A stretch of 64,000 bases of DNA from Pseudoalteromonas spongiae UST010723-006 (GTDB taxonomy: Bacteria > Pseudomonadota > Gammaproteobacteria > Enterobacterales > Alteromonadaceae). The position numbers and the translations under genes were made by a program. The DNA is taken from assembly GCF_000238255.3 (NCBI RefSeq), contig NZ_CP011040.1, positions 1,116,001-1,180,000 of the forward strand, given 5' to 3'. Shown here in pieces: positions 1 to 64,000 of the stretch. How positions within the stretch are numbered: the stretch's first letter is position 1; every line of letters begins with the position of its first letter. The notes beneath the pieces are model-generated. The model was not told the origin of the DNA and ran no database searches. It worked only from the letters and a program-made list of their open reading frames with translations.

Positions 1-2772
1 CGTACTATCACAACCAACGAAGACGGCAGTTATACCCTACGCAAACTACCTGTTGGTGAATACACTATGACCATTGAAAAAAATGGTTATGAACAGATCA
101 TCGAGCAAGATCTTCTGGTGACTGTAGGTGGATCAGTTGTATTTAACAATACAATGTATTCTGTCGGCACTGATATGGAAACCATAGAAATTACCGGTAG
201 CAGCATTGCTCGCGTTAATATGGAATCTTCTACCGGTGGTATCGTTGTAACAAAAGCTGAACTAGAACGTTTACCTGTGGAAACAGGGTTTGAGGCAATC
301 GCTTTACTGACACCAGGTGTTGTAAGTAACGGTGAATTTGGTGCATCAAGCATTGGCGGAAGTTCGTCTGCTGAAAATGCCTATTATTTAAATGGTATTA
401 ATATTACCAATATCAAAACCGGTATTGGCTCTATTGGTTTACCGTGGGAAGGTGTTGCGCAAACCGAAGTTATGACAGGCGGCATTGACCCTAAATTTGG
501 TGGCGCTTTAGGTGGTATTGTAAATGCCGTATCAAAATCAGGTAGTAATGAGTGGGAATTCGAAGCATACGCTCGTATCGACCCAGACTTTACGCGTTCA
601 CATCACGACAATTTAATCGATAGAGAAGGCAATTACTTCTCAAATACAGCGCAAGACGAAAGCACGTTTACCCGCTACTCAATCTCGGCAGGCGGCGCTT
701 TAATTGAAGATACCTTATTCTTTTATGGTGTTTATGCGCCGCAAAAGAATGATTACGAAAACGGCAAAAACAACACTATAGATATCGGTGAAAATACATC
801 AGATCGTTACCTTGCTACTGTTGACTGGTTTATTACCGACGATCACTCAATTACTGCGACAGCCATTGGCTTTACTAACAAAGGCAAAGGTAAAACTTAC
901 GCAAACGATTGGCAAACAGAAACCATTGGCGAGTTCCTAAGTGATTATAAGTCCCGTACAGGTGGCGATATTTATGGCTTAACATATTCAGGTATTCTCA
1001 ATGACGATATGTCGATTGAATTGGTTGCTGGTCGCACTGTAGATAAAACGTATAACTCAGCAACCAGCTCAGATCCACTCGTGTGGTCCCAACTCTCAGG
1101 TAGCTGGAACAAAATCTCACAAGAGTCAGCATCATCAATTACTGAAAGTGAGTTTATTCGCGATCAGTTCCGCGCTGACTTTAGCTGGACACTCGACGAC
1201 CATGATATCAAGATTGGTTTTGATTACGTAAATATTGATGTTGATTACGAAAACAGCCCAAATGGTGTTGGTGATCGCGCTGGTTGGTGGGAAGTACTTT
1301 ACGCGTGGGAAGGTAACCCAGTTGGGCACCCTGCGGGCGAAGCATTTATTGATCAACGTGTAAGAACCGACTTCACTAATTCAGAGGTCAACTCAACCGC
1401 ATTCTACATCCAAGATACGTGGATGGTTACCGATCAACTAACCTTAAACTTAGGCCTACGTTACTCAAGCGTTTATAACACGGTTTCTACGGGTGAAAAG
1501 TACGTAGATGTTGACGACCAAATCGCCCCTCGCCTGCAAGCGATTTATGATTTAGGTGAAGGCACGTCAAAAGTTTATGCCACATTTGGACGCTACTACC
1601 AGCCAGTATCGGCAAACATGAACATCACGCAAGGTGGCCAACGCCGTGATATTCATTACTACTATGAACTCGGTGATTTAGATGCAAACGGCGAACCAAT
1701 ACTACTCGCTGATGGCTCACCAAGTACAGGTGCATTTTTAGGTGAAGATGTTGTACAAACTGGTGAGATCAACACAGGTATGATTGTGAGCCAAGACCTA
1801 GAAGCCATGTATTCTGATGAAATTACAATTGGTTATCAGGGTGAGTTTTTAGACGGTGATTTAGTTTATGGTGTACGCGGTATTTATCGCGACTTAAAGA
1901 AATCAATTGAAGACACCAACTACGGCCCTGTAATGCGCAAATGGTTTGCAGAAAACGGTATCGACAGCGATCCTGGTTACGCTTATATCTTGAATAACCC
2001 GGGTACTGACCTTGATATTTTCTACGATACAAATGGCGACGGTGTGGCCGAGCGCATTGTTATTCCAGCAGAGTACATAGCACTACCGGACCCTAAACGT
2101 AAATATGGCGCAATTGAAAATACCTTAAAAGGCAATATTGGCAACGATTTCCATTACAACGCATCATACACTTGGTCACACAGCTGGGGTAACACCGAAG
2201 GCCTTGTACGTACCGATAACGGTCAAGCGGATCCAGGTTGGACTACCTCTTATGACTACGCTGATTTAATGGACCATTCAAGCGGTAACTTGCCAAATGA
2301 CCGTCGTCATTCATTTAAAGTAAATGGTTATTACAACATTACTGAAAATCTTGTGCTTGGCTTTAACGCACGTGTTACGTCAGGTGTACCAATTAGCCGA
2401 TTCTCACGTCACCCAGAAGGCATTGATAGCTGCGCAGCTAGCTCAGTGTGGAGTGAATGTAATAGCCGTGGCTATGACCATGTATCATTCTATGATGCTG
2501 ATGGTAACCCTGCTCCACGTGGCACATTTGGCGAAACAGATTGGCTAAAAGAGTTTGATTTAAGCCTAGCTTACAATATTTCAGTTGCCGGTAACCCACT
2601 TGAGTTAAAAGCAACAGCATTTAACGTGTTTAACTTTGATACGCAAACAGCTGTTGTACAAGAGCATGCGCGTGACGGTGAAAACGGGCAAGAAGTGAAT
2701 CCTAACTGGGGTATGACATCATCACGTTTAGGTGCTCGTTACCTGCGTTTTGAAGCACGTTATACATTCTAA
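1..2772 (+). CDS. TonB-dependent receptor, Oar-like, 5' end missing
   Basis: The frame is open from the first base, so the start codon and signal peptide lie outside the window. The first visible residues, ending LPVGEYTM, look like the last strands of a carboxypeptidase-regulatory-like beta-sandwich, the N-terminal extension of Oar-type receptors. A plug domain follows (roughly visible residues 70-190, with conserved YYLNGINITN and a GG-rich turn), then a long outer-membrane beta-barrel. The protein ends ARYTF, with the C-terminal Phe expected for BAM-assisted barrel insertion. It should import a large ligand across the outer membrane using TonB energy; the ligand cannot be read from sequence. 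A strong terminator follows directly, so it is the last gene of its transcript. Confidence 0.9.
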   Translation, partial: RTITTNEDGSYTLRKLPVGEYTMTIEKNGYEQIIEQDLLVTVGGSVVFNNTMYSVGTDMETIEITGSSIARVNMESSTGGIVVTKAELERLPVETGFEAIALLTPGVVSNGEFGASSIGGSSSAENAYYLNGINITNIKTGIGSIGLPWEGVAQTEVMTGGIDPKFGGALGGIVNAVSKSGSNEWEFEAYARIDPDFTRSHHDNLIDREGNYFSNTAQDESTFTRYSISAGGALIEDTLFFYGVYAPQKNDYENGKNNTIDIGENTSDRYLATVDWFITDDHSITATAIGFTNKGKGKTYANDWQTETIGEFLSDYKSRTGGDIYGLTYSGILNDDMSIELVAGRTVDKTYNSATSSDPLVWSQLSGSWNKISQESASSITESEFIRDQFRADFSWTLDDHDIKIGFDYVNIDVDYENSPNGVGDRAGWWEVLYAWEGNPVGHPAGEAFIDQRVRTDFTNSEVNSTAFYIQDTWMVTDQLTLNLGLRYSSVYNTVSTGEKYVDVDDQIAPRLQAIYDLGEGTSKVYATFGRYYQPVSANMNITQGGQRRDIHYYYELGDLDANGEPILLADGSPSTGAFLGEDVVQTGEINTGMIVSQDLEAMYSDEITIGYQGEFLDGDLVYGVRGIYRDLKKSIEDTNYGPVMRKWFAENGIDSDPGYAYILNNPGTDLDIFYDTNGDGVAERIVIPAEYIALPDPKRKYGAIENTLKGNIGNDFHYNASYTWSHSWGNTEGLVRTDNGQADPGWTTSYDYADLMDHSSGNLPNDRRHSFKVNGYYNITENLVLGFNARVTSGVPISRFSRHPEGIDSCAASSVWSECNSRGYDHVSFYDADGNPAPRGTFGETDWLKEFDLSLAYNISVAGNPLELKATAFNVFNFDTQTAVVQEHARDGENGQEVNPNWGMTSSRLGARYLRFEARYTF

Positions 2773-2792
2773 TTTACGTACTTAAAAAACTA

Positions 2793-2824
2793 AAAAGCCC
2801 GAAAATTATTTCGGGCTTTTTGTT
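2793..2824 (+). terminator. Rho-independent terminator after the Oar-like receptor
   Basis: AAAGCCCGAAA and TTTCGGGCTTT pair around an AT-rich loop and are followed by TTTTTGTTTT. The site lies about 20 bases after the receptor stop codon. The stem is symmetrical enough to work for the opposite strand too, where the facing gene ends at 2858. Confidence 0.85.
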
Positions 2825-2857
2825 TTACATAATTAAATTAAGTAACCTAAGTTCAAG

Positions 2858-3070
2858 TTACGTAATAGACTCAAAATCATCGTTTAATATTAGCTGACCT
2901 TGGTCATCATAATGAATGTAATTTTCTTGCGTTAAATATTCGATTACCGTATCAACATCGCTATCTGCCACTCCAGACAGAACTAATTCATGGCGCTTAA
3001 TTGGCTTTGGGTGAGATGTCATCAACTCACTTAATACCACGCGCATAATTAATTTATTTCTACGACACAT
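2858..3070 (-). CDS. Hypothetical 70-residue protein, possible small winged-helix
   Basis: This small soluble protein was not recognised. Residues 10-60 look like a short helical segment, a helix-turn-helix-like pattern (PIKRHELVLSGVADSDVDTV), then two beta strands (NYIHYDDQGQLIL), which would fit a minimal winged-helix fold; this is inference only. It stands alone between the receptor terminator and the terminator of the DUF368 gene. The Shine-Dalgarno sequence is weak (GAAG), and an internal Met at residue 9 could be the true start. The acidic C-terminus and regular codon use argue that it is real rather than a shadow ORF. Confidence 0.5.
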   Translation of the reverse strand: MCRRNKLIMRVVLSELMTSHPKPIKRHELVLSGVADSDVDTVIEYLTQENYIHYDDQGQLILNDDFESIT

Positions 3071-3165
3071 AACACTTCACTTACGGTTATTTTATGTACA
3101 ATCACTTTGTACCATAAAAAATCAAATTCGCACACATTTTATTCAAAGCAAATTTTACGCAATAA

Positions 3166-3195
3166 AAAACCCGAGAATGCATCTCGGGTTTTAAT
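3166..3195 (-). terminator. Terminator of the DUF368 gene
   Basis: AAAACCCGAGA and TCTCGGGTTTT pair around ATGCA, with A/T tracts on both sides. It lies just downstream of the minus-strand DUF368 stop codon. Confidence 0.8.
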
Positions 3196-3215
3196 ATTAA
3201 AATCAGTTAATTAAT

Positions 3216-4163
3216 CTAGCCTTTTGGCTTATCTGCTGTTAACTTCTCAATCGCTAAAATTAAGCCCAACCCAGCCATTGCCAACGCAAAACAAATTAAA
3301 GTTTGCGGATCTTGCCCCGTCAGTGTGTGGTATGTTTCCGGCCCGATGTTCGTTTGGCTAAGTGGCTTTTCAATACCTTTTGAATTGGTATAAGTCGTTA
3401 CCACTTGTTTCCAAGGCCACAATAAATTTAGTGAGCCAAATAAAAAACCAGCCAATAACGCAAAGGTTACATCTCTAAAACGTGCTAACAACCAGCCTAA
3501 AAAGTGCGAAAATGTCATTAAGCCAACAACACAACCCGCTAAAAATAAACCGATTAGCGGTAAATCAAAGGAAGTAACCGCGCTTAATACATGGCCGTAC
3601 ATACCTAACAACAACAAAATAAAACTGCCAGAAATACCAGGTAAGATCATCGCGCAAATGGCAATTGCCCCTGCGACAAAATAATACCACCAGCTTGCAT
3701 TGGCCTCTGCTGGCGCCAGCGAAGTAATCGTAAAGGCAATTAAGGTTCCGATAATGCATGCAATAACGGTTTTTATATCCCAATTCTCAAGCTGTTTTGC
3801 GATATGTAGGAAAGACGCGATAATTAATCCGAAAAAGAAAGACCAAACAAACGTTTGATGATTAGCTAATAAATAGGTGATTACTTTCGCCAAAGAAAGT
3901 GCACTTAATGCTAAACCACCAAAAACAGCAACCAAAAAATTACCATCAATATGTTGCCATAATGCTTTTATTCCATTTTCCTTTAACACCTTAAACGCAG
4001 TTAAGTTAACGCTACGTATTGCGCTTAACAAGCGTTCGTATATGCCGGTAATAAATGCGATAGTTCCCCCTGAAACACCGGGAACCACATCAGCCGCGCC
4101 CATTCCAGCACCTTTTAAAAAGGTCATTGCATAGTCTCTCAGCGTATCTTTGTGCTGTGACAT
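3216..4163 (-). CDS. DUF368 family membrane protein (PopT-type undecaprenyl-phosphate transporter family)
   Basis: A polytopic inner-membrane protein with about eight to nine hydrophobic segments. The N-terminal signature GAADVVPGVSGGTIAFITG is the DUF368 hallmark, and a second related motif, ILPGISGSF, occurs near the middle, giving the inverted-repeat look of the family. Members called PopT have been shown to translocate undecaprenyl phosphate back across the membrane for envelope synthesis; assigning that role here is by family only. I prefer the start at MSQHKD (4163), because a GGAG precedes it, over the upstream ATG at 4181, which has no ribosome site. It is a single-gene unit with its own terminator. 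Confidence 0.85.
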   Translation of the reverse strand: MSQHKDTLRDYAMTFLKGAGMGAADVVPGVSGGTIAFITGIYERLLSAIRSVNLTAFKVLKENGIKALWQHIDGNFLVAVFGGLALSALSLAKVITYLLANHQTFVWSFFFGLIIASFLHIAKQLENWDIKTVIACIIGTLIAFTITSLAPAEANASWWYYFVAGAIAICAMILPGISGSFILLLLGMYGHVLSAVTSFDLPLIGLFLAGCVVGLMTFSHFLGWLLARFRDVTFALLAGFLFGSLNLLWPWKQVVTTYTNSKGIEKPLSQTNIGPETYHTLTGQDPQTLICFALAMAGLGLILAIEKLTADKPKG

Positions 4164-4282
4164 AACCTTAATTTTCTCCATAAATAAAAACTAAGCGTAT
4201 ATTAGGGTAAGTCGCAGCAGAATACTATCGTGAGTTATTACCCAATAACATGAAATCTGTTGAATTTTGCGTACCGAAAATC

Positions 4283-4596
4283 TAGGGTCTGTTGACCTTT
4301 CAAGTTCGTTTTTGCAGCAGTTTGATTGGGTTTTATACAAGGCAGAGGCTGCGTGACATAGTTATTCTATGTGAGTCAGCCGATAACACAGTAGAAAAGC
4401 CAATCAAGCGCTGCCGAACGGTTCTTTTGAGCGCACTTTTCTCATTGTTGCCTACATGGATGTAGGTAAGGGGCGTGAGCAGGACGCGGAAGCTTTGCTC
4501 GATATTCGCTTAGATTGCTAGGCCACACATCGAGCGCCGCGATAAAAGCACGTTCAAAGAGAACAAAAATAGAACATCAAAGATCAACAGACCCTA
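4283..4596. mobile_element. MITE-like repeat, copy 1 (314 bp, inverted relative to copy 2)
   Basis: A non-coding element bounded by terminal inverted repeats (TAGGGTCTGTTGA and TCAACAGACCCTA). It matches the reverse complement of 61064-61330 almost base for base, except that this copy carries 47 extra bases (4451-4497). TA at both ends is compatible with a TA target duplication. No transposase is encoded, so mobility would need a protein in trans. It lies about 107 bases upstream of the diguanylate cyclase start and could carry promoter or RNA signals for it. Confidence 0.85.
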
Positions 4597-4702
4597 AAAA
4601 TTATTGCGCTATATCAAAAGCATCACAGGTAAAACCACTACTATAGTAGTAAAGGAAAACACTAAGGTGCAGGGAGGTACAGGTTTAAAGAGGCGGATGT
4701 AT

Positions 4703-5710
4703 ATGCTTACCCCCCAACAAGCAAGACAGCGACTGCGTCGCGTTAGCTCATTAACGATTAATGAAGCATCAAATTTAAATAGTTTATTAACCGATTTACT
4801 ATCTGAAGGCTGTCACTTTTTATGTGTCGATCAAATAACTGTTTGGCTAATCAATGACATTGATTCGGCAGAATATTTACATTGCGTTGCAAGCAGTTGC
4901 GAAATTGATGTGCAAACAATACCCAATTTAGATATCGCACAACACCCAGACTACTTTGAACGCATGTTCAAAGGTGAAACCATTATGGCAAACCACCAGC
5001 TGCAAAGTACCCATAATGATCAGTCTGATAACGTGGCTAACACAATATTAGACACGGTTATTTTTCACAATGGTAAAGCGCAAGGGGTGATCAGCTGTAA
5101 AACAAAAAGCCCTCACTGCTGGAGTAACGAAGATATTGTATATGCCGAATCACTGGCTGATAGCTGCAGTCGGCGACTTATGGCGCTTGAAACACTAAAA
5201 TTACAAAACAAACTAAGCGAACTGGTGTTTGTTGATGCGCTAACAGGCCTCAAAAACAGACGCTATTTTAATGAACGCGTGCAAAGTGCTAAAAACTCGC
5301 AATACCGCATGCAAACGCCGCTTTCACTTATCATGATCGACCTAGATCATTTTAAGCATATTAACGACGAATTTGGCCACAAAGCCGGCGACATCGTACT
5401 TTCACAATTTGCTCGAACGTGTCAAAAGCAATTGCGTTTGGAAGATTGTTTATGTCGATACGGCGGGGAGGAATTTATTATTATTTTGCCCTACACTGGC
5501 GAGCAACAAGCAAGCCAACTCGCTGAAAGGCTGAGAGTAACTATTGAAAATATGGTAATTCAGCACGAACAACGCATTATAAAACTTACCGCTAGTTTTG
5601 GTGTTGCAGAAATGGCGTTAGAACATTCTATTGAAGATACGATTAAAAAGGCTGATGTCGCGGTTTATCGTGCAAAAAACGCAGGTCGAAATTGTGTAAT
5701 TACCCTTTAA
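4703..5710 (+). CDS. Diguanylate cyclase with GAF-like sensor domain
   Basis: Makes cyclic di-GMP from two GTP. The N-terminal ~165 residues resemble a GAF domain (CVDQITVWLI, then GVISCK). The GGDEF domain follows, with DALTGLKNRRYF at its start, DLDHFKHIND for metal and GTP binding, and an intact RYGGEEF active site (about residues 252-258). An RxxD inhibitory site (RLED) sits five residues before GGEEF, so product inhibition is expected. There is no transmembrane segment, so it is probably cytosolic. An upstream TTG at 4604 keeps the frame open, but the ATG at 4703 has AGAGG nine bases upstream and gives the usual domain start; ATG 4697 is an alternative. Confidence 0.9.
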   Translation: MLTPQQARQRLRRVSSLTINEASNLNSLLTDLLSEGCHFLCVDQITVWLINDIDSAEYLHCVASSCEIDVQTIPNLDIAQHPDYFERMFKGETIMANHQLQSTHNDQSDNVANTILDTVIFHNGKAQGVISCKTKSPHCWSNEDIVYAESLADSCSRRLMALETLKLQNKLSELVFVDALTGLKNRRYFNERVQSAKNSQYRMQTPLSLIMIDLDHFKHINDEFGHKAGDIVLSQFARTCQKQLRLEDCLCRYGGEEFIIILPYTGEQQASQLAERLRVTIENMVIQHEQRIIKLTASFGVAEMALEHSIEDTIKKADVAVYRAKNAGRNCVITL

Positions 5711-6220
5711 TTTGGTTAAATGTCCAACCCATTATTTGGATTCAACCATAAGTAAAATAATTAAATTGTTATTAAACCACACACTATTGATGCAAAAACA
5801 TACATGATCAGCAAAACAATATCGCCGACAAAATATAACTAATAAACTCACATATTTAAACATGATTGGTAGTACGCTTGGGTGTTTTAACAGGGATGTT
5901 GAGTGCACCATAGTTAAGTAGATTACAAGCCAATTGAACAATAAAATTAACTCAGTAATTCAAGATATTACTACCCACCTTGATTTTATTTGAATTATCA
6001 AAAAATTCGATATACGAGCAAGCACATTTTTTTAATATTCAACAAGCACAAAACCCGCGCCAACCTATCATCAACACTCATCTAAGTTATCTAATTAACA
6101 TTACAAATACGACTATCAAACACTTCAATACATAACACTACAAATCGACACGTAAAAGCAATAAACATTTAGGTACAAGGGCAGTAAATTAATAACAACC
6201 CATTAACAGGAGTTAAGAAA
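5711..6220. other. Long AT-rich intergenic region, no gene seen
   Basis: Both strands are very AT-rich with frequent stops. The only longer ORF (minus strand, 5732-5941) has an unnatural composition and no ribosome site. The 3' end presumably holds the protease promoter; a good Shine-Dalgarno (AGGAG, nine bases before the ATG) is at 6209-6213. Confidence 0.5.
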
Positions 6221-7378
6221 ATGAAAACACTACTTTCAGTAATCGCCTTAACTGGCATGACAAATGTTCTTGTTGCTCAGGAACTTCCGTTTAAACTAAA
6301 ACAAACAATGGATTCCGTTCGCATTGTCGGTGGCGAGCCGACACCTCTCGGAGAGCGCCCTTGGATGGCATCAATGCAATTTAATCAGCAACACTTTTGT
6401 GGCGCATCGATTATCAACAAGGACTGGGTGCTTACCGCAGCTCACTGTGTAGAATCAGTCAAAAAGTCTGAACTTGGTAATATGTCAATTCGCTATAACT
6501 TTATTGACCAAGTAAGCGACCAAGGGCTAAGCGTGAATATTGAGAATATTTACATTCACCCAGAATACCTTGCCGGTAAATCGACAGACGTTGCCCTGAT
6601 CAAACTTGCATCACCTGTTACCGATATAGAATATTTAACACTTGCAACAGATGCTGACGCAGACCAAATTCAATCAGGCACAGAAGCGATCGTGTCTGGC
6701 TGGGGGGCAACTGCAAGCGGAGGTGATGTATCAACTCAACTACTTAAAGTAAAAGTACCGCTTGTCAGCAACGAAGTGTGTAATAGTGAAGCTGCATATA
6801 ACGGTAAAATCGCAGCGACAGAAATTTGCGCTGGTTTTGCAACCGGTGGAAAAGATTCGTGCCAAGGCGATAGTGGTGGTCCACTTGTAATCGCAGGTAG
6901 TAACGGCCCATTGCAAGTGGGTGTTGTAAGCTGGGGCGACGGTTGTGCATTACCAAATAAATACGGTGTCTACGCTCGTGTAACTAGTTTTAATGCATGG
7001 TTTGATGATGTTATAACCAACCCAGACAACCACACAGGTATTGGTGAAGGCGAGCAAGAGCCAGGAGAGCCTGAAAGCCCGGGCGAATCAGTAGGCCAAT
7101 TACTTACTGATTTGAATGCTGAGTCAGACCAGTTTGTTGCCTTTGAGATTGAAGTACCAGAAGATGCTAAACTACTTTGGATCGACACTCGCGGTGGTGA
7201 AGGCGACGTAGATTTAGTACTTCATGGTGAAGATAAACAAGGTGAGAAATTCTACTCTGCAATGGAAGGGAATGATGAACATATTCTCATACAGTTCCCA
7301 GAGTCAGGGGTTTGGACATTGAAATTGCACGCGTACGAAACATTTAAAGACGTAGAATTAGCGGTAGTTGTTCGTTAA
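6221..7378 (+). CDS. Secreted trypsin-like serine protease with C-terminal PPC domain
   Basis: An S1-family endopeptidase, exported by an N-terminal signal peptide (cleavage likely near VLVAQ, residue 20). The zymogen cleavage point RIVGG is at about residue 34, the catalytic His in LTAAHC (75), Asp in STDVALIKL (123) and Ser in CQGDSGGP (218). Asp 212, six residues before the Ser, predicts cleavage after Arg or Lys. A short Gly/Glu/Pro-rich linker (about 269-288) leads to a pre-peptidase C-terminal (PPC) domain, which often helps type II secretion and is removed from the mature enzyme. Six-plus cysteines suggest disulfides. Monocistronic, with its own terminator. Confidence 0.93.
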   Translation: MKTLLSVIALTGMTNVLVAQELPFKLKQTMDSVRIVGGEPTPLGERPWMASMQFNQQHFCGASIINKDWVLTAAHCVESVKKSELGNMSIRYNFIDQVSDQGLSVNIENIYIHPEYLAGKSTDVALIKLASPVTDIEYLTLATDADADQIQSGTEAIVSGWGATASGGDVSTQLLKVKVPLVSNEVCNSEAAYNGKIAATEICAGFATGGKDSCQGDSGGPLVIAGSNGPLQVGVVSWGDGCALPNKYGVYARVTSFNAWFDDVITNPDNHTGIGEGEQEPGEPESPGESVGQLLTDLNAESDQFVAFEIEVPEDAKLLWIDTRGGEGDVDLVLHGEDKQGEKFYSAMEGNDEHILIQFPESGVWTLKLHAYETFKDVELAVVVR

Positions 7379-7393
7379 TCTTCCTTGTTGTTT

Positions 7394-7422
7394 AAAAGAG
7401 AAGCTGGTTGCTTCTCTTTTTT
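7394..7422 (+). terminator. Terminator of the serine protease gene
   Basis: AAAAGAGAAGC and GCTTCTCTTTT form an 11-bp stem with a five-base loop, followed by TT. It lies 15 bases after the stop codon. Confidence 0.9.
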
Positions 7423-7707
7423 ATAATAAGTATTAAATATTGGTTCTTCGCCTTTAAATCTTCATTGGCGATTATGAAACCACTGCATTGCTTTCATGCC
7501 AGCAACAACGCAGTCATTATCAAAGTAACAAGTTGGGATATCTCAGCTGATTACTTTGAGCTCAATATTCGCCATCATTAGTGAGTTATTGCATATCCGG
7601 TGAAAGTCGCAGCATGGGTACACTGATTGAGCTAACATTAGCTTTGCACGATACGTTAACGAACGCAAAATTGTATAACTCATTTTACGTCAATTGGGAG
7701 TTTGTCT
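7423..7707. other. Intergenic region upstream of the response regulator
   Basis: No coding sequence or clear repeat seen. It ends in GGGAG (7696-7700), which serves as ribosome site for the TTG start of the response regulator. Confidence 0.4.
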
Positions 7708-8379
7708 TTGCAAAAAATTCTATTGATTGATGACGACGCCTCACTGGCAAGTTTAATAAGTCAATTTTTAACGCGTAATGGCTACGATGTTAATGTGCTA
7801 AATAATGCATTACATACACAACACGCAATTGATGCATTTAAACCTGACCTTATCATTCTTGATTTAATGATGCCTGAAATAGATGGACTTACGTTATGTC
7901 GCCAAATTCGACCTACATTTCACGGTGTTATAATGATGCTAACAGCGCTCGGTGACGATATAGACGAAGTGACAGGGCTTGAGTTAGGCGCAGACGATTA
8001 CCTGTGTAAACCGGTACAGCCGCGCTTATTACTCGCACATATTCGAGCACAATTACGAAAAGCAACAATCCGCAAAGACACGACCGTCAGTAGTACAGGC
8101 TTTGTGATAGATATACGTAAACGGATCGTGTTTATTAATGGCACAACGGTGGAGCTCACCACTGCAGAGTTTGATTTACTTGAGATTTTGGCAAATCATA
8201 GAGGGAAAGTAATTTCGCGTGAGGATTTGCACCGTAAAATATTCCGTATCGAATATGACGGTATCGACCGTTCAATTGACCTAAGAATAAGCCGAATAAG
8301 AAAAAAACTCGCCGTCGTGGCACCTGATGAGCAGCTAATAAAAACCGTTAGAAATACAGGTTATATTCTCTGTGATTGA
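7708..8379 (+). CDS. OmpR-family response regulator (RstA-like), TTG start
   Basis: A two-domain DNA-binding regulator of 223 residues. The receiver has the acidic pocket at DDD (8-10), phospho-acceptor Asp 52 in IILDLMMPEIDG and the conserved Lys 101 in DDYLCKP. A winged-helix Trans_reg_C domain follows (about 128-222). The start is TTG at 7708: GGGAG lies seven bases upstream, whereas the TTG at 7702 would be only one base from it. The cognate sensor kinase downstream is degraded, so this regulator is either orphaned, phosphorylated by another donor, or on its way to being lost. Confidence 0.9.
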   Translation: MQKILLIDDDASLASLISQFLTRNGYDVNVLNNALHTQHAIDAFKPDLIILDLMMPEIDGLTLCRQIRPTFHGVIMMLTALGDDIDEVTGLELGADDYLCKPVQPRLLLAHIRAQLRKATIRKDTTVSSTGFVIDIRKRIVFINGTTVELTTAEFDLLEILANHRGKVISREDLHRKIFRIEYDGIDRSIDLRISRIRKKLAVVAPDEQLIKTVRNTGYILCD

Positions 8380-8699
8380 GCACCAGCGCACGTTGCTCAT
8401 TGGCTGGACAATGCTCGGAATATGTTACTTAGCGAAGCTACACGAGCAACTTATCCATCACATCGAGCAAAGCAAAAGCGATATGGAAACTTTCAACTGA
8501 AGATGCCCATTCAGTGTTCTTAAATGACGATATTACACGCATTTTCCCACCTTTTGCCCGCTTAGACTTTAGTAGAAAACGCGATTTTGGTGGTGTGGGC
8601 TTAGGCTTAGCAGCGCCACACAGTATTGTTGCTCGTCATGATGAACACATACGTGTCGATGAATCAAAGCGGCATGACGCACGATTTATCTTATCGTAA
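8372..8699 (+). pseudogene. Degraded sensor histidine kinase
   Basis: Two out-of-frame remnants of a kinase. The first opens with GTG at 8372, overlapping the regulator stop codon as a real partner gene would, and runs about 42 codons (MIEHQRTLLIG...) to a TGA near 8500. The second, in another frame (8514-8699), is clearly the end of a HATPase domain: a DDITRIFPPFARLD box, then GGVGLGLA (G2 box) and RVDESKRHDARFIL. The HisKA, N and G1 boxes are missing, so most of the gene has been deleted. It cannot encode a kinase. Confidence 0.85.
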
Positions 8700-8719
8700 C
8701 CTGCAACAAAACCAAGTTG

Positions 8720-9187
8720 TTAATGCTGCAAAACGAAATGTTCACTGGCATTTTCTATTAGATCTAATACCCGTTCGAACCCTTGCTCACCACCATAGTA
8801 AGGGTCGGGTATTTCATTAACTCCCATATCGCCATAACTTAAAAATAGCTTTAACTTGCCGTGATATTGAGGCGGGCAAACAGCCTTCAAGTCGGATAAA
8901 TTCTGTTTGTCGGCACACAAAATTTCATCGAAGTATTCAAAATCATTAGCCGTCACTTGTCTCGCGCGAATTGATGAAAAATCATAACCTCTTGCTTCAC
9001 CGGCAGCACGTGAACGCGGATCCGAGCGCTCTCCAGCATGATAAGCAATGGTCCCTGCAGAATCGATTTCAATATCAACACCATGTAAAGTCGCTTTTGC
9101 CTTTAACACAGCCTCCCCAGTGGGCGAGCGACAAATATTACCCATGCATACCACTAGTACTTTATATGGCGTATTTCCTTTATTCAT
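8720..9187 (-). CDS. Low-molecular-weight protein-tyrosine phosphatase
   Basis: A cytosolic phosphatase of 155 residues, the usual family length. The P-loop VCMGNICRSP has nucleophile Cys 14 and Arg 20 in the CX5RS arrangement, and the general acid is Asp 128 in PDPYYGG. This is the free-standing (not capsule-operon) context: no tyrosine kinase or Wzx/Wzy gene is near. The substrate is unknown; family members dephosphorylate tyrosine on proteins or, in some cases, arginine or small phosphoesters. The 3' end faces the decayed kinase remnant. Confidence 0.92.
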   Translation of the reverse strand: MNKGNTPYKVLVVCMGNICRSPTGEAVLKAKATLHGVDIEIDSAGTIAYHAGERSDPRSRAAGEARGYDFSSIRARQVTANDFEYFDEILCADKQNLSDLKAVCPPQYHGKLKLFLSYGDMGVNEIPDPYYGGEQGFERVLDLIENASEHFVLQH

Positions 9188-9313
9188 AGAAACCTTTTTC
9201 TAAATAATTCATGATTAGCGTACAACTTGGTTAATGAAAATGCCTCAAATCACTTAGCTATTCAAGTAAAGCCATATCAACTATCTAGCTTGAATCTGTT
9301 AGGCGTTCAAGAT

Positions 9314-12211
9314 TCAGCTTTGTTTTTCCTCTGGCAGCCACGCGCGCAGTTTAGTTTTAAGATTGGCTTCAACAATTGGTTTAGTAATGTAATCATCCAT
9401 GCCGGCTGCAATACACTTTTCGCGATCGCCAACCATTGCATTTGCTGTCATTGCGATAATTGGAATGCGTGTGTTGTGTTTTCCTGCCTTACCATTTCGA
9501 ATCGCCTTGGTGGCATCATAGCCGTCGAGTTCTGGCATTTGGCAATCCATCAAAATTGCAGTAAAGCTGTCTTCGCTTTCGTTTAATATAGTTAATGCTT
9601 CTTGCCCATTTGAGGCAATTTTTATGTCCGTTAAACCTAATTTAGCCAAGGTGCTTTTGGCAACAATTTGATTTACTTGGTTATCTTCGGCAAGCAATAG
9701 TTTAATATTTTTCGCCCATTTAACCTGCTCATTTGTCGCGTGAGTTTGTAGCGTTTGAATATAATGGCGGGTTACTAAAGGTGTTGCTTGTTCAAGTGCA
9801 TCGCCACCTTCAACCACTATTGATAACGCATCGAGTAAGTCTGAGGTGGTCGCGGGTTTCGGAAAATAGCCCGCAAAACCAAGCTCTGCGAAATAAGATG
9901 CATCGCCTTGATGGTTCATTGAGGTCATCATCACCAATTTTGTTGCATGAAAATCTGGATGCTGTTTAATCGCTTTACCTAATTGCGCACCATCAACATT
10001 CGGCATTTGCATATCCAAAAACGCAATATCAAAGCAACATTGGTGAGTTTCAAAGTAGGATTTACACGCCAACATCGCTTCATCTGCTGAAAGTGCTTCT
10101 GTTACACGTGCTCCCCAAAACTCAAACTGGCTACGTAAAACATCTAAATTTGTTTTATTGTCGTCAACAATCAAAATATGTAATTTACTAATATCAATCG
10201 ATGGAATACTGGCTTTAGTCCCACTGCTACAACCAAGCACTAAACTAAATTTGAAGCTGCTTCCCTTGCCCTCGAGACTATTCACCTCAATACTGCCACC
10301 CATCAGTTCACACAACTGCTTAACGATTGCCAAACCTAACCCGGTGCCACCGTATTTACGTGTTGTAGAGGCATCTACCTGAGAGAATGTTTTAAAAAGT
10401 TTGGATTGCTGCTGCGCAGAAATACCTATGCCAGTGTCATTAACCTCACAATTTAAAATATATTTATCAGAGCCCGTTAGTTCTAACGCCGCTTTTATCA
10501 CGACTTCACCGTGTGCGGTAAACTTAATCGCATTACCTACTAAATTGTATAATATTTGACGAAGGCGGTTCGGGTCGCCCATTACGGTTTGTGCATTGAC
10601 CTTAGTAATATCAAGTATCAATTCAAGGCTTTTTTGATGGGCTTGAATCGCTGCGGCCTCTGCAAATTCGCCAAGCAAAGTACGTAAATCAAACTCAATT
10701 GACTCAAGTTCGAGTTTACCTGCATCAATTTTTGAAAAATCCAAAATATCATTTAGCAAATTTAATAATGCATTTGCACTGCTAATTGCCACGTTTACTC
10801 GGTGCAATTGCTCTTTTGATAGCTCACTTGTTAGCAGTAAATTAAGCATACCCAACACCCCATTCATTGGTGTTCGGATTTCGTGACTCATTGACGCCAA
10901 AAATTCACTTTTCGCTTTATTGGCATTTTCTGCTTGGTGTTTTGCTAATTCCAGCGCTTTATTTATTTCAATGCGTTCTGTTACGTCGGTAAGCGACCCC
11001 GCCATACGCGTGGCATTGCCATTTTCATCCCAAATTGCGGTACCTCTTGCACGATAAAACCGGTACTCCCCACTTTTTGTACGCAAACGGTATTCAATAT
11101 CGTAAAGCTGCCTGTCTTTTAAATGTTGTTCGATTGCTGTATTAACGCGTTCTTTATCATCGGGGTGCAGGGCATTTTCAAAACTCGCAAAGGTATTGGG
11201 AAACGCTTCATCGTCTGCCGAGTAGCCTAATAGCTCTTTATAGCGCGGCGCATAATAAACCGTTCCGGCTTTTATATCCCAGTCCCACAAACCATCGTTA
11301 CTTCCCGCAACGGCCACTTTATAACGTTCTTCACTGAGTTTAATTGCGCGCTCAGAAGCGGCTAAACGCCGATAAGGATCGAGCAATAATTTATGGCCAA
11401 CAAGATAAAGTACTATCCAAGCCACTAAAAGGCTTAGCAAAATTGACGATGCAATTTTAATAATCACCGCCATCACACGTTGCTCAATAAGTTGCATATT
11501 TAAATGATAATTGAGCGTAAGTCCGGTGTTTCCAAGTGCCAGCGTAGCAACCGATAAGTATTCGGTATTATTCTTTAAACTTGAGAAGTCTAACCATTTA
11601 CCATTAAGCGTAACGCCATAATTCTCACTGTTTATTACATCTTGAAAAAGTTCAGCGAGGGAATAGCGGAATTCAACAATCATTACCCCTTCGGTAAAAC
11701 CGTTATACTTTATAGGTACCGCAATTAAGAAATGATCACCACCTTGCAACGTATTTAAAGTCACTACGTGTGCAACGTTTTCACTCAACAGTTGTGCAAG
11801 CCAAGGGGCGTTTAAATCTGGTGGCTCTACTTCGCTATTACTATAAACAAGTTCACTGGCGATATTCACAAGCCAAATTGGATGCTTTTTACCGACTAAA
11901 TGATAATCATCTAAATAATCTGACAAAGATGCAGCAGACACATCTGAGCCCATAACACCATTCACTAATATCGGTTGCTTAGCCAAGTCACGCAGTAGCT
12001 GTAATCGTGTTTCTGCAAACTGTTGAATGTAACTTGCGCTTAATTTAGCTTCGGTCTTGGCGTTATTAATCTCATATTGCCGCATATTTTTATCAGTGGT
12101 GAAACCGACAAATACTGCGCTCACTAATACCGACAGTAACAGGCTTAGCACCACAAAAGATAAAAACGCACTATTAGCTGATAGCTTTGTAGTTAATTTA
12201 TTATTCGCCAT
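9314..12211 (-). CDS. Hybrid sensor histidine kinase with PAS and two receiver domains
   Basis: A 965-residue inner-membrane kinase. Order: TM1 (about 14-37), periplasmic sensor of about 200 residues (Cache-like by size), TM2 (about 248-272), PAS/PAC (about 293-412), HisKA with phospho-His in SMSHEIRTPMNG (about 443), HATPase (N box NLVGNAIKF, G boxes NDTGIGI and GGTGLGLA), receiver 1 (phospho-Asp in FLDMQMPNVDG, about 733), receiver 2 (phospho-Asp in MDCQMPELDG, about 889). No HPt domain, so the phosphorelay must use an external HPt. Its ATG abuts the stop of the upstream binding-protein gene, so the two are co-translated and probably form one sensing unit. Confidence 0.93.
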   Translation of the reverse strand: MANNKLTTKLSANSAFLSFVVLSLLLSVLVSAVFVGFTTDKNMRQYEINNAKTEAKLSASYIQQFAETRLQLLRDLAKQPILVNGVMGSDVSAASLSDYLDDYHLVGKKHPIWLVNIASELVYSNSEVEPPDLNAPWLAQLLSENVAHVVTLNTLQGGDHFLIAVPIKYNGFTEGVMIVEFRYSLAELFQDVINSENYGVTLNGKWLDFSSLKNNTEYLSVATLALGNTGLTLNYHLNMQLIEQRVMAVIIKIASSILLSLLVAWIVLYLVGHKLLLDPYRRLAASERAIKLSEERYKVAVAGSNDGLWDWDIKAGTVYYAPRYKELLGYSADDEAFPNTFASFENALHPDDKERVNTAIEQHLKDRQLYDIEYRLRTKSGEYRFYRARGTAIWDENGNATRMAGSLTDVTERIEINKALELAKHQAENANKAKSEFLASMSHEIRTPMNGVLGMLNLLLTSELSKEQLHRVNVAISSANALLNLLNDILDFSKIDAGKLELESIEFDLRTLLGEFAEAAAIQAHQKSLELILDITKVNAQTVMGDPNRLRQILYNLVGNAIKFTAHGEVVIKAALELTGSDKYILNCEVNDTGIGISAQQQSKLFKTFSQVDASTTRKYGGTGLGLAIVKQLCELMGGSIEVNSLEGKGSSFKFSLVLGCSSGTKASIPSIDISKLHILIVDDNKTNLDVLRSQFEFWGARVTEALSADEAMLACKSYFETHQCCFDIAFLDMQMPNVDGAQLGKAIKQHPDFHATKLVMMTSMNHQGDASYFAELGFAGYFPKPATTSDLLDALSIVVEGGDALEQATPLVTRHYIQTLQTHATNEQVKWAKNIKLLLAEDNQVNQIVAKSTLAKLGLTDIKIASNGQEALTILNESEDSFTAILMDCQMPELDGYDATKAIRNGKAGKHNTRIPIIAMTANAMVGDREKCIAAGMDDYITKPIVEANLKTKLRAWLPEEKQS

Positions 12212-13435
12212 TTAGCGCTCTATATTATTAAACACACGAATACCACCATTCGCTTTGTATTCAGCCATACATAAGTTTTCAAGTCCTAACGCTTCATGGG
12301 CATCAGGCTGAGTAGAACTCCATTGGGAAAACGGTGGTTGATATGTTTTGACCAAGCCTACAACAGGAGTTTTGATACGCTCCAATTCATCGCGCAGAGA
12401 TAAACGAATATCGCTAATATCGCCCTCAGGTTTAACATTAGCAAACGCAGTTAAAAATATTTTTGCTAAATCAAAGCTATGAATAAATCCAGCTGGCGCC
12501 GATAAGTTTTCTAACCCAGTAAATGTATTTGAAAACAACTTAGTGGCTGTAACAGCGGCCTGTTTTGCAAGTGGTGATTGGTCTTGTGGTTCGATAGCGA
12601 AACACGTTTGAATAAAGTTTAGTTTAACGTCAGTGGCTAGATGTTGTTTTACATAGCTAAAAAAGTCGCCGCCAGTGATCCCCCAATGGCTCACTATTGG
12701 CACGCGTTGGTCAGCCGGTAGCGCCGCCATGGCATCAACAAATTGTTTGCCCTCTACTGCATTACCAACAAACAAAATACACTCTGCGCGCGTCGAGCTA
12801 ATATCTCGCAGCATTATTTTCGCTTGATTAAGTTTTGTATTCCAACTAAACCAGGTTACAGCACTATCATTTTCGCTGCCTAGCGCCTTTCGCATGGTAG
12901 TGTGGTTAGACTTGCCCCAAGGCGTTTGCTCAAGCAGCATGTGTGGCTGCTCACATCCTAATTGGTCACGCGCAAAGCTTACGATGCGATACCCAGCTTT
13001 AGTGTCATCAACCGACACACGAAAAACCCAATTTGTAGGCTCTGCATGGCGAGTAATTGGCCCACCTGCGGCCCATGGTACTAACAGCAACACTTCATTT
13101 TTACTAATAAACTGTTTGTACTTAATATAAGGTGGCGAATGTAAGCCGCCCAACATAAACAGAGCATTTGGGTCTGCCAAAAACTGCTTCATATGCAGTA
13201 AACTGCGATTACTGTTGCCGCGATGATCTTTTTCAATAAAGTTAAATTCTATGTTGTTAAACTCGTTTTCGTATTGCGACAGCGCAGTTAAAAAGCCCAT
13301 TTTCATCGCATTGGCGGATTCGGCATGATTTGAATAGTCAGAGTCATGGTAGATATTAAAAACGCGCTTTTGTGCAAAAGCGTGGCTCATAATAAACAGG
13401 GAAACTATCAGCATCCCTCTTACAAAAATTAACAT
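12212..13435 (-). CDS. Periplasmic ligand-binding protein (ABC-type, Peripla_BP_6-like), kinase partner
   Basis: A 407-residue secreted protein: signal peptide MLIFVRGMLIVSLFIMSHAFA, then a two-lobe type I periplasmic-binding fold (VFNIYHDSDYSNHAESANAM at the start; alternating beta/alpha pattern). It resembles the branched-chain amino-acid/amide receptor family, but no ABC permease or ATPase gene is nearby. The next gene, with no gap, is the hybrid kinase, so it most likely presents a ligand to the kinase rather than feeding a transporter. The ligand is not predictable from sequence. Confidence 0.8.
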   Translation of the reverse strand: MLIFVRGMLIVSLFIMSHAFAQKRVFNIYHDSDYSNHAESANAMKMGFLTALSQYENEFNNIEFNFIEKDHRGNSNRSLLHMKQFLADPNALFMLGGLHSPPYIKYKQFISKNEVLLLVPWAAGGPITRHAEPTNWVFRVSVDDTKAGYRIVSFARDQLGCEQPHMLLEQTPWGKSNHTTMRKALGSENDSAVTWFSWNTKLNQAKIMLRDISSTRAECILFVGNAVEGKQFVDAMAALPADQRVPIVSHWGITGGDFFSYVKQHLATDVKLNFIQTCFAIEPQDQSPLAKQAAVTATKLFSNTFTGLENLSAPAGFIHSFDLAKIFLTAFANVKPEGDISDIRLSLRDELERIKTPVVGLVKTYQPPFSQWSSTQPDAHEALGLENLCMAEYKANGGIRVFNNIER

Positions 13436-13586
13436 CTGTTTACCTGCAAAATTTCCAATAATTAAACAATAGCTAATATTTCAATTTTAGAATAGTGATA
13501 AGCAATTAATTTTGTTCAATAAAGCCGTTCTGTATTTGTTATCAAGAAAAAAGCTGTCATTACTGAAATCACGTGAAAATTGCGTT

Positions 13587-13614
13587 CCGAGCGGGGATGC
13601 TGTACCCTGCTCGG
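13587..13614 (+). promoter_or_regulatory. GC-rich hairpin in the leader of the RNA helicase gene
   Basis: CCGAGCGGGG and CCCTGCTCGG pair over ten bases (one G-U) around an eight-base loop, ending 24 bases before the helicase ATG. There is no T tract, so it is not a simple terminator. A 5'-UTR structure at an RNA helicase gene could be autoregulatory; this is inference. Confidence 0.45.
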
Positions 13615-13638
13615 CCGCCGTTATAAGAGTTACTAAAA

Positions 13639-15045
13639 ATGCATTTCTCAGACTTAAACCTGTGCCCTGAAATAAACCAAGCAATTGAAGAGCAAGGTTA
13701 TGAAAGCCCTACGCCAATTCAAGAAAAGTCAATTCCAGCAATATTAGCAGGGCGTGACGTAATGGCTGCGGCGCAAACAGGTACAGGTAAAACCGCAGGT
13801 TTTACTCTGCCAATGCTAGAAATGCTAAGCAAAGGAGAAAAAGTTCGCAGCAATCAAGTGCGTGCATTAGTACTCACACCAACGCGAGAATTGGCAGCGC
13901 AAGTTTGGCAAAGTGTTGCAACTTACAGCAAACACCTCCCTCTTTCATGCCAAGTTGTTTACGGTGGTGTTAAAATTAACCCTCAAATGCTGAAACTGCG
14001 AAAAGGCTGCGACATTTTAGTTGCCACACCAGGGCGATTACTCGATCTCTTTCAGCAAAATGCCGTAAAATTTGACCAGCTTGAACTCTTTGTGCTCGAT
14101 GAAGCCGACCGCATGCTCGACATGGGTTTTATTCATGATATTAAACGCGTTATTAAAGCGCTGCCTTCAAAGCGCCAAAACTTGCTGTTTTCAGCAACTT
14201 TTTCTGACGATATTCGCGCACTTGCTAAAGGCCTAATTAACGACCCAATCGAAATCTCAGTTGCTCCTGCCAATACAACAGCTAAAACAGTAACCCAATG
14301 GGCGTACCCGGTTGATAAAAGCAAACGCACTGGCTTGCTTAAACACCTAATTAAAACCAATAACTGGCAACAAGTATTGGTATTTACGCGTACTAAGCAT
14401 GGTGCAAACCGTTTAGTTCGTGATCTTGAAAAAGCCAAGATTAATGCCGCTGCAATTCACGGTAATAAAAGCCAAAGTGCGCGTATGAACGCACTTAACG
14501 GCTTTAAATTAGGTGATGTAAATGTACTGGTTGCTACCGATATTGTTGCGCGTGGCCTCGATATTCAAGAGCTACCTTATGTGGTTAACTTTGATCTACC
14601 AAATGTATATGAAGATTATGTTCATCGTATTGGTCGTACTGGCCGTGCAGGTGCATCAGGCGAAGCAATTTCATTTGTAACCCAAGACGTAGCTGCCGAT
14701 TTATTTGGTATTGAACGACTTATCCAAGAAGTTATTCCGCGTAAAATTGAAGCAGGATTTGAACCACAAAGCCCAGTGCCAGATTCAAAGCTAGATACGC
14801 GTCCAATTAAGCCTAAAAAGCCGAAGAAACCGAAAAAGCCAAAAGAAAACGCGAGTACCAACGACAAAGTAAAAGCTGAAGCAAAAGCAGCAAGTAAGCC
14901 AAAAAAGAAAAGCAGTTCACACAATGCTAAGCCTAAAAATGGCGAAAAACCTAAGCAAAATAGCAAAGGCAGAAGTGATAACAACGGACAAGCTAAACGC
15001 CCGAAACGAAAGCCAAACAATGTGAAATTTAAAGCAAACAAATAA
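13639..15045 (+). CDS. rhlE: DEAD-box ATP-dependent RNA helicase, RhlE type
   Basis: Unwinds RNA duplexes using ATP, in ribosome assembly and RNA turnover. Helicase motifs run in order: Q motif ([14 protein letters not shown]), motif I AQTGTGKT, Ia [54 protein letters not shown]. The start [19 protein letters not shown] and core length match RhlE. The last ~85 residues are a Lys/Pro/Asn-rich basic tail with [12 protein letters not shown] repeats, an RNA-binding extension. Monocistronic, with a leader hairpin upstream and a terminator downstream. Confidence 0.92.
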
Positions 15046-15048
15046 CAG

Positions 15049-15074
15049 AAAGCCAGCATCAGCTGGCTTTTTTA
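15049..15074 (+). terminator. Terminator of the RNA helicase gene
   Basis: AAAGCCAGC and GCTGGCTTT pair around a four-base loop and are followed by TTTT. It begins right after the stop codon. Confidence 0.88.
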
Positions 15075-15286
15075 TGTTCTTGCTATCATGGATTCAAAAC
15101 ACGTTAAAAAGTCGGAGTTCTATTTTTCTTTAAAAATAATAAAAAACATAATTATCGAATCTGGAATCATAATTGAGTTTCTTACACAATTTAGCATCTA
15201 GTTGTCTAGAAGTACTCTGTAAAGTCTAGCATTTTTGTGAACCACAAAAACAGGATGAATCATCAATTAGAATTAAAGGTTCTCAG

Positions 15287-15487
15287 TTAATTCAAACTAA
15301 ATATCTCTTCTACAGTGACATTAAAAAAGACCGCCAGCTTCAAAGCAATTGTTACCGAAGGTGTAAATCGGCCGGTTTCAATCGTACTAATCGTTTTTCT
15401 AGACACACTAATAGCATCAGCTAATGCTTGCTGTGATATTTTATGTTCAGCACGTAACACAGCAATACGATTTTTAACCTCACTCAT
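15287..15487 (-). CDS. XRE-family transcriptional regulator (single HTH)
   Basis: A 66-residue protein that is almost entirely a Cro/C1-type helix-turn-helix: NRIAVLRAEHKISQQALADA with recognition helix VSRKTISTIETGR, then the family ending TIALKLAVFFNVTVEEIFSL. It matches the short YozG-like regulators. The start is ATG 15487; a GTG just before (15490) overlaps the stop codon of the upstream membrane-protein gene, so the two are translationally coupled. Such pairs (HTH plus small multi-TM protein) are common in Bacteria and are thought to be autoregulated; targets are unknown. Confidence 0.88.
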   Translation of the reverse strand: MSEVKNRIAVLRAEHKISQQALADAISVSRKTISTIETGRFTPSVTIALKLAVFFNVTVEEIFSLN

Positions 15488-15489
15488 CA

Positions 15490-15933
15490 CTAACTTTCGC
15501 CATATTCGTGTGAATTTTCAATATCTTGATTATCTTTGAAATTTCGCCATAAAATGTAGCCTCCTTGTGCACCAAACATACATCCAATACACAGTTTTGC
15601 CGCATATTTAAGGGTAAAGTAATGCGCAAGCCAATCATCAAAAAGCATAAAAACAAATAAAGCGATTACGGCGCCTGTTGCAGCATAACGATATGATGTT
15701 TGATAAACATGTTTTAAATATTCATCATCATATCTTTCCGTCATGTGTTTAAGGCTCTTAGCACTCCAATACAATATCAATAAGAATAATATGGCACCCA
15801 AAGTTCCCCAAAATGCACTAAAGGTGAATCCAAAGCTGGTATAAATAGCGTCGACTGTAAAAAATAACCCAACAGCAAAAAGTATTTTCGCCGTAATTAG
15901 TAAATTTCGTTCTTGTTTTAAAATAGCAGTCAT
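15490..15933 (-). CDS. Four-TM membrane protein paired with the XRE regulator
   Basis: An unrecognised inner-membrane protein of about 147 residues with four hydrophobic segments (about 13-33, 38-58, 86-104 and 112-128) and charged termini. The start at 15933 is chosen because AAGGA lies nine bases upstream; the ATG at 15942 directly abuts that sequence. Its stop overlaps the start region of the regulator, so the two form an operon and probably act together, for example by the membrane protein sequestering or signalling to the regulator. Function is otherwise unknown. Confidence 0.7.
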   Translation of the reverse strand: MTAILKQERNLLITAKILFAVGLFFTVDAIYTSFGFTFSAFWGTLGAILFLLILYWSAKSLKHMTERYDDEYLKHVYQTSYRYAATGAVIALFVFMLFDDWLAHYFTLKYAAKLCIGCMFGAQGGYILWRNFKDNQDIENSHEYGES

Positions 15934-16274
15934 AATTATCATTCCTTAGTATTGCACTGCAAATATTTGGTCTTTACAAACCACCCACTGACGGCACTCT
16001 CATAAACTAATATCACTTTACCAAAGCCACTATATCGATCTTTTGGAATATGTCTTTGATGTATTTATGTTTGTATTAAGCTGTCAAAATTAACATTAAA
16101 TTGATAATGGCCGATTAAACATCGCTTCAATAAGATGACAAAATGGCTAAGACAAATTAGCCTTTTCTAAATACTTTCAATTTATCAACCAATGAAAGAT
16201 GTCCTTTATGTAACTTTGTACTCAGCTCAAATACTTTCTTTAACTTTGATATTTAAATTCTATCCGCCAAAAGT

Positions 16275-16344
16275 GTAACCCCTAGGTATCACCAAATCAA
16301 TCATTTTGTAACCTTAAGGTATCTTTTTGATACATTAAGGTATC
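16275..16344. promoter_or_regulatory. Three related 16-bp palindromic boxes
   Basis: GTAACCCCTAGGTATC (16275), GTAACCTTAAGGTATC (16309) and GATACATTAAGGTATC (16329) share the shape GATACCTTAAGGTATC. Steps between starts are 34 and 20 bases. They look like repeated operators for a dimeric regulator. The third box also pairs with flanking T and A runs to form a hairpin (16325-16350). Confidence 0.5.
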
Positions 16345-16586
16345 AAAAAATAGTTATCCATTTCACTCGTTAATGAAATAACCTTTAAAAATAATATGCC
16401 TGCCCTGTACTTATAGTGATCAAACAAACTTTGATTTAACTAGGTCACATTTAATTTATACGTTTTATTATGTTTTCTCATTATCGTTAAATTAGTAAAG
16501 CGATACTCAAACCGAACCATAAACTCCATTCAGTTTTTAGAATCTAATGCAATTAACAGCTTAATTGAAAATAACACAATAATAAT

Positions 16587-16607
16587 ATTGAGATCGATTA
16601 TCATTTG
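16587..16607. promoter_or_regulatory. Candidate Fur box upstream of the siderophore receptor
   Basis: GAGATCGATTATCATTT differs at two positions from GAGAATGATTATCATTT, the typical gammaproteobacterial Fur site, and lies about 50 bases before the receptor start. Iron repression of the receptor and PepSY gene is the natural reading. Confidence 0.55.
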
Positions 16608-16657
16608 AATTACGATACGCAACAATTTTTAGTCACTTGTGAATTTAGGTCCCTGTT

Positions 16658-18793
16658 ATGAAATCGCGTGCTTTTAAACTAAGTACTTTATTTGTCGCCA
16701 CATCTTCAGTATTCGCTACCCCACTTTTTGCTAACGATCAAACGGATAAAAGCATCGAAAAAATTGAGGTGTTAGGAAAGAACCACTCAAACTACCTTGC
16801 CGTAGAAGCAGAAACCGCTTCAAAGCTTGGTATTTCGATTAAGGAAACGCCACAATCGGTACGCGTAATTACTCGTGCCCTTATGAACGACTTTTCACTT
16901 GATGATGTGAATCAAGTACTTGAAACAACTCCGGGCGTTTCGGTAGAAAAAATTGAAACCGATCGTACTTACTACAAGGCACGCGGTTTTGATATCACTA
17001 ACTTTCAAGTAGATGGGTTAGGCTTACCGCAAGAAAGTGGCGCATTGCAAGGCACTCTCGATACAGCCATTTATCAACGAATTGAAGTGGTTATGGGTGC
17101 AAACGGCATGATGACAGGTGCCGGCAACCCATCAGCTACGGTTAACTTTATTCGCAAACGTCCAACCGATGATCTGCGCGCCAATGTGTCAATTACTGCG
17201 GGTTCTTGGTCAAATATGCGTTTGGATGCAGATGTGTCAGGCCGCTTAAATGAATACGCAGCAGGACGTGCTGTAGTTGTTAAACAAAAACGTGATTCAT
17301 ACCTTGACCGCTACAGCGTTGAACGTGACGTATTTTATGGTATTGCCGAATTAAACCTAACTGATAGCACCACATTAACAACAAGCCTTACCTACCAGCA
17401 AAATGATGCTGATAGTCCACTTTGGGGTGCGCTTGCATTATTTGATTCCGAGGGGAACCCTACAGATTACGATACCTCTACTTCTACCGCAGCTGACTGG
17501 GCGTATTGGAATAACACGTCAAAACAAGCATTTGTAGAATTAGAACAACTTGTAGGTGATAACTGGAGTGTGATCGCACGTTATGCGCATACTCAAACCG
17601 AGCAAGATTCAAATCTATTTTATGTTTATGGTACGCCAGATGCGCAAACGGGTTTAGGTTTAACTGGTTATGCCAGCGATTATCAACTTACCGACCGCCT
17701 TAACCTATTTGATGTGTATGCCAAAGGAAGCTTTGAATTATTCGGACAAGAGCATTTAATTGCGGCTGGTGCAAGTGTTGCTGATATGGCGTATCAAGAT
17801 AGCTCGCTATACGATTACACTACCGGAAATGGCTTTCCAGCGATGCCAAATCTAAATGAATGGGATGGCGTAGCACCAGTACCAGTATTAAAAGACGGCT
17901 TAAATGGTTCTCGTGTAGAGAGTGAACAAGTTTCAGAATATGTATCTGCGCGTTTCTCGATTACAGATGATTTAAAACTACTTGCAGGTATTCGTCACAC
18001 CGCTTGGGAAACTAACGGTTTATCATACGGTAAAAACAAATCTCGTGATGTGAGCGACACGACATCTCACTTAGGTACGGTGTATCAAATCAACGACGAT
18101 ATTAATGTTTACGCATCGTACAGCGAAACCTTTGCTCCGCAAGCTGAACAAGATATTAACGGCCAAACGCTTGACCCTATTAACGGCGATACAAAAGAAA
18201 TTGGTATTAAAACCGAGTTATTTAACGATTTAATGATGTTAAATGTGGCGATTTTTGATGCTGAGCAAGAAAACATAGCTGTTGCTGATACTATTAATTC
18301 AACTCCTGATAATACAGTGTATAGAGCTGCACCTGGTATTCAATCGCAAGGTTTTGAACTTGAATTAAGTGGTGAAGTTGGCTTTGGTGTGAGTGCAAAC
18401 TTAGGCTACACCTACACTGATATTGACGTTTCGGATACCTTTAATTCAGGCAATAAAGACGCGCAATTAGTAAAAGACTATACGCCAAAACAAGTTTTTA
18501 AACTAGCTGCTAAATACGATGCGACTTTTGTTGATGGCTTATCATTTGGTATGAATATGCGTTGGCAAGACGATATTAGCCGTGTACAAAACGATACTCC
18601 ACTTATTGTTACAAAACAAAACGCCTACGCACTTGTGAATATGATGGCAAGCTACGAAATTAATTCGCAAGTAAGTATTACAGCTAACGTAAACAACGTA
18701 TTTGATAAAAAGTATGTTAATTCACTTTACTGGGCACAAGGTTTTTATGGTGCACCGCGTAACTACGCACTGTCACTTAACTGGTCACTATAA
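16658..18793 (+). CDS. TonB-dependent siderophore receptor (FhuE/FpvA-like)
   Basis: A 711-residue outer-membrane receptor. Signal peptide about 1-25 (ending PLFAND). TonB-box-like segment IEKIEVLG near residue 36, then plug domain with KETPQSVRVITRALM, TPGVSVEK and ARGFDITNFQVDGL, all typical of the ferric-hydroxamate/pyoverdine branch. The beta-barrel ends ALSLNWSL. It should import a ferric siderophore with TonB/ExbBD. The candidate Fur box upstream and the PepSY reductase-like protein downstream both support an iron role. The exact siderophore is unknown; no siderophore biosynthesis genes are in the window. Confidence 0.9.
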   Translation: MKSRAFKLSTLFVATSSVFATPLFANDQTDKSIEKIEVLGKNHSNYLAVEAETASKLGISIKETPQSVRVITRALMNDFSLDDVNQVLETTPGVSVEKIETDRTYYKARGFDITNFQVDGLGLPQESGALQGTLDTAIYQRIEVVMGANGMMTGAGNPSATVNFIRKRPTDDLRANVSITAGSWSNMRLDADVSGRLNEYAAGRAVVVKQKRDSYLDRYSVERDVFYGIAELNLTDSTTLTTSLTYQQNDADSPLWGALALFDSEGNPTDYDTSTSTAADWAYWNNTSKQAFVELEQLVGDNWSVIARYAHTQTEQDSNLFYVYGTPDAQTGLGLTGYASDYQLTDRLNLFDVYAKGSFELFGQEHLIAAGASVADMAYQDSSLYDYTTGNGFPAMPNLNEWDGVAPVPVLKDGLNGSRVESEQVSEYVSARFSITDDLKLLAGIRHTAWETNGLSYGKNKSRDVSDTTSHLGTVYQINDDINVYASYSETFAPQAEQDINGQTLDPINGDTKEIGIKTELFNDLMMLNVAIFDAEQENIAVADTINSTPDNTVYRAAPGIQSQGFELELSGEVGFGVSANLGYTYTDIDVSDTFNSGNKDAQLVKDYTPKQVFKLAAKYDATFVDGLSFGMNMRWQDDISRVQNDTPLIVTKQNAYALVNMMASYEINSQVSITANVNNVFDKKYVNSLYWAQGFYGAPRNYALSLNWSL

Positions 18794-18808
18794 CAAAATT
18801 CAAAATGT

Positions 18809-18836
18809 AAAGGTCGCGCTATGCGGCCTTTTGTTG
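18809..18836 (+). terminator. Terminator after the siderophore receptor
   Basis: AAAGGTCGC and GCGGCCTTT form a nine-base stem with a five-base loop, followed by TGTTGTTTTT. It may be leaky so that the downstream PepSY gene is still read. An apparent ATG inside the loop (18821) is why the longer ORF start is not used for the next gene. Confidence 0.75.
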
Positions 18837-18862
18837 TTTTTATAAACGGACGTCACCGAATT

Positions 18863-19966
18863 ATGAAAAAGAAACTCCATCTTTGGCACCGCTACTGCGG
18901 GTTAGTCATTGTCCTGCCGCTTATTATAATTTCGCTTACGGGCAGTATTTTAGTTTTTAAAGAAGAAATTGATCACTTAATTATGCCCGAACTGGCAAGT
19001 GTGAATGCTTCACCTGGAACACGGCTTAGCTACGATAACTTGCACTCAACCATTAAACACAATTTGCCTAACTATGAAATTGGCAGCTGGGAAATATTTG
19101 ATGATGGGCAAACCGCTGATCGGGTATACGTACTCAAGCATGGGACAGATGAGTGGTTTAAAGTCTATTTAGATCAATACCAAGGTATTGTTCGATCAAC
19201 GCCACAAGCGGTCGACCATTACCTCACCGATTGGCTATTAGACTTACATTACAAATTTTTGATTGGCGAAACTGGTCTTTGGTTTACAGGCACTATTTCG
19301 CTTATTTTAATGTTTATGGGCATTTCAGGCCTCATTATTTACCGCCAGTTTTGGAAGAAATTTTTCACCTTGCGCTTAAAGGTTAAACGCATCGCTTTTT
19401 TTAGCGATCTACATAAACTAGTCGGAATTTGGTCTGCGCCAGTGCTACTTGTTTTAGGTTTTACAGGTGTATACTGGAATATTTCTGAAATTATTCATCA
19501 TGAATTTGAGCATGCTGATGAGCCACCACATTTAGTTAAAGGCCCACTATACAACCACCAGCTTTCACTCGATAACTTAATGGTAACCGCAAAAACACAA
19601 ATGGGCGGCTTTAGGGCAACTTATTTAATGTTTCCTTTTGAGCCCGATTTACCGATAACGTTTTTTGGCGACGTTGCAAATACCAGTTTTGTAACGAGTG
19701 AATACGCGTCAACGGTGAGCTTTGATAAAGAGACTGGTAAACAGCTTCCCAATTACGATATTCGTGAAGCACCGTTCTTTTTAGTTGCGGTAGATAGCTT
19801 TCGCAAACTACATTTTGGCTATTTTGCAGGGTTACCGAGTCGTATAATTTGGTGTTTAATCGGCTTAACACCGCTTATATTTGCGATTACCGGATGCTAT
19901 TTGTGGCTTAAACGCAGAAAGCCAAAACGTCGAACGCAACAAAAAAATGAATACGTTACTTCGTAA
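18863..19966 (+). CDS. PepSY-associated TM protein (PiuB-like ferric reductase family)
   Basis: An inner-membrane protein of about 367 residues. The opening MKKKLHLWHRYCGLV with the first TM (VIVLPLIIISLTGSILVF) is characteristic of the PepSY_TM family, as is the later HKLVGIWSAPVLLVLGFTGVY segment and a final TM near the C-terminus. Conserved His residues in TM segments are likely haem or metal ligands; relatives are proposed to reduce ferric siderophores at the inner membrane. Located just after the siderophore receptor, with which it probably shares iron control. The start at 18863 is preferred because the upstream ATG falls in the terminator hairpin. Confidence 0.85.
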   Translation: MKKKLHLWHRYCGLVIVLPLIIISLTGSILVFKEEIDHLIMPELASVNASPGTRLSYDNLHSTIKHNLPNYEIGSWEIFDDGQTADRVYVLKHGTDEWFKVYLDQYQGIVRSTPQAVDHYLTDWLLDLHYKFLIGETGLWFTGTISLILMFMGISGLIIYRQFWKKFFTLRLKVKRIAFFSDLHKLVGIWSAPVLLVLGFTGVYWNISEIIHHEFEHADEPPHLVKGPLYNHQLSLDNLMVTAKTQMGGFRATYLMFPFEPDLPITFFGDVANTSFVTSEYASTVSFDKETGKQLPNYDIREAPFFLVAVDSFRKLHFGYFAGLPSRIIWCLIGLTPLIFAITGCYLWLKRRKPKRRTQQKNEYVTS

Positions 19967-19972
19967 TCAGTG

Positions 19973-20003
19973 TTTTGCCGAATATAAATATATTCGGCAA
20001 AAC
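19973..20003 (+). terminator. Hairpin after the PepSY gene
   Basis: TTTTGCCGAATA and TATTCGGCAAAA pair over twelve bases around a short AT loop, seven bases past the stop codon. There is no following T tract, so it may terminate weakly or protect the transcript end. Confidence 0.6.
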
Positions 20004-20141
20004 TGAAATCATAAATACCGACTAAATTCATAAAGTTAAAATTCAATGTAAAAATAAATTAAACTTTACATAAAATAAATATTGAATTATTAATCGAACA
20101 GACCCACTATTAAAGTAACAGTAATTTTTAAGTAGTAAATT

Positions 20142-20417
20142 ATGCTTCGTTGGTTGTTTGTCGTTACAGTAGTTGTTTTGGCGCTTAGCTTAAGCACCAC
20201 GACAGCGATTGCAAGCGATAGCCAAGCAACCATTATTTGCGTTGATAACGCTGAAGACTTAAACCCAAACCAACTTGATTTTGACGATGTCGCGTTAGAC
20301 GTCAGCTCAAAAAACGCAAAAGCGTTAAATTTTTACCAACCCAACCAAAGAACACAACCTGCGATTCAATCACGCATCGCGATTAAACTAATAAGAGCAC
20401 CGCCTACAACCTGTTAG
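20142..20417 (+). CDS. Small secreted protein of unknown function
   Basis: A 91-residue protein with a clear N-terminal signal peptide (MLRWLFVVTVVVLALSLSTT, cleavage probably at AIAS). The mature part is polar, with an Asp-rich stretch (NQLDFDDVALD) and two Cys (one near residue 34, one at the very C-terminus). No family was recognised. It precedes the CBS-domain gene by about 50 bases in the same direction and could be in its operon. The Arg/Pro-rich end (IKLIRAPPTTC) is unusual. Confidence 0.55.
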   Translation: MLRWLFVVTVVVLALSLSTTTAIASDSQATIICVDNAEDLNPNQLDFDDVALDVSSKNAKALNFYQPNQRTQPAIQSRIAIKLIRAPPTTC

Positions 20418-20466
20418 CTTTTTATATTTATCTTAATTCTAACAGTTAACAAATAAGGTGGTCGTT

Positions 20467-21057
20467 ATGAACCAATTCACTTCATTTTCAACAAAACCGC
20501 TTCTTGAAGGCGCCAGCGTATTTGCACAAGTTCATCTAGACACTAGTGTGTCACTTTCAAGCCCTGCTTCATTTGTAATGCATGGCTTCCACCTTGAGCC
20601 TTTGCAGTATATTGATATCGATACTAATTTAGATGATGCAAACCGCATTTTGGAAAAAACCCATATGCGTACCAGCTTTGTAGTTGATGGACAAAACCAA
20701 CTTAAAGGCGTGATTTCAAAGGCGCGCTTAGCAAGCAGTTATGTACTTAAAATAGCAAGTAAAAAAGGCTTAACACGTGCACAACTTACGATTGGTGACA
20801 TTATGGTGAGATTAGAAGAAATTGATACTGTATCGGAAACAACACTCGCCAATACCAAAGTGGGCGACGTGTTAAAAACCATGGAAAAAGCCAGTTACGA
20901 ATATTTATTGGTAACCGGTGCTAATCAAAACGAATTGCGCGGTTACTTTGATTTAATTGATATTGCAAAAATCACTGGCTATTCACTTAATCAAGCAAAA
21001 AGCGCCAAGACTTTCAGTCAATTGGTTGATTCGCTAGTCAATCACAGCGAAATTTAG
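20467..21057 (+). CDS. CBS-domain protein
   Basis: A 196-residue soluble protein with two CBS motifs, about residues 40-95 (DDANRILEKTHMRTSFVVDG...LKGVISKA) and 115-180 (VGDVLKTMEKASYEYLLVTG...LRGYFDLIDI), forming one Bateman module. Such modules bind adenosyl compounds. The N-terminal ~38 residues are unique, and no enzymatic or transport domain is fused, so it may be a stand-alone regulator. The start at 20467 has AAGGTGG five bases upstream; the GTG at 20458 overlaps that ribosome site. Confidence 0.8.
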   Translation: MNQFTSFSTKPLLEGASVFAQVHLDTSVSLSSPASFVMHGFHLEPLQYIDIDTNLDDANRILEKTHMRTSFVVDGQNQLKGVISKARLASSYVLKIASKKGLTRAQLTIGDIMVRLEEIDTVSETTLANTKVGDVLKTMEKASYEYLLVTGANQNELRGYFDLIDIAKITGYSLNQAKSAKTFSQLVDSLVNHSEI

Positions 21058-21065
21058 ATCAACAA

Positions 21066-21087
21066 TCGCCCAGTATTTGCTGGGCGA
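21066..21087 (+). terminator. Hairpin after the CBS gene
   Basis: ATCGCCCAG and CTGGGCGAT pair around a six-base loop just after the stop codon. No T tract follows, so the terminator call is tentative. Confidence 0.5.
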
Positions 21088-21125
21088 TAGCTTAACGATT
21101 TTAACAACAAGGAGGTGGTTAGCAA

Positions 21126-21350
21126 TCAGCTAAGTTGTGAACGTCTACCAGCTTTTATTTTTAAGGCAATAAAAACCACCAGCAATACACTGCCTAACAT
21201 AAACAAGCTCAATGAAATGGGAATAAGAAAAAATGCCTCTCTTAGAAACCCATTTTCATCAACCGTAACTCCGGTAAATTGATAAGCAAAATACGCGATT
21301 AATGAGAAACTAAAACACACTATTGCAGGCCAAACTTTTTTAAACGACAT
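21126..21350 (-). CDS. Small two-TM protein, DUF3955-like
   Basis: A 74-residue inner-membrane protein with TM segments at about 7-27 and 40-64. The stretch between them, VDENGFLREAFFLIPIS, resembles the conserved core of DUF3955 proteins, as far as I can judge from memory. It ends in a basic cytoplasmic tail (KIKAGRRSQLS). It sits just downstream of the lactonase gene on the same strand and could be read from that operon. No function is known for the family. Confidence 0.6.
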   Translation of the reverse strand: MSFKKVWPAIVCFSFSLIAYFAYQFTGVTVDENGFLREAFFLIPISLSLFMLGSVLLVVFIALKIKAGRRSQLS

Positions 21351-21433
21351 CTTTATCTCTAATGATTGTATTCTTATCAGTAGAGCTTGAATGCGCTAAA
21401 AAGTTGCAATAATTTTCACGTATTCATCACGAG

Positions 21434-22342
21434 TTACAAGTTAAAGGCTCTACCAGCAATATCCACATTAAAGGTTTCAATGGCGCCGCGTTTTTGCATG
21501 GTTACAAACACGGTTTTACCGTCTTTACCACCAAACGCCACATTAGTTGGAAATTGCCCTTTTAGTTTTATTTCTCTTAGTAATTTACCTTTTGGAGAAA
21601 CCACCGCAATAACACCTGCACCATAGCGTGCAATATATAAGTTACCTGCCTTATCTGTACGCATTCCATCAAGGCCAAAATCGTCAAATTCAATCAGCAG
21701 TTGTTTATTAGAAACATTGCCTTGTCCGTCAAGATCATAACGCCATACTTTACGCTGCACACTTTCGTTTACATACAAGATGTTATTATCTGGGCTAACT
21801 TCAACACCATTGGTGGTGCCCATATTCGCCTCTAATAGGCTTGTTTCACCTTGTTTGTTTATACGCCATAAATTACCTGCGCTGGTTTGCCAGTTTGGGT
21901 CGCTCGCAAATAAAATACCGTTATCCATAATGGCGAGATCATTTGGTTGATTCATTTTTGCATTATGGGCAAACACCTTAACTTTGTCTGCGAGTTCGCC
22001 GCCTTGCGCTAAGTCTTTCGCAGCTATTGTTAGTACATTGTGATTAACGTAGTCAGCAATATACATGTTGCCTTTTTTATCAAAGCGAATGCCATTACCG
22101 ATAGAGCCATTTTTAAGCGTAACGAGCGTCTCGACTTTATCTTTACCAAGCACTTTACCGATAGTGCCTTGGTGTTTGTAATTCACCGCGTATAACACAC
22201 CTTGCGAGTCAACTGCAGGGCCCTCTACGCCATTGGTAAACGCATTATCTTTCACCCAGTCACTTGTCTCGAATAACGTGTCACTGCTTGCATGGGCGGC
22301 AAATAATGCCAGAATTAGTGCACTTGCTATGTTTAATTTCAT
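21434..22342 (-). CDS. Periplasmic SMP-30/gluconolactonase-family protein
   Basis: A 302-residue beta-propeller with a signal peptide (about 1-20, AAHASSD). SMP-30 metal ligand motifs are visible: Glu in NGVEGPAVD, Asn in MNQPNDLAI, Asn in TTNGVEVSPD and Asp in FGLDGMRTD. These enzymes hydrolyse sugar-1,5-lactones to aldonic acids. It is the last gene of the eight-gene operon, nine bases after the hexosaminidase. A periplasmic lactonase fits opening of the lactone made when C1-oxidised chitin sugars form; that substrate is inference from context. An arylesterase-like activity is an alternative. Confidence 0.8.
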   Translation of the reverse strand: MKLNIASALILALFAAHASSDTLFETSDWVKDNAFTNGVEGPAVDSQGVLYAVNYKHQGTIGKVLGKDKVETLVTLKNGSIGNGIRFDKKGNMYIADYVNHNVLTIAAKDLAQGGELADKVKVFAHNAKMNQPNDLAIMDNGILFASDPNWQTSAGNLWRINKQGETSLLEANMGTTNGVEVSPDNNILYVNESVQRKVWRYDLDGQGNVSNKQLLIEFDDFGLDGMRTDKAGNLYIARYGAGVIAVVSPKGKLLREIKLKGQFPTNVAFGGKDGKTVFVTMQKRGAIETFNVDIAGRAFNL

Positions 22343-22351
22343 TGTTATTCC

Positions 22352-24760
22352 TTATTGTTCGGTGCAAGCAAGATAGAGATCTCGCATTGGATAAATACCT
22401 GCAATCACAAGTTCGTCTGTGAGTTTTTGTAAATCAAGCAACTGCTCATCTAACCCGGTTCCTTTTATTTCACCTTTACAACTGCTTATCACCTGTTGTG
22501 AAAGCCCAATAAATTGCGTTAGTGATATAAGCGTTGGTTTTAGCTCGCTTAATTTTTTACTTGATGAGAGGGTTTCAAGCCCCATTTCAAGGCCTTTTTG
22601 CCACTTTATTAATTGCTTATCTAATTGCGTTATCGAATTAACATCGCCTGAGGTATAGGCTAGCACCCAGCGTTTAATTTGGCGTACTTGCTCACTTTCA
22701 ACATATAAATAATCAACAAATAAATGAAGTGACGCCTCTTGATGATATTCATCGTTTAAATATTTAATATGGTGGCGCGTATAGTAATGAGCTGGTTCAA
22801 GCAGTGCTGCCATCGTATTAAGAAGCGCTAAGGTAGAAGCTTTTTCTTGTTTACTAAGCGACTTAGAAAGTTGGCTTTCAAAGCCACTTTGTTGCTGCGA
22901 TAAATGCGCTGCACCAATCACATTTGCAGCAAATGTATTGATAAAAGCCAAGCGCAAATACATGCTGTTTTCATCTGTATATTCTTTATTTGACCACAAG
23001 CGTTCACTTATAACATACAAACGCGGCCAAATGCGCAAATCAATATTGTCATCGGTCACCATTTCGCTCCAAATAGTCGCTTCAGCACCTAAAATATTCG
23101 CTGCATTTGCGCTTTTTAATGCTTGAGATAGCGATACGGGAGATGGCGTGTTAAGCGTTGATAATTTAACGGGGTAACGGCTATTACCAATCATCACAGC
23201 GCTATTCTCCCCATTTAAATCAAATTCAAAGGTCAGTGGCCCCATCCAACTGTCCATTTTGGCTATAAATGCATTTGTTGTTTGATTAGGTGTTTTATTA
23301 ACTAATGCCAACTGATGGTGGTTATTATTAAGTTTAATTAAAACTTGCTCACCTAAAACAACCAGCTCACCTTTAACATCGCTGCCTTTTAAGCGGTCAA
23401 TCACAAACGACTTTGCCAATACCTGCGGTTTTGATAAATCAACTAGTGGCAATTTGCGTAGTGGATCATTGCGATAGTGATAGTCGCTGTATTGCGGCTG
23501 ATCAATATAAAACCCTGTCGATAAAATACCTAAATGGCCGCTATTAGCGACTTCATTTAATGAGTCATGACCGCGCCATGATTGCACCACAATATCTTTT
23601 GGTAAATCTTGATGAAAAATCTCATCCCAACCCATCATTATTCGCTGGTGTTTAGCAATAATAGGTTGAATTTGGGTATTAAAATAATTCTGCAAATCAT
23701 GGCCATTTTTAAGGGAGTGCTTGGCCATTAGCGCTTGAACATGCTTATTATTTAACCACTGCTCGGGTTCGACTTCATCACCGCCAATATGTAAATACTG
23801 ATCAGGGAAAATAGCTGTCATTTCTTCGATTAAACTATCTACAAACTGATATACCTCAGGTTTTGAAATATCAAGTAACGGCTTAAATACGCCCCAATGA
23901 CGCTCCATTTCATAGGGCTTTACCTCTGCCATAAGCTCAGGGTATGCAACGGCAATGGCACTAGCATGACCCGGCATACCAAATTCAGGCACCACTCGAA
24001 TACCTAAAAGAGCGGCATACTCAATAACTTCCTTTACCTCACTTTGGCTGTAATAGAGGCCATCTGATGCCTTTTGCGTAAGCTTTGCAAAGCGTTTACT
24101 TTCAATGCGCCAGCCTTGATCGTCTGTTAAATGCCAGTGCAACACATTTAATTTGGCTGAAGCCATGGTGTTTAGCTGACGTTTAATTGTCTCAGTTGAT
24201 AAGAAATGTCTCGCACTATCAATTAATAACCCACGCCAAGCAAAACGTGGCGAATCAGTAATTATTGCATGAGGTAGTATCAGTTGATTGTCAAAATGGT
24301 TTGCCGCAATTTGTGTTAGCGTTGTTAAACCATGCTGCGCGCCAAACACGGTATTAGCGTTTAGTGTGATGCCTTCTTGGTTAATCACTAATTGGTAACT
24401 TTCGTCGTTATTGAGCTGTGGCACCAGCAAATCGCTTTCCTTGTCGCGCACAATGACTTTCAGGGTTGCGTTATCTGGGTTTCGCTTTTTGTTATTTGCT
24501 AATTCTATTAAGGTGATTTTATGCTTTGCTATACGTGTTAAGTGCAATTCTAAACGCTTGGCTTGAAATTCTTTTCGCTTGTCACTAAACCCTTCAAATG
24601 AGAATTCAATTTGACTAGATAAGCGCACTTCACCCATTTGCCTCTCAAATGATTGTGGTTGTGGCATTAAGCTGGTTTCGGCAAAAAGTAATGAGCTAAA
24701 CAGCAATAAACTACACAGCTTTAAAAATACACATGCTTTATTAATAAAATGTATCGACAC
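22352..24760 (-). CDS. Beta-N-acetylhexosaminidase, GH20
   Basis: Cleaves terminal beta-GlcNAc (or GalNAc) by substrate-assisted catalysis. About 802 residues: signal peptide (ending LLFAETS, about 28), GH20b-like N-terminal domain (30-165), then the TIM barrel with RGLLIDSARHF, HWHLTDDQGWR, PEFGMPGHA and the catalytic Asp-Glu pair in HIGGDEVEP (about 328-329). The C-terminal part after about 640 is a helical extension. A central insert (about 425-545), largely beta and not obviously part of the barrel, separates two halves of the catalytic domain. Its start overlaps the kinase stop by 20 bases, so it is translationally coupled. Confidence 0.92.
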   Translation of the reverse strand: MSIHFINKACVFLKLCSLLLFSSLLFAETSLMPQPQSFERQMGEVRLSSQIEFSFEGFSDKRKEFQAKRLELHLTRIAKHKITLIELANNKKRNPDNATLKVIVRDKESDLLVPQLNNDESYQLVINQEGITLNANTVFGAQHGLTTLTQIAANHFDNQLILPHAIITDSPRFAWRGLLIDSARHFLSTETIKRQLNTMASAKLNVLHWHLTDDQGWRIESKRFAKLTQKASDGLYYSQSEVKEVIEYAALLGIRVVPEFGMPGHASAIAVAYPELMAEVKPYEMERHWGVFKPLLDISKPEVYQFVDSLIEEMTAIFPDQYLHIGGDEVEPEQWLNNKHVQALMAKHSLKNGHDLQNYFNTQIQPIIAKHQRIMMGWDEIFHQDLPKDIVVQSWRGHDSLNEVANSGHLGILSTGFYIDQPQYSDYHYRNDPLRKLPLVDLSKPQVLAKSFVIDRLKGSDVKGELVVLGEQVLIKLNNNHHQLALVNKTPNQTTNAFIAKMDSWMGPLTFEFDLNGENSAVMIGNSRYPVKLSTLNTPSPVSLSQALKSANAANILGAEATIWSEMVTDDNIDLRIWPRLYVISERLWSNKEYTDENSMYLRLAFINTFAANVIGAAHLSQQQSGFESQLSKSLSKQEKASTLALLNTMAALLEPAHYYTRHHIKYLNDEYHQEASLHLFVDYLYVESEQVRQIKRWVLAYTSGDVNSITQLDKQLIKWQKGLEMGLETLSSSKKLSELKPTLISLTQFIGLSQQVISSCKGEIKGTGLDEQLLDLQKLTDELVIAGIYPMRDLYLACTEQ

Positions 24761-25727
24761 CTAAACACTCCTGGTTCGAAAGTTTGGGAAGAAAATGAGT
24801 TGGGATAAGCGCACCATGCTGCTTAATTACCGAAGCAGCTACCTTATGCGCAAAATGTGCGGCACTTTGTGTACCACGCCCAAATAACATTGCCGCTAAA
24901 AAACCTGCGGCAAACGAATCGCCCGCGGCGCAGGTATCGACAACTTGCTTTTGGGTTAGCTGCTCTGCTGCCACATAAAGCAATGCGTCTTTGCCAACTT
25001 CTTGAATCACACAGGGCCCTGCACCTTGTCGAATAACAAGGGTTTGCCTAGAACTTTTCCCTTTGAAGTGTAAGTCAATTATATCGCTCACCGACTGCGT
25101 GCCATAAACGGCATATTCATCTTCATTGGTTAAAAATGCGATGTCGGCAAGTGCCATTAACGAAAAGTAATCATGAATGGGCGATATCGACTGCCAAAGC
25201 GCTGGGCGATAGTTATTATCAAAATAAATGATGCCGCCCTTCGCTTTAAATTGGTGTAGTGCATTTATAAGCACAGCTCGTTGCTTTTCATCTAAAATGG
25301 CGAGGCTTATACCCGACAGATAAATGGCATCCACTTGTTTTGTTTCAAGTGCAGTAAGTAGTTTGCGAGACAAAGAAAAATAATCCCTAGCCGCACTATT
25401 TTGCCTATCAAAACGAAAAGAGCGCTCGCCGCTATCACAAACATCAACCCAGTATTGCCCTAATGTTTTTGTTGGGTGGCGCTCAATAAAATCAAGCTTA
25501 ATTCCAGATTGTGTCATTAACGCTTTTAGCATTTCACTTTGGCTATCAGTACCAATTGCCGTTGCGTAATAAATTTGAATAGGTTTTTCGCCCTGCGAAG
25601 CTATGAGCTGACTCAGGTAATAGGCGGTATTAAAGCTATCGCCACCAAAAAACACATCGCCATCAGCGCGATGCTCAATCAAACACTCGCCTAAAAACAC
25701 AATGGAATTGAATGGTTGCAGCATCAC
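24741..25727 (-). CDS. kdgK: 2-dehydro-3-deoxygluconokinase (KDG kinase)
   Basis: Phosphorylates 2-keto-3-deoxygluconate to KDPG with ATP, in the cytosol. A PfkB-family protein of 328 residues, very close in motifs to E. coli KdgK as I recall it: FLGECLIE at the N-terminus, FFGGDSFNTAYYLSQL substrate loop, YLSGISLAIL, FDNNYRPALW, ADIAFLTNEDE and the anion-hole/catalytic segment DTCAAGDSFAAGFLA. A start two codons later (second Met) is possible. Overlaps the transporter stop by four bases. No KDPG aldolase is in the window, so the Entner-Doudoroff aldolase must be elsewhere. Confidence 0.92.
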   Translation of the reverse strand: MMLQPFNSIVFLGECLIEHRADGDVFFGGDSFNTAYYLSQLIASQGEKPIQIYYATAIGTDSQSEMLKALMTQSGIKLDFIERHPTKTLGQYWVDVCDSGERSFRFDRQNSAARDYFSLSRKLLTALETKQVDAIYLSGISLAILDEKQRAVLINALHQFKAKGGIIYFDNNYRPALWQSISPIHDYFSLMALADIAFLTNEDEYAVYGTQSVSDIIDLHFKGKSSRQTLVIRQGAGPCVIQEVGKDALLYVAAEQLTQKQVVDTCAAGDSFAAGFLAAMLFGRGTQSAAHFAHKVAASVIKQHGALIPTHFLPKLSNQECLGVDTFY

Positions 25728-27175
25728 ATTAGCTCCACTTTATGTTTCTGCACTATTTTTGATGGCGTTTTTATTTGTGTAACTAGGCTCACAACAACGC
25801 CAAAAAACGCGCCACTTAATACCGCCGGTATTGAAGGGTTACCAAAAAATGCGAGCCACTTGGGGTTATAACCTATTAGCGCTGCTGTTAAAGTACTCGC
25901 CACTAAAATGGCAATACTGCCTTGCCATGTTAACTTTCGCCAAAAACGACCAAGTAACCCCATCACAAACAAGCCACACAGTGCGAGCGAGATCATTTTA
26001 GTGATATAGGTGATGATATTATTAGATAAAAGGGCAAATGAAAGCGCGATCGTCACGGTTAAAATCATGGCAATACGTGATAATACAAGTTGTTGTTTAT
26101 CTGTTAGAGGTTGCTTACTCAGTGATTTTTTGAAAAGCCAAGCATAAATATCACTGACGAATACGCTAACCCCTGCGATAGCATCGGAACTTGCGCTTGA
26201 AAGAGTTGCCGATACACCCGCTAATAAAATAAGCCCGCCCAGTAAAAGTGGTAGAGTATTAAGTGCAATATACGGAAAAGCATACTCAGGATTATCTAAA
26301 TCCCCCTTAATCAAATAAGCGCAAATACCGATAATTGCAGGTACTAATGAAAACCCTAAATAAAGTACGCCCGACATCAAAAACGATTTGCGAATACTGC
26401 TGACACTGTCACCTGAATAGATGCGCTGGCGAAATGAAGGGGTTGCCATTACCCCAACCAATACTGCAAATGACATAGAGATTGCTGGAATAAGGCCGAT
26501 ATTCTGATAAGACAAAAAACCACTACCGTTAACCAGTTGGTTGTTTTGTACCGCTTGCCAACCACCGACAGAATCAATCGCAAAATAGGCCATTAATAAA
26601 AAGCCTACAAATAAAATCACCGCTTGAATGGCATCGGTCCACACCACTGCAGAATAGCCCCCTAGGGTGACATAAATGGCAAGGCCAATGCCGATAATTA
26701 GCTTTGCAGTGGTATCATCTATGCCCGCAAGCCATGCTAAATACATACCACCACCTATTAAATGCGCACCTAACCAGCCAATACTCGCGGCATAAATAAT
26801 CACAGCGAGGACTTTTTTTACAAGTGCGTTATTGCCCACATAGCTCGCAAGCTCTTCACTCATGGTGGCAAATTGTTGTTTGCGAACAGGTGCGAATACC
26901 CATGCCAATAACAGTATTCCCACCGCACCACCTATGCCGTAGAGCGCCCCCGCCCACGCATTTTGATAAGCAAAACCCACAGCCCCCATCGAAGAGCCGG
27001 TGCCGACCATAGTTGCAACCGTGGTGCCGAGTGTCAGTAATAAAGGCACTTTTCGCCCAGCTAACAAAAAGTCGCTACCGGATTTTTGCCAGCGAGAAAC
27101 AAACCAACTAATTGCAATCATGGCAAGCAAATAGGCAAAAAATGCAGCCAGAAACGTCATTTGTTGTGATGTCAT
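25724..27175 (-). CDS. Sodium:solute symporter (SSS family)
   Basis: A 483-residue inner-membrane carrier with about 13 hydrophobic segments and the SSS hallmarks: W-rich N-terminal TM1-2 with FLLAGRKVPLLLTLGTTVAT, GTGSSMGAVGFAYQ, and the GGYSAVVWTDAIQ motif. Solute is imported with Na+. Substrate cannot be read from sequence; operon context (deacylase, PLP dehydratase, KdgK) suggests an acidic amino sugar such as GlcNAc-1-acid or its deacetylated form. Overlaps kdgK by four bases and follows RidA by 46. Confidence 0.88.
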   Translation of the reverse strand: MTSQQMTFLAAFFAYLLAMIAISWFVSRWQKSGSDFLLAGRKVPLLLTLGTTVATMVGTGSSMGAVGFAYQNAWAGALYGIGGAVGILLLAWVFAPVRKQQFATMSEELASYVGNNALVKKVLAVIIYAASIGWLGAHLIGGGMYLAWLAGIDDTTAKLIIGIGLAIYVTLGGYSAVVWTDAIQAVILFVGFLLMAYFAIDSVGGWQAVQNNQLVNGSGFLSYQNIGLIPAISMSFAVLVGVMATPSFRQRIYSGDSVSSIRKSFLMSGVLYLGFSLVPAIIGICAYLIKGDLDNPEYAFPYIALNTLPLLLGGLILLAGVSATLSSASSDAIAGVSVFVSDIYAWLFKKSLSKQPLTDKQQLVLSRIAMILTVTIALSFALLSNNIITYITKMISLALCGLFVMGLLGRFWRKLTWQGSIAILVASTLTAALIGYNPKWLAFFGNPSIPAVLSGAFFGVVVSLVTQIKTPSKIVQKHKVELM

Positions 27176-27221
27176 AAGTGCCCCTATTTTTTATTATTCT
27201 AATGGCGCGTCAGGTCAGCGC

Positions 27222-27608
27222 TTATTGATCTTTGTAGCAGGTCACATCAACTTCTACTTTACAGTCAACAACCAGGTCTGCCACCATGCAAATGCGCGCA
27301 GGCGGGTGCTCACCAAATACTTCTGCAAATACTTTATTAAATGACTGAAAATAACGAGAGTCCGTTAATACCACCGATACATGGGTTACTGTTTCAAGGC
27401 CATATCCTGCCTCAGTCATAATGTCGATACAGTTTTGTATGGCAAGACGCGATTGCTCAATAATGCCGCCTTCAACAACTTCGCCATCGCGCATGGGGGT
27501 TTGCCCCGATACTTTTAACCAACCACCCGCTTCTACTGCGCGTGAAAAAGGTAAATGTTGGCCACCTGTACCTGTGCCGCCTTCTGCGCCAATACGTCTA
27601 ATTGTCAT
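27222..27608 (-). CDS. RidA family enamine/imine deaminase
   Basis: About 128 residues, one domain (YjgF/YER057c/UK114). Conserved features: GGTGTGGQHLPFSRAVE and GWLKVSGQTPM near the N-terminus, QNCIDIMTEAG in the middle, and PPARICMV with the catalytic Arg, then KVEVDVTC at the end. RidA speeds hydrolysis of reactive 2-aminoacrylate-type intermediates released by PLP dehydratases, and this operon encodes such an enzyme. The start MTIRRIG (27608) has AGAGGAAATT just upstream; the longer ORF start has no such site. Confidence 0.9.
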   Translation of the reverse strand: MTIRRIGAEGGTGTGGQHLPFSRAVEAGGWLKVSGQTPMRDGEVVEGGIIEQSRLAIQNCIDIMTEAGYGLETVTHVSVVLTDSRYFQSFNKVFAEVFGEHPPARICMVADLVVDCKVEVDVTCYKDQ

Positions 27609-27682
27609 AATTTCCTCTTTTAAATGCTGCATTGAGAACCTTTTCTCAACATTTCAAAATTCTTATTTAGTTGGGGCTCATA

Positions 27683-29143
27683 TTAAGTGCGTGATAAAAA
27701 TCGCCCGGCTCGCCCAAATTGCGTAACGCTTAGATCATCAAGACCCTCAACAAAGCTTACTTTGCCGTTGACCCATACACACTTAATGCCGTCAGCTTGT
27801 GCTTGAGGGTTTTGATAGCTGGCGTTATCGATAATCGTGTTTGCATCAAATAACACTAAATCCGCAAAGTAACCTTTAGCAATTTTGCCGCGATTGTTGA
27901 GCTTAAATTGCGATGATGGCAGCGCTGTCATTTTATGAATAGCCAATGCCAGCGACAGCGTTTGCTGCTCTCTTGCGTAATGCCCTAATACTCTTGGGAA
28001 CGTGCCCCATAAACGCGGATGCGGGTGTGGATCGCACGGCAAACCATCCGAGCCAATCATACTGTTTTCATAGCTTAAAAACTGTTTTACATCGTCTTCA
28101 AACATGCAGTGATAAACCGCACCGGCAGGCATTAATTTTTTAGCAGCGTCCATTAATGATAATTGCCAGTTATTTGCTATATCACGCAAACTTTTTTCAG
28201 CCATTTCAGGATGGGTTTCAGACCACGTAATGTAAATCTCGGTACTGTCAGTGACCTGATTTAAATCAAGCGTGCTTGAGCTCGCGGCATACGGATAACA
28301 ATCGCAGCAAGCGAGTTGTGATTGTCGTTTATCTTCTAGATGCGCTAATACTTCCTGTGCACGTCCCCAATTATCAATGCCGGCGCATTTTAAGTGGGAA
28401 ATAATCAGCGGAAGCTTTGCTTGTTTAGCGGTTGCAAATGCTTCATCCATAGCATCAATAATGCCTTGAAATTCAGTGCGTAAATGCGTGGTATACACAC
28501 CTTCAAACGGCGTTACACATTTGGCAAGACGATTCACTTCTTCACGACTTGATGCTTTAGCATTCGGATAAGCAAGCCCAGTACTTAGCCCTAATGCCCC
28601 CTCTTCTAGCTGAGTACGCAGTAACGACTGCATTTGGGTAATTTCTTGTTCTGAGGCAGCTTTTGATAAATCATTCATTACTTGCGCACGCAGGCTAGTA
28701 TGGCCAATTAATTGGGCAAGATTAACGCTTGGCTTTATGTCGTCGAAAGCAATTCTAAAATCAGCTAAATTGGGATATTTAAAATCTGCTTTCTGGCCCA
28801 ATAAATTAATCGGGTCTACTGGCTCAATATCTGCAGCATAGGGCACACTACTAATACCACAGTTGCCTGCAATCACCGTAGTTACACCTTGACTGACTTT
28901 GCACAGCATATGCGGATTACGCAGCACTTCTAAATCGTCATGGGTATGCACATCGATAAAACCTGGGGCTAATGTTAACCCTGTTGCATCAATAACTTGC
29001 TCTGAGTACAAGTGAGAACAATCACCGAGCGCAATAATGCGCTCGTCACTTATGGCAACATCGCCAACAAAGCATTCATTTAGCTCGCCCGTGTAAACAG
29101 TCGCGTTACGAATCTCGGTGGTAGGGTGGTTATTATCACTCAT
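27683..29143 (-). CDS. D-aminoacylase / N-acyl-amino-acid deacylase family amidohydrolase
   Basis: A 486-residue cytosolic metal hydrolase. Metal motifs: IDVHTHDD (His 66 and 68), SHLKCAG, and a late Asp in MIGSDGLPCDPHPHPR, all typical of D-aminoacylases; the Cys in the metal site region (GNCGISS) is also conserved. It hydrolyses N-acyl groups from D-amino acids or, as related enzymes do, from N-acetyl sugar acids. Operon context favours deacetylation of N-acetylglucosaminate to glucosaminate plus acetate. Separated from the regulator stop by only two bases. Classical N-acyl-D-amino acid hydrolysis remains the alternative. Confidence 0.88.
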   Translation of the reverse strand: MSDNNHPTTEIRNATVYTGELNECFVGDVAISDERIIALGDCSHLYSEQVIDATGLTLAPGFIDVHTHDDLEVLRNPHMLCKVSQGVTTVIAGNCGISSVPYAADIEPVDPINLLGQKADFKYPNLADFRIAFDDIKPSVNLAQLIGHTSLRAQVMNDLSKAASEQEITQMQSLLRTQLEEGALGLSTGLAYPNAKASSREEVNRLAKCVTPFEGVYTTHLRTEFQGIIDAMDEAFATAKQAKLPLIISHLKCAGIDNWGRAQEVLAHLEDKRQSQLACCDCYPYAASSSTLDLNQVTDSTEIYITWSETHPEMAEKSLRDIANNWQLSLMDAAKKLMPAGAVYHCMFEDDVKQFLSYENSMIGSDGLPCDPHPHPRLWGTFPRVLGHYAREQQTLSLALAIHKMTALPSSQFKLNNRGKIAKGYFADLVLFDANTIIDNASYQNPQAQADGIKCVWVNGKVSFVEGLDDLSVTQFGRAGRFLSRT

Positions 29144-29145
29144 AT

Positions 29146-30018
29146 TTAATCGCCTAGCGGAAAGCGAGTGTCCGCCGGTGACGCGTCGCTATTTTGATTA
29201 CGATGCTGATCTAATTGAATTTTTAATCGGCGTAATTTTTCTTTTGAGCGGCGCTGATTTTTAGTTGCCACTTCACTTGATAAAATATCGATCGCGGCCA
29301 TCATTGCATAACGCGCAGCACTTGGTTTAAAAATATAATCACTTTCTTGCGTTTTAATCGGCAAATGCACATCTGCAATATCAGCAAGTTCACCTAGCGG
29401 GCAAATGGCAATAATATTTGCACCGTACTCTTTTGCGATACGCGCAGCAGCAATCACATCTGGCGATACGCCACTTAGCGATAAACACAGCACCACATCA
29501 TTTTTGTTGATGGTTGATGCGGTCATACGCATCATCATAGGATCAGAGTGGGCGTTACATAACACATCTAACCGAAATAGGCGGTTTTGACATTCCATCG
29601 CCAGCATACTGCTACCGCCACCCACGCCAAAAATCAAGCAATGGCGTGTGTCACAAATAGCTTCTGCAGCGGTCATGACAGCTTCTTCGCTAATTAATCC
29701 GACATTAACTGCTAAAATTTCTTGAATAGATGAGTAAACATGAAAGATATCTTTCTTTTCAATCGGTTCAGAACTAGTGAAGCGCTCACCGATCGCTGCT
29801 GACTGAGTGATCTGAAACTTTAGATCGCGCACATTTTCACAGCCTAAACTTTTAGCAAGGCGCGTAATACTCGCGTGACTCACACTGGCTTTGTCTGCCA
29901 GCTCATTAATTGAAGCAGTCGCTGCAAATTCAAGATCACTCAAAATTAGATGAGCAACTTTATCTTCCGCTGGGCTAAAGTGCCCTAACCCTTCTTTTAT
30001 TTTGTTGATAATATCCAT
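29146..30018 (-). CDS. MurR/RpiR-family transcriptional regulator
   Basis: A 290-residue regulator: N-terminal HTH_6 (about 1-77; FSPAEDKVAHLILSDL, helix VSHASITRLAKSLGC) and a C-terminal SIS sugar-phosphate-binding domain (about 120-250; FGVGGGSSMLA, LCLSLSGVSPDVI). It probably senses a sugar-phosphate intermediate of this operon, for example KDPG, and controls the divergent promoters; the twin palindromes at 31377-31423 are the candidate operator. It is embedded inside the catabolic operon rather than set apart, so autoregulation is expected. The last ~25 residues (NQNSDASPADTRFPLGD) are disordered. Confidence 0.92.
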   Translation of the reverse strand: MDIINKIKEGLGHFSPAEDKVAHLILSDLEFAATASINELADKASVSHASITRLAKSLGCENVRDLKFQITQSAAIGERFTSSEPIEKKDIFHVYSSIQEILAVNVGLISEEAVMTAAEAICDTRHCLIFGVGGGSSMLAMECQNRLFRLDVLCNAHSDPMMMRMTASTINKNDVVLCLSLSGVSPDVIAAARIAKEYGANIIAICPLGELADIADVHLPIKTQESDYIFKPSAARYAMMAAIDILSSEVATKNQRRSKEKLRRLKIQLDQHRNQNSDASPADTRFPLGD

Positions 30019-30035
30019 ATGTTACTGCTTCCTAA

Positions 30036-31262
30036 TTAAAAAAAGGTTGAAATAGTTTTGCGAATTACCCAATCGTCATCGGCGATTGCTACCTGGCGCC
30101 ATTTATCAAACGTTAAACACGGATGAGACGTCGAAAAACAGACCATGTCACCCACTTTCAGATTGCAGTTGTCAGGCAAGGTTAGCATGGCATGTTGGTC
30201 CATGATTTTAACGGTTTGAATTAAGGCATCAGCCGCTTGCAACGTTTGGTTATCAACATGATAGATTAATTCTGCCTTTGGTAAACCTGCGTCAAATGCT
30301 ACATCACGTTTACCTAAGCCGACAATGGCAAGCCCTGCTTCGGGACGCGATACAACATACGCCCACACCGTTAAGCTTGATGCTAAATCACCTGTCACAT
30401 CACAAGCCAATTGACTACGTGCCATTACTGCATTTTGTGCATCTTGATAAATGCCAGTGTCATGAATAAGGTAACAGCCTGGGCGAATCACTAAATTAAA
30501 GTTCTTTTGGTGATTATGCTTGCCGAGTGTATTGGCTACGATGTCATACCAAGCAGATCCTGCGCCAGTAATAATGGGCTTATCTAAATCAAACGCATTT
30601 TGTTGTCGAAGTGTGCTTGCGAGTTGATAAATTTCATCAACAAATATAGTGACTTTTTCAAGGGCATTACTACCGCCAATCACCCCTTCATAAAAACCAA
30701 TTCCTGCGAGCTTTAAACTTGGGTGCTGTTTACATGCAGCTAGAAATGCATCGGTATTATTCACATCACGCCAACCACAGCGGCCACCTTGTGCACCAAT
30801 TTCTAAAAGAATGTTAATTGATACTTTTCGCGCATCAAAAAAGCGGCCTATTTGCTTGGCGTTTTCTACCGAATCGACAAAACAGTAAAATTCCACATCG
30901 GTGCTTTCAAGTAAATTAGCTATTTGTTCAAAGTGGTATTTTCCTACCAATTGATTTGCCAAAATAATTCGTTTAACACCGTGATTTACTGCGTTAAGTA
31001 CTTGCGCGACCGTTGCAAGGGTAATACCCCAGGCACCGTGCTCAAGCTGCATTTTAAAAAGCGCTGGCGCCATAGTGGTTTTGCCATGAGGGGCTAAGTT
31101 CACTTTAGCCTTTTGACAAAAGTCGCCCATCCACTTTGCATTATTATTAATGGCCGATTGTGATAATACTGCAACCGGAAAACTCACCTCTTCACGCAAT
31201 ATATGCCAGCCACCGTGTGCAAGAGATTGTGGATTTCCCGCACCTTTAATTACTTCATTCAT
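30036..31262 (-). CDS. PLP-dependent D-threonine-aldolase-fold enzyme, candidate D-glucosaminate dehydratase
   Basis: A 408-residue fold-type III (alanine-racemase barrel) enzyme. PLP lysine in VNLAPHGKTTMAP (about residue 61), barrel core with ILANQLVGKYHF and LLEIGAQGGRCGWR, and a C-terminal beta domain with the metal-binding CFSTSHPCLTFD (His and Cys) typical of D-serine dehydratase/D-threonine aldolase. D-glucosaminate dehydratase, giving 2-keto-3-deoxygluconate and ammonia, is a known member of this fold, and adjacent KdgK makes that the best guess; D-amino-acid deaminase is the alternative. The longer ORF begins with a TTG; ATG 31262 gives the usual family start. First gene of the operon. 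Confidence 0.78.
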   Translation of the reverse strand: MNEVIKGAGNPQSLAHGGWHILREEVSFPVAVLSQSAINNNAKWMGDFCQKAKVNLAPHGKTTMAPALFKMQLEHGAWGITLATVAQVLNAVNHGVKRIILANQLVGKYHFEQIANLLESTDVEFYCFVDSVENAKQIGRFFDARKVSINILLEIGAQGGRCGWRDVNNTDAFLAACKQHPSLKLAGIGFYEGVIGGSNALEKVTIFVDEIYQLASTLRQQNAFDLDKPIITGAGSAWYDIVANTLGKHNHQKNFNLVIRPGCYLIHDTGIYQDAQNAVMARSQLACDVTGDLASSLTVWAYVVSRPEAGLAIVGLGKRDVAFDAGLPKAELIYHVDNQTLQAADALIQTVKIMDQHAMLTLPDNCNLKVGDMVCFSTSHPCLTFDKWRQVAIADDDWVIRKTISTFF

Positions 31263-31319
31263 AAAACTTGTTACCAAATTGCTAACAGCGAAACACCCAA
31301 CTAATACAATTCTATTCAA

Positions 31320-31678
31320 TCTAGATGCATTTCAAACAAATTTGTTATCAAAGTGTTGCTTTTTTAATTATGTTAATGTTAAAAAGTAACAAGTTCAAGA
31401 TATTTATGTGTTACTTTTTAACATTACAAAGGAACAGACATTTACATCTGAACTAGGTGAGTCAACTTTCAAGTATCAGCTAAACTGGGCTGTTGATAAG
31501 AGTTTAGCGCTGCGTGAATTGAGCTGTAAAACGCATTAATTACTGTCGAAGTTACGACCCTTTTATTATTTTTTTGACAAGCAATGACAACGCTGTCAGC
31601 AAATTATACAAGTAATCACAACAATAAGGTTTCTCGGAATTATTTTCTGATAGAACTAAACACTAATAGGGGAAAACT
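31320..31678. other. Divergent promoter region of the amino-sugar-acid locus
   Basis: No coding sequence. It separates the eight-gene minus-strand operon from the receptor on the plus strand and contains the twin palindromes (31377-31423). The receptor ribosome site AGGGGA lies at 31668-31673, six bases before its GTG start. Confidence 0.6.
31375..31425. promoter_or_regulatory. Twin palindromic operator, TGTTA-N5-TAACA
   Basis: Two 17-base arms, AATGTTAAAAAGTAACA (31375-31391) and TGTTACTTTTTAACATT (31409-31425), are perfect inverted copies. Each arm is itself a dyad, TGTTA-N5-TAACA, at 31377-31391 and 31409-31423. The centres are 32 bases apart, about three helical turns, so two dimers would sit on one face of the DNA. 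The only regulator gene of the locus is MurR/RpiR, making it the likely ligand. Confidence 0.7.
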
Positions 31679-34600
31679 GTGTCCAACAGAACATTTAAAC
31701 GAAGCGTGCTGTCTTCAACCATAGCGGTAGCACTCTCTGCCGGTTTCGCACAAAACGTTATCGCTGAAGAAAAATCATCAGCTGATGCCGAAATGGAAGT
31801 TATTCAGGTTAAAGGTATTCGCGCCAGTACAGTTAAAGCGATTAACGTAAAGCGTTTTGCACCTTCACAGGTTGATGGCATTGCATCAGAAGATATCGGT
31901 AAACTACCCGACGTAACAATTTCAGACTCGCTACAGCGAATCACTGGTGTACAGGTTGAGCGTACTGCAGGTGAAGGTGGTCCGGTGCAAATCCGTGGTC
32001 TACCTCAAGTCGATAGTACACTTAATGGCGAAGTATTTTTAAGTGCAACGACCATAGATTCATCAGGCGCTGATTTTGGTGATTTACCAGCACAGCTTTT
32101 CTCGGGTGTTGATGTTTATAAAACAAGTGAATCTAAGCGTTCTGCTGCAGGTATCTCAGGTTCGATTGACCTTAAAACACGCCGTCCATTCGATATGAGC
32201 GAAGGTTGGACAACAAACGTAAGCGCAGATGTAACACAGGGCTCTATTAGTGATGAAACAGATCCAAATCTAAACGGCCTAATCAGCTATAATGCTGATA
32301 AATGGGGTGTTTTATTCTCTGCGGTAACACAAGAAGCAACCCTAGCTACAGACTACAACGGTTATTTCGATACCTCTGAAAATGGTGGTATCGGAGCAGC
32401 AAATAACAATTTCACATGGGGTCAAAACCCTCAAGGTAACGACATTCGTCACGTTGTACCGCAAGGTTTTGCTGCATTTAACAAACAAGAAAAACGTGAG
32501 CGTCAAGGTTTCCAGTTTGCTTTTCAAGCGGATTTAAGTGAAGGCTTTGAACTTGTGTTCGAAGCATTCTACACCGATCAAGAGCGTTTTAACGAACGCC
32601 AAGGTTTATCACAAAACAACCGTTGGTATTCATTTAACGACTATGCATTCCCCACTGAATCAGGATGGACAGGCGACACGTTTACTGATGAAGATGGCAA
32701 TGCATGGGGTGCGGTAAATGATTTTTACCTACAACCATGGCGTTTACAAACCTTCACTCAGGTTAACAATAACTACGAAACCTCAACTAACTTAAACTTA
32801 GAGCTTAACTTTAATAACGGTGGCCCGCTTTCAGGTCAAGTTCGTGTTACACGTGCTAAAGCGGATGCAAGCATGCGCCACGGCTATGGTGAAGGTGATT
32901 TACTGAGTATTGATCAAGGGACTCGTGTAACTGGTCCTGGTCAGTTTACACCGGCTGAATACTGTGGCGATGGTGATACCATTGTGGGCGACCAAGGTGG
33001 TTGTTACGCGCAATTCTCACCAGGCGGTATTGAAGATGATTCATTCCTACTACGTTATGATGCACGTGGTGAATCGCCAGTATTTAGTGGTTTTGATCAA
33101 CTGGTAAATGGCGGCCAAGGCTTAATGAGCGTTGCTGATTACATGGGCAGCTTAGATTCATACCACATTGGTGCATTCTCGTCTGAAGGTAATACAGACG
33201 ACGAAGGTGAAATCAACACATTCAGCACGAAATGGAACTATCAATTTGACGACATGGAATTCATCACGAGTGTTGATTTTGGTGTGCGCTTTATGGAACG
33301 TAAAGTGGACCATGACCAATTTACATACACATCTGAATTTGGTGATGGCTGTGATATCGCACAGTGGAAAGCGGTTGACCAATATCACACTGTTGATACC
33401 TGTGAAGGCAACCCAGCAGCAGGTGAATACCTAACAGAAGATGTGGGTGATTTAACTGCGGGTACTTGGGTGCCTTACACATTACTTAACCCTACTCGTC
33501 TTGATACACATACCACTGTTAGCCAGATTTCTAACTTCGGTAGTGTAAAAGGCATTCCAACAATGTGGGCGATTGATCCGAGTAACTTCCGCGATCCACG
33601 TCAGTTCCACCTAGACACATTTGGTAATGTACAGCGCACTGAAAACGCAGGTGCTTCTTTCGATGTTAAATTGAACGAATTCAGCTATTTTGCACAAGCC
33701 AACTTTGAGTGGGAAATGATCCGCGGTAACTTTGGTGTTAAAGTGGTTGAAACTGACCTATACGTGAAGCAAAACCTTGCGGGTTCGAACTTACCTCACT
33801 CAGGTCTAGGTCCAGATATTGGCGACGTAGTAACAGAGCGCAGCTATACGGATTACCTACCATCATTAAACGTGTCAGCTGATGTAACAGAAGACGTTAT
33901 TGTACGTGGTGCATACGCTAAAAACATGCAAGCACTTGACCTTGCAAGTTGGGGCGGTGGTAAAACGGTTGGTAAAGCAATTAACGGTGAATGTGACTGT
34001 TTACGCGTAGTAAATGGTAACCTAACAGGTAACCCGGCACTTAACCCATGGCGTTCAGATAACTACTCACTATCAGCTGAGTGGTATAATGGCGAAGCGT
34101 CAATGATGTTCTTATCACTTTACCGCATCGAAATTGAAAGCTTCACAGAAAGCGGTACTGTTTGGATTGATGAGCCAGATGATGATGGTATCAGCCGTGG
34201 TCCATGGCCTTTCAGTACGCAAGTACAAGGTAAAGGTGGTGATGTAAGCGGTCTAGAAGTGGGTATTCGTGCTGCAATGAGCGACTACACAGATATCGCA
34301 ATTCTTAATAACTTCGGTATCGATGCTAACTACACATACAGTGATAGCTCGCAACAAAACAAAGACGTAAATGGCGACGATTTACCATTCGTTGGTATGT
34401 CAAAAGACACATACAACTTTGTGCTTTGGTATGAGCAAGAAGAGTTCTCAACGCGTTTAGCATGGAACTCACGTAGCCCGCGCTTAATCACACAAGGCTC
34501 AAGTGCAGTTGGCGGACAATCACTGTACCAAGATACCTATTCACAACTTGATTTCAGTGCAACCTACCACGCAACTGATTATCTAGATATTTACTTACAC

Positions 34601-34714
34601 GGTTCGAACATAACTGAAGAAGTTCAACAAACTTACCTTGAATTCTCTTCACAAAAAGCGTTCCGTAACGAGTATGAATCGCGTTGGACCCTTGGTGTTA
34701 GGGCAACATTTTAA
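31679..34714 (+). CDS. TonB-dependent receptor, Xanthomonas/Caulobacter-type glycan family
   Basis: A 1011-residue outer-membrane receptor with GTG start and AGGGGA ribosome site. Signal peptide about 1-29 (ending NVIAEEK), TonB-box-like EVIQVKG, plug domain (about 45-190: IASEDIGKLPDVTISDSLQR, GGPVQIRG, AAGISGSIDLKTRRPFD), then a very large barrel ending LGVRATF. The GKLPD signature marks the TIGR01782-type receptors found at glycan-use loci. It faces the catabolic operon across the twin palindromes, so oxidised or normal chitooligosaccharides are the likely ligand. A strong terminator follows. Confidence 0.92.
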   Translation: MSNRTFKRSVLSSTIAVALSAGFAQNVIAEEKSSADAEMEVIQVKGIRASTVKAINVKRFAPSQVDGIASEDIGKLPDVTISDSLQRITGVQVERTAGEGGPVQIRGLPQVDSTLNGEVFLSATTIDSSGADFGDLPAQLFSGVDVYKTSESKRSAAGISGSIDLKTRRPFDMSEGWTTNVSADVTQGSISDETDPNLNGLISYNADKWGVLFSAVTQEATLATDYNGYFDTSENGGIGAANNNFTWGQNPQGNDIRHVVPQGFAAFNKQEKRERQGFQFAFQADLSEGFELVFEAFYTDQERFNERQGLSQNNRWYSFNDYAFPTESGWTGDTFTDEDGNAWGAVNDFYLQPWRLQTFTQVNNNYETSTNLNLELNFNNGGPLSGQVRVTRAKADASMRHGYGEGDLLSIDQGTRVTGPGQFTPAEYCGDGDTIVGDQGGCYAQFSPGGIEDDSFLLRYDARGESPVFSGFDQLVNGGQGLMSVADYMGSLDSYHIGAFSSEGNTDDEGEINTFSTKWNYQFDDMEFITSVDFGVRFMERKVDHDQFTYTSEFGDGCDIAQWKAVDQYHTVDTCEGNPAAGEYLTEDVGDLTAGTWVPYTLLNPTRLDTHTTVSQISNFGSVKGIPTMWAIDPSNFRDPRQFHLDTFGNVQRTENAGASFDVKLNEFSYFAQANFEWEMIRGNFGVKVVETDLYVKQNLAGSNLPHSGLGPDIGDVVTERSYTDYLPSLNVSADVTEDVIVRGAYAKNMQALDLASWGGGKTVGKAINGECDCLRVVNGNLTGNPALNPWRSDNYSLSAEWYNGEASMMFLSLYRIEIESFTESGTVWIDEPDDDGISRGPWPFSTQVQGKGGDVSGLEVGIRAAMSDYTDIAILNNFGIDANYTYSDSSQQNKDVNGDDLPFVGMSKDTYNFVLWYEQEEFSTRLAWNSRSPRLITQGSSAVGGQSLYQDTYSQLDFSATYHATDYLDIYLHGSNITEEVQQTYLEFSSQKAFRNEYESRWTLGVRATF

Positions 34715-34759
34715 TCCTTAGAATTATTAGGATTTAGGTTGAATTAACACTTTCTGCCC

Positions 34760-34795
34760 AAGACTGCCGTCATTTGGCGGCAGTCTTTTCTTTTG
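34760..34795 (+). terminator. Terminator after the glycan receptor
   Basis: AAGACTGCCG and CGGCAGTCTT form a ten-base stem with an eight-base loop, followed by TTCTTTT. It implies that the two halogenase-like genes have their own promoter or rely on read-through. Confidence 0.9.
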
Positions 34796-34816
34796 GTTTC
34801 ATCACGATACAATGCA

Positions 34817-34879
34817 AATACCCATTTGATTAACTAATTGCCTATTTACTTAATCAAGTTACTTAATCAAATTGGTATT
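34817..34879. repeat. Short inverted repeat with AATACCAATT-type ends
   Basis: Left arm AATACCCATTTGATTAACTAA and right arm (as reverse complement) AATACCAATTTGATTAAGTAA differ at two positions. TTACTTAATCAA is repeated in tandem inside the right part. The outer sequence ATACCAATT is shared with the 162-bp repeat at 58252-58413, so this may be a small derivative of that family. It ends 24 bases before the first halogenase-like gene. Confidence 0.55.
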
Positions 34880-34903
34880 GAAGTATAAGCACGAGTGTGA
34901 ACC

Positions 34904-36442
34904 ATGACAGAAGATACAAAAACAATAAATTCCATCGTCATCGTTGGCGGCGGTACATCTGGCTGGATGACAGCTGCAGCCCTTGCTAATCACGCCCCGC
35001 TAAAACACTGTAAAATAACCCTAATCGAATCAAGTAAACTTGGCACCATAGGTGTCGGTGAAGCCACTATTCCAACTTTACGCCGCTTTTATCAAAACTT
35101 AGGTCTTAGTGATATTGACGTACTAAACGCCACCAAAGGCAGTTGCAAACTTGGTATTGAATTTCAAGGTTGGGCAGGTGAAAACTCGCGCTTTATTCAC
35201 CCATTTGGTATTTACGGACAAAGCACACCAAGTACCCCATTTCATCATTATTGGCTGCGCGCCGAACAAGCAGGTGCTCACAGCGATTTAACTGACTATT
35301 CTCTTGGCGTGCAAATGGCAAAGCACAACAAATTTGTGCCGCCAAAAATAAAGCCTCAAAACCAGTTAGAAATTTTTGATTGGGCACTGCATTTTGACGC
35401 AAGCCTGTTTGCAAAACTGATGTTTGATTATTCAACCAATAAAGGCGTTAAGCATATCGATAACACCATCAGTAATATTGAAAATCACCCTGATGGCAGT
35501 ATTAGCCAATTACAATTTGAAGATGGCTCTAGCATCGTCGCCGATTTATTTATTGATTGTTCTGGCTTTAAGGCGCTGTTAATTGGTGAAAACCAAGCTG
35601 TTGAATATGAAAATTGGAGCCATTGGCTATTAAATGACAGCGCTATCGCAGTGCAAACAAGCGCAACGACTGAACCCATTACCCGTACCCTCGCTATCGC
35701 GAAAAAAGGCGGCTGGCAATGGCGTATACCGCTTCAGCATCGCGTTGGCAATGGCTACGTTTACAGCAGCAAATACCTTTCCCATGACGAAGCAGAGCAA
35801 AGTTTGCTTGCATCAATCGATGGCGAAATTTTACAGCCACCACGTAAATTTAGTTTTACCCCAGGGCGGCGAAAATCTGCATGGCATAACAACTGTGTCG
35901 CCATTGGTTTAAGCTCTGGCTTTTTAGAACCATTAGAGAGCACCAGCATTGCACTGGTTGAAACAGCAATCGAAAAACTCTTACTTACTTTCACGAGCAA
36001 TCACTACTCAGCACACGATGTCGCTAAATTTAATGATGTGAATGCACAAGAATATGAGCGCGTGCGCGACTTTATAATTTTGCACTATAAGTTAAACGGC
36101 CGCAGCGACAGCCCTATGTGGCAGTATTACCGCGATATGGCAATTCCGGCATCACTCGAAGAGAAAATGCTAACCTTTGCTAAAACCGGCGAGTTGAAAC
36201 GCCTGCCTTGGGAAATGTTTGGCCCCGACAGTTGGCTGGCTATTTACCACGGTTTAAATTTTTTACCCGAAAACTACCAAGCAAGCGCAGATAATATGCC
36301 GCTCAATTACTTAAACGAACATTTAACTAAAATGCGCGAAATGGTTTCAAGCCAAGTAAACAATGCGCCTACCCACAGCGAATTTTTAGAAAAGCACTGT
36401 GGCTATCAACCAATCAAGCAACAGGAAGCGGTATGCAGTTAA
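34904..36442 (+). CDS. Tryptophan-halogenase-like flavoprotein 1
   Basis: A 512-residue FAD enzyme of the Trp_halogenase family. FAD site VGGGTSGWMTAAAL (about 13-26), GVGEATIPTL, candidate catalytic Lys in GSCKLGIEF, the WxWxIP motif as GGWQWRIPLQHR, and GFLEPLESTS with the conserved Glu. No flavin reductase gene is nearby. Homologues beside TonB receptors are common in glycan loci, where their role is unsettled; halogenation of tryptophan is therefore not assumed. Its last ten bases overlap the start of the second copy, so the two are translationally coupled and diverged by duplication. Confidence 0.85.
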   Translation: MTEDTKTINSIVIVGGGTSGWMTAAALANHAPLKHCKITLIESSKLGTIGVGEATIPTLRRFYQNLGLSDIDVLNATKGSCKLGIEFQGWAGENSRFIHPFGIYGQSTPSTPFHHYWLRAEQAGAHSDLTDYSLGVQMAKHNKFVPPKIKPQNQLEIFDWALHFDASLFAKLMFDYSTNKGVKHIDNTISNIENHPDGSISQLQFEDGSSIVADLFIDCSGFKALLIGENQAVEYENWSHWLLNDSAIAVQTSATTEPITRTLAIAKKGGWQWRIPLQHRVGNGYVYSSKYLSHDEAEQSLLASIDGEILQPPRKFSFTPGRRKSAWHNNCVAIGLSSGFLEPLESTSIALVETAIEKLLLTFTSNHYSAHDVAKFNDVNAQEYERVRDFIILHYKLNGRSDSPMWQYYRDMAIPASLEEKMLTFAKTGELKRLPWEMFGPDSWLAIYHGLNFLPENYQASADNMPLNYLNEHLTKMREMVSSQVNNAPTHSEFLEKHCGYQPIKQQEAVCS

Positions 36443-37956
36443 CACACAATCCCATTGAAAAGTTTGTTATTGTCGGTGGCGGCACCGCAGGTTGGCTTGC
36501 TGCAGCAACGCTTGGCAATATTTTTAAAGACAGCAACACCCAAGTTGAGCTGATTGAATCAGACGAAGTGAATATTATTGGTGTTGGCGAAGCCACGATT
36601 CCGCCGCTTATTGATACCCTAGAAAGCCTCGGCATTGATTTAGTTGAATTTATAAAAGCCACCCAAGCTAGTTTTAAATGGGGTATACAGTTTGAAAACT
36701 GGTATCAAGAATCACATAGCTATTTTCATCCCTTTGGGGAGGTTGGCCAAAAGATTGATGGTCACGAGTTTTACCAATGTTGGCTTAAACAAAAAGCAGA
36801 AGGCGACACCACACCACTAATGGCCTATTCGCCAGAAGCGGTATTATCAGAAAAGAATCGTTTTTTTGTACCGCATCAAGCGATGAATACACCGCTTGCA
36901 GGCGCCCGCTTTGCACTGCACCTTGATGCTGTGCTGGCAGGCCAATACTTACGCAAATTCTCTGAAAATATTGGTGTAAAGCGCACCGTTGGCCATGTTG
37001 AGTCAATTAGTAAGAGCATCGACGGTAATATTGCGTCTGTCACATTAAAATCAGGCGAGACAATTAAGGGTGATTTTTTTATTGATTGTACGGGCTTTAA
37101 GGGCTTACTCATTGGTAATGCACTCAATACCGAATACCAAGATTGGTCCGAGCATTTACCCTGCAACCGCGCAGTTGCTGTGCAAACCAAACTCACAGGA
37201 AATACCAAACCCTATACCGTTTCGCGCGGGCAAAAAGCCGGTTGGAGCTGGCATATTCCGCTGCAACACCGCACAGGTAATGGTTATGTATATTGTGATA
37301 AGTACATCTCCGATGAAGAAGCGATTCAAACCTTACTTGATAATGTTGACGGCGAGCCGCTAACCGAGCCAAGAGTTATCCCATTTGTTACCGGTGTGCG
37401 CGATAAAGTGTGGAATAAAAACTGCCTATCACTTGGCCTTGCACAGGGGTTTTTAGAGCCGCTCGAATCCACTGCAATTCATTTAGTCTCTAAATCACTG
37501 GCACTGTTTGTGCGCATGTTTCCGACTAAAACCCCAAATGCGGTATTACAAAATGAATTTAACCGCCGCATTAGTGGTGATTATCAAGAAATTCGCGACT
37601 TTTTAGTGCTGCACTACTGCACCACTAAACGTGACGACTCAGCGTTTTGGCGCGATTGGCAACAAAAACAAATTCCGGCAAGTTTAGCCACACGCATCGA
37701 ATTTTTTAAACAAAGCGGTGGATTGATCCCAGGTGTTGAAGAGCTATTCCAACCCACCAGCTGGTATGCGGTGTTTGATGGTATGGGAGTAGTGCCTAAT
37801 GGATACAACCCTACCTTAGATGCGCTTAACAGCGAAATGCTTGCAAAAAGCCTAGCGGCTGGCAGAAATGCCCTTGAAAAATGCGCTGAAGCGCAGCCCA
37901 GCCACGATGATTTTTTACAAAAGTACAGTCCTGCCAATGAGGCGATTTTTAACTAA
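36433..37956 (+). CDS. Tryptophan-halogenase-like flavoprotein 2
   Basis: A 507-residue paralogue of the preceding gene, with all the same landmarks: VGGGTAGWLAAATL, GVGEATIPPL, QASFKWGIQFENW (candidate catalytic Lys), GWSWHIPLQHRTGNGYVY, and GFLEPLESTA. Starts inside the end of copy 1. Divergence between the two is substantial, so they probably act on different substrates or as a heteromer. With the receptor and deacylase operon adjacent, a role in modifying or processing an imported compound is plausible but unproven. Confidence 0.85.
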   Translation: MQLTHNPIEKFVIVGGGTAGWLAAATLGNIFKDSNTQVELIESDEVNIIGVGEATIPPLIDTLESLGIDLVEFIKATQASFKWGIQFENWYQESHSYFHPFGEVGQKIDGHEFYQCWLKQKAEGDTTPLMAYSPEAVLSEKNRFFVPHQAMNTPLAGARFALHLDAVLAGQYLRKFSENIGVKRTVGHVESISKSIDGNIASVTLKSGETIKGDFFIDCTGFKGLLIGNALNTEYQDWSEHLPCNRAVAVQTKLTGNTKPYTVSRGQKAGWSWHIPLQHRTGNGYVYCDKYISDEEAIQTLLDNVDGEPLTEPRVIPFVTGVRDKVWNKNCLSLGLAQGFLEPLESTAIHLVSKSLALFVRMFPTKTPNAVLQNEFNRRISGDYQEIRDFLVLHYCTTKRDDSAFWRDWQQKQIPASLATRIEFFKQSGGLIPGVEELFQPTSWYAVFDGMGVVPNGYNPTLDALNSEMLAKSLAAGRNALEKCAEAQPSHDDFLQKYSPANEAIFN

Positions 37957-38034
37957 ATCGCCCTTTGCTTTTGTACAAAGCTCAGTTAAAGTGAGAGAAA
38001 TTGTTTCACGTATGTTGTAAAGGGCTTAGTTATC

Positions 38035-38496
38035 ATGCGTTTATTGGCTTTTATTGTAGGATTATTTTTATCTCAAGCGGTGTTTGCAACACCTGATACC
38101 CTCTTTTTACTACGCCACGCTGAAAAGCGTGATGGTATTAATCCAAACTTGTCTGAGGCGGGTAAAGCTCGTGCAGAGCACCTCGTTAGCATGTTAAAAG
38201 ACAAAAAAATTAAGCACATTTTTAGCACTAATTACAACCGCACCTTAGAAACCGTAAAACCGCTTAGTCAAAAATTGGGCATTGTGGTAACCCATTATAA
38301 CCCGCGTCAGTTAACCGCCTTGGTTAAACAGCTAAAAACATTAAAAGGCAATACCGTAATTGTTGGGCACAGCAACACCACACCACAACTTGTAAAGTTA
38401 TTAACCGATCACGATGTCACCATTAATGAAGATCAGTTTGATGAGCTTTTTGTAATTGAAGGCGGTGCGTTAACCCTGCTTAGTTCTAATAATTAA
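38035..38496 (+). CDS. Periplasmic histidine phosphatase family protein
   Basis: A 153-residue phosphatase of the phosphoglycerate-mutase/SixA branch. Signal peptide (cleavage near AVFAT, about 19), then the RHG-type motif LLRHAEKRD with the phospho-His, FSTNYNRTLETVKPL (second Arg), and VGHSNTTPQL with the second His. The size and secretion signal are Ais-like; substrate could be a periplasmic phosphoester such as a lipid-A or sugar phosphate. It lies 78 bases after the second flavoprotein and may be co-transcribed. Confidence 0.85.
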   Translation: MRLLAFIVGLFLSQAVFATPDTLFLLRHAEKRDGINPNLSEAGKARAEHLVSMLKDKKIKHIFSTNYNRTLETVKPLSQKLGIVVTHYNPRQLTALVKQLKTLKGNTVIVGHSNTTPQLVKLLTDHDVTINEDQFDELFVIEGGALTLLSSNN

Positions 38497-38539
38497 ACCT
38501 TAGCTTTGAGCAAGCAGCACCCATTGGGGTTTGCTCATA

Positions 38540-38572
38540 AATACGGGTAACTCGTTATTGAGAGCCCGTATT
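38540..38572. terminator. Bidirectional terminator between convergent genes
   Basis: AATACGGG and CCCGTATT pair, and CTC/GAG inside extends the stem. It lies between the phosphatase (plus) and the DsbA-like gene (minus). Confidence 0.65.
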
Positions 38573-38654
38573 ATTTAGCTTATTGAATACAAAACTATGC
38601 GTTTAGCACTTTTCTAAAATCCGGCCACCAAACACGCCGCATAAATACTGCCAA

Positions 38655-39266
38655 TTATTGTGAAATACGGTTAAATCGCTGTGCTAATTCGTTAAATGTG
38701 CAAAAGCCAAGGGCCAAAGGGTAAACGTGATTATGTCCATCAAGGTAAAACAAGGCAGGAAAACCGGTTACGTTTAACTGCTTTGTAATATAAAGGTGTT
38801 GTGTAAGCGTTTTTTGCGTTTGCTCAGACTTAAGGCTATGAACAAACTCATCTTTATTTAATCCAATTGTTGCGGCACACTCAATTAACGTGTTTTCTAA
38901 CGATGGGTTTTGCGCCTTTTGGTAATACGCTGTTTGAATTGCATTGACCATTTTTTCAGCCCCATTCTCCAGTAAATCATTCGCCACAATCACCGCGCGA
39001 CACGCTAAATAGGTTGAGCGATACGGCGTATTGCAGTGCCAATAATCATGATTAAATGTGACCTGTGTTTTCGCTTCAATTTGCTGCCAATAGGCGGCAA
39101 TTGTCGTGCGCATTTGCTCGCTCATGGGTTGATTATTATCAGGGGCAAGTCCGCCCATAACCCATTCAACATGGATATGTGAATGCATTTCAAAAAACGC
39201 TTCCAGCTCAGGTTTAAACCCGTAACACCAGGCACACATTGGGTCCATTACATAAATAAAACGCAT
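38655..39266 (-). CDS. DsbA-family thiol oxidoreductase (FrnE-like)
   Basis: A 203-residue thioredoxin-fold protein with a helical insertion. The redox motif is CAWC in YVMDPMCAWCYGFKPEL at the N-terminus; cis-Pro lies in NVTGFPALFYLDGH near the C-terminus. No signal peptide, so it is cytosolic, unlike true DsbA. Third gene of the sigma-factor operon, ten bases after the membrane protein. A redox role downstream of an ECF sigma factor would fit an oxidative or disulfide-stress response; this is inference. Confidence 0.85.
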   Translation of the reverse strand: MRFIYVMDPMCAWCYGFKPELEAFFEMHSHIHVEWVMGGLAPDNNQPMSEQMRTTIAAYWQQIEAKTQVTFNHDYWHCNTPYRSTYLACRAVIVANDLLENGAEKMVNAIQTAYYQKAQNPSLENTLIECAATIGLNKDEFVHSLKSEQTQKTLTQHLYITKQLNVTGFPALFYLDGHNHVYPLALGFCTFNELAQRFNRISQ

Positions 39267-39275
39267 ATTTTCGCC

Positions 39276-39896
39276 TTAACTACACACACTGGCTTTACCT
39301 GTTTTACGCAGCGCATAAGGACTACCCTGCTCATCTAATACCAACGCTAACCACTGACCCGTGTGCGTACTATCAAATAAATTCGAAGACGCCATTAATT
39401 CAGCAACAACCTCACGTTTTATTTTTATTAAAGTCGAACCATCACAGCTCTCTAAATGCCAATCTAATTGCGTATTAAGCACCTTAACGGTCATTATATT
39501 TGTATTATCTGATGCGTTGTTAAAGTGTCGATTTAAGTTCGCTATTTGCGCATTACGGTCATTTTCTAACGCATTTTTTTGAGTCGTAATAAACCAACTT
39601 AGTGTTTCTGATTGACGTTCTACTACAGCCACTTGATAGTAATTCGCTTCATTAATCTGGCTATATTGAGGCGTAGCCTCACGCTGCACTTGGTTGAACA
39701 CAACAAATCCGAACATCGTTAACGCAGCAATGCTCATAGCAAATTGAAGACGGTAAAAAAGTTTAGATTTTGGTTTTTTTATCGACTTAGCAATAATGTT
39801 ATCACTAAATTCACGCCTCTGCTTTACGCTTGAGTGCAGTTGTTGTTTGCGCTTTTTATAGAGCGAATCAATTAGTTCGTCTGCTTTATTACTCAT
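39276..39896 (-). CDS. Single-TM membrane protein, candidate anti-sigma factor
   Basis: A 206-residue bitopic protein: about 46 cytoplasmic residues rich in Lys/Arg, one TM (about 47-67, FYRLQFAMSIAALTMFGFVVF), then a periplasmic domain of about 140 residues with two Cys (SCDGS and the C-terminal SVCS). Its gene overlaps the ECF sigma gene by eight bases, the usual arrangement for a cognate anti-sigma. It lacks the HxxxCxxC zinc anti-sigma motif, so if it inhibits the sigma factor it does so by another fold. Confidence 0.6.
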   Translation of the reverse strand: MSNKADELIDSLYKKRKQQLHSSVKQRREFSDNIIAKSIKKPKSKLFYRLQFAMSIAALTMFGFVVFNQVQREATPQYSQINEANYYQVAVVERQSETLSWFITTQKNALENDRNAQIANLNRHFNNASDNTNIMTVKVLNTQLDWHLESCDGSTLIKIKREVVAELMASSNLFDSTHTGQWLALVLDEQGSPYALRKTGKASVCS

Positions 39897-40446
39897 CTGC
39901 GTGCCCTTTCAGCATATTGCGTAAATTTTGTTTTGCGTAGCGTAGTCGTGATTTTATTGTCTCAAACTCGCACCCTGTAATATGTGCAATTTCATCAACC
40001 GAAAACCCTTCTTTTTGCAGAATAAACGCTTCTCGTTGGTAAAAGTTGAGTGCGTTAAGCGCACTATCAAGTACCGCCAACATGTCATCGCCGCTCACGT
40101 CTTGTGATTGGCCGCATACTAGCTGCACATCATCTAGCTGAGTGAGTTTATTTTGGCTGCGAAATTCATCAATCAGTAAACGCCTTGCAATCATAAACAA
40201 CCAAGATTTAAACGAAACTGATGTTTTAAATAACGCTTTTTTTTCAATCACTTTAAGCCATGTTTTTTGACTAATATCTTGCGCAAGTACTTGATCTGAC
40301 TGACTTACCAGAAAGTGATATAAATCGTCATAATAAGCATCTACCAATTGATTTAAATACCGCTTTTTCCCTGAATCACGGTACCGCATCATGATTTCCT
40401 CTGCGCTGAGGTCTGCACTAAGCCAAGTAGTCAAAGTTAACAACAT
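39889..40446 (-). CDS. ECF-type RNA polymerase sigma factor
   Basis: A 185-residue sigma-70-family factor. Region 2 (about 25-90: LVDAYYDDLYHFLVSQ, DISQKTWLKVIEKK, FKSWLFMIARRLLIDEFR) and region 4 (about 125-175: FYQREAFILQKEGFSVDEIA, CEFETIKSRLRYAKQNL) are clear. Start has GGAG nine bases upstream. It leads an operon with the membrane protein and the DsbA-like protein. The tonB-type gene lies 153 bases upstream on the same strand and could be a target or separate unit. Confidence 0.92.
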   Translation of the reverse strand: MLLTLTTWLSADLSAEEIMMRYRDSGKKRYLNQLVDAYYDDLYHFLVSQSDQVLAQDISQKTWLKVIEKKALFKTSVSFKSWLFMIARRLLIDEFRSQNKLTQLDDVQLVCGQSQDVSGDDMLAVLDSALNALNFYQREAFILQKEGFSVDEIAHITGCEFETIKSRLRYAKQNLRNMLKGHADE

Positions 40447-40599
40447 CTATAACGACTCCTTTTGCTCGTTGATCCAACTTTTGCGTAGACGCTGTGTTAG
40501 GGGTTAAGCGTATTTATGAAAAATACGCTCGTAAGGTTTTTAAAACAACACAATAAGTCTTTTACATTCGCAAAAACAACCCCTAAACATAACAGCACT

Positions 40600-41241
40600 T
40601 TATTCTTGCGCTAATTTAAATTCAAGCAACACTGACTGGTTTGTCTGAATATATGCCACCCCGTTATCAATAGATGGTTTATACTTCCAGCGTTTCAACG
40701 CTTTTAGTGCAGCTGTATTAAAAACACGTTTAGGTTCAGCAGCAGTTACTTGCGCATCGATAACACGGCCGGTTTTATCAATACTAAACGTCAACTTTAC
40801 CCAGCCCTCAATGCCATCGCGAGCTGCACCTACAGGATACTTAGGTGGCACACGCACAATTGGGCTTGCCTGCCCACTTTGCGACATAAGGCTAGGCGCA
40901 CTGCTTGGCATACTGCCAATAGACACATTTAAGTTGGGTGCAAATGTTAACGGAACATTGCTCGACACATTTGCTGGCGCTTCCATAACATGTTTTGGAG
41001 GCTGCGTTAATTTGGGTGGTGGTTGAATTTTAGTTTTCTGCTTAACCTCTGAAATTTCGCGCGCTTGGTATAAAGCAATATCAATAATTGGCTTGGGCGC
41101 ATCAACAATGCGATTTGGCGATTTAATTAAAAACTGCATAAACGCGAACAAACTAAATGTCACAGCCAACGCAGCAATAAAGCAAAGTGCTAGTTTTAGT
41201 ATCGGAGTTTGTGGCTCGAAAGTATCAAGTTGCAATAACAT
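40600..41241 (-). CDS. TonB family energy-transducing protein
   Basis: A 213-residue periplasm-spanning protein. One N-terminal TM (about 14-35), a Pro/Lys-rich middle segment (KIQPPPKLTQPPKH), and the C-terminal TonB domain (about 130-213) with PPKYPVGAARDGIEGWV, FSIDKTGRVIDAQV and ALKALKRWKYKPSI. It passes proton-motive energy to outer-membrane receptors. No exbB/exbD lie beside it, so it must borrow them from another locus. It may serve any of the receptors here. Confidence 0.92.
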   Translation of the reverse strand: MLLQLDTFEPQTPILKLALCFIAALAVTFSLFAFMQFLIKSPNRIVDAPKPIIDIALYQAREISEVKQKTKIQPPPKLTQPPKHVMEAPANVSSNVPLTFAPNLNVSIGSMPSSAPSLMSQSGQASPIVRVPPKYPVGAARDGIEGWVKLTFSIDKTGRVIDAQVTAAEPKRVFNTAALKALKRWKYKPSIDNGVAYIQTNQSVLLEFKLAQE

Positions 41242-41526
41242 AGGCTTTCCCTTTTTTAATTGAGTTACCTATAAAACGCAGCGCCATACAAAAAGGGGTA
41301 AAATTTTTTTAATAATTTTGAGTTTAAATCTCAACCTTTCAAATTATAAAAAGTTATCAACGCATTACGCCCCGTTTTGGTTCAGTAAAATCAATAAAAA
41401 AATCGCTTACTTAAGTTAACGCCCATTTCTTTTCTAAAACTTTTTAAACCTTTTTAAGCCCTGCTACGACTTATTAAATAACCAAAGCGATAAATGCTTT
41501 ACTTAACACACAATAGGAATAGCGAT
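41242..41526. other. Intergenic region before the small membrane ORF
   Basis: AT-rich sequence between the divergent TonB gene and the 46-residue ORF; it should contain both promoters, but no convincing operator was seen. The ribosome site AGGA at about 41515 precedes the small ORF. Confidence 0.35.
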
Positions 41527-41667
41527 ATGAACACTTCAAATGCGTTTGATTTATTATTTACGGCAGGTTTAACTACATTTGTTGTTGCAAGCCTGATTAC
41601 TGCGGGCATGACATTAGCACTGGTAACAGGAACATTAATTGGCGCAAGCTACCTCGTGTTTAAATAA
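41527..41667 (+). CDS. Small membrane protein, 46 residues
   Basis: ATG with AGGA eight bases upstream, 46 codons, TAA stop. The sequence is MNTSNAFDLLFTAGLTTFV followed by a hydrophobic stretch rich in Ala/Gly/Leu/Val/Thr (about residues 15-43) that could form one long or two short TM helices, ending YLVFK. No family was recognised. A good terminator follows 58 bases later with only a seven-codon ORF between, so it is a compact expressed unit. Small size makes the call uncertain, but ribosome site, composition and terminator agree. Confidence 0.55.
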   Translation: MNTSNAFDLLFTAGLTTFVVASLITAGMTLALVTGTLIGASYLVFK

Positions 41668-41724
41668 TTTAACACATAGCTTAAACACATAAGGGGTTAT
41701 ATATGGCACTAAACTCTCTAAATT

Positions 41725-41760
41725 AAAAAAGCACTTAGCTTGGCGCAAAGTGCTTTTTTA
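41725..41760 (+). terminator. Terminator after the small membrane ORF
   Basis: AAAAAAGCACTT and AAGTGCTTTTTT pair over twelve bases around an eleven-base loop, with a clear T run. Confidence 0.85.
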
Positions 41761-41808
41761 TTGTGCCTAGATTAACTTAGATTCGATTGTTAACGTGTTT
41801 ACACGCAT

Positions 41809-42084
41809 TTATTTATCGGCTTGCTTAATTGCCAATGAGTATTTTGAGTCTGCTTTTACAATTTCCACCCACGCTAATTTTTTAGTGTCTGACGGCTTAT
41901 CGTAGGTATACACGCAGCGTAATACTTTCTCACTTTCACTTTTAAGCACCGCACCTTGCGAGTATTTATGTTGTTTATCGTCGTAGCAAAACTGTGTATT
42001 TTCATCTTGCTTTTTTGCGTCTGCACTTATAGTAAACGATGCAAAAGCAGCAGAAAAGGCCAGCACTGTTAATATTTTTGTCAT
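41809..42084 (-). CDS. Secreted DUF1496-like (YnjH-type) small protein
   Basis: A 91-residue periplasmic protein. Signal peptide about 1-23 (ending ISADAKK). Mature part FCYDDKQHKYSQGAVLKSES then VLRCVYTY has the two Cys and the YSxGA pattern I associate with DUF1496. Likely one intramolecular disulfide. No function is known. Monocistronic and well separated from both neighbours. Confidence 0.65.
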   Translation of the reverse strand: MTKILTVLAFSAAFASFTISADAKKQDENTQFCYDDKQHKYSQGAVLKSESEKVLRCVYTYDKPSDTKKLAWVEIVKADSKYSLAIKQADK

Positions 42085-42274
42085 TGGAATGTTTCCTTAC
42101 ATTGATTAATTTTTTTTAAAATAGTGTGTTACCGTATTTTATCTTTCAACTTCAATTAGTCTTATTTCACTATGCCATAAGTGAGTCATCGTACTCATAA
42201 TCCGCCTTAAACATTGTAAGTACGGTTGACTATTGAACGAATAATTTTAGATTCAACCATATTATATTACCTAT

Positions 42275-42295
42275 AAAAAGCGAGTTTTACTCGCT
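42275..42295 (-). terminator. Terminator overlapping the end of the amidohydrolase gene
   Basis: On the minus strand AGCGAG-TAAAA-CTCGCT is followed by TTTTTA. The stem includes the last codons and stop of the amidohydrolase gene. Confidence 0.7.
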
Positions 42296-44035
42296 ACGAC
42301 GATAAACGGTGTCACCACGACTAATGGTTTCAATCACCTGTAAATCTTTTAACGTTTCAGGTGCAACTTTAAGCGGGTTCTTGTTCAAAATAATTAAATC
42401 GGCCTGTTTGCCCTCTTTTAAACTACCTTTACTGTTTTCTTCAAAGTGCTGATAGGCAGGCCAAATCGTCATTGATTTTAAACCTGTGTAGGCATCTACA
42501 CGCTGATCGGGTCCAAGTACTTTATTGGTTCGCGTAGTGCGATTTACTGTGGCATCCAATACTCTAAAAGAGCTTGGCAATGCGACAGGCGCATCATGGT
42601 GGCTACTAAAAACCATTCCTGCATCAAGTATTGCTTTGGTTGGCGAAATAAAATCAGCTCGCGGAAGACCTAACACCGAGTCGCGATGCCAATCGCCCCA
42701 ATAAAAGGTATGCATTGGGAAAAGCGCTGGGAAAATACCTGCATCTTTTAATCGTGCTACTTGATCTTGTCGTATTGTTTGGCCATGAATTAGCACCGGG
42801 CGACGGTCTTTTTTGCCAAGTTTATTGTTAGCTTTTTCTACAGCAGTAATAAATTGTTCAATTGCCGCATCACCATTGGCATGGGTTAATACCTGCCAAT
42901 CATTCTTAAACGCGGTTTCGACATAGTTATAGGCTGTATCATCTTTAAATGTTGGGTAGCCAACATACTCATTATTTTGCCCATGAGGTGGGTGAAAATA
43001 GGGCTGCGTTAACCACGCTGTTTTGCCTTGTGGTGAACCATCAAAATTTAACTTAACACCACCTATGCGAAAATGATTTGTGTACGTTGGTGCATTATAA
43101 GGCGAAGTCATAAAGTCACTGCTTGTGGGCATATCGGCATATGCAACAACATCTATTAGCAGTTGCCCTTTAGTTGATGCGCGTTTAAGCGCTTGATAAC
43201 CATCAGTGGTTGCACGGCCCTCTTGCGCGGTGGTGTAGCCAAATTTCGCATACATCTTTTGCGCCGCTTCTAACATAGTATCTTGCAAGCTTTGATCGAT
43301 GAGTTTATTGAGGCTAAATAACACTGCAAAGTGTGCGTTTTCTTCAAGCACACCATTTGGCTCTTTGCTACCTTCAATACGGCGAATAACACCGCCCTCT
43401 GGGTTAGGTGACTCTGCGTTTATTCCGCTTAGTTCGAGCGCCTTACTATTTGCCACACTTAAATGGCCCGAAGTATGCACAATCAACACCGGCTTGTCGG
43501 TACTTACCTTGTCCAGGTCCTCTTTAGTAGGATAGCGGTCAAGTTCTGCATCGTCATAGCCAAAGCCTAAAATCCAACCTGTTTTCTCGATAAATAAGCG
43601 TTGCGTTTGCTCTTGGTCAGCCGCTTTTAATATCTCAATAATGCTGTCTACTGTATTTGCTTTTCCATCAGGCGGCGGTAAAACATTGGCCACCACGGCT
43701 TGAAGCCCTACACCATAAACATGGCTATGCGGGTCAACAAACCCCGGTAACAGTGCCTTACCTTTTAAATCAATCAGTGCAGTTTTACCAAACTTATGCG
43801 CCATAGCGCTTTTTTTATCACCGACAAAAATGATTTTTTCACCAAGGGTTGCGATTGCTTCTGCGTATTGAGGCGTATCACCTTCCATAGTTAATATGTC
43901 ACCACCAAAGTAAATTCTATCGGCTGCTGTTACTACAAGCGGTTTTGACACTGCCTCACTTTGTGTTAGTTTTTCTGAAAAGCAGCCAGTTAATGTAAGC
44001 CCAACAGCGCCTGCTATCATCCAATGCCATTTCAT
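42287..44035 (-). CDS. Amidohydrolase family lipoprotein (YtcJ/Amidohydro_3-like)
   Basis: A 582-residue exported hydrolase anchored as a lipoprotein: lipobox LTLTGC with Cys at about residue 18. The amidohydrolase fold shows GFVDPHSHVYG (first metal motif), HTSGHLSVANSKALE, THANGDAAI and SSHHDAPVALPSSFRVLDA, then a C-terminal beta-sandwich with GSLKEGKQADLIILNKNP. Family members hydrolyse amide or carbamate-type bonds; substrate is unknown. Single-gene unit; the LysR gene just upstream runs the same direction and could be its regulator. Confidence 0.88.
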   Translation of the reverse strand: MKWHWMIAGAVGLTLTGCFSEKLTQSEAVSKPLVVTAADRIYFGGDILTMEGDTPQYAEAIATLGEKIIFVGDKKSAMAHKFGKTALIDLKGKALLPGFVDPHSHVYGVGLQAVVANVLPPPDGKANTVDSIIEILKAADQEQTQRLFIEKTGWILGFGYDDAELDRYPTKEDLDKVSTDKPVLIVHTSGHLSVANSKALELSGINAESPNPEGGVIRRIEGSKEPNGVLEENAHFAVLFSLNKLIDQSLQDTMLEAAQKMYAKFGYTTAQEGRATTDGYQALKRASTKGQLLIDVVAYADMPTSSDFMTSPYNAPTYTNHFRIGGVKLNFDGSPQGKTAWLTQPYFHPPHGQNNEYVGYPTFKDDTAYNYVETAFKNDWQVLTHANGDAAIEQFITAVEKANNKLGKKDRRPVLIHGQTIRQDQVARLKDAGIFPALFPMHTFYWGDWHRDSVLGLPRADFISPTKAILDAGMVFSSHHDAPVALPSSFRVLDATVNRTTRTNKVLGPDQRVDAYTGLKSMTIWPAYQHFEENSKGSLKEGKQADLIILNKNPLKVAPETLKDLQVIETISRGDTVYRRSE

Positions 44036-44179
44036 AACGTACTCTCCTTTACTTAAGTTTGTGAACTCGCTTTATCAATTCGCACTCACTAAAACCAGTA
44101 AACCGCATCTCATTCAAAAAGGGAACAAATTGTTTAAGCGATTATTATTTGAGATCAAAAATTAGCGACTGTCGGTCTC

Positions 44180-45073
44180 TCAAGTTAATTTTTTTTGTAA
44201 TAGCTCAACAAACTTTCTAACTTTCGGCGATAAATGCTTACGGCTCGGATATACCGCATACACATGGACTTCCGTCGTTGGAAAATCGGCAAACAGTACT
44301 TCAATATCGTCATTCTGCAACGCCTCTGCTAAAAAAAATTCGGGCAGGCGCACAATTCCATGACCGTCTAACGCCATTGCCAATTCCATATGGCCGTTAT
44401 TACTGCGAATACGTTCTTTCACAGGTACGGTAAACTCACTGCCATTTTTATCGATAAAGTCCCATTTATCGGCCTTTTTTAAATTGCTATAACAAATGCA
44501 GTGATGATTAGACAACTCACGTGGGTGATGAGGTTTACCATAACGCTCAATATATTTTTTACTGATAACGGTATACGTTGGAACACTAGTCAGTCGTTTA
44601 CAAATTAACGTGGAATCATCCAGTGCAGGCGTTGCACGAATAGCTAAGTCGTAGCCTTCATTAATTAAATCAACTTTTTCATCGCTAATATTCCACTCTA
44701 AACTGACATTGGGATAAAGCGATAAGTATTCAGACAATGCAGGCTGTAACAGCCCTTTACTCAAGCCAAGCGGACAGCTCACTTTTAAACTGCCTTTAGG
44801 TTTTTCATCACTTGGTGAGATCGATTGCAGCGCCTGCTCAGTATCATTCACCAGCTGCTCGCAGTGATTAAAAAACACTTGCCCCTCAGGCGTGAGTGAA
44901 ATAGAGCGTGTGGTTCGATTTAATAGGCGCACGCCTACACGCTCTTCTAACTTACTGATTACTTTACTAACATGAGAGTTTGAATGATTCATCGCCTCAG
45001 CAGCTGCACCAAAACCACCCAGTTTTACCACTTGCACAAAGATGGGAATACCATCAAATATATTATTAGCCAT
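44180..45073 (-). CDS. LysR-family transcriptional regulator
   Basis: A 297-residue regulator: winged helix at 1-62 (FDGIPIFVQVVKLGGFGAAA, helix SNSHVSKVISKLEERVGVRL, NRTTRSISLTPEG) and a LysR substrate-binding domain (about 90-295). The phrasing NRTTRSISLT puts it in the CrgA/DsdC-like group common beside oxidoreductases. It is divergent from the FMN reductase gene with about 110 bases between, the classic LysR arrangement, so that reductase is the probable target. Confidence 0.92.
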   Translation of the reverse strand: MANNIFDGIPIFVQVVKLGGFGAAAEAMNHSNSHVSKVISKLEERVGVRLLNRTTRSISLTPEGQVFFNHCEQLVNDTEQALQSISPSDEKPKGSLKVSCPLGLSKGLLQPALSEYLSLYPNVSLEWNISDEKVDLINEGYDLAIRATPALDDSTLICKRLTSVPTYTVISKKYIERYGKPHHPRELSNHHCICYSNLKKADKWDFIDKNGSEFTVPVKERIRSNNGHMELAMALDGHGIVRLPEFFLAEALQNDDIEVLFADFPTTEVHVYAVYPSRKHLSPKVRKFVELLQKKLT

Positions 45074-45185
45074 ATGGAAACAGTATTTTAATTTTATAAG
45101 TATTAATATCGTAAAGGAATTAATATAACCTTATATTCAACAAGTCAAGGTAACTACTTAATTAGAATTCGTGTCGGAGAGCATT

Positions 45186-45707
45186 ATGAAATTATTAGCA
45201 TTCGCAGCAACAAACAATAGCCAATCAATTAACAAGCAACTAGTACAATACGCATCATCATTAGTAGATGCAGACGTTGAGATTTTAGATTTAAACGACT
45301 TTGAAATGCCAATTTACAGCCAAGATCGTGAACAACAAGGTGGCATTCCAGAGCAAGCACAAACCTTTTACAAAAAAATTGGTGAAGCAGATGCCGTTGT
45401 AATTTCATTTGCTGAGCATAACGGCTCTTACACAGCAGCGTATAAAAACCTATTCGATTGGACATCACGCATTAATATGAAAGTGTACCAAGATAAGCCA
45501 GTTGTATTAATGGCATCATCGCCAGGCCCTGGCGGCGCACAAAGTGTGTTAGGCGCCGCAACAGGCTCTGCAGGTTTCTTTGCGATGGACGTTAAAGGCA
45601 GTTTTTCACTACCAAGCTTTTTCGATAACTTTGATGTAGAGAAAGGTCAAATTACCAACAGTGAATTCGCTGACAAATTATCTACCATTATGGCGCAGCT
45701 TGGTTAA
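45186..45707 (+). CDS. NADPH-dependent FMN reductase (flavodoxin-like)
   Basis: A 173-residue flavoprotein. N-terminal KLLAFAATNNSQSINKQL binds the FMN phosphate, AEHNGSYTAAYKNLFDW matches the PEYNxSxPxxLKNxxDW consensus, and MASSPGPGGAQ is the third flavin loop. It reduces FMN, quinones or azo compounds with NAD(P)H. Start ATG 45186 has GGAG six bases upstream; the GTG 15 bases before is less likely. Divergent LysR regulator suggests induction by a quinone or electrophile. It could supply reduced flavin to the halogenase-like enzymes, but they are far away. Confidence 0.9.
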   Translation: MKLLAFAATNNSQSINKQLVQYASSLVDADVEILDLNDFEMPIYSQDREQQGGIPEQAQTFYKKIGEADAVVISFAEHNGSYTAAYKNLFDWTSRINMKVYQDKPVVLMASSPGPGGAQSVLGAATGSAGFFAMDVKGSFSLPSFFDNFDVEKGQITNSEFADKLSTIMAQLG

Positions 45708-45756
45708 TTAAAACGTAACCCTTACGTTTTAGTGTGAGGTTAAAACACCCTCCCCT

Positions 45757-45785
45757 TCAACAGGTGCATTGCACCTGTTTTTTTA
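45757..45785 (+). terminator. Terminator of the FMN reductase gene
   Basis: AACAGGTGC and GCACCTGTT pair around ATT, followed by TTTTT. Confidence 0.9.
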
Positions 45786-45878
45786 TGCTGAGCGTTTGAT
45801 AATTAACAGTACTTTTTCAAGCACTCACCCAAACTTGACGTTATTTTTAAAACCACGCTTTTAGCTTGCCTGCCATTT

Positions 45879-45940
45879 TTTACTACAAAATAGTAAAAAC
45901 CATTTGCATCTTTTAGTTTAAAAAACTATTTTGTAGTAAA
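45879..45940. promoter_or_regulatory. Twin PadR-type operator
   Basis: TTTACTACAAAATAGT (45879-45894) and its exact reverse complement ACTATTTTGTAGTAAA (45925-45940) flank 30 bases. Each arm is itself a dyad of the form ACTA-N5-TAGT. The pair ends 30 bases before the PadR start codon, so autoregulation is the natural reading. Confidence 0.7.
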
Positions 45941-45970
45941 TTAAGCCTTGATAGTGTCTATAGGTGGTTT

Positions 45971-46306
45971 GTGGGTAAAAGTGATAAATTTCTAGGTGAG
46001 TTTGAACAAATGGTTTTGCTTGCCTTATTACAACTAAAAGAAAACGCTTATGGCGCGGCTATTCGTCAACTTTTAGACCAACAAATTAAACGCACTGTTG
46101 CTCTGGGTGCACTTTACGCCACCCTTGAACGGCTAGAGAAAAAGGGCCTAGTGTCATCAAAACTAGGAGAAGCAACACCTGAGCGCGGCGGTCGCCCGAA
46201 GCGCTTTTTTAAAGTAACGAATGATGGATTAAAAGCGTTACAGCGGGCAAAAGATGCTATGGATACCCTTTGGCAGCACGTGCCAAATCAGCCCTTTGAA
46301 GTATAA
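45971..46306 (+). CDS. PadR-family transcriptional regulator
   Basis: A 111-residue winged-helix protein: FEQMVLLALLQLKENAYGAAI, helix GALYATLERLEKKGLVSSKL and the wing ERGGRPKRFFKVTNDG are textbook PadR. GTG start with AGGTGG upstream. It belongs to the small PadR group usually paired with 'permease-prefix' MacB-like ABC permeases, and indeed the next gene begins with that prefix domain. The twin operator just upstream suggests it represses its own four-gene unit, which continues into the stator genes. Confidence 0.92.
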   Translation: MGKSDKFLGEFEQMVLLALLQLKENAYGAAIRQLLDQQIKRTVALGALYATLERLEKKGLVSSKLGEATPERGGRPKRFFKVTNDGLKALQRAKDAMDTLWQHVPNQPFEV

Positions 46307-46318
46307 ACGGTGAACACC

Positions 46319-47053
46319 ATGGCTAAAAACAATGTAAATCCACCTAAGTTCGCTGCTTGGCTAATTGCGCGCTTTACACCAAAACACCATCAAAATACCC
46401 TATTAGGCGACTTGTACGAAGAGTATTTTCTACTGCAAACGCAAAACCCATCGGTTGCAAATTGCTGGTTTTGGCATCAAACCTATCTTTCAGGTCAAAC
46501 GGCGTTTCATCGCCTAGTTACTAACGCGAATGTTATTAAAGGCGTTATTTTTAGTATCGGACTTAGCATTTTTACAATTATTGCCCTCTTGGTAATGTGG
46601 TTAAGTAGCATGGATAACGTTGACGGCTTTAGTGACGGTTTTTGGCACTCACTGTTAAATGGCAATATCCACCTCGCCTTGCTCGAAGGGGCATTTTGGT
46701 CAGGCACACCTGAATATGTGATGAAAAGTGTCGATGATGGCATTTGGTCGTTTATAAAACTGTTTATTGATGTTCCGGCTGTGATGATGGCGACAGCATC
46801 CCTCTTTGCTATTCGTTATTTAAGTAAAACCGCATCAATACGACTACTTTGCATAGCGTCATTATTAATGGTGTGTGTGCCCTACTTGTACGGTATGTAT
46901 TTACTTAGCAATCACGATTACGCGGCAACGAAAACCGGCCCTGTACTGGCTTGTATGTTGCTCAATGTGTTCTATTTAGTGCTGCCAAGCTGTTATTTTA
47001 TTGCGAAACGCTTACACGTCGAACACAACAAAGTCTGGCAATCCAACAGTTAA
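46319..47053 (+). CDS. Membrane protein with permease-prefix domain only
   Basis: About 244 residues. The first ~75 (PPKFAAWLIARFTP, NTLLGDLYEEYFLL) are the prefix domain normally fused to FtsX/MacB-like permeases in PadR operons. Here there is no FtsX domain: the rest has about four TM segments (about 85-105, 155-172, 180-200, 215-237) and no recognisable domain. It may be a relict or a stand-alone partner of PadR. ATG 46319 is chosen; a GTG at 46310 is possible. Only 20 bases separate it from the motor gene. Confidence 0.65.
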   Translation: MAKNNVNPPKFAAWLIARFTPKHHQNTLLGDLYEEYFLLQTQNPSVANCWFWHQTYLSGQTAFHRLVTNANVIKGVIFSIGLSIFTIIALLVMWLSSMDNVDGFSDGFWHSLLNGNIHLALLEGAFWSGTPEYVMKSVDDGIWSFIKLFIDVPAVMMATASLFAIRYLSKTASIRLLCIASLLMVCVPYLYGMYLLSNHDYAATKTGPVLACMLLNVFYLVLPSCYFIAKRLHVEHNKVWQSNS

Positions 47054-47073
47054 ATAACGCAAGAAGTATCGTC

Positions 47074-47898
47074 ATGGAAAACCACGAATTTGTAGATGAA
47101 AAAGCCAAAGGTGCGCCTAATTGGATGACGACGTTTGCTGATTTAATGTCGCTTCTGATGTGCTTTTTTGTATTGCTGTTATCTTATTCAGTGATGGATG
47201 TCGAAAAGTTTAAACACATTGCGGGCTCAATGAAAAAAGCCTTTGGTGTGCAATCAGAAGTGATGTTACAGGATATACCTAAAGGCACGTCGGTTATCGC
47301 TACCGAGTTTTCGCCTGGAAAACCAGAACCCACACCAATAAAATCTGTGCAACAGCTTACAACTGAAAATGAACAACGTGACTTACAAACGCAAAAAGCT
47401 GAAAGTGATGTAGCTAAAATCAATCTAAAGTTAAAAGAAACCTTAGAGCACTTACTTAAAAGCGAAATTGACAACGAACTAATTGAACTTGAAATGCTCG
47501 GGCAGCAACTGATTATTCGATTAAACGAGCGCGGCAGTTTTCCGTCTGGTTCAAGCTTTTTGCAACCGCGATTCAAACCCGTTTTAACGACGATAGCTGA
47601 GCAACTCGCGCGTATTCCGGGGCAAATTTCCGTGTCTGGCCACAGTGATGACTTGCACGTAAGTAATGAACTGCATGCCAATAACTGGGAGTTATCATCA
47701 AAGCGGGCGAATGCCGTGCTGCAAACCTTACTTGGCTCAAGTCATCTTAACAGTAACCGCTTGCATATAGCGGCTTACGCCGATACCAAGCCTTTGCTGC
47801 CCAACACATCGCAACAAAATAGAGCTAAAAATCGCCGCGTTGAAATTGCAATTTCGCAAGGAAACGCGGTCGAACTTCAACCTTCTCAGTCTTTTTAG
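47074..47898 (+). CDS. pomB: Flagellar stator subunit B, PomB/MotB type
   Basis: A 274-residue stator protein. N-terminal GAPNWMTTFADLMSLLMC contains the ion-binding Asp 23; FADLMSLLMCFFVLLLS and the following MDVEKFKHIAGSMKKAFGVQ closely match Vibrio-type PomB, pointing to Na+ use. A linker/plug follows, then an OmpA peptidoglycan-binding domain (about 150-265: GHSDDLHVSNELHANNWELS, NRAKNRRVEI). The start at 47074 is chosen because the longer ORF start lies inside the previous gene in another frame. It precedes subunit A, the reverse of the usual order. Confidence 0.88.
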   Translation: MENHEFVDEKAKGAPNWMTTFADLMSLLMCFFVLLLSYSVMDVEKFKHIAGSMKKAFGVQSEVMLQDIPKGTSVIATEFSPGKPEPTPIKSVQQLTTENEQRDLQTQKAESDVAKINLKLKETLEHLLKSEIDNELIELEMLGQQLIIRLNERGSFPSGSSFLQPRFKPVLTTIAEQLARIPGQISVSGHSDDLHVSNELHANNWELSSKRANAVLQTLLGSSHLNSNRLHIAAYADTKPLLPNTSQQNRAKNRRVEIAISQGNAVELQPSQSF

Positions 47899-47906
47899 GA
47901 AAACCC

Positions 47907-48695
47907 ATGGATTCAGCAAGTGGCTTTGGCCTTTCAATCATCATTTTAGCACTGATTTTTGGCATTTATGCCAGCGGCGCAGCACCAGAGGCATACGCAA
48001 ATCTATCGTCTATTTGCATTGTACTTGGCGGCACCTTAGGTGCGGTAATGCTAAGTTATCGCTTATCTAAATTTATTGCAGCGATAAAACACATTAAATG
48101 GGTATTTTCTAAAACCACGCCCGATCTCTTTAACACCATGGATGAACTCGTTGAATTAGCCGAAGTTGCCCGTAAAAGTGGCTTTTTAGGGTTAGAAGAA
48201 AAACCGATAAACGACCCGTTTATGGCGAAAGCAATTAACTTACTGGTCGATGGTCATAACCCTGAAGCCATTGAATTTACAATGAATCGCGATATTTTGC
48301 ATACTCGCCAAAATAACAACGATGCCATTAAAGTAATGAACAGTTTTACCGAACTTGCCCCTGCTATGGGCATGATAGGGACATTAATTGGCTTAGTTGC
48401 GATGCTAATTGCAATGGACGACCCAAAAACCATCGGGCCGCAAATGTCAGTCGCGTTATTAACGACCCTTTATGGCGCACTGATTGCCAATGGCATCACA
48501 GGGCCTTTCGCTAATAAACTGGGCGAGCGCGCAGAAGAGATAAAGCATCATATGTGTTTAGTGCGCGATGGAGTGATGCATATTGCCAAAGGGGATAACC
48601 CAAAAACTATGATGAATTTGTTAGCTGGCTACTTAGGTGAAGATTTAACATCTAATGCAAGCTTTGTTGATGAAAAAACTAGCGCCAGCCAATAA
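47907..48695 (+). CDS. pomA: Flagellar stator subunit A, PomA/MotA type
   Basis: A 262-residue four-TM stator protein. TM1 (FGLSIIILALIFGIYASG), TM2 (SSICIVLGGTLGAVMLSY), a long cytoplasmic loop with the rotor-contact region (EFTMNRDILHTRQNNNDAIKV), and TM3/TM4 with ELAPAMGMIGTLIGLVAML and LLTTLYGALIANGI, which carry the conserved Pro/Thr channel residues. Ribosome site AGGA seven bases before ATG. Eight bases after pomB. Works with PomB as a Na+-driven torque generator; no other flagellar genes are in the window. Confidence 0.9.
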   Translation: MDSASGFGLSIIILALIFGIYASGAAPEAYANLSSICIVLGGTLGAVMLSYRLSKFIAAIKHIKWVFSKTTPDLFNTMDELVELAEVARKSGFLGLEEKPINDPFMAKAINLLVDGHNPEAIEFTMNRDILHTRQNNNDAIKVMNSFTELAPAMGMIGTLIGLVAMLIAMDDPKTIGPQMSVALLTTLYGALIANGITGPFANKLGERAEEIKHHMCLVRDGVMHIAKGDNPKTMMNLLAGYLGEDLTSNASFVDEKTSASQ

Positions 48696-48748
48696 TCATT
48701 TTGTTATAGTAAATCGCTGATACAAAAACAGTTATAGGTTGCCCAACA

Positions 48749-49147
48749 ATGATTTTAGGCTTAAATCATATCACTATTGCGGTGAGCGATTTAGCTCGCT
48801 CCCTTGAATTTTACATCGATGTACTCGGTTTCAAAGGGCATGTGAAATGGCAACACGGCGCATACTTATCTGTAGGCGATTTATGGTTTTGCCTAAGTGT
48901 TGATACCCCTTCAACCCGAACTGACTATTCGCACATTGCATTTGATATTGCTAAAGCGGACTTTGATAACTTTAAAGCGCGAATAGCAGAGCACAATATT
49001 CCTCTTTGGAAGAATAATAAAAGTGAAGGCGACTCGCTTTACTTTTTAGACCCCGATGGTCACCAATTAGAAGTGCATGTTGGCTCGTTAAAAACGCGAC
49101 TGCAAGCACTCAAACTACGCCCTTACGATAACCTTGAATGGTTATAA
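48749..49147 (+). CDS. fosA: FosA-type fosfomycin glutathione transferase
   Basis: A 132-residue VOC metalloenzyme that adds glutathione to fosfomycin. It matches Pseudomonas FosA closely: metal ligands His 7 (LGLNHITIAV), His 62 (DYSHIAFD) and Glu 108 (DGHQLEVH); Thr 9, Trp 46 and the K+/fosfomycin loop KNNKSEGDSLYF (Lys 88, Ser 92, Glu 93, Ser 96, Tyr 98), plus Arg 117. All catalytic residues I can map are present, so an active enzyme is expected. It is chromosomal, with no mobile element beside it. A natural role on another epoxide is possible. Confidence 0.88.
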   Translation: MILGLNHITIAVSDLARSLEFYIDVLGFKGHVKWQHGAYLSVGDLWFCLSVDTPSTRTDYSHIAFDIAKADFDNFKARIAEHNIPLWKNNKSEGDSLYFLDPDGHQLEVHVGSLKTRLQALKLRPYDNLEWL

Positions 49148-49172
49148 ACGTTCAGATTTAATGGAGTAAACA

Positions 49173-49472
49173 TTGAAACCAATTTTATTTATTTTAACTA
49201 TGCCATTTGAAGATGGACCTGGAAAAATGTGGGTATGCTCTCATTGTGCGATGATAGAAGGTGCACTGCAGTTTAATCCGCATTGGCTACAACACCTAGA
49301 TATTCGCCGAATTGATTTTCCTAAACCAAGACAGCAAGTGGTTGAATTACTTGGCGAAGAAAATCAGTGGTTGCCAGTACTTATTCTAGAAAACAAGCGT
49401 AACATCACCGATCCAGTAGCTATTATCAACCATCTAGCAAGCGAGTTTGGTGGCGCTGCGGCGCATCCATAA
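49173..49472 (+). CDS. DUF3088 protein (thioredoxin-like)
   Basis: A 99-residue protein of the DUF3088 family as I recall it: FEDGPGKMWVCSHCAMIEGAL with a CxxC motif in a thioredoxin-like position, NPHWLQHLDIRRIDFPKPR, VVELLGEENQWLPVLIL. It looks like a glutaredoxin/thioredoxin fold, with redox activity possible but undemonstrated. It follows fosA by 25 bases and is probably co-transcribed. Confidence 0.8.
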   Translation: MKPILFILTMPFEDGPGKMWVCSHCAMIEGALQFNPHWLQHLDIRRIDFPKPRQQVVELLGEENQWLPVLILENKRNITDPVAIINHLASEFGGAAAHP

Positions 49473-49484
49473 ATAAGATACAAA

Positions 49485-49522
49485 AACGAGGCACACTTTA
49501 TTTGATTTAAGTATGCCTCGTT
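49485..49522. terminator. Bidirectional terminator between convergent genes
   Basis: AACGAGGCA-c-ACTT and AAGT-a-TGCCTCGTT form a long stem with one mismatch around a ten-base AT loop. It separates DUF3088 (plus) from the VOC gene (minus). Confidence 0.8.
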
Positions 49523-49540
49523 ATTTATGGAGTTAGTGTG

Positions 49541-49891
49541 TTATTTGTCGCTCCACACAGCAAATTCGTTGCCACAAGGATCGCTAAAGTGAAAACGTTT
49601 TCCACCTGGAAACTCAAATGTTTCCATTACAATTTTGCCGCCAGCTGCGGTAATTTTGTCTTGGGTTTCAGCCAAATTTGCACTGTAAAACACCACTAAT
49701 GCTGAGCCTTTAGCTACCGTCATAGCGTTGTCACTTAAATAAAAGCCACCATCAATACCGGCATTATTAAACGCGGTATATTCTGGCCCGTAGTCGGTAA
49801 ATTCAAAGGCAAAAACCACATTAAAAAACGCTTTTACCTGTGATAAGTCGCTGGCTGGAAACTCAAGATAATTTATTTTTTCGTGTTGCAT
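49541..49891 (-). CDS. VOC-family protein (glyoxalase/bleomycin-resistance-like)
   Basis: A 116-residue VOC protein: INYLEFPASDLSQVKAFFNVVF (first beta-alpha unit), FNNAGIDGGFYLS, and HFSDPCGNEFAVWSD with the C-terminal Glu-type metal ligand. Likely a metal-dependent small enzyme or binding protein of unknown substrate. Metal site is incomplete by eye (no obvious His at the first position; Glu in YLEFPA may serve). Monocistronic. Confidence 0.82.
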   Translation of the reverse strand: MQHEKINYLEFPASDLSQVKAFFNVVFAFEFTDYGPEYTAFNNAGIDGGFYLSDNAMTVAKGSALVVFYSANLAETQDKITAAGGKIVMETFEFPGGKRFHFSDPCGNEFAVWSDK

Positions 49892-50022
49892 ACGGCCTCC
49901 GTGTCTTCGCTAAAAATACTAAATAACCTGAACTTGGCTTAATACGTTAACTACCAATTTGTCATAGATAGATTTTTTGGTTTAAACCTTCTCGCTTGAT
50001 AATTTGTTGTACCAAGTCCAGA

Positions 50023-51381
50023 TCAAATTATAAAACTGCCTACCACAACGTACAGTAATAAACTGATTGCAGCAATCACCAAACAATACGGTAACTGGGT
50101 TTTAACGTGCTCAATATGATCGCACCCACTGGCGATAGACGCCACTATAGTCGAATCTGAAATTGGTGAAGCGTGATCGCCAAATACCCCGCCGCCCAAA
50201 ACGGCTGCTAATAAAAACGCCGGTTCAATGCCTGTTTGTAATGCAATAGGTAAGGCAATTGGGAATAAAATGGCAAAGGTTCCCCACGAAGTGCCCGTAG
50301 CAAATGCCATAATACCTGCAGTAATAAACAGTAACGGTGCAATCCAAAGCATTGATACTTCAGAGCTCATAAGGCCGCTAACATAAGTGCCTGTGCCAAA
50401 GGCTTTTACCGCATCGCCAAAGGCAAACGACAACACTAACACCGCAACCGCTGGCACTAAGTTTTTAATACCTTTCAGGCTGTGCGATAACAGATGTTTA
50501 ATTGAAAACACCTTATCAAGTAACAACATAAACACAAGTAAAAGGTAACTCGTCACCACAGCCCAAAGCACCGAGAACGAACCACTGCCGCGGCGTAAGT
50601 CTCCGTCACCTGTGTAATAGAGTAAACCCAAGGTAATAAAAATAATGCCAAGCATCGGAATAACAAGGTATCGCGCTTTGCCAATCGTATCATTTTGTTC
50701 AAATTTTGATTCGACCTTGCTGCTGGCCGCTTTTAAAGGGCCAAACACGCGTCCGCTTAACGCCGTGTAATACACCACACAAATAACGATAATCGGATAA
50801 AAGTTATAACCTATGGTGCTGATCAAAACGCCCACTTCATCCGATAAATTATATCCATCAAGCAAGCCTAAAATGTATGCGCCCCAGCCATTAATCAACA
50901 ATAAAATACTAATTGGCGAACAGGTAGAATCGAGAATAAAAGCAAGACGCGCACGCGATAATTTGTATTTATCAAAAATACTTTGTGACGCAAGACCCGC
51001 GGTAAACATACTTAAATTAGTATCGGTAAAGATGGACGACCCGATCAAAGTCGGAACCATCGCGGCTTTTCTATCGTTATCAACCCAATGCTTTTTATTC
51101 AGCGCATTAATAAAGCCAGCCACACCACCACTGGCATTTACCAGCGCAAGCACCGCACCAATCAATAAACTAAATATAATAATGCGTTGGTTATAGGTGG
51201 ATGTTGCGACATCAATCACGCCTGTAGTCATCGCGCTGACACTTGTTAATGGCGCAAAATTTGATGACATAAAGTATGTAAGTACTAACCCGACCACTAG
51301 GGCTTGAATTGCACTTTTGCGCCAAATGGCAACTAATATCGCCACAATTGGCGGGATAATGGTATAAATTGAATCGTTCAT
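50023..51381 (-). CDS. NhaC-family Na+/H+ antiporter-like transporter
   Basis: A 452-residue inner-membrane carrier with 11-12 TM segments. Family motifs: TLIGSSIFTDTNLSMFTAGL, FILDSTCSPISILL, AFATGTSWGTFAILFPIALP and GDHASPISDSTIVASIASGCD; the second half repeats the polar loop. NhaC relatives include simple antiporters and organic-acid or amino-acid exchangers. It follows the Cds1-like gene by 67 bases on the same strand, which suggests amino-acid or sulfur-related transport. Start ATG 51381 is preferred to the GTG 15 bases before it. Confidence 0.85.
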   Translation of the reverse strand: MNDSIYTIIPPIVAILVAIWRKSAIQALVVGLVLTYFMSSNFAPLTSVSAMTTGVIDVATSTYNQRIIIFSLLIGAVLALVNASGGVAGFINALNKKHWVDNDRKAAMVPTLIGSSIFTDTNLSMFTAGLASQSIFDKYKLSRARLAFILDSTCSPISILLLINGWGAYILGLLDGYNLSDEVGVLISTIGYNFYPIIVICVVYYTALSGRVFGPLKAASSKVESKFEQNDTIGKARYLVIPMLGIIFITLGLLYYTGDGDLRRGSGSFSVLWAVVTSYLLLVFMLLLDKVFSIKHLLSHSLKGIKNLVPAVAVLVLSFAFGDAVKAFGTGTYVSGLMSSEVSMLWIAPLLFITAGIMAFATGTSWGTFAILFPIALPIALQTGIEPAFLLAAVLGGGVFGDHASPISDSTIVASIASGCDHIEHVKTQLPYCLVIAAISLLLYVVVGSFII

Positions 51382-51448
51382 TATTATTCTCAGCACGCAA
51401 TAAGCGGCTTATTTTGAACAGTTAAAAACATAATTGCAAAAAAATGCA

Positions 51449-52492
51449 CTAAACCAAGGTACTGAGCCAATTTTGATAGTTAGCATCTATCGGAATGTGC
51501 GCTTGTTGCCAATCGTTATCGTAATAGGTGTTTAAATAACGCTCGCCACTATCACAAATCAAACTTACGATAGAGCCCGACTGCCCTGCTTGATGCATTT
51601 GTTTTGCTAGGTGTAACATGCCAACAAGATTAGTGCCTGTTGAAGGGCCAACTTTTCGACCGAGTAACTTGGTTAGCCACATCATCGCCGCAATACTTTG
51701 TCCATCAGGCACTTTTAACATATCGTCAATCACACCGGGAACAAATGAGGGCTCTACTCGCGGGCGACCAATGCCTTCAATACGACTACCCGTTTGATTT
51801 GTCAGCGTGTTATCACCATGTTTATAAAAGTCATAAAATACCGAGTTATCTGGGTCTACTACCAACAATTGTGTATCAACACCTTGATAGCGCACGTAAC
51901 GACCAATTGTTGCCGATGTACCGCCGGTACCTGGACTCATCACTATCCAGCGTGGAATAGGGTTTGGCTCTTTAGCCATTTGCGAAAAAATACTCTCAGC
52001 AATATTGTTGTTACCACGCCAATCGGTTGCCCGCTCCGCATAAGTAAATTGATCCATATAATGGCCACCAAGCTCATCAGCTAAACGTTGTGATTCGGCA
52101 TAAATCTGTGTGGTATTTTCAACTAAATGGCATTTTCCACCATAAAACTCAATTTGCTTTATTTTCTCTTTCGCAGTAGTTTTTGCCATAACTGCAATAA
52201 AGGGTAAACCGAGTAATTTTGCGAAATATGCCTCAGACACCGCCGTTGAACCACTTGAAGATTCAATAATCGGTGTATTTTCATTGATCCAACCATTGCT
52301 AAGCGCATATAAAAACAATGAGCGTGCTAAACGATGCTTTAGTGAGCCTGTTGGGTGCGTGCTTTCATCTTTTAAATAAAACTCAATATGAGGAAATGCT
52401 GTTAAATTAAATGGAATTAAATGGGTATCCGCAGAGCGGGTATAATCGGCGGCAATTTTAGCAAATGCCTGTTTTGTCCAATTGTTATTCAT
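51449..52492 (-). CDS. PLP-dependent L-cysteine desulfhydrase, Cds1-like
   Basis: A 347-residue fold-type II PLP enzyme. It resembles mycobacterial Cds1 strongly: [29 protein letters not shown] (split here for length: [11 protein letters not shown] with PLP Lys; [11 protein letters not shown]), [69 protein letters not shown] and [10 protein letters not shown]. Cds1 converts cysteine to H2S, pyruvate and ammonia. The start at 52492 has AGGG five bases upstream. The next gene is an NhaC-family carrier, so a cysteine-use or sulfide-defence unit is plausible. Confidence 0.85.
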
Positions 52493-52624
52493 TTTATCCC
52501 TATTCATTGTCTATTAAGATAAAAACTGTAGTCTTACCATTAGCATAGAGATTACAGTTCCTAAAATCTATGTTATCTTTCTTAAACAAAACACAACTTC
52601 GTTAGCTGGCCAAGGAGCTTGATT

Positions 52625-53188
52625 ATGAAAAACCTACTAATCGCATGTGGCGTGTTACTGTTAGCTGCCTGTGCAAAAACCCCTGATTGGGACTATGACC
52701 GCACAGCAAATTTTGCAAACTATAAAACATTTGCCTTTGTTGATAACGCCGATCTTGCTAAAAACACCACTAATTACCAAATTAGCCCGCTAATGGAACA
52801 ACGTGTGCGTGCAGCAGTTGCACGAGAATTAAAAGCGAAAGGCTTCACCCAAACATCAACCGACTCAGCTGACGTACTGATTAACTATCACGCATCAGTT
52901 GAAAAGAAAATTAGTACCGACACCATTTCATACAATACCGGTATGGGTTACCCGTACAGCGCACGCTGGGGTTACTGGGGTGTAGGAATGGAAACCCATA
53001 CATCAACTCGCGAATATGAAGTAGGAACGCTGGTATTAGATGTTATTGATCGCAACGAAAAAGCCCTTGTTTGGCGCGGTGCAAAAGGCGGTAAGTTAAC
53101 TAAAAATCAATCGCCAGAACAACGTACAAAAGCAGCTAACGAGCTGATCGCCGAAATTCTATCAAACTTCCCACCTGAATTAATGTAG
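52625..53188 (+). CDS. DUF4136 lipoprotein
   Basis: A 187-residue outer-membrane or periplasmic lipoprotein: signal MKNLLIACGVLLLAACAKT with lipobox LAAC (Cys 17). The mature domain has DYDRTANFANYKTFAFVD at the start, ADVLINYHASVEKK in the middle and TLVLDVIDRNEKALVWRGAK at the end, matching DUF4136. Start ATG 52625 has AAGGAG seven bases upstream. Monocistronic with its own terminator. Function unknown. Confidence 0.88.
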   Translation: MKNLLIACGVLLLAACAKTPDWDYDRTANFANYKTFAFVDNADLAKNTTNYQISPLMEQRVRAAVARELKAKGFTQTSTDSADVLINYHASVEKKISTDTISYNTGMGYPYSARWGYWGVGMETHTSTREYEVGTLVLDVIDRNEKALVWRGAKGGKLTKNQSPEQRTKAANELIAEILSNFPPELM

Positions 53189-53201
53189 GGTAAGCGGACA
53201 C

Positions 53202-53228
53202 AAAAAAGCCATCAATGATGGCTTTTTT
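53202..53228 (+). terminator. Terminator of the DUF4136 gene
   Basis: AAAAAAGCCATCA and TGATGGCTTTTTT pair around AT with a T run. Confidence 0.9.
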
Positions 53229-53263
53229 GTTATTAAGGGCATGTCCAATTGGTGAAAGCGAGA

Positions 53264-53512
53264 TTAAGTTGCCCCTTCAAGATAACTGATAATTTTCATT
53301 GCATCGTCATTGGTATCACCACACACATCATGTGTCGGCTTAAAGTCTAAACAAACTTTAGGGCGGGTTTTATCTCCAAATAATCGACATAAGTTATTTT
53401 CGTCCAGTTGCACACAACGCACACCCGCAGGTTTACCCATTGGCATCCCCGGTATTGATGATGAAATACTTGGCGCAATGCAGCACGCACCACACCCTAA
53501 TCGACACTCCAC
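53264..53512 (-). CDS. YkgJ-family cysteine-cluster protein
   Basis: An 82-residue protein with the CxxCGACC-type cluster (CRLGCGACCIAPSISS), then RCVQLDENNLCRLFGDKTRPKVC and DVCGDT; about eight Cys in all. YkgJ-like proteins are thought to bind zinc or iron. Small stand-alone version with no fused domain. Convergent with the DUF4136 gene. Confidence 0.88.
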   Translation of the reverse strand: MECRLGCGACCIAPSISSSIPGMPMGKPAGVRCVQLDENNLCRLFGDKTRPKVCLDFKPTHDVCGDTNDDAMKIISYLEGAT

Positions 53513-53791
53513 GTTTAAAACCCCTTTTGTTTCTCAGCTCACATTATAAAACATTCCCGCAAGCCTTGCGATAGTATCACTTCAAGGGACATTTGCTTGT
53601 TTAAGTGTAACAAAATATGTTTTTAGGTTACCTTTAGATAACATTTAGAAACTTGGTATTTCATACACTTATAAGCGTATTAAAAATCATTATCAAAAAT
53701 CACACATAGTTTGTTACATCTAGCTCATCTTCGTAAACATTCTCTTCTCTATAGTAACCTCGTCATCAATAGAAAAATGTAGGGATTTACA

Positions 53792-54991
53792 ATGGCGAGT
53801 AAATTAAAACTCACCGGGATCACCCTAGCTGTTTTGCTAGGGTCAGTTGGCGTTGCAGCAGGTTTAGGTGCAATGAAAAAGCCACCGGAAAAAAAAGAAG
53901 AAAAAGATTCAATTCCAGTTGTTGTCGTTGAAGATAACAGTGTTGAAACCATCACACTAAACGTTAATTCTTACGGATTAGTTAACCCTAAGTATCAAAC
54001 CTCACTTACTGCACAAGTAACTGGCCAAGTAACTGAAATTTCAGATGCCTTTGTCAAAGGTGGTTTTGTTAAGCAAGGCGAAGTAATTGCCCGTATCGAT
54101 CCAAACGATTACGAAGCAGCGCTGACAGAAGCAGAAGCAAGTCTCGCACAAGCGCGCGCAGCGCTTGAATTAGAACGCGCACAAAAACGCGTTGCCGAAT
54201 CCGAATGGGAACGTATCAAAGAAAGTGCCAAAAACGAATTTGTGCCAACCGAACTTTATTTACGTAAACCACAACTCGCTGAAAAAGTAGCGCGCTACCG
54301 CGCGGCAGAAGCCGGTGTTAAACGTGCAAAACGCAACCTTGAGCGTACTTACATCAAAGCGCCTTACGATGCGATAATTACCGCGCGCTCAGTGGCCCTC
54401 GGCTCAGTAGTAAATTCAGGAAGTCCAATCGGCGAATTAAGTAGCACCGATTTTGCCGAAGTGCGCCTGCCCGTAGCGGATAAAGAACTACAATTCTTAA
54501 TGCAAGGCGGTTTAAACGCTGAAGTTGATCTTGTTACAAATTACCAAGGCAAACTGCACCATTGGCAAGCAAAAATTGTACGTAGCGAAGGCCAAGTGGA
54601 TAATAAAAGCCGCATGTCTTATTTAGTCGCAGAAATTAAAGACCCATATGGTTTAGATTCTAACAATACACCTCTGCGTTATGGTTCTTATGTAAATGCG
54701 GCAATTTCAGGCTTATCTATGGAAGGCGTAAGCCGTGTTAAGTCACACCTCGTTAAAGATGGTAAAGTTGCCGTGTTAGAAGACGGCGTGCTGGCATATC
54801 GCAGTGTTGAAGTACTACGTGAAGAAGGCCGTGATTTAATTGTTAAAGGCGACTTAGGCGATAATGAGCAAATTATCGCGTCTAATATTAAGCGCCCTAA
54901 AGTAGGGATGAAACTTGCCAACGCAGCACTTGCAAGCGATATCAAGCCTGTAAAGCCTGTTGCAGAATTAGCGATGAAAAACGAGGACTAA
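53792..54991 (+). CDS. RND efflux periplasmic adaptor (MFP)
   Basis: A 399-residue membrane-fusion protein. N-terminal TM anchor (LTGITLAVLLGSVGVAAGLG), lipoyl/hairpin region (about 70-185: VTGQVTEISDAFVKGGFVKQ, EVIARIDPNDY, coiled coil of Ala/Glu-rich helices, RNLERTYIKAPYDAII), then beta-barrel and membrane-proximal domain. Ribosome site AGGGA six bases upstream. Three bases before the pump gene, so they are one operon. No outer-membrane channel gene is adjacent; TolC from elsewhere would complete the tripartite pump. Confidence 0.9.
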   Translation: MASKLKLTGITLAVLLGSVGVAAGLGAMKKPPEKKEEKDSIPVVVVEDNSVETITLNVNSYGLVNPKYQTSLTAQVTGQVTEISDAFVKGGFVKQGEVIARIDPNDYEAALTEAEASLAQARAALELERAQKRVAESEWERIKESAKNEFVPTELYLRKPQLAEKVARYRAAEAGVKRAKRNLERTYIKAPYDAIITARSVALGSVVNSGSPIGELSSTDFAEVRLPVADKELQFLMQGGLNAEVDLVTNYQGKLHHWQAKIVRSEGQVDNKSRMSYLVAEIKDPYGLDSNNTPLRYGSYVNAAISGLSMEGVSRVKSHLVKDGKVAVLEDGVLAYRSVEVLREEGRDLIVKGDLGDNEQIIASNIKRPKVGMKLANAALASDIKPVKPVAELAMKNED

Positions 54992-54994
54992 ACC

Positions 54995-57900
54995 ATGATT
55001 GATACAAATAAAGGTATCATTGCATGGTTTACTCGCAACCCTGTTGCTGCAAACCTGCTAATGATCATTATTTTGGTCGGTGGTTTATTTACCGCTATGA
55101 CCATTCGCAAACAAATGTTCCCGCAATTTGAAATTAACTGGATGTCAGTTCAAGTTGCCTACCCTGGCGCTGCCGCCCAAGAGGTAGAAGAAGGCATAAC
55201 CATGAAAATTGAAGAAGCATTAGAGGGTATGCAAGGCATAGAGCGCCTTATCACCTACTCTAATCGCGGCTTCTCGCAATCGTGGATCCGAATTGACGAA
55301 AGTTACGATGCCAAAGAAGTACTCGATGAAGTTAAGATGCAAATCGACTCCATCTCAACCTTCCCAGATGGTATGGAACGCCCTATCGTTGCAAAAGAAA
55401 AGTACCGTCAAGAAGTGATGTTTTTATCACTACATGGCCCGCTTTCGCAACGCGAACTAAAAGATTTAGGCTACAAAATTCATGATGAACTATTAGCATT
55501 ACCTGGCATTAATATCGCCGAGTACTACAGTGGCTTAAACTATGAAATTGGCATAGAAATTAGCCCTGATAAACTACGTGAATACGGCCTAACGTTTAGA
55601 GATGTTGCCAATGCTGTGCGTGCATCGTCAGCTAATATGTCGGCAGGTCAAATTCGTGCTGAAAACGGCTACATTTCAATGCGTGTTGAAAACCAAGCCT
55701 ATCGCGGCAAAGAGTTTGAAAAACTCCCGCTGGTTAGCTTAGCCGATGGCAGCCAGATTTTACTTGGTGACGTTGCAACAGTTAACGATGGCTTTCAAGA
55801 AGGCATTCAATTTTCTAAATTTAATGGCGACAACTCACGTACCTTCTTTATTGGTGCGTCAGAAGATCAAGACATCACTAAAGTTGCTGCAACAATTAAC
55901 ACTTACTTAGAAAAGAAAGCAAAAGAGCTGCCTGAAGGCGTAACGTTAGAATCATTTGTTGATATGACCTATTACCTTGAAGGTCGTTTAAACATGATGA
56001 TTGAAAATATGGCATGGGGTGGCTTGTTGGTTATTCTGAGCTTAGCATTATTCCTTCGCATTAAACTGGCGTTTTGGGTAATGATGGGATTACCTGTGTC
56101 GTTCTTAGGTGCATTGTTAGTTATGCCACTTGGCGGCCTTGATATCACCATTAATATTATGTCGCTATTTGCCTTTATTCTGGTACTCGGCATCGTGGTG
56201 GATGACGCCATTGTCATCGGGGAATCAGCACACAGTGAAATTGAAAAACACGGCCACTCAACCGATAACGTTATTCGTGGCGTAAAACGTGTGGCAGTGC
56301 CTGCAACCTTTGGTGTCCTCACCACCATTGCGGCATTCTTACCAATGATGCTAGATAGCGGCCCAGAAGCTGCGGTATCAAAGTCCATTGGTGGCGTAAT
56401 CATTTTATGCTTAATCTTTTCACTGATTGAATCAAAGCTGATTTTGCCTGCCCACTTAGCAAAAATGAAATTAAAGCCACATAACCCTAAAAACCCACTA
56501 CACCGTATGCGTGAAGGGTTAGATAGTGGTTTAAAACGCTTTATTGATAATAGCTACCGCCCAATGATTGTTAAATTTATTGAGTTCCGCTACCCGGTTA
56601 TTTTCGCTTTCGTTGGTTTAATGATTATTAGTGGAGGCCTATTTGCAGGTGGCTTTGTTAAATTTGTTGCCAACCCTAAAGTGCCGCACGATTTCGCTAA
56701 TATCAACATTGAGATGGAACAAGCAACTGCCGAGCGCACAACGCTTGATACGGCGTTGAAAATTGAGCAATTGATTCTGAACGAAGACAAGCTGATTGAA
56801 CAAGAGCACGGTCAAAAAATGATTGAAGCAATCTCAGTACGCTTAGAAGGCCGTACCAATGCTGAGATTATGGCAAAACTAGTTGATCCTGAACTACGTC
56901 CGATGGATACCTTTGAACTTGCCGATCGCTGGCGTAGTAAAATGCCCGATTTTGCCGCGGTTAAAAACTTAAATATTCGCGACAGCATTGGTGGTAACCA
57001 ACGTGACGACGGCGATATTAGTTTCCGCCTTGAAGGCAAAGATATGGAAGAGCTGCGCTTAGCTGCTGCAGAGTTAAAAACACATCTAAATACCATTAAA
57101 GGCGTGGGCGATGTAAATGATTCAATGCAAACAGCGACCGATGAAGTGCAGTTTGAACTGAAACCAGTTGCCTACAGCTTAGGCTTAACCTTAGCGGATG
57201 TTGCGTCTCAAGTAAGCTTTAGTTTTTACGGCTTAGAAGCACAACGTATTTTACGTGACGGCGAAGAGGTACGCGTAATGATCCGCTACCCAGAGCAAGA
57301 ACGTAACGCAATCAGCCGTATTCACGATGTACGCATTATCACGCCACAAGGTGCTGAGGTACTGCTATCAGAAGTAGCTGAAGTAAAATTGGTTGAAGGT
57401 GTAAGCCGCATTCGCCGTGAAAATGCGCGCCGTACAATTAATGTATGGGCCAGCATTGATGCAGAGCAGGTTGAACCATTTAAAGTCGCAGAAGATATTC
57501 GTGAAGAGTACATCCCAACATTACTTGAGAAGTTCCCAGGTATTAGCACCAATTTAACGGGTCGCGTGCAAGAAGAAATGGACTCAATGATGGAGCAAAT
57601 TAAGAACTTCATTATTTCATTAATGGTGATTTACAGCTTACTGGCAATTCCACTGCGCTCTTACTCGCAGCCGCTGTTAATTATGTCAGTTATTCCATTT
57701 GGCATCATTGGCGCAATGTTCGGCCATATGGTTCTTGGCATGACCATGAGTGCCCTGTCGATGTTCGGTATTATTGCCGCAGCAGGTGTGGTAGTAAATG
57801 ACTCGCTGGTTATGGTGGACTTTGTTAACAATGCTCGTAAGCAAGGTGTTGCCATTAAAGATGCGGTAGTTGACGCTGGTTGTAAACGATTCCGCGCTAT

Positions 57901-58153
57901 CTTACTTACTTCAGCAACAACATTTATTGGTCTTATTCCAATTTTGAGTGAAACCAGTTTACAAGCACAACTTGTAGTGCCAATGGCGGTATCGCTCGCA
58001 TTTGGTGTGCTATTTGCTACGGTCATCACCCTAGTACTGATCCCATGCCAATACGTTGCACTTGAAGATATAAAAGGTCTTTTTAGACGAGACAAAGAGA
58101 AAAAGGAAATTTCTCAATCAGACATTGATGACGACGCTACTGTAAAAATCTGA
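54995..58153 (+). CDS. RND efflux pump inner-membrane subunit (AcrB/HAE1-like)
   Basis: A 1052-residue proton-driven exporter with 12 TM helices in two halves and two large periplasmic loops. Landmarks: WFTRNPVAANLLMIIILVGG (TM1), PGAAAQEVEEGIT in the porter domain, LVLGIVVDDAIVIGESAHSE in TM4 with the paired Asp for proton relay, and the matching GIIAAAGVVVNDSLVMVDFVN in the second half. Substrates are not predictable; drugs, bile-like detergents or lipids are typical. Operon with the adaptor; terminator right after. Confidence 0.92.
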   Translation: MIDTNKGIIAWFTRNPVAANLLMIIILVGGLFTAMTIRKQMFPQFEINWMSVQVAYPGAAAQEVEEGITMKIEEALEGMQGIERLITYSNRGFSQSWIRIDESYDAKEVLDEVKMQIDSISTFPDGMERPIVAKEKYRQEVMFLSLHGPLSQRELKDLGYKIHDELLALPGINIAEYYSGLNYEIGIEISPDKLREYGLTFRDVANAVRASSANMSAGQIRAENGYISMRVENQAYRGKEFEKLPLVSLADGSQILLGDVATVNDGFQEGIQFSKFNGDNSRTFFIGASEDQDITKVAATINTYLEKKAKELPEGVTLESFVDMTYYLEGRLNMMIENMAWGGLLVILSLALFLRIKLAFWVMMGLPVSFLGALLVMPLGGLDITINIMSLFAFILVLGIVVDDAIVIGESAHSEIEKHGHSTDNVIRGVKRVAVPATFGVLTTIAAFLPMMLDSGPEAAVSKSIGGVIILCLIFSLIESKLILPAHLAKMKLKPHNPKNPLHRMREGLDSGLKRFIDNSYRPMIVKFIEFRYPVIFAFVGLMIISGGLFAGGFVKFVANPKVPHDFANINIEMEQATAERTTLDTALKIEQLILNEDKLIEQEHGQKMIEAISVRLEGRTNAEIMAKLVDPELRPMDTFELADRWRSKMPDFAAVKNLNIRDSIGGNQRDDGDISFRLEGKDMEELRLAAAELKTHLNTIKGVGDVNDSMQTATDEVQFELKPVAYSLGLTLADVASQVSFSFYGLEAQRILRDGEEVRVMIRYPEQERNAISRIHDVRIITPQGAEVLLSEVAEVKLVEGVSRIRRENARRTINVWASIDAEQVEPFKVAEDIREEYIPTLLEKFPGISTNLTGRVQEEMDSMMEQIKNFIISLMVIYSLLAIPLRSYSQPLLIMSVIPFGIIGAMFGHMVLGMTMSALSMFGIIAAAGVVVNDSLVMVDFVNNARKQGVAIKDAVVDAGCKRFRAILLTSATTFIGLIPILSETSLQAQLVVPMAVSLAFGVLFATVITLVLIPCQYVALEDIKGLFRRDKEKKEISQSDIDDDATVKI

Positions 58154-58171
58154 TTACTTGTCTAACCAACC

Positions 58172-58199
58172 AAAGCCCATACCTGTTGTGGGCTTTTTA
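58172..58199 (+). terminator. Terminator of the RND efflux operon
   Basis: AAAGCCCA and TGGGCTTT form the stem around a T/G-rich loop and are followed by TT. Confidence 0.85.
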
Positions 58200-58251
58200 T
58201 TTACTAAATACTAATTTTGTTAAACGTATTTTGATCATTCAACAGCTCATA

Positions 58252-58413
58252 ATACCAATTCTGTTAAGTATGTGATCAGGGATAGCGCTGGATAAATGAA
58301 ATGGTAACAAGGCGGAATTTTTCTTATGTAGTTGTTCTACATTGATAAATTCTAACGTAGTTAGCATGATATTTAGCCCGCTAGGATGATTAGCTACTTA
58401 AGTGAATTGGTAT
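58252..58413. mobile_element. MITE-like repeat with ATACCAATT ends (162 bp)
   Basis: Left end ATACCAATTCTGTTAAGTA and right end (reverse-complemented) ATACCAATTCACTTAAGTA match at 17 of 19 positions. An internal dyad (ATGTAGTTGTTCTACAT) gives a cruciform-like fold. No ORF is inside. It occupies the gap after the efflux operon. The AATACCAATT end is also seen at 34817-34879. Confidence 0.7.
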
Positions 58414-58529
58414 AACAGTTTAAATAATAAAAATATTCCTTATACTGTCGGTAAAGCTGCAGTCATCTAAGTGCTACTAACAGTTGTACTTAGAAGCACA
58501 GCGCCAGTCAGACTTCAAATAAACGATTT

Positions 58530-60320
58530 ATGGAAGAGAATGTGGTAAAAAAGTACAGCGTAATAACCTTAATAGTTGTGCTACTTGGCGCACTTATATG
58601 GTTTGCTAACTTTTATTCACTGCCTACACCAGAAATTGATCACGCTTTACCTAACACACAGATTACCGATGAAATAATACTGGAACAGGTAAAAAGCGCC
58701 CCTGAAAAAGCACAGACACAAACAAAAACCGCAATAGCGGAAGATTCAACTAAAAATAGTTATTGCAAAGACCAAACACGTTACATCGCCAAATTTGAGC
58801 GTGACAAAAAAGGTTATTTAAGTACGCTTGCTGTCGCTTGGAAACTACAAGGGCAAAACCCACAAACCATAATTAATGCACTTGAAACGACAGTATCAAA
58901 AGACGCCGCACAGCGTTTTAAGCGCGATTTAAAACTGGTGTCATCGTTTAACGAAAGTAATCTGAGTAAAAGCCAACAATACCTCAATGAATTAACTTTT
59001 AATGATTACGCGAAAAATAAACACCGTTTACACTTTTTAAAATGGCGTCAGCACGCGATTAAAAACAACTTTATAGAAAGCTATCGCGAACAAGCAGAGC
59101 GTTACCCTGATATCGCAGCCGATATACTGCAACAAGCATTTTTACAAGCAATCAATATTGATAACTCAAAGCCCGATTTTGATCAATTGCTGCTACTTTA
59201 CGATAGTTACTACTCACTTAACCCTGTTCCAAATAAATTGATTACGTCACACCAACTATCTTATTTGCTAAGCGGATTAGCGCCCGATGTTGCCAATAAA
59301 GTGCTATCTCGTTTATTACTGATTGAACAATTAGACAGCGAAGAAACAAAGTCTATTGTGCTAGCGCGCATTGGCGGTATCAACAAGCAATTCGCCGAGA
59401 TAATCAAAGGTGCGACAGTTAGCGCAAAACCAGTTGTTGAAAGTGATGAATTAAAAACCCGTATCGCAAATATTATCGAAAAAGAAAAACTGAGTCTTAG
59501 TGAACAAAATGTTTGTCAGCTTTACGATGTGGCCGAAATCGACAGCCAAATAAATGTTACGTATGTGGATGCATCGACCCTTGATTACGACCACCCGAGC
59601 TGCGACCGTTTGCTGTCAGAACAAGCTAAAGAGATTGGCATGTTGGCGTTATTTTCTGAATTATCAGCTCAGTTTTTAGCGGCGGGTATCGACCTTAGTA
59701 ATCTAAATAATGCAGAGCAGGTAAAACGAGCAGATCTTACTTTGATCCATGAATACCTTGCTAAAAAGCCTGAGTTCGAACGTGAACTTGCGTATTTATT
59801 AATTTATTCAAGGCCGATGCATAGTCAACGTGTCGCAATCATTGATGCGCTAGTCACGCAAGGGCTTTACCCGAAAGATGCCAATGCCGTTGCAGTAATT
59901 CAGCGCCTTAACAGCGAAGATGCACTGCGTATGCTTGATCGCATGGGCAATATCGATAAGCCAAATCAACGTGGCGAAAGTGTGGTGTATAACTTGATGT
60001 TTATCAATCCAAGCCTAACCGTCGAATTAGTAAATCGTGGTTATGTGCAGCAACACAGCGAGCGCCATCCGGATCCGCTACTGAAAATGTTACATTTTTT
60101 AAAAGAAAACCGTGCATCAGATCAATGGATTAGTGTTGTCGATGCGCTTATTAACAACGGTGCAAAACTAAAAGCGCGCCACCTAGACGAAATGTACCGC
60201 ATTAAGCTGACCTTACCGGAGATTTACCAAAAGCTAATAGAGTTACACCCCGAACTAGCCGCTGAAAAAGCAGGTTCACTCAAAGTAATACAATGTCAGG
60301 GCGTAAGCGACGCACACTAA
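58530..60320 (+). CDS. Large membrane-anchored protein of unknown function
   Basis: A 596-residue protein, no recognised family. One N-terminal TM (about 10-28, VITLIVVLLGALIWFANFY) followed by a polar linker and a long mostly helical domain. Two Cys around SYCKDQTR (77) and further Cys near 317, 343 and 590 suggest periplasmic disulfides. The last third (about 440-590) has regular ~33-residue helical pairs (VAIIDALVTQGLYPKDANAV, LTVELVNRGYVQQHSE, SVVDALINNGAKLKARHL) reminiscent of ankyrin-type repeats but not canonical. A V-N-I-type ribosome site is not obvious; start assumed at 58530. Its end overlaps the K+ channel gene on the other strand by four bases. Confidence 0.6.
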   Translation: MEENVVKKYSVITLIVVLLGALIWFANFYSLPTPEIDHALPNTQITDEIILEQVKSAPEKAQTQTKTAIAEDSTKNSYCKDQTRYIAKFERDKKGYLSTLAVAWKLQGQNPQTIINALETTVSKDAAQRFKRDLKLVSSFNESNLSKSQQYLNELTFNDYAKNKHRLHFLKWRQHAIKNNFIESYREQAERYPDIAADILQQAFLQAINIDNSKPDFDQLLLLYDSYYSLNPVPNKLITSHQLSYLLSGLAPDVANKVLSRLLLIEQLDSEETKSIVLARIGGINKQFAEIIKGATVSAKPVVESDELKTRIANIIEKEKLSLSEQNVCQLYDVAEIDSQINVTYVDASTLDYDHPSCDRLLSEQAKEIGMLALFSELSAQFLAAGIDLSNLNNAEQVKRADLTLIHEYLAKKPEFERELAYLLIYSRPMHSQRVAIIDALVTQGLYPKDANAVAVIQRLNSEDALRMLDRMGNIDKPNQRGESVVYNLMFINPSLTVELVNRGYVQQHSERHPDPLLKMLHFLKENRASDQWISVVDALINNGAKLKARHLDEMYRIKLTLPEIYQKLIELHPELAAEKAGSLKVIQCQGVSDAH

Positions 60321-61009
60321 GCGTCATTATCGTGTTTTTTTGTCATCGAAAGGTGATTTTGGTGCAATATATTTAGTCTTGAGCCAACTAAACTGGCAAC
60401 TAATATTGTGAGGTATAGCTGCCCTACCACTGCTTCAAAATACACAAACACCCTAGAAATTGGAATATTAGGGGCAATATCACCAAAACCCAGCGTGGTT
60501 AACGTAACAAAAGAGAAATAAATAAACTCTGGAAATAACGCGAACCACTTGATGGTCGAAGGTACGTTATTAAACGCTGGCATAAAGTTAATATGGATAA
60601 GGCTATAAATAATCGCCCAAATAATACCCATCATAAAATAGAGGCAAATTGCGCCAAGGATTTTGTTGCCGTCTACAACACCTGAAAACAGTACCTGCTT
60701 TGCCGTTTTAATTGCGGTAAATGTAAAGAAAACAAGCATTAAGCCCAATGTGACATTATCGCCCATCACACTATCAATAAACAAAGTCAGCCAAGAAAAT
60801 GCGATAATCACAAACGGAAACAACATCTTATATTTAAACAACTGATTGCTTGAATCTACGCCCCACACCGAAATCACCAAGGTAAACATAGTGCACGATT
60901 GCATCATATGTTGCATTTTACTGCTGAAAAATTGGTGACACAGGGCTGTACCAAACAGTAGCAAAGTTAACGCAATGGTTAGATAAAGAAAGTTATCTCG
61001 TTGGCTCAT
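60317..61009 (-). CDS. Potassium-channel-like protein
   Basis: A 230-residue inner-membrane protein with about six hydrophobic segments. The last pair frames the selectivity filter FVTLTTLGFGDIAP, matching TxGFGD of K+ channels; the preceding pore helix (WFALFPEFIYFSFV) and following inner helix (AVVGQLYLTILVASLVG) fit. No RCK/TrkA_N regulatory domain is fused, and the short basic C-terminal tail (LHQNHLSMTKKHDNDA) ends the protein. Probably a tetrameric K+ channel of the two-TM pore type with extra N-terminal TMs. Confidence 0.85.
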   Translation of the reverse strand: MSQRDNFLYLTIALTLLLFGTALCHQFFSSKMQHMMQSCTMFTLVISVWGVDSSNQLFKYKMLFPFVIIAFSWLTLFIDSVMGDNVTLGLMLVFFTFTAIKTAKQVLFSGVVDGNKILGAICLYFMMGIIWAIIYSLIHINFMPAFNNVPSTIKWFALFPEFIYFSFVTLTTLGFGDIAPNIPISRVFVYFEAVVGQLYLTILVASLVGSRLNILHQNHLSMTKKHDNDA

Positions 61010-61063
61010 ATTAATTCCTTCGAGCGTTGATACAGTAAACGGTATATGTGCGCGTTGTTTAAC

Positions 61064-61330
61064 TAGGGTCTGTTGATCTTTGCTGTTCTATTTTTGTTCT
61101 GTTTGAGCGTGCTTTTATCGCGGCGCTCGATGTGTGGCCTAGTAATCTAAGCGAATATCGAGCAACAATGAGAAAAGTGCGCTCAAAAGAACCGTTCGGC
61201 AGCGCTTGATTGGCTTTTCTACTGTGTTATCGGCTGGCTCACATAGAATAACTATGCCACGCAGCCTCTGCCTTGTATAAAACCCAATCAAACTGCTGCA
61301 AAAACGAACTTGAAAGATCAACAGACCCTA
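61064..61330. mobile_element. MITE-like repeat, copy 2 (267 bp)
   Basis: Reverse complement of the element at 4283-4596 minus its 47-base insert; apart from that only scattered substitutions are seen. Ends TAGGGTCTGTTGATCTTT and AAAGATCAACAGACCCTA are perfect inverted repeats. The right TA falls in the stop codon of the Sel1-SPOR gene (minus-strand TAG at 61328-61330). Confidence 0.85.
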
Positions 61331-62488
61331 GAATTTTGCTGCAAAATTAAAGTCACTTGCAACACGTATATAAGGCATCGCAATATTATACGTTTGCACT
61401 AACTGCTGAGCGCGTTTTTTAGCCGCAGCATATGTCGCAAAATCAAAGTTAATAGCGTAATAAAAACCTGCCATTTCAACAACCTTACAATCAAGCTGTT
61501 GCGCCACTCTTAATGCATTTTCACGTTCTGCATATTTTCCAAACTGTAAAACAAACCCACTTAAATTTTGACTTGGTTGTGGTGGCTCAAAGGTTAATGC
61601 ATCGTGCGAACGAGTGCTGGCTTGATGTGCTGCGGCAGATTGATTGCTGTGCTCGTTAATAAGGAACATTTCCGCTTGAGGTACACCTTGCTTAAGGGCC
61701 ATTAGCGCGTATTCATGGGCTTTGTTTTTATCTTGCGCTAGGTATTCGCCATTAAAGTGTAACGACGCCAAGTTATGCGCTGCAAAACCATTGCCTTGAT
61801 TGGCGGCACTTTGGTAATAACCAATGCTTGCTTGTGGCTCAGTTTTAAAAATCAGTGTGGCATAAATAAATTGCGCTTTATCATATCCTGCATCAGCAGA
61901 TCCTTTGATAAGTGCCAAACCCCGAGCCTGATCTTTAGGAACGCCCTCGCCTTTCATATAAAGCGCGCCTAATTCTAATTTGGCTTTATTATCACCCTGT
62001 TCAACAGCCGCAGTTAACCACTGGGCTGCTTTCTCCGGTTGATAAACAACACTCGTCTCATTGCTATAGCGACTCGCCAATTTACGCTGCGCGTTTACCG
62101 AGCCATTACGCGCTGCTTTTAAATAATAATCAAACGCCAGGCGTTTACGCTTTTCAACATCAACGCCAACAACTTTTCCAAGTTCATACGTAAGGGCGAG
62201 ATTAAACGTTGCCTCCGCGTGACCCTGTTCATCGGCAAGAGTTAAATATTCGAATGCTTTTTGTTTATTTTTAACGACCCCTTGTCCTTTAGCGAACAAG
62301 GTTGCCAAGATAAAATTTGCTTCTGCGTTATCATCTTCTGCTAATTCGGCACATTTATAGCGCGCGTTTATATAATCCGCATCGTTAAACGCGCGGGTGC
62401 ATTCATTATCAAACTGGGGCGTGTACTGGGCTTTAACAGCCGTAAATGGCGTTAAAAGTAGCAAGCAAAACAGGAAATGTATTTTCAT
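61328..62488 (-). CDS. Sel1-repeat protein with C-terminal SPOR-like domain
   Basis: A 386-residue exported protein. Signal peptide (about 1-20, FTAVKAQ). About six Sel1 repeats fill residues 50-270 (for example NFILATLFAKGQGVVKNKQK, LELGALYMKGEGVPKDQARG). After a linker, the last ~75 residues (FVLQFGKYAERENALRVAQQ, then YYAINFDFATYAAAKKRAQQ) look like a SPOR peptidoglycan-binding domain. It may organise envelope or septal complexes. The stop codon TAG overlaps the end of the MITE-like element, so the protein may once have ended in the same place or been slightly changed there. Confidence 0.8.
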   Translation of the reverse strand: MKIHFLFCLLLLTPFTAVKAQYTPQFDNECTRAFNDADYINARYKCAELAEDDNAEANFILATLFAKGQGVVKNKQKAFEYLTLADEQGHAEATFNLALTYELGKVVGVDVEKRKRLAFDYYLKAARNGSVNAQRKLASRYSNETSVVYQPEKAAQWLTAAVEQGDNKAKLELGALYMKGEGVPKDQARGLALIKGSADAGYDKAQFIYATLIFKTEPQASIGYYQSAANQGNGFAAHNLASLHFNGEYLAQDKNKAHEYALMALKQGVPQAEMFLINEHSNQSAAAHQASTRSHDALTFEPPQPSQNLSGFVLQFGKYAERENALRVAQQLDCKVVEMAGFYYAINFDFATYAAAKKRAQQLVQTYNIAMPYIRVASDFNFAAKF

Positions 62489-62499
62489 AACGCTAAAAC

Positions 62500-62528
62500 A
62501 AAAAAGCTCGGTAATAACCGAGCTTTTA
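62500..62528 (-). terminator. Terminator of greA
   Basis: AAAAGCTCGG and CCGAGCTTTT pair around TAATA; on the minus strand a T-rich run follows. It sits just after the greA stop and before the Sel1-SPOR gene. Confidence 0.85.
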
Positions 62529-62532
62529 TAAG

Positions 62533-63009
62533 TTAGATGTATTCTACTTCTGTGATTTCGTACTCAACCGCACCATTTGGGGTTTTGATTGTTACTGCAT
62601 CATCGATTTCTTTACCGATTAATCCACGGGCAATTGGTGAGTTAAATGAAATCAGATTATTTTTAATGTCTGCTTCATCATCACCAACGATGCGATAAGT
62701 CGTTTCTTCGTCAGTATCAACGTTAACGATAGTAACGGTTGCACCGAAAATCACTTTGCCGTTATTTTGCATTTTAGTAACGTCAATAATTTGAACCGTT
62801 GATAGTTTTGCTTCAATCTCTTGAATACGGCCTTCACAAAAACCTTGCTCTTCACGCGCTGCGTGGTATTCAGCATTTTCTTTTAGGTCACCGTGTTCAC
62901 GCGCTTCTGCAATATCAGCGACAATTTTAGGACGGCGTACCGTTTTTAATTCATTTAACTCGTCACGCAGTAATTGTTCACCACGTACTGTCATTGGTGT
63001 TTGTTGCAT
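62533..63009 (-). CDS. greA: Transcription elongation factor GreA
   Basis: A 158-residue cleavage factor that rescues backtracked RNA polymerase. Coiled-coil tip with acidic residues [25 protein letters not shown], then the C-terminal globular domain ([31 protein letters not shown]). Start ATG 63009 ([14 protein letters not shown]) has AGGA seven bases upstream and gives the standard length; the longer ORF adds 19 unnatural residues. It follows carB by about 100 bases on the same strand, the usual gamma-proteobacterial carAB-greA order. Confidence 0.96.
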
Positions 63010-63035
63010 TATTCTTCCTAGAACTCTTTCACAAT

Positions 63036-63062
63036 AAAAGCCCGGATTAACCGGGCTTTTTA
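63036..63062 (-). terminator. Hairpin between carB and greA
   Basis: AAAAGCCCGG and CCGGGCTTTT pair around ATTAA. On the minus strand a T-rich run follows. It should end or attenuate carB transcription before greA. Confidence 0.8.
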
Positions 63063-63114
63063 TCATTTCTACTTTAATTGTCTTAGTCTATATCAAAAAA
63101 TATAGACGGGGCAA

Positions 63115-64000
63115 TTAATTTACACGCTTGTGTAGCTCTTGTACCGACGATACCGTTGAACGGTCATCAGCAGCATGTGCTTTACAGTTAGCAAATGCGG
63201 CATTAAGCGTTGTTGTGTAGTTTACTTTACCTTGCAGAGCACCACGACGAAGTACTTTAGAGTCTTCAATCGCTTGACGACCTTCAGTGGTGTTTACAAT
63301 GTAGCTGTACTCACCATTCTTGATACGGTCAAGAATATGAGGACGACCTTCGTAAACTTTGTTTACACGACGCGCTTCAATGCCTGCATCTTCAAGTGCT
63401 TTTGCTGTGCCGCCAGTTGCGTCAAGCTCAAAGCCTAAATCACGCATGGTACGTGCTAATTCAACAATACGCTTTTTATCGCTGTTACGAACGGATAGTA
63501 ACGCACGACCACCACGAGGCATTACGTTACCTGCACCAAGCTGTGCTTTAGCAAATGCGTCAGCGAATGTGTCACCTACACCCATAACTTCACCTGTTGA
63601 ACGCATTTCAGGACCACGCATTGGGTCAACGCCAGGGAATTTAGCGAACGGAAGTACAACTTCTTTTACGCTGTAATATGGAGGAATGATTTCTTTCGTT
63701 ACACCTTGGCTTGCAAGAGACTGACCCGCCATACAACGTGCCGCTACTTTAGCAAGTGCAACACCTGTTGCTTTAGACACAAAAGGAACAGTACGTGCAG
63801 CACGTGGGTTTACTTCAATTAAGTATACTTCGCCATCTTTAACAGCAAACTGCGTATTCATTAAGCCAACAACGCCAAGCTCTAATGCCATGCGAGTTAC
63901 TTGGTCACGCATGCGGTCTTGGATTTCAGGGCTTAGTGAGTATGCTGGTAGTGAACATGCTGAGTCACCTGAGTGAACACCTGCTTGTTCGATGTGTTCC
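63115..64000 (-). CDS. carB: Carbamoyl-phosphate synthase large subunit, C-terminal part
   Basis: The frame runs off the right edge; the visible ~295 residues are the C-terminal end of CarB. They include [15 protein letters not shown] (ATP-grasp of the second half), [28 protein letters not shown], then the MGS-like allosteric domain (about the last 140: [15 protein letters not shown] start [39 protein letters not shown]). CarB makes carbamoyl phosphate for arginine and pyrimidine synthesis. Upstream carA would lie outside the window. Confidence 0.97.

Follow-up and report, generated by a model that had tools for sequence, protein, structure and literature searches.

Which substrate is served by the divergent locus of Pseudoalteromonas spongiae UST010723-006 studied here, and does it hold anything beyond the pathways already described? 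The locus lies within a window of 64,000 nucleotides (the whole stretch of DNA analysed). The sequence-only reading had assigned it to the use of C1-oxidised N-acetylglucosamine and had pointed to a published chitin-oxidation pathway of marine Pseudoalteromonas with genes named ong. This attribution was right: the minus-strand genes from 31319 to 21434 are the ong cluster published for oxidised chitin, ongC-R-B-D-IT-kdgK-A, with the gene set and order of Pseudoalteromonas prydzensis (PMC9537276). The core pathway is already known; the variation around it is new. The available parts of the ong papers (PMC9537276, PMC12017989) contain no description of the lactonase, the operator or this kind of receptor.

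Gene content and identity of the locus

The ORF list places eight ORFs on the minus strand between 31319 and 21434, with intergenic gaps from ongC to the SMP-30 gene of 17, 2, 50, 46, -4, -20 and 9 bases, and three plus-strand ORFs (31679 to 37956) diverge from this operon (Table 1). Domains of the window proteins were called with Pfam and NCBIfam profiles. ORFs and profiles bear out the earlier description of eight packed genes of these families, divergent from a TonB receptor and two flavoproteins; the latter can be specified further as flavin-dependent-halogenase family members (PF04820). Hence ongC, ongR, ongB, ongD, ongIT, kdgK, ongA and a TonB receptor are all found in the window. The nearest solved relative of OngA is the GH20 structure 6yhh, and KdgK scores 270 bits with the NCBIfam KdgK model, under its equivalog cut-off of 400. 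For ongC, the ATG at 31262 is a more probable translation start than the TTG at 31319: alignments with even the closest relatives cover no more than 96%, and the DNA alignment of the stretch upstream of 31262 contains single-base gaps.

Table 1. Features of the ong locus, in window coordinates
Feature	Position	Strand	Assignment and evidence
ongC	30036..31319	-	Fold-type III PLP enzyme, Pfam D-ser_dehydrat + Ala_racemase_N; predicted D-glucosaminate (GlcN1A) deaminase yielding KDG; position as in L138
ongR	29146..30018	-	MurR/RpiR-family repressor; HTH_6 + SIS; 59-61% identity to ongR of 10 prydzensis-type loci
ongB	27683..29143	-	GlcNAc1A (N-acetyl-D-glucosaminate) deacetylase; Amidohydro_3; 57% to PpOngB (PDB 9kb1)
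ongD	27222..27632	-	RidA family; Pfam Ribonuc_L-PSP; 80-90% identity in 10 prydzensis-type loci
ongIT	25724..27175	-	SSS-family inner-membrane GlcNAc1A symporter; Pfam SSF; synteny; 46 bp after ongD
kdgK	24741..25727	-	2-keto-3-deoxygluconate kinase; PfkB; best NCBIfam model KdgK; synteny
ongA	22352..24760	-	GH20 beta-N-acetylglucosaminidase; Pfam Glyco_hydro_20 E 1.9e-95; signal-peptide-like N-terminus (by eye)
SMP-30/gluconolactonase-family gene	21434..22342	-	Predicted periplasmic lactonase; Pfam SGL E 2.4e-41; signal-peptide-like N-terminus (by eye); operon end, 9 bp after ongA
Predicted OngR operator, copy 1	31377..31391		TGTTAAAAAGTAACA
Predicted OngR operator, copy 2	31409..31423		TGTTACTTTTTAACA, 32 bp from copy 1
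NagR-type (GlcNAc regulator) palindrome	31585..31598		TGACAACGCTGTCA, 80 bases before receptor start
TonB-dependent receptor	31679..34714	+	TIGR01782; counterpart of P. prydzensis ongOT-2 candidate
Terminator-like hairpin	34760..34787	+	12-pair stem + T-rich tail; between receptor and h1
h1, flavin-dependent-halogenase-family protein	34904..36442	+	PF04820 (Trp_halogenase) E 1.4e-165; GxGxxG, WxWxIP, K82, GFLEPLEST
h2, flavin-dependent-halogenase-family protein	36433..37956	+	PF04820 E 1.3e-167; nearest solved chains 9luq, 6frl, 6y1w; halogenase motifs

For the synteny comparison with known ong loci, locus L138 was taken as the P. prydzensis cluster; its OngB matches PpOngB at all of the 457 positions compared (100% identity), and it has the same genes in the same order. 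The window and the cluster of P. prydzensis ACAM 620 (PMC9537276) have in common the order ongC, R, B, D, IT, kdgK, A, the divergent TonB receptor, the OngB active site and the location of the paired operator boxes. In contrast, the window has an extra SMP-30 gene after ongA, a receptor of the OngOT-2 type with two halogenase-family genes, a shorter distance from ongD to ongIT (46 versus 423 bp), and an additional NagR-type box. The lactonase and the flavoproteins had been suspected to be additions, which they are relative to the P. prydzensis cluster, but counterparts of both exist elsewhere in the P. prydzensis genome.

As far as the available text of PMC9537276 goes, uptake and the roles of OngA, OngIT, OngB, OngC, KdgK and OngR rest on experiments in P. 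prydzensis, and from these we infer the functions of all window proteins in P. spongiae. Elsewhere in the P. spongiae genome, outside the window cluster, there are one LPMO_10 protein with GbpA_2 and CBM5/12 domains, encoded between two GH18 chitinase genes, and one KDG-6-P aldolase (a single PF01081 match, eda adjoining edd). The locus is very probably an ong cluster for the uptake and breakdown of C1-oxidised chito-oligosaccharides that a secreted LPMO produces. The OngOT-2-type TonB receptor would carry the oxidised oligosaccharides into the periplasm, where the SMP-30 protein may convert the 1,5-lactone at the chain end into the aldonic acid by ring opening, a new step, and OngA would free GlcNAc and GlcNAc1A. 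OngIT would then import GlcNAc1A, OngB would strip its acetate and OngC would deaminate the product to KDG, with OngD assisting in some way, before KdgK would make KDG-6-P for splitting by the Entner-Doudoroff aldolase of the genome. OngR is predicted to repress the operon and the divergent receptor unit alike, acting at a single operator pair, and to be released by GlcNAc1A.

The order of steps proposed earlier agrees with the published one for the receptor, the periplasmic GH20 enzyme, the SSS symporter, deacetylation by OngB, deamination to KDG by OngC and KdgK; lactone opening is absent from the published scheme (PMC9537276, available part). Likewise, a RidA-family protein is present as read, but its proposed function in clearing imines finds no support in that text, in which OngD is essential in P. 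prydzensis and has no assigned role.

The SMP-30 gene and two types of ong clusters

Among 108 genomes searched, 32 were ong-bearing, and their clusters are of two types, the prydzensis type (type 1, n = 10) and that of the window (type 2, 22/32). The SMP-30 gene is the final gene in all 22 type 2 clusters and is missing from 9/9 prydzensis-type clusters whose end is visible. The gap between ongD and ongIT amounts to 19-59 bp in 19 of the 21 fetched type 2 loci and to 122-423 bp in 9/9 measurable type 1 loci. Because ongIT-kdgK-ongA-SMP closely trail ongD in type 2, OngR control probably extends over the entire operon there, unlike in P. prydzensis.

With the SMP-30/gluconolactonase/regucalcin family (PF08450) the window protein shares the profile and the conserved Glu, Asn, Asn and Asp, which we take to be metal and substrate residues; it differs in its signal-like N-terminus and its placement in an operon for oxidised chitin. 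These residues (E40, N134, N178, D225) are invariant in 26/26 ong-linked and 19/19 other copies. SMP-30 proteins were rejected as an ong-specific family, a homologue being present in 71/108 genomes, one per genome. A dedicated lactonase, if true, would explain how the lactone ends left by the LPMO are removed ahead of the action of GH20 and of OngB, which binds the open chain. The words "lactonase", "SMP-30" and "halogenase" are absent from the main text of both ong papers in its available form (PMC9537276, PMC12017989), and a literature search on lactonase and GlcNAc1A returned no paper with both words among the matches listed.

It is possible, though we consider it unlikely, that the SMP-30 protein is a hitchhiker, a general sugar lactonase or other hydrolase encoded after ongA and acting outside the pathway. 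Since 49 of the 71 homologue-bearing genomes carry the gene outside a type 2 cluster (20 such loci were inspected: one is a remnant cluster, and in 19 the neighbours are other genes), the substrate of the family may be another than the GlcNAc1A lactone. Prydzensis-type clusters function without a linked copy: P. prydzensis grows on oxidised chitobiose with no SMP-30 gene in its cluster (PMC9537276, available part). The lactonase may even be dispensable, because lactones of the GlcNAc1A type open spontaneously under alkaline conditions and the Km of PpOngB is similar from pH 6 to 8, which its authors interpret as binding of the two forms with comparable affinity (available part of PMC12017989); whether the lactone is open or closed seems to make no difference to OngB. 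Several observations weigh against a hitchhiker. Besides holding the final position throughout type 2, the gene lies within 10 bp of ongA or overlaps it in 20/21 fetched loci, the exception being L122, where 341 bp separate ongA and SMP, and the remnant cluster (L159) has kept it alongside ongC and ongA. The active-site residues are kept, though they are in other copies as well. In the tree, the ong-linked copies form one clade that includes a Colwellia ong copy (96/90) and stands apart from the 19 other sampled copies; two Gilvimarinus ong copies fall elsewhere on long branches with unsure placement, which suggests a second recruitment.

Predicted operators, the receptor and the halogenase-family pair

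The predicted OngR operator consists of two TGTTAN5TAACA boxes 32-33 bp apart, with at least 18/20 bases matching, and occurs in 32/32 ong-bearing genomes. A first scan within ~450 bp of ongC had found a box of at least 9/10 in only 18/32 loci (one stray, L124); in 15/32 the pair lies upstream of a different, co-oriented receptor gene. No pair was found in the two Gilvimarinus ong loci. The terms "operator", "binding site", "palindrom", "EMSA" and "motif" do not occur in the main text of PMC9537276, as far as available. A literature search on OngR and the ong cluster gave three papers about this pathway among the matches listed. OngR would bind at the paired boxes, and the operator offers a DNA signature ready for finding ong regulons.

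The promoter region of the window receptor also contains the palindrome TGACANCGNTGTCA (31585-31598), which we take to be a NagR motif; boxes of this type at nagB and nagK-nagA in the same genome back the name. NagR may thus have an input to the receptor. The genome has 14 exact NagR-type sites, four of which read TGACACCGGTGTCA and probably belong to another regulator. The other ten comprise two before nag genes, two before a receptor-halogenase-SapC locus, one before a LacI-type gene, the window's, and four without an evident GlcNAc link (L214, L224-L226). Boxes of the NagR type also turned up in the 15 type 2 loci whose receptor gene is co-oriented, but these were rejected, as they lie inside the receptor ORF and code for NDSDV or similar, a reading checked on the receptor starts of four of these loci. 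Because the box near the chitinase-LPMO genes lies inside a chitinase ORF, it was rejected too, and no NagR control is claimed there.

The window receptor is 66-67% identical to a receptor of the P. prydzensis genome (G048:C1:713461) and 32% to OngOT-1. This P. prydzensis counterpart, whose module with two halogenase-family genes lies ~570 kb from the ong cluster, is the best candidate for ongOT-2. Another explanation, which appears doubtful to us, is that the receptor-flavoprotein module belongs to the NagR regulon and serves chitin oligosaccharides or GlcNAc in general, not oxidised oligomers specifically, with the flavoproteins having some other substrate. It would fit the NagR-type box, placed as at nagB, nagK-nagA and another TBDR-Trp_halogenase-SapC locus of this genome, and the presence of the module in two genomes without OngB (G103, G028). 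The hairpin between receptor and h1 points the same way and argues against co-transcription of the flavoproteins with the receptor; the scan found 31 such sites versus 18.5 expected. However, the receptor and ongC have the paired OngR operator region in common, and loss of both ongOT-1 and ongOT-2 impaired the growth of P. prydzensis on GlcNAc-GlcNAc1A but left that on (GlcNAc)2 and on GlcNAc unharmed (PMC9537276, available part). A role of the flavoprotein pair in the pathway is putative.

We give about equal weight for and against a joint reading of lactonase, operator and receptor. Most Pseudoalteromonas ong clusters examined (22/32) would then have an enzymatic, periplasmic lactone-opening step by SMP-30 that is absent from the published scheme; OngR would act from a helically phased TGTTAN5TAACA pair before whichever receptor is present; and receptors would be swapped as modules, that of the window, an OngOT-2-type receptor with two halogenase-family flavoproteins, being tied to both OngR (oxidised sugar) and NagR (GlcNAc).

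The catalytic Glu of h1 and h2 presumably lies in GFLEPLEST, and PDB 6frl we take to be BrvH. Both proteins contain GxGxxG, WxWxIP and the catalytic Lys and Glu of flavin-dependent halogenase variant A as defined in the available part of PMC5945002. GxGxxG, WxWxIP and the conserved Lys are common to BrvH-type halogenases, and brvH, too, is adjoined by a second halogenase gene (same source), but the window pair sits with a glycan-type TonB receptor. A literature search on halogenase and TonB receptor gave no match; with broader terms, only BrvH was relevant among the matches listed. With the receptor module, halogenase-family genes have a defined nutritional setting in which they could be tested. 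In the same genome, three of the four loci with full-length halogenase-family members adjoin a TonB receptor.

Specificity of the deacetylase

The best solved relative of the window OngB is PpOngB, with 575 bits versus 389 for the D-aminoacylase AfDam. Of 20 residues examined at metal, catalytic and cavity positions, it shares 19 with PpOngB, keeping the Zn ligands and the catalytic Asp. From the residue list drawn from the available part of PMC12017989, the GlcNAc1A-binding Ser290-292, Gln298, Lys254, Tyr285, Arg379, Glu226 and Tyr194 (PpOngB numbering) were found together with Cys97/His222/His252/Asp368. According to the same text, Ser292 and Gln298 set GlcNAc1A specificity, and D-aminoacylases have Thr at position 292 and either Leu or Arg at position 298. 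Ser292/Gln298 are present in 32/32 Pseudoalteromonas copies including the window's; AfDam (1m7j), an enzyme of N-acyl-D-amino acid catabolism, shares family and catalytic residues with the window deacetylase but differs at the specificity residues, with Thr at the position of Ser292.

It is therefore highly improbable, and was rejected on OngB residues and gene content, that the operon degrades N-acetyl-D-amino acids, with the Amidohydro_3 protein as D-aminoacylase, the PLP enzyme as D-serine/D-threonine deaminase and RidA clearing enamines, since an operon for amino acid breakdown would have no obvious use for KdgK, GH20 and a glycan-type receptor, even though the family names, the nearest solved relative of OngC (3gwq, named D-serine deaminase) and the deamination of D-serine and D-threonine by P. 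prydzensis OngC (PMC9537276, available part) speak for it. Within the preferred assignment as GlcNAc1A deacetylase, a difference from PpOngB concerns Gly348, which is Cys in the window OngB and in 22/32 Pseudoalteromonas copies.

Gene content of the locus and residues of OngB

The eight minus-strand genes and, opposite to them, the receptor gene and two further genes lie where a sequence-only reading had placed them (Table). According to family scans, the minus-strand genes encode a protein of the PLP dehydratase fold, an RpiR regulator, an Amidohydro_3 protein, RidA, an SSS symporter, a PfkB/KdgK kinase, a GH20 and an SMP-30 protein, with gaps of 17, 2, 50, 46, -4, -20 and 9 bases between them; the divergent genes encode a TonB receptor and two Trp_halogenase proteins (h1 and h2). 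The ong cluster of P. prydzensis, studied with mutants and purified enzymes, consists of ongOT-1, ongCRBD and ongIT-kdgK-ongA (PMC9537276). The synteny comparison suggested by the same reading returned the same gene set in the same order, and its interpretation as a pathway for oxidised GlcNAc was correct.

Among solved structures, the best relative of the window OngB is the P. prydzensis N-acetyl-D-glucosaminate (GlcNAc1A) deacetylase PpOngB (575 bits), followed by the amidohydrolase 9g5m (540 bits) and D-aminoacylases (at most 389 bits). The window protein retains 19 of 20 checked metal, catalytic or cavity residues listed in PMC12017989; the exception is Gly348, where 22 of the 32 Pseudoalteromonas copies have Cys. 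Ser292 and Gln298, which determine specificity versus D-aminoacylases (PMC12017989), are present in all 32 and in all 66 named loci with an OngB ORF above threshold, out of 80 fetched by OngB similarity. Ser290 is replaced by Gly in 8 of these 66, and Ser291 by Ala in one of the 32 and two of the 66. The window comes from the smaller (1.60 Mb) of two contigs in the source genome, the larger measuring 3.15 Mb; this genome has a single LPMO gene, flanked by two GH18 chitinase genes, and edd-eda. Hence, the OngB match, the kept residues, the shared gene order, the LPMO and edd-eda together make membership of the window in the already known ong core pathway well supported. The window shows a consistent variant architecture, which is unmentioned in the accessible text of the ong papers (PMC9537276, PMC12017989).

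Elsewhere, the window encodes a second Amidohydro_3 protein, separate from the ong genes, and a TonB receptor next to a PepSY_TM protein, a pairing frequent in iron uptake.

Features of the window and of fetched loci (L-numbers)
Feature	Location	Position	Remark
ongC-R-B-D-IT-kdgK-A, SMP-30 gene	window (-)	31319-21434	
Predicted OngR operator boxes TGTTAN5TAACA	window	31377 and 31409	divergent region
NagR-type box TGACAACGCTGTCA	window	31585	upstream of receptor
Receptor	window (+)	31679-34714	
Terminator-like hairpin	window	34760-34787	between receptor and h1
h1	window (+)	34904-36442	
h2	window (+)	36433-37956	
TonB receptor, PepSY_TM protein	window	16658-19966	
ECF sigma factor gene, 206-aa protein	window	39276-40446	sigma factor gene first; 206-aa protein lacks a Pfam match
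Amidohydro_3 protein	window	42287-44035	582 aa
HlyD-type adaptor, AcrB-family pump	window	53792-58153	
Extra single TGTTAN5TAACA box	L130	~1700	ongB-forward orientation
Extra single TGTTAN5TAACA box	L131	~2290	ongB-forward orientation
Remnant ong cluster	L159 (G028)	8782-13467	ongC-ongA-SMP-30 in order
Second receptor/halogenase locus	L211 (source genome, C1)	3178-9399	
TGACACCGGTGTCA palindromes	L213 (source genome, C1)	1404-3875	three sites
Shortened receptor and h2 counterparts	L243 (G102)	6661-8032	adjacent

Two cluster types and the SMP-30 protein

Of the 108 genomes of the genus, 32 encode OngB (E at most 1e-100), and the window proteins were mapped onto each of the 31 other loci. One genome (G048) was taken as P. 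prydzensis because its OngB is 100% identical to PpOngB over 457 residues compared. Ten loci (L134-L143) form type 1, with OngB 76-100% identical to PpOngB; the SMP-30 gene is absent from the cluster in all nine that could be judged, excluding L135, the contig of which stops after ongD. The other 21 loci and the window form type 2 (56-60% identity), and here an SMP-30 gene follows ongA in 22/22 clusters. PfOngB, which acts on GlcNAc1A only, is 57% identical to PpOngB (PMC12017989) and by this value would fit type 2. For L034, L035 and L139, the tblastn map gives no match to kdgK in the interval from ongIT to ongA, and a gene at another site may supply the kinase.

SMP-30 homologues (E at most 1e-30) exist as single copies in 71/108 genomes: at ong in the 22 type 2 genomes, elsewhere in all 10 of type 1, and in 39 without OngB. 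Of the 49 outside type 2, 20 were inspected; 19 copies lie among other genes and one in a remnant cluster (L159) that lacks ongR, B, D, IT and kdgK between ongC and ongA, in a genome without OngB at E at most 1e-100. By eye, eight of these neighbourhoods (L160-L162, L164, L165, L167-L169) share a 750-770 aa protein and an ABC ATPase-like gene, and five (L170, L172-L174, L177) an anhydro-MurNAc kinase-like gene nearby. At least four of the named loci, which are the 80 top-ranked of 506 OngB relatives, have an SMP-30 protein of the window kind in the fetched flanks: L033 (a duplicate of the G077 locus in the genus set), Colwellia sp. D2M02 and two Gilvimarinus.

A 45-row tree covers all type 2 copies (22), L159, Colwellia, two Gilvimarinus and 19 others, with L033 omitted. 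The ong-linked Pseudoalteromonas, Colwellia and L159 copies form one clade of 24 rows (96/90). The Gilvimarinus copies fall outside it on long branches, so that their position is unsure. The tree requires 2 label changes versus a shuffled mean of 14.7, and none of 500 shuffles was as low, a clustering that near-copies inflate. E40, N134, N178 and D225, presumably metal and substrate ligands as in human SMP-30, are invariant in 45/45 rows and therefore do not discriminate ong copies from others. The N-terminus of the window protein resembles a signal peptide by eye.

Since LPMO products equilibrate between 1,5-lactone and aldonic acid and the PpOngB crystal structure holds the open chain (PMC12017989), a natural guess is that the SMP-30 protein opens the lactone. 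A lactonase may not be needed, because the lactone opens spontaneously under alkaline conditions, the Km of PpOngB is similar from pH 6 to 8 (PMC12017989) and P. prydzensis copes without a linked copy.

Predicted OngR operator and its reach

OngR represses ongOT-1 and ongCRBD in P. prydzensis; the main text of that report names no OngR operator (PMC9537276, 2022). Two or more exact matches to the box occurred in 2/100 shuffles of the window. Each of the 31 other ong loci contains a single pair scoring at least 18/20 at a distance of 32-33 bp, located before ongC in 16 and before a different, co-oriented receptor gene in 15; both boxes are islands of conservation in six aligned divergent regions. 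Genus-wide, the pair (spacing 32, at most 2 mismatches) is present in 28/108 genomes, including 26 of the 32 with OngB; in the other six it occurs at spacing 33. Matches outside ong are second ones in G004, G082, G083 and G044 and those in OngB-negative G039 and G064. As a control, the reversed pattern matched in one genome. One or more boxes scoring at least 9/10 lie within ~450 bases before ongC in 41 of the 55 named loci that have an ongC match (two shared with the genus set), versus a mean of 0.77 and a maximum of 6 in mononucleotide shuffles. The pair was not found in the two Gilvimarinus loci. The extra single boxes in L130 and L131 lie upstream of a 723-aa ORF adjoining the cluster.

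The ongD-ongIT gap is 46 bp in the window, 19-59 bp in 19 of the 21 other type 2 loci (93 and 235 bp in two) and 122-423 bp in type 1, where 9 of 10 loci were measurable. Because ongIT closely follows ongD, we predict that OngR would control the whole operon in the window type.

Receptor module and NagR-type boxes

When the best seven candidates per genome were scored, full-length counterparts of the window receptor (at least 65% identity) were found in 11/108 genomes, excluding a decayed piece in G102. Seven lie at ong (window, L113, L114/L242, a locus broken across two contig ends, L115, L127, L128 and L129), and two of the 11 genomes (G103, G028) are without OngB. The G048 counterpart (C1:713461) lies ~570 kb away from ongOT-1. 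It shares 32.4% identity with OngOT-1, of which it is by far the best paralogue in that genome (233 and 232 bits over two segments, against 151 for the next). The published OngOT-2 is 32% identical to OngOT-1, located elsewhere and induced by GlcNAc1A (PMC9537276); given the matching identity and distant location, C1:713461 is very likely ongOT-2. Counterparts of h1 (57%) and h2 (61%) follow it. An h2 counterpart (at least 50%) belongs to the module in 11/11 genomes and an h1 counterpart (at least 54%) in 8. The three remaining genomes have h2 directly behind the receptor, with an h1 relative (41-43%) facing it. Both h1 and h2 retain halogenase motifs, and the hairpin suggests at least some separation between them and the receptor. 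L243 seems to hold a degraded copy of the module. Three of four source-genome loci with full-length Trp_halogenase genes adjoin a TonB receptor; L210 does not.

An exact TGACANCGNTGTCA match, a motif that we take to be NagR-type, is present in 7/7 ong-located promoters of the window-type receptor (six aligned) and absent from the four stand-alone counterparts (L238-L241). Two further ong loci (L035, L036) have a NagR-type box near the operator. A LacI-type NagR is described as controlling GlcNAc genes and outer-membrane receptors (PMC5343134). In the source genome, boxes of this kind are found before nagB, before nagK-nagA and before a TBDR-Trp_halogenase-SapC locus; four further sites there lack an evident link to GlcNAc. 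In L211, two boxes lie before a TonB receptor, behind which come a Trp_halogenase, a 2OG-Fe(II)-oxygenase-like protein and SapC. The different palindrome TGACACCGGTGTCA surrounds a sugar-kinase-like gene, LacI-type genes and edd-eda in L213, and its sites are likely boxes of another LacI-type regulator.
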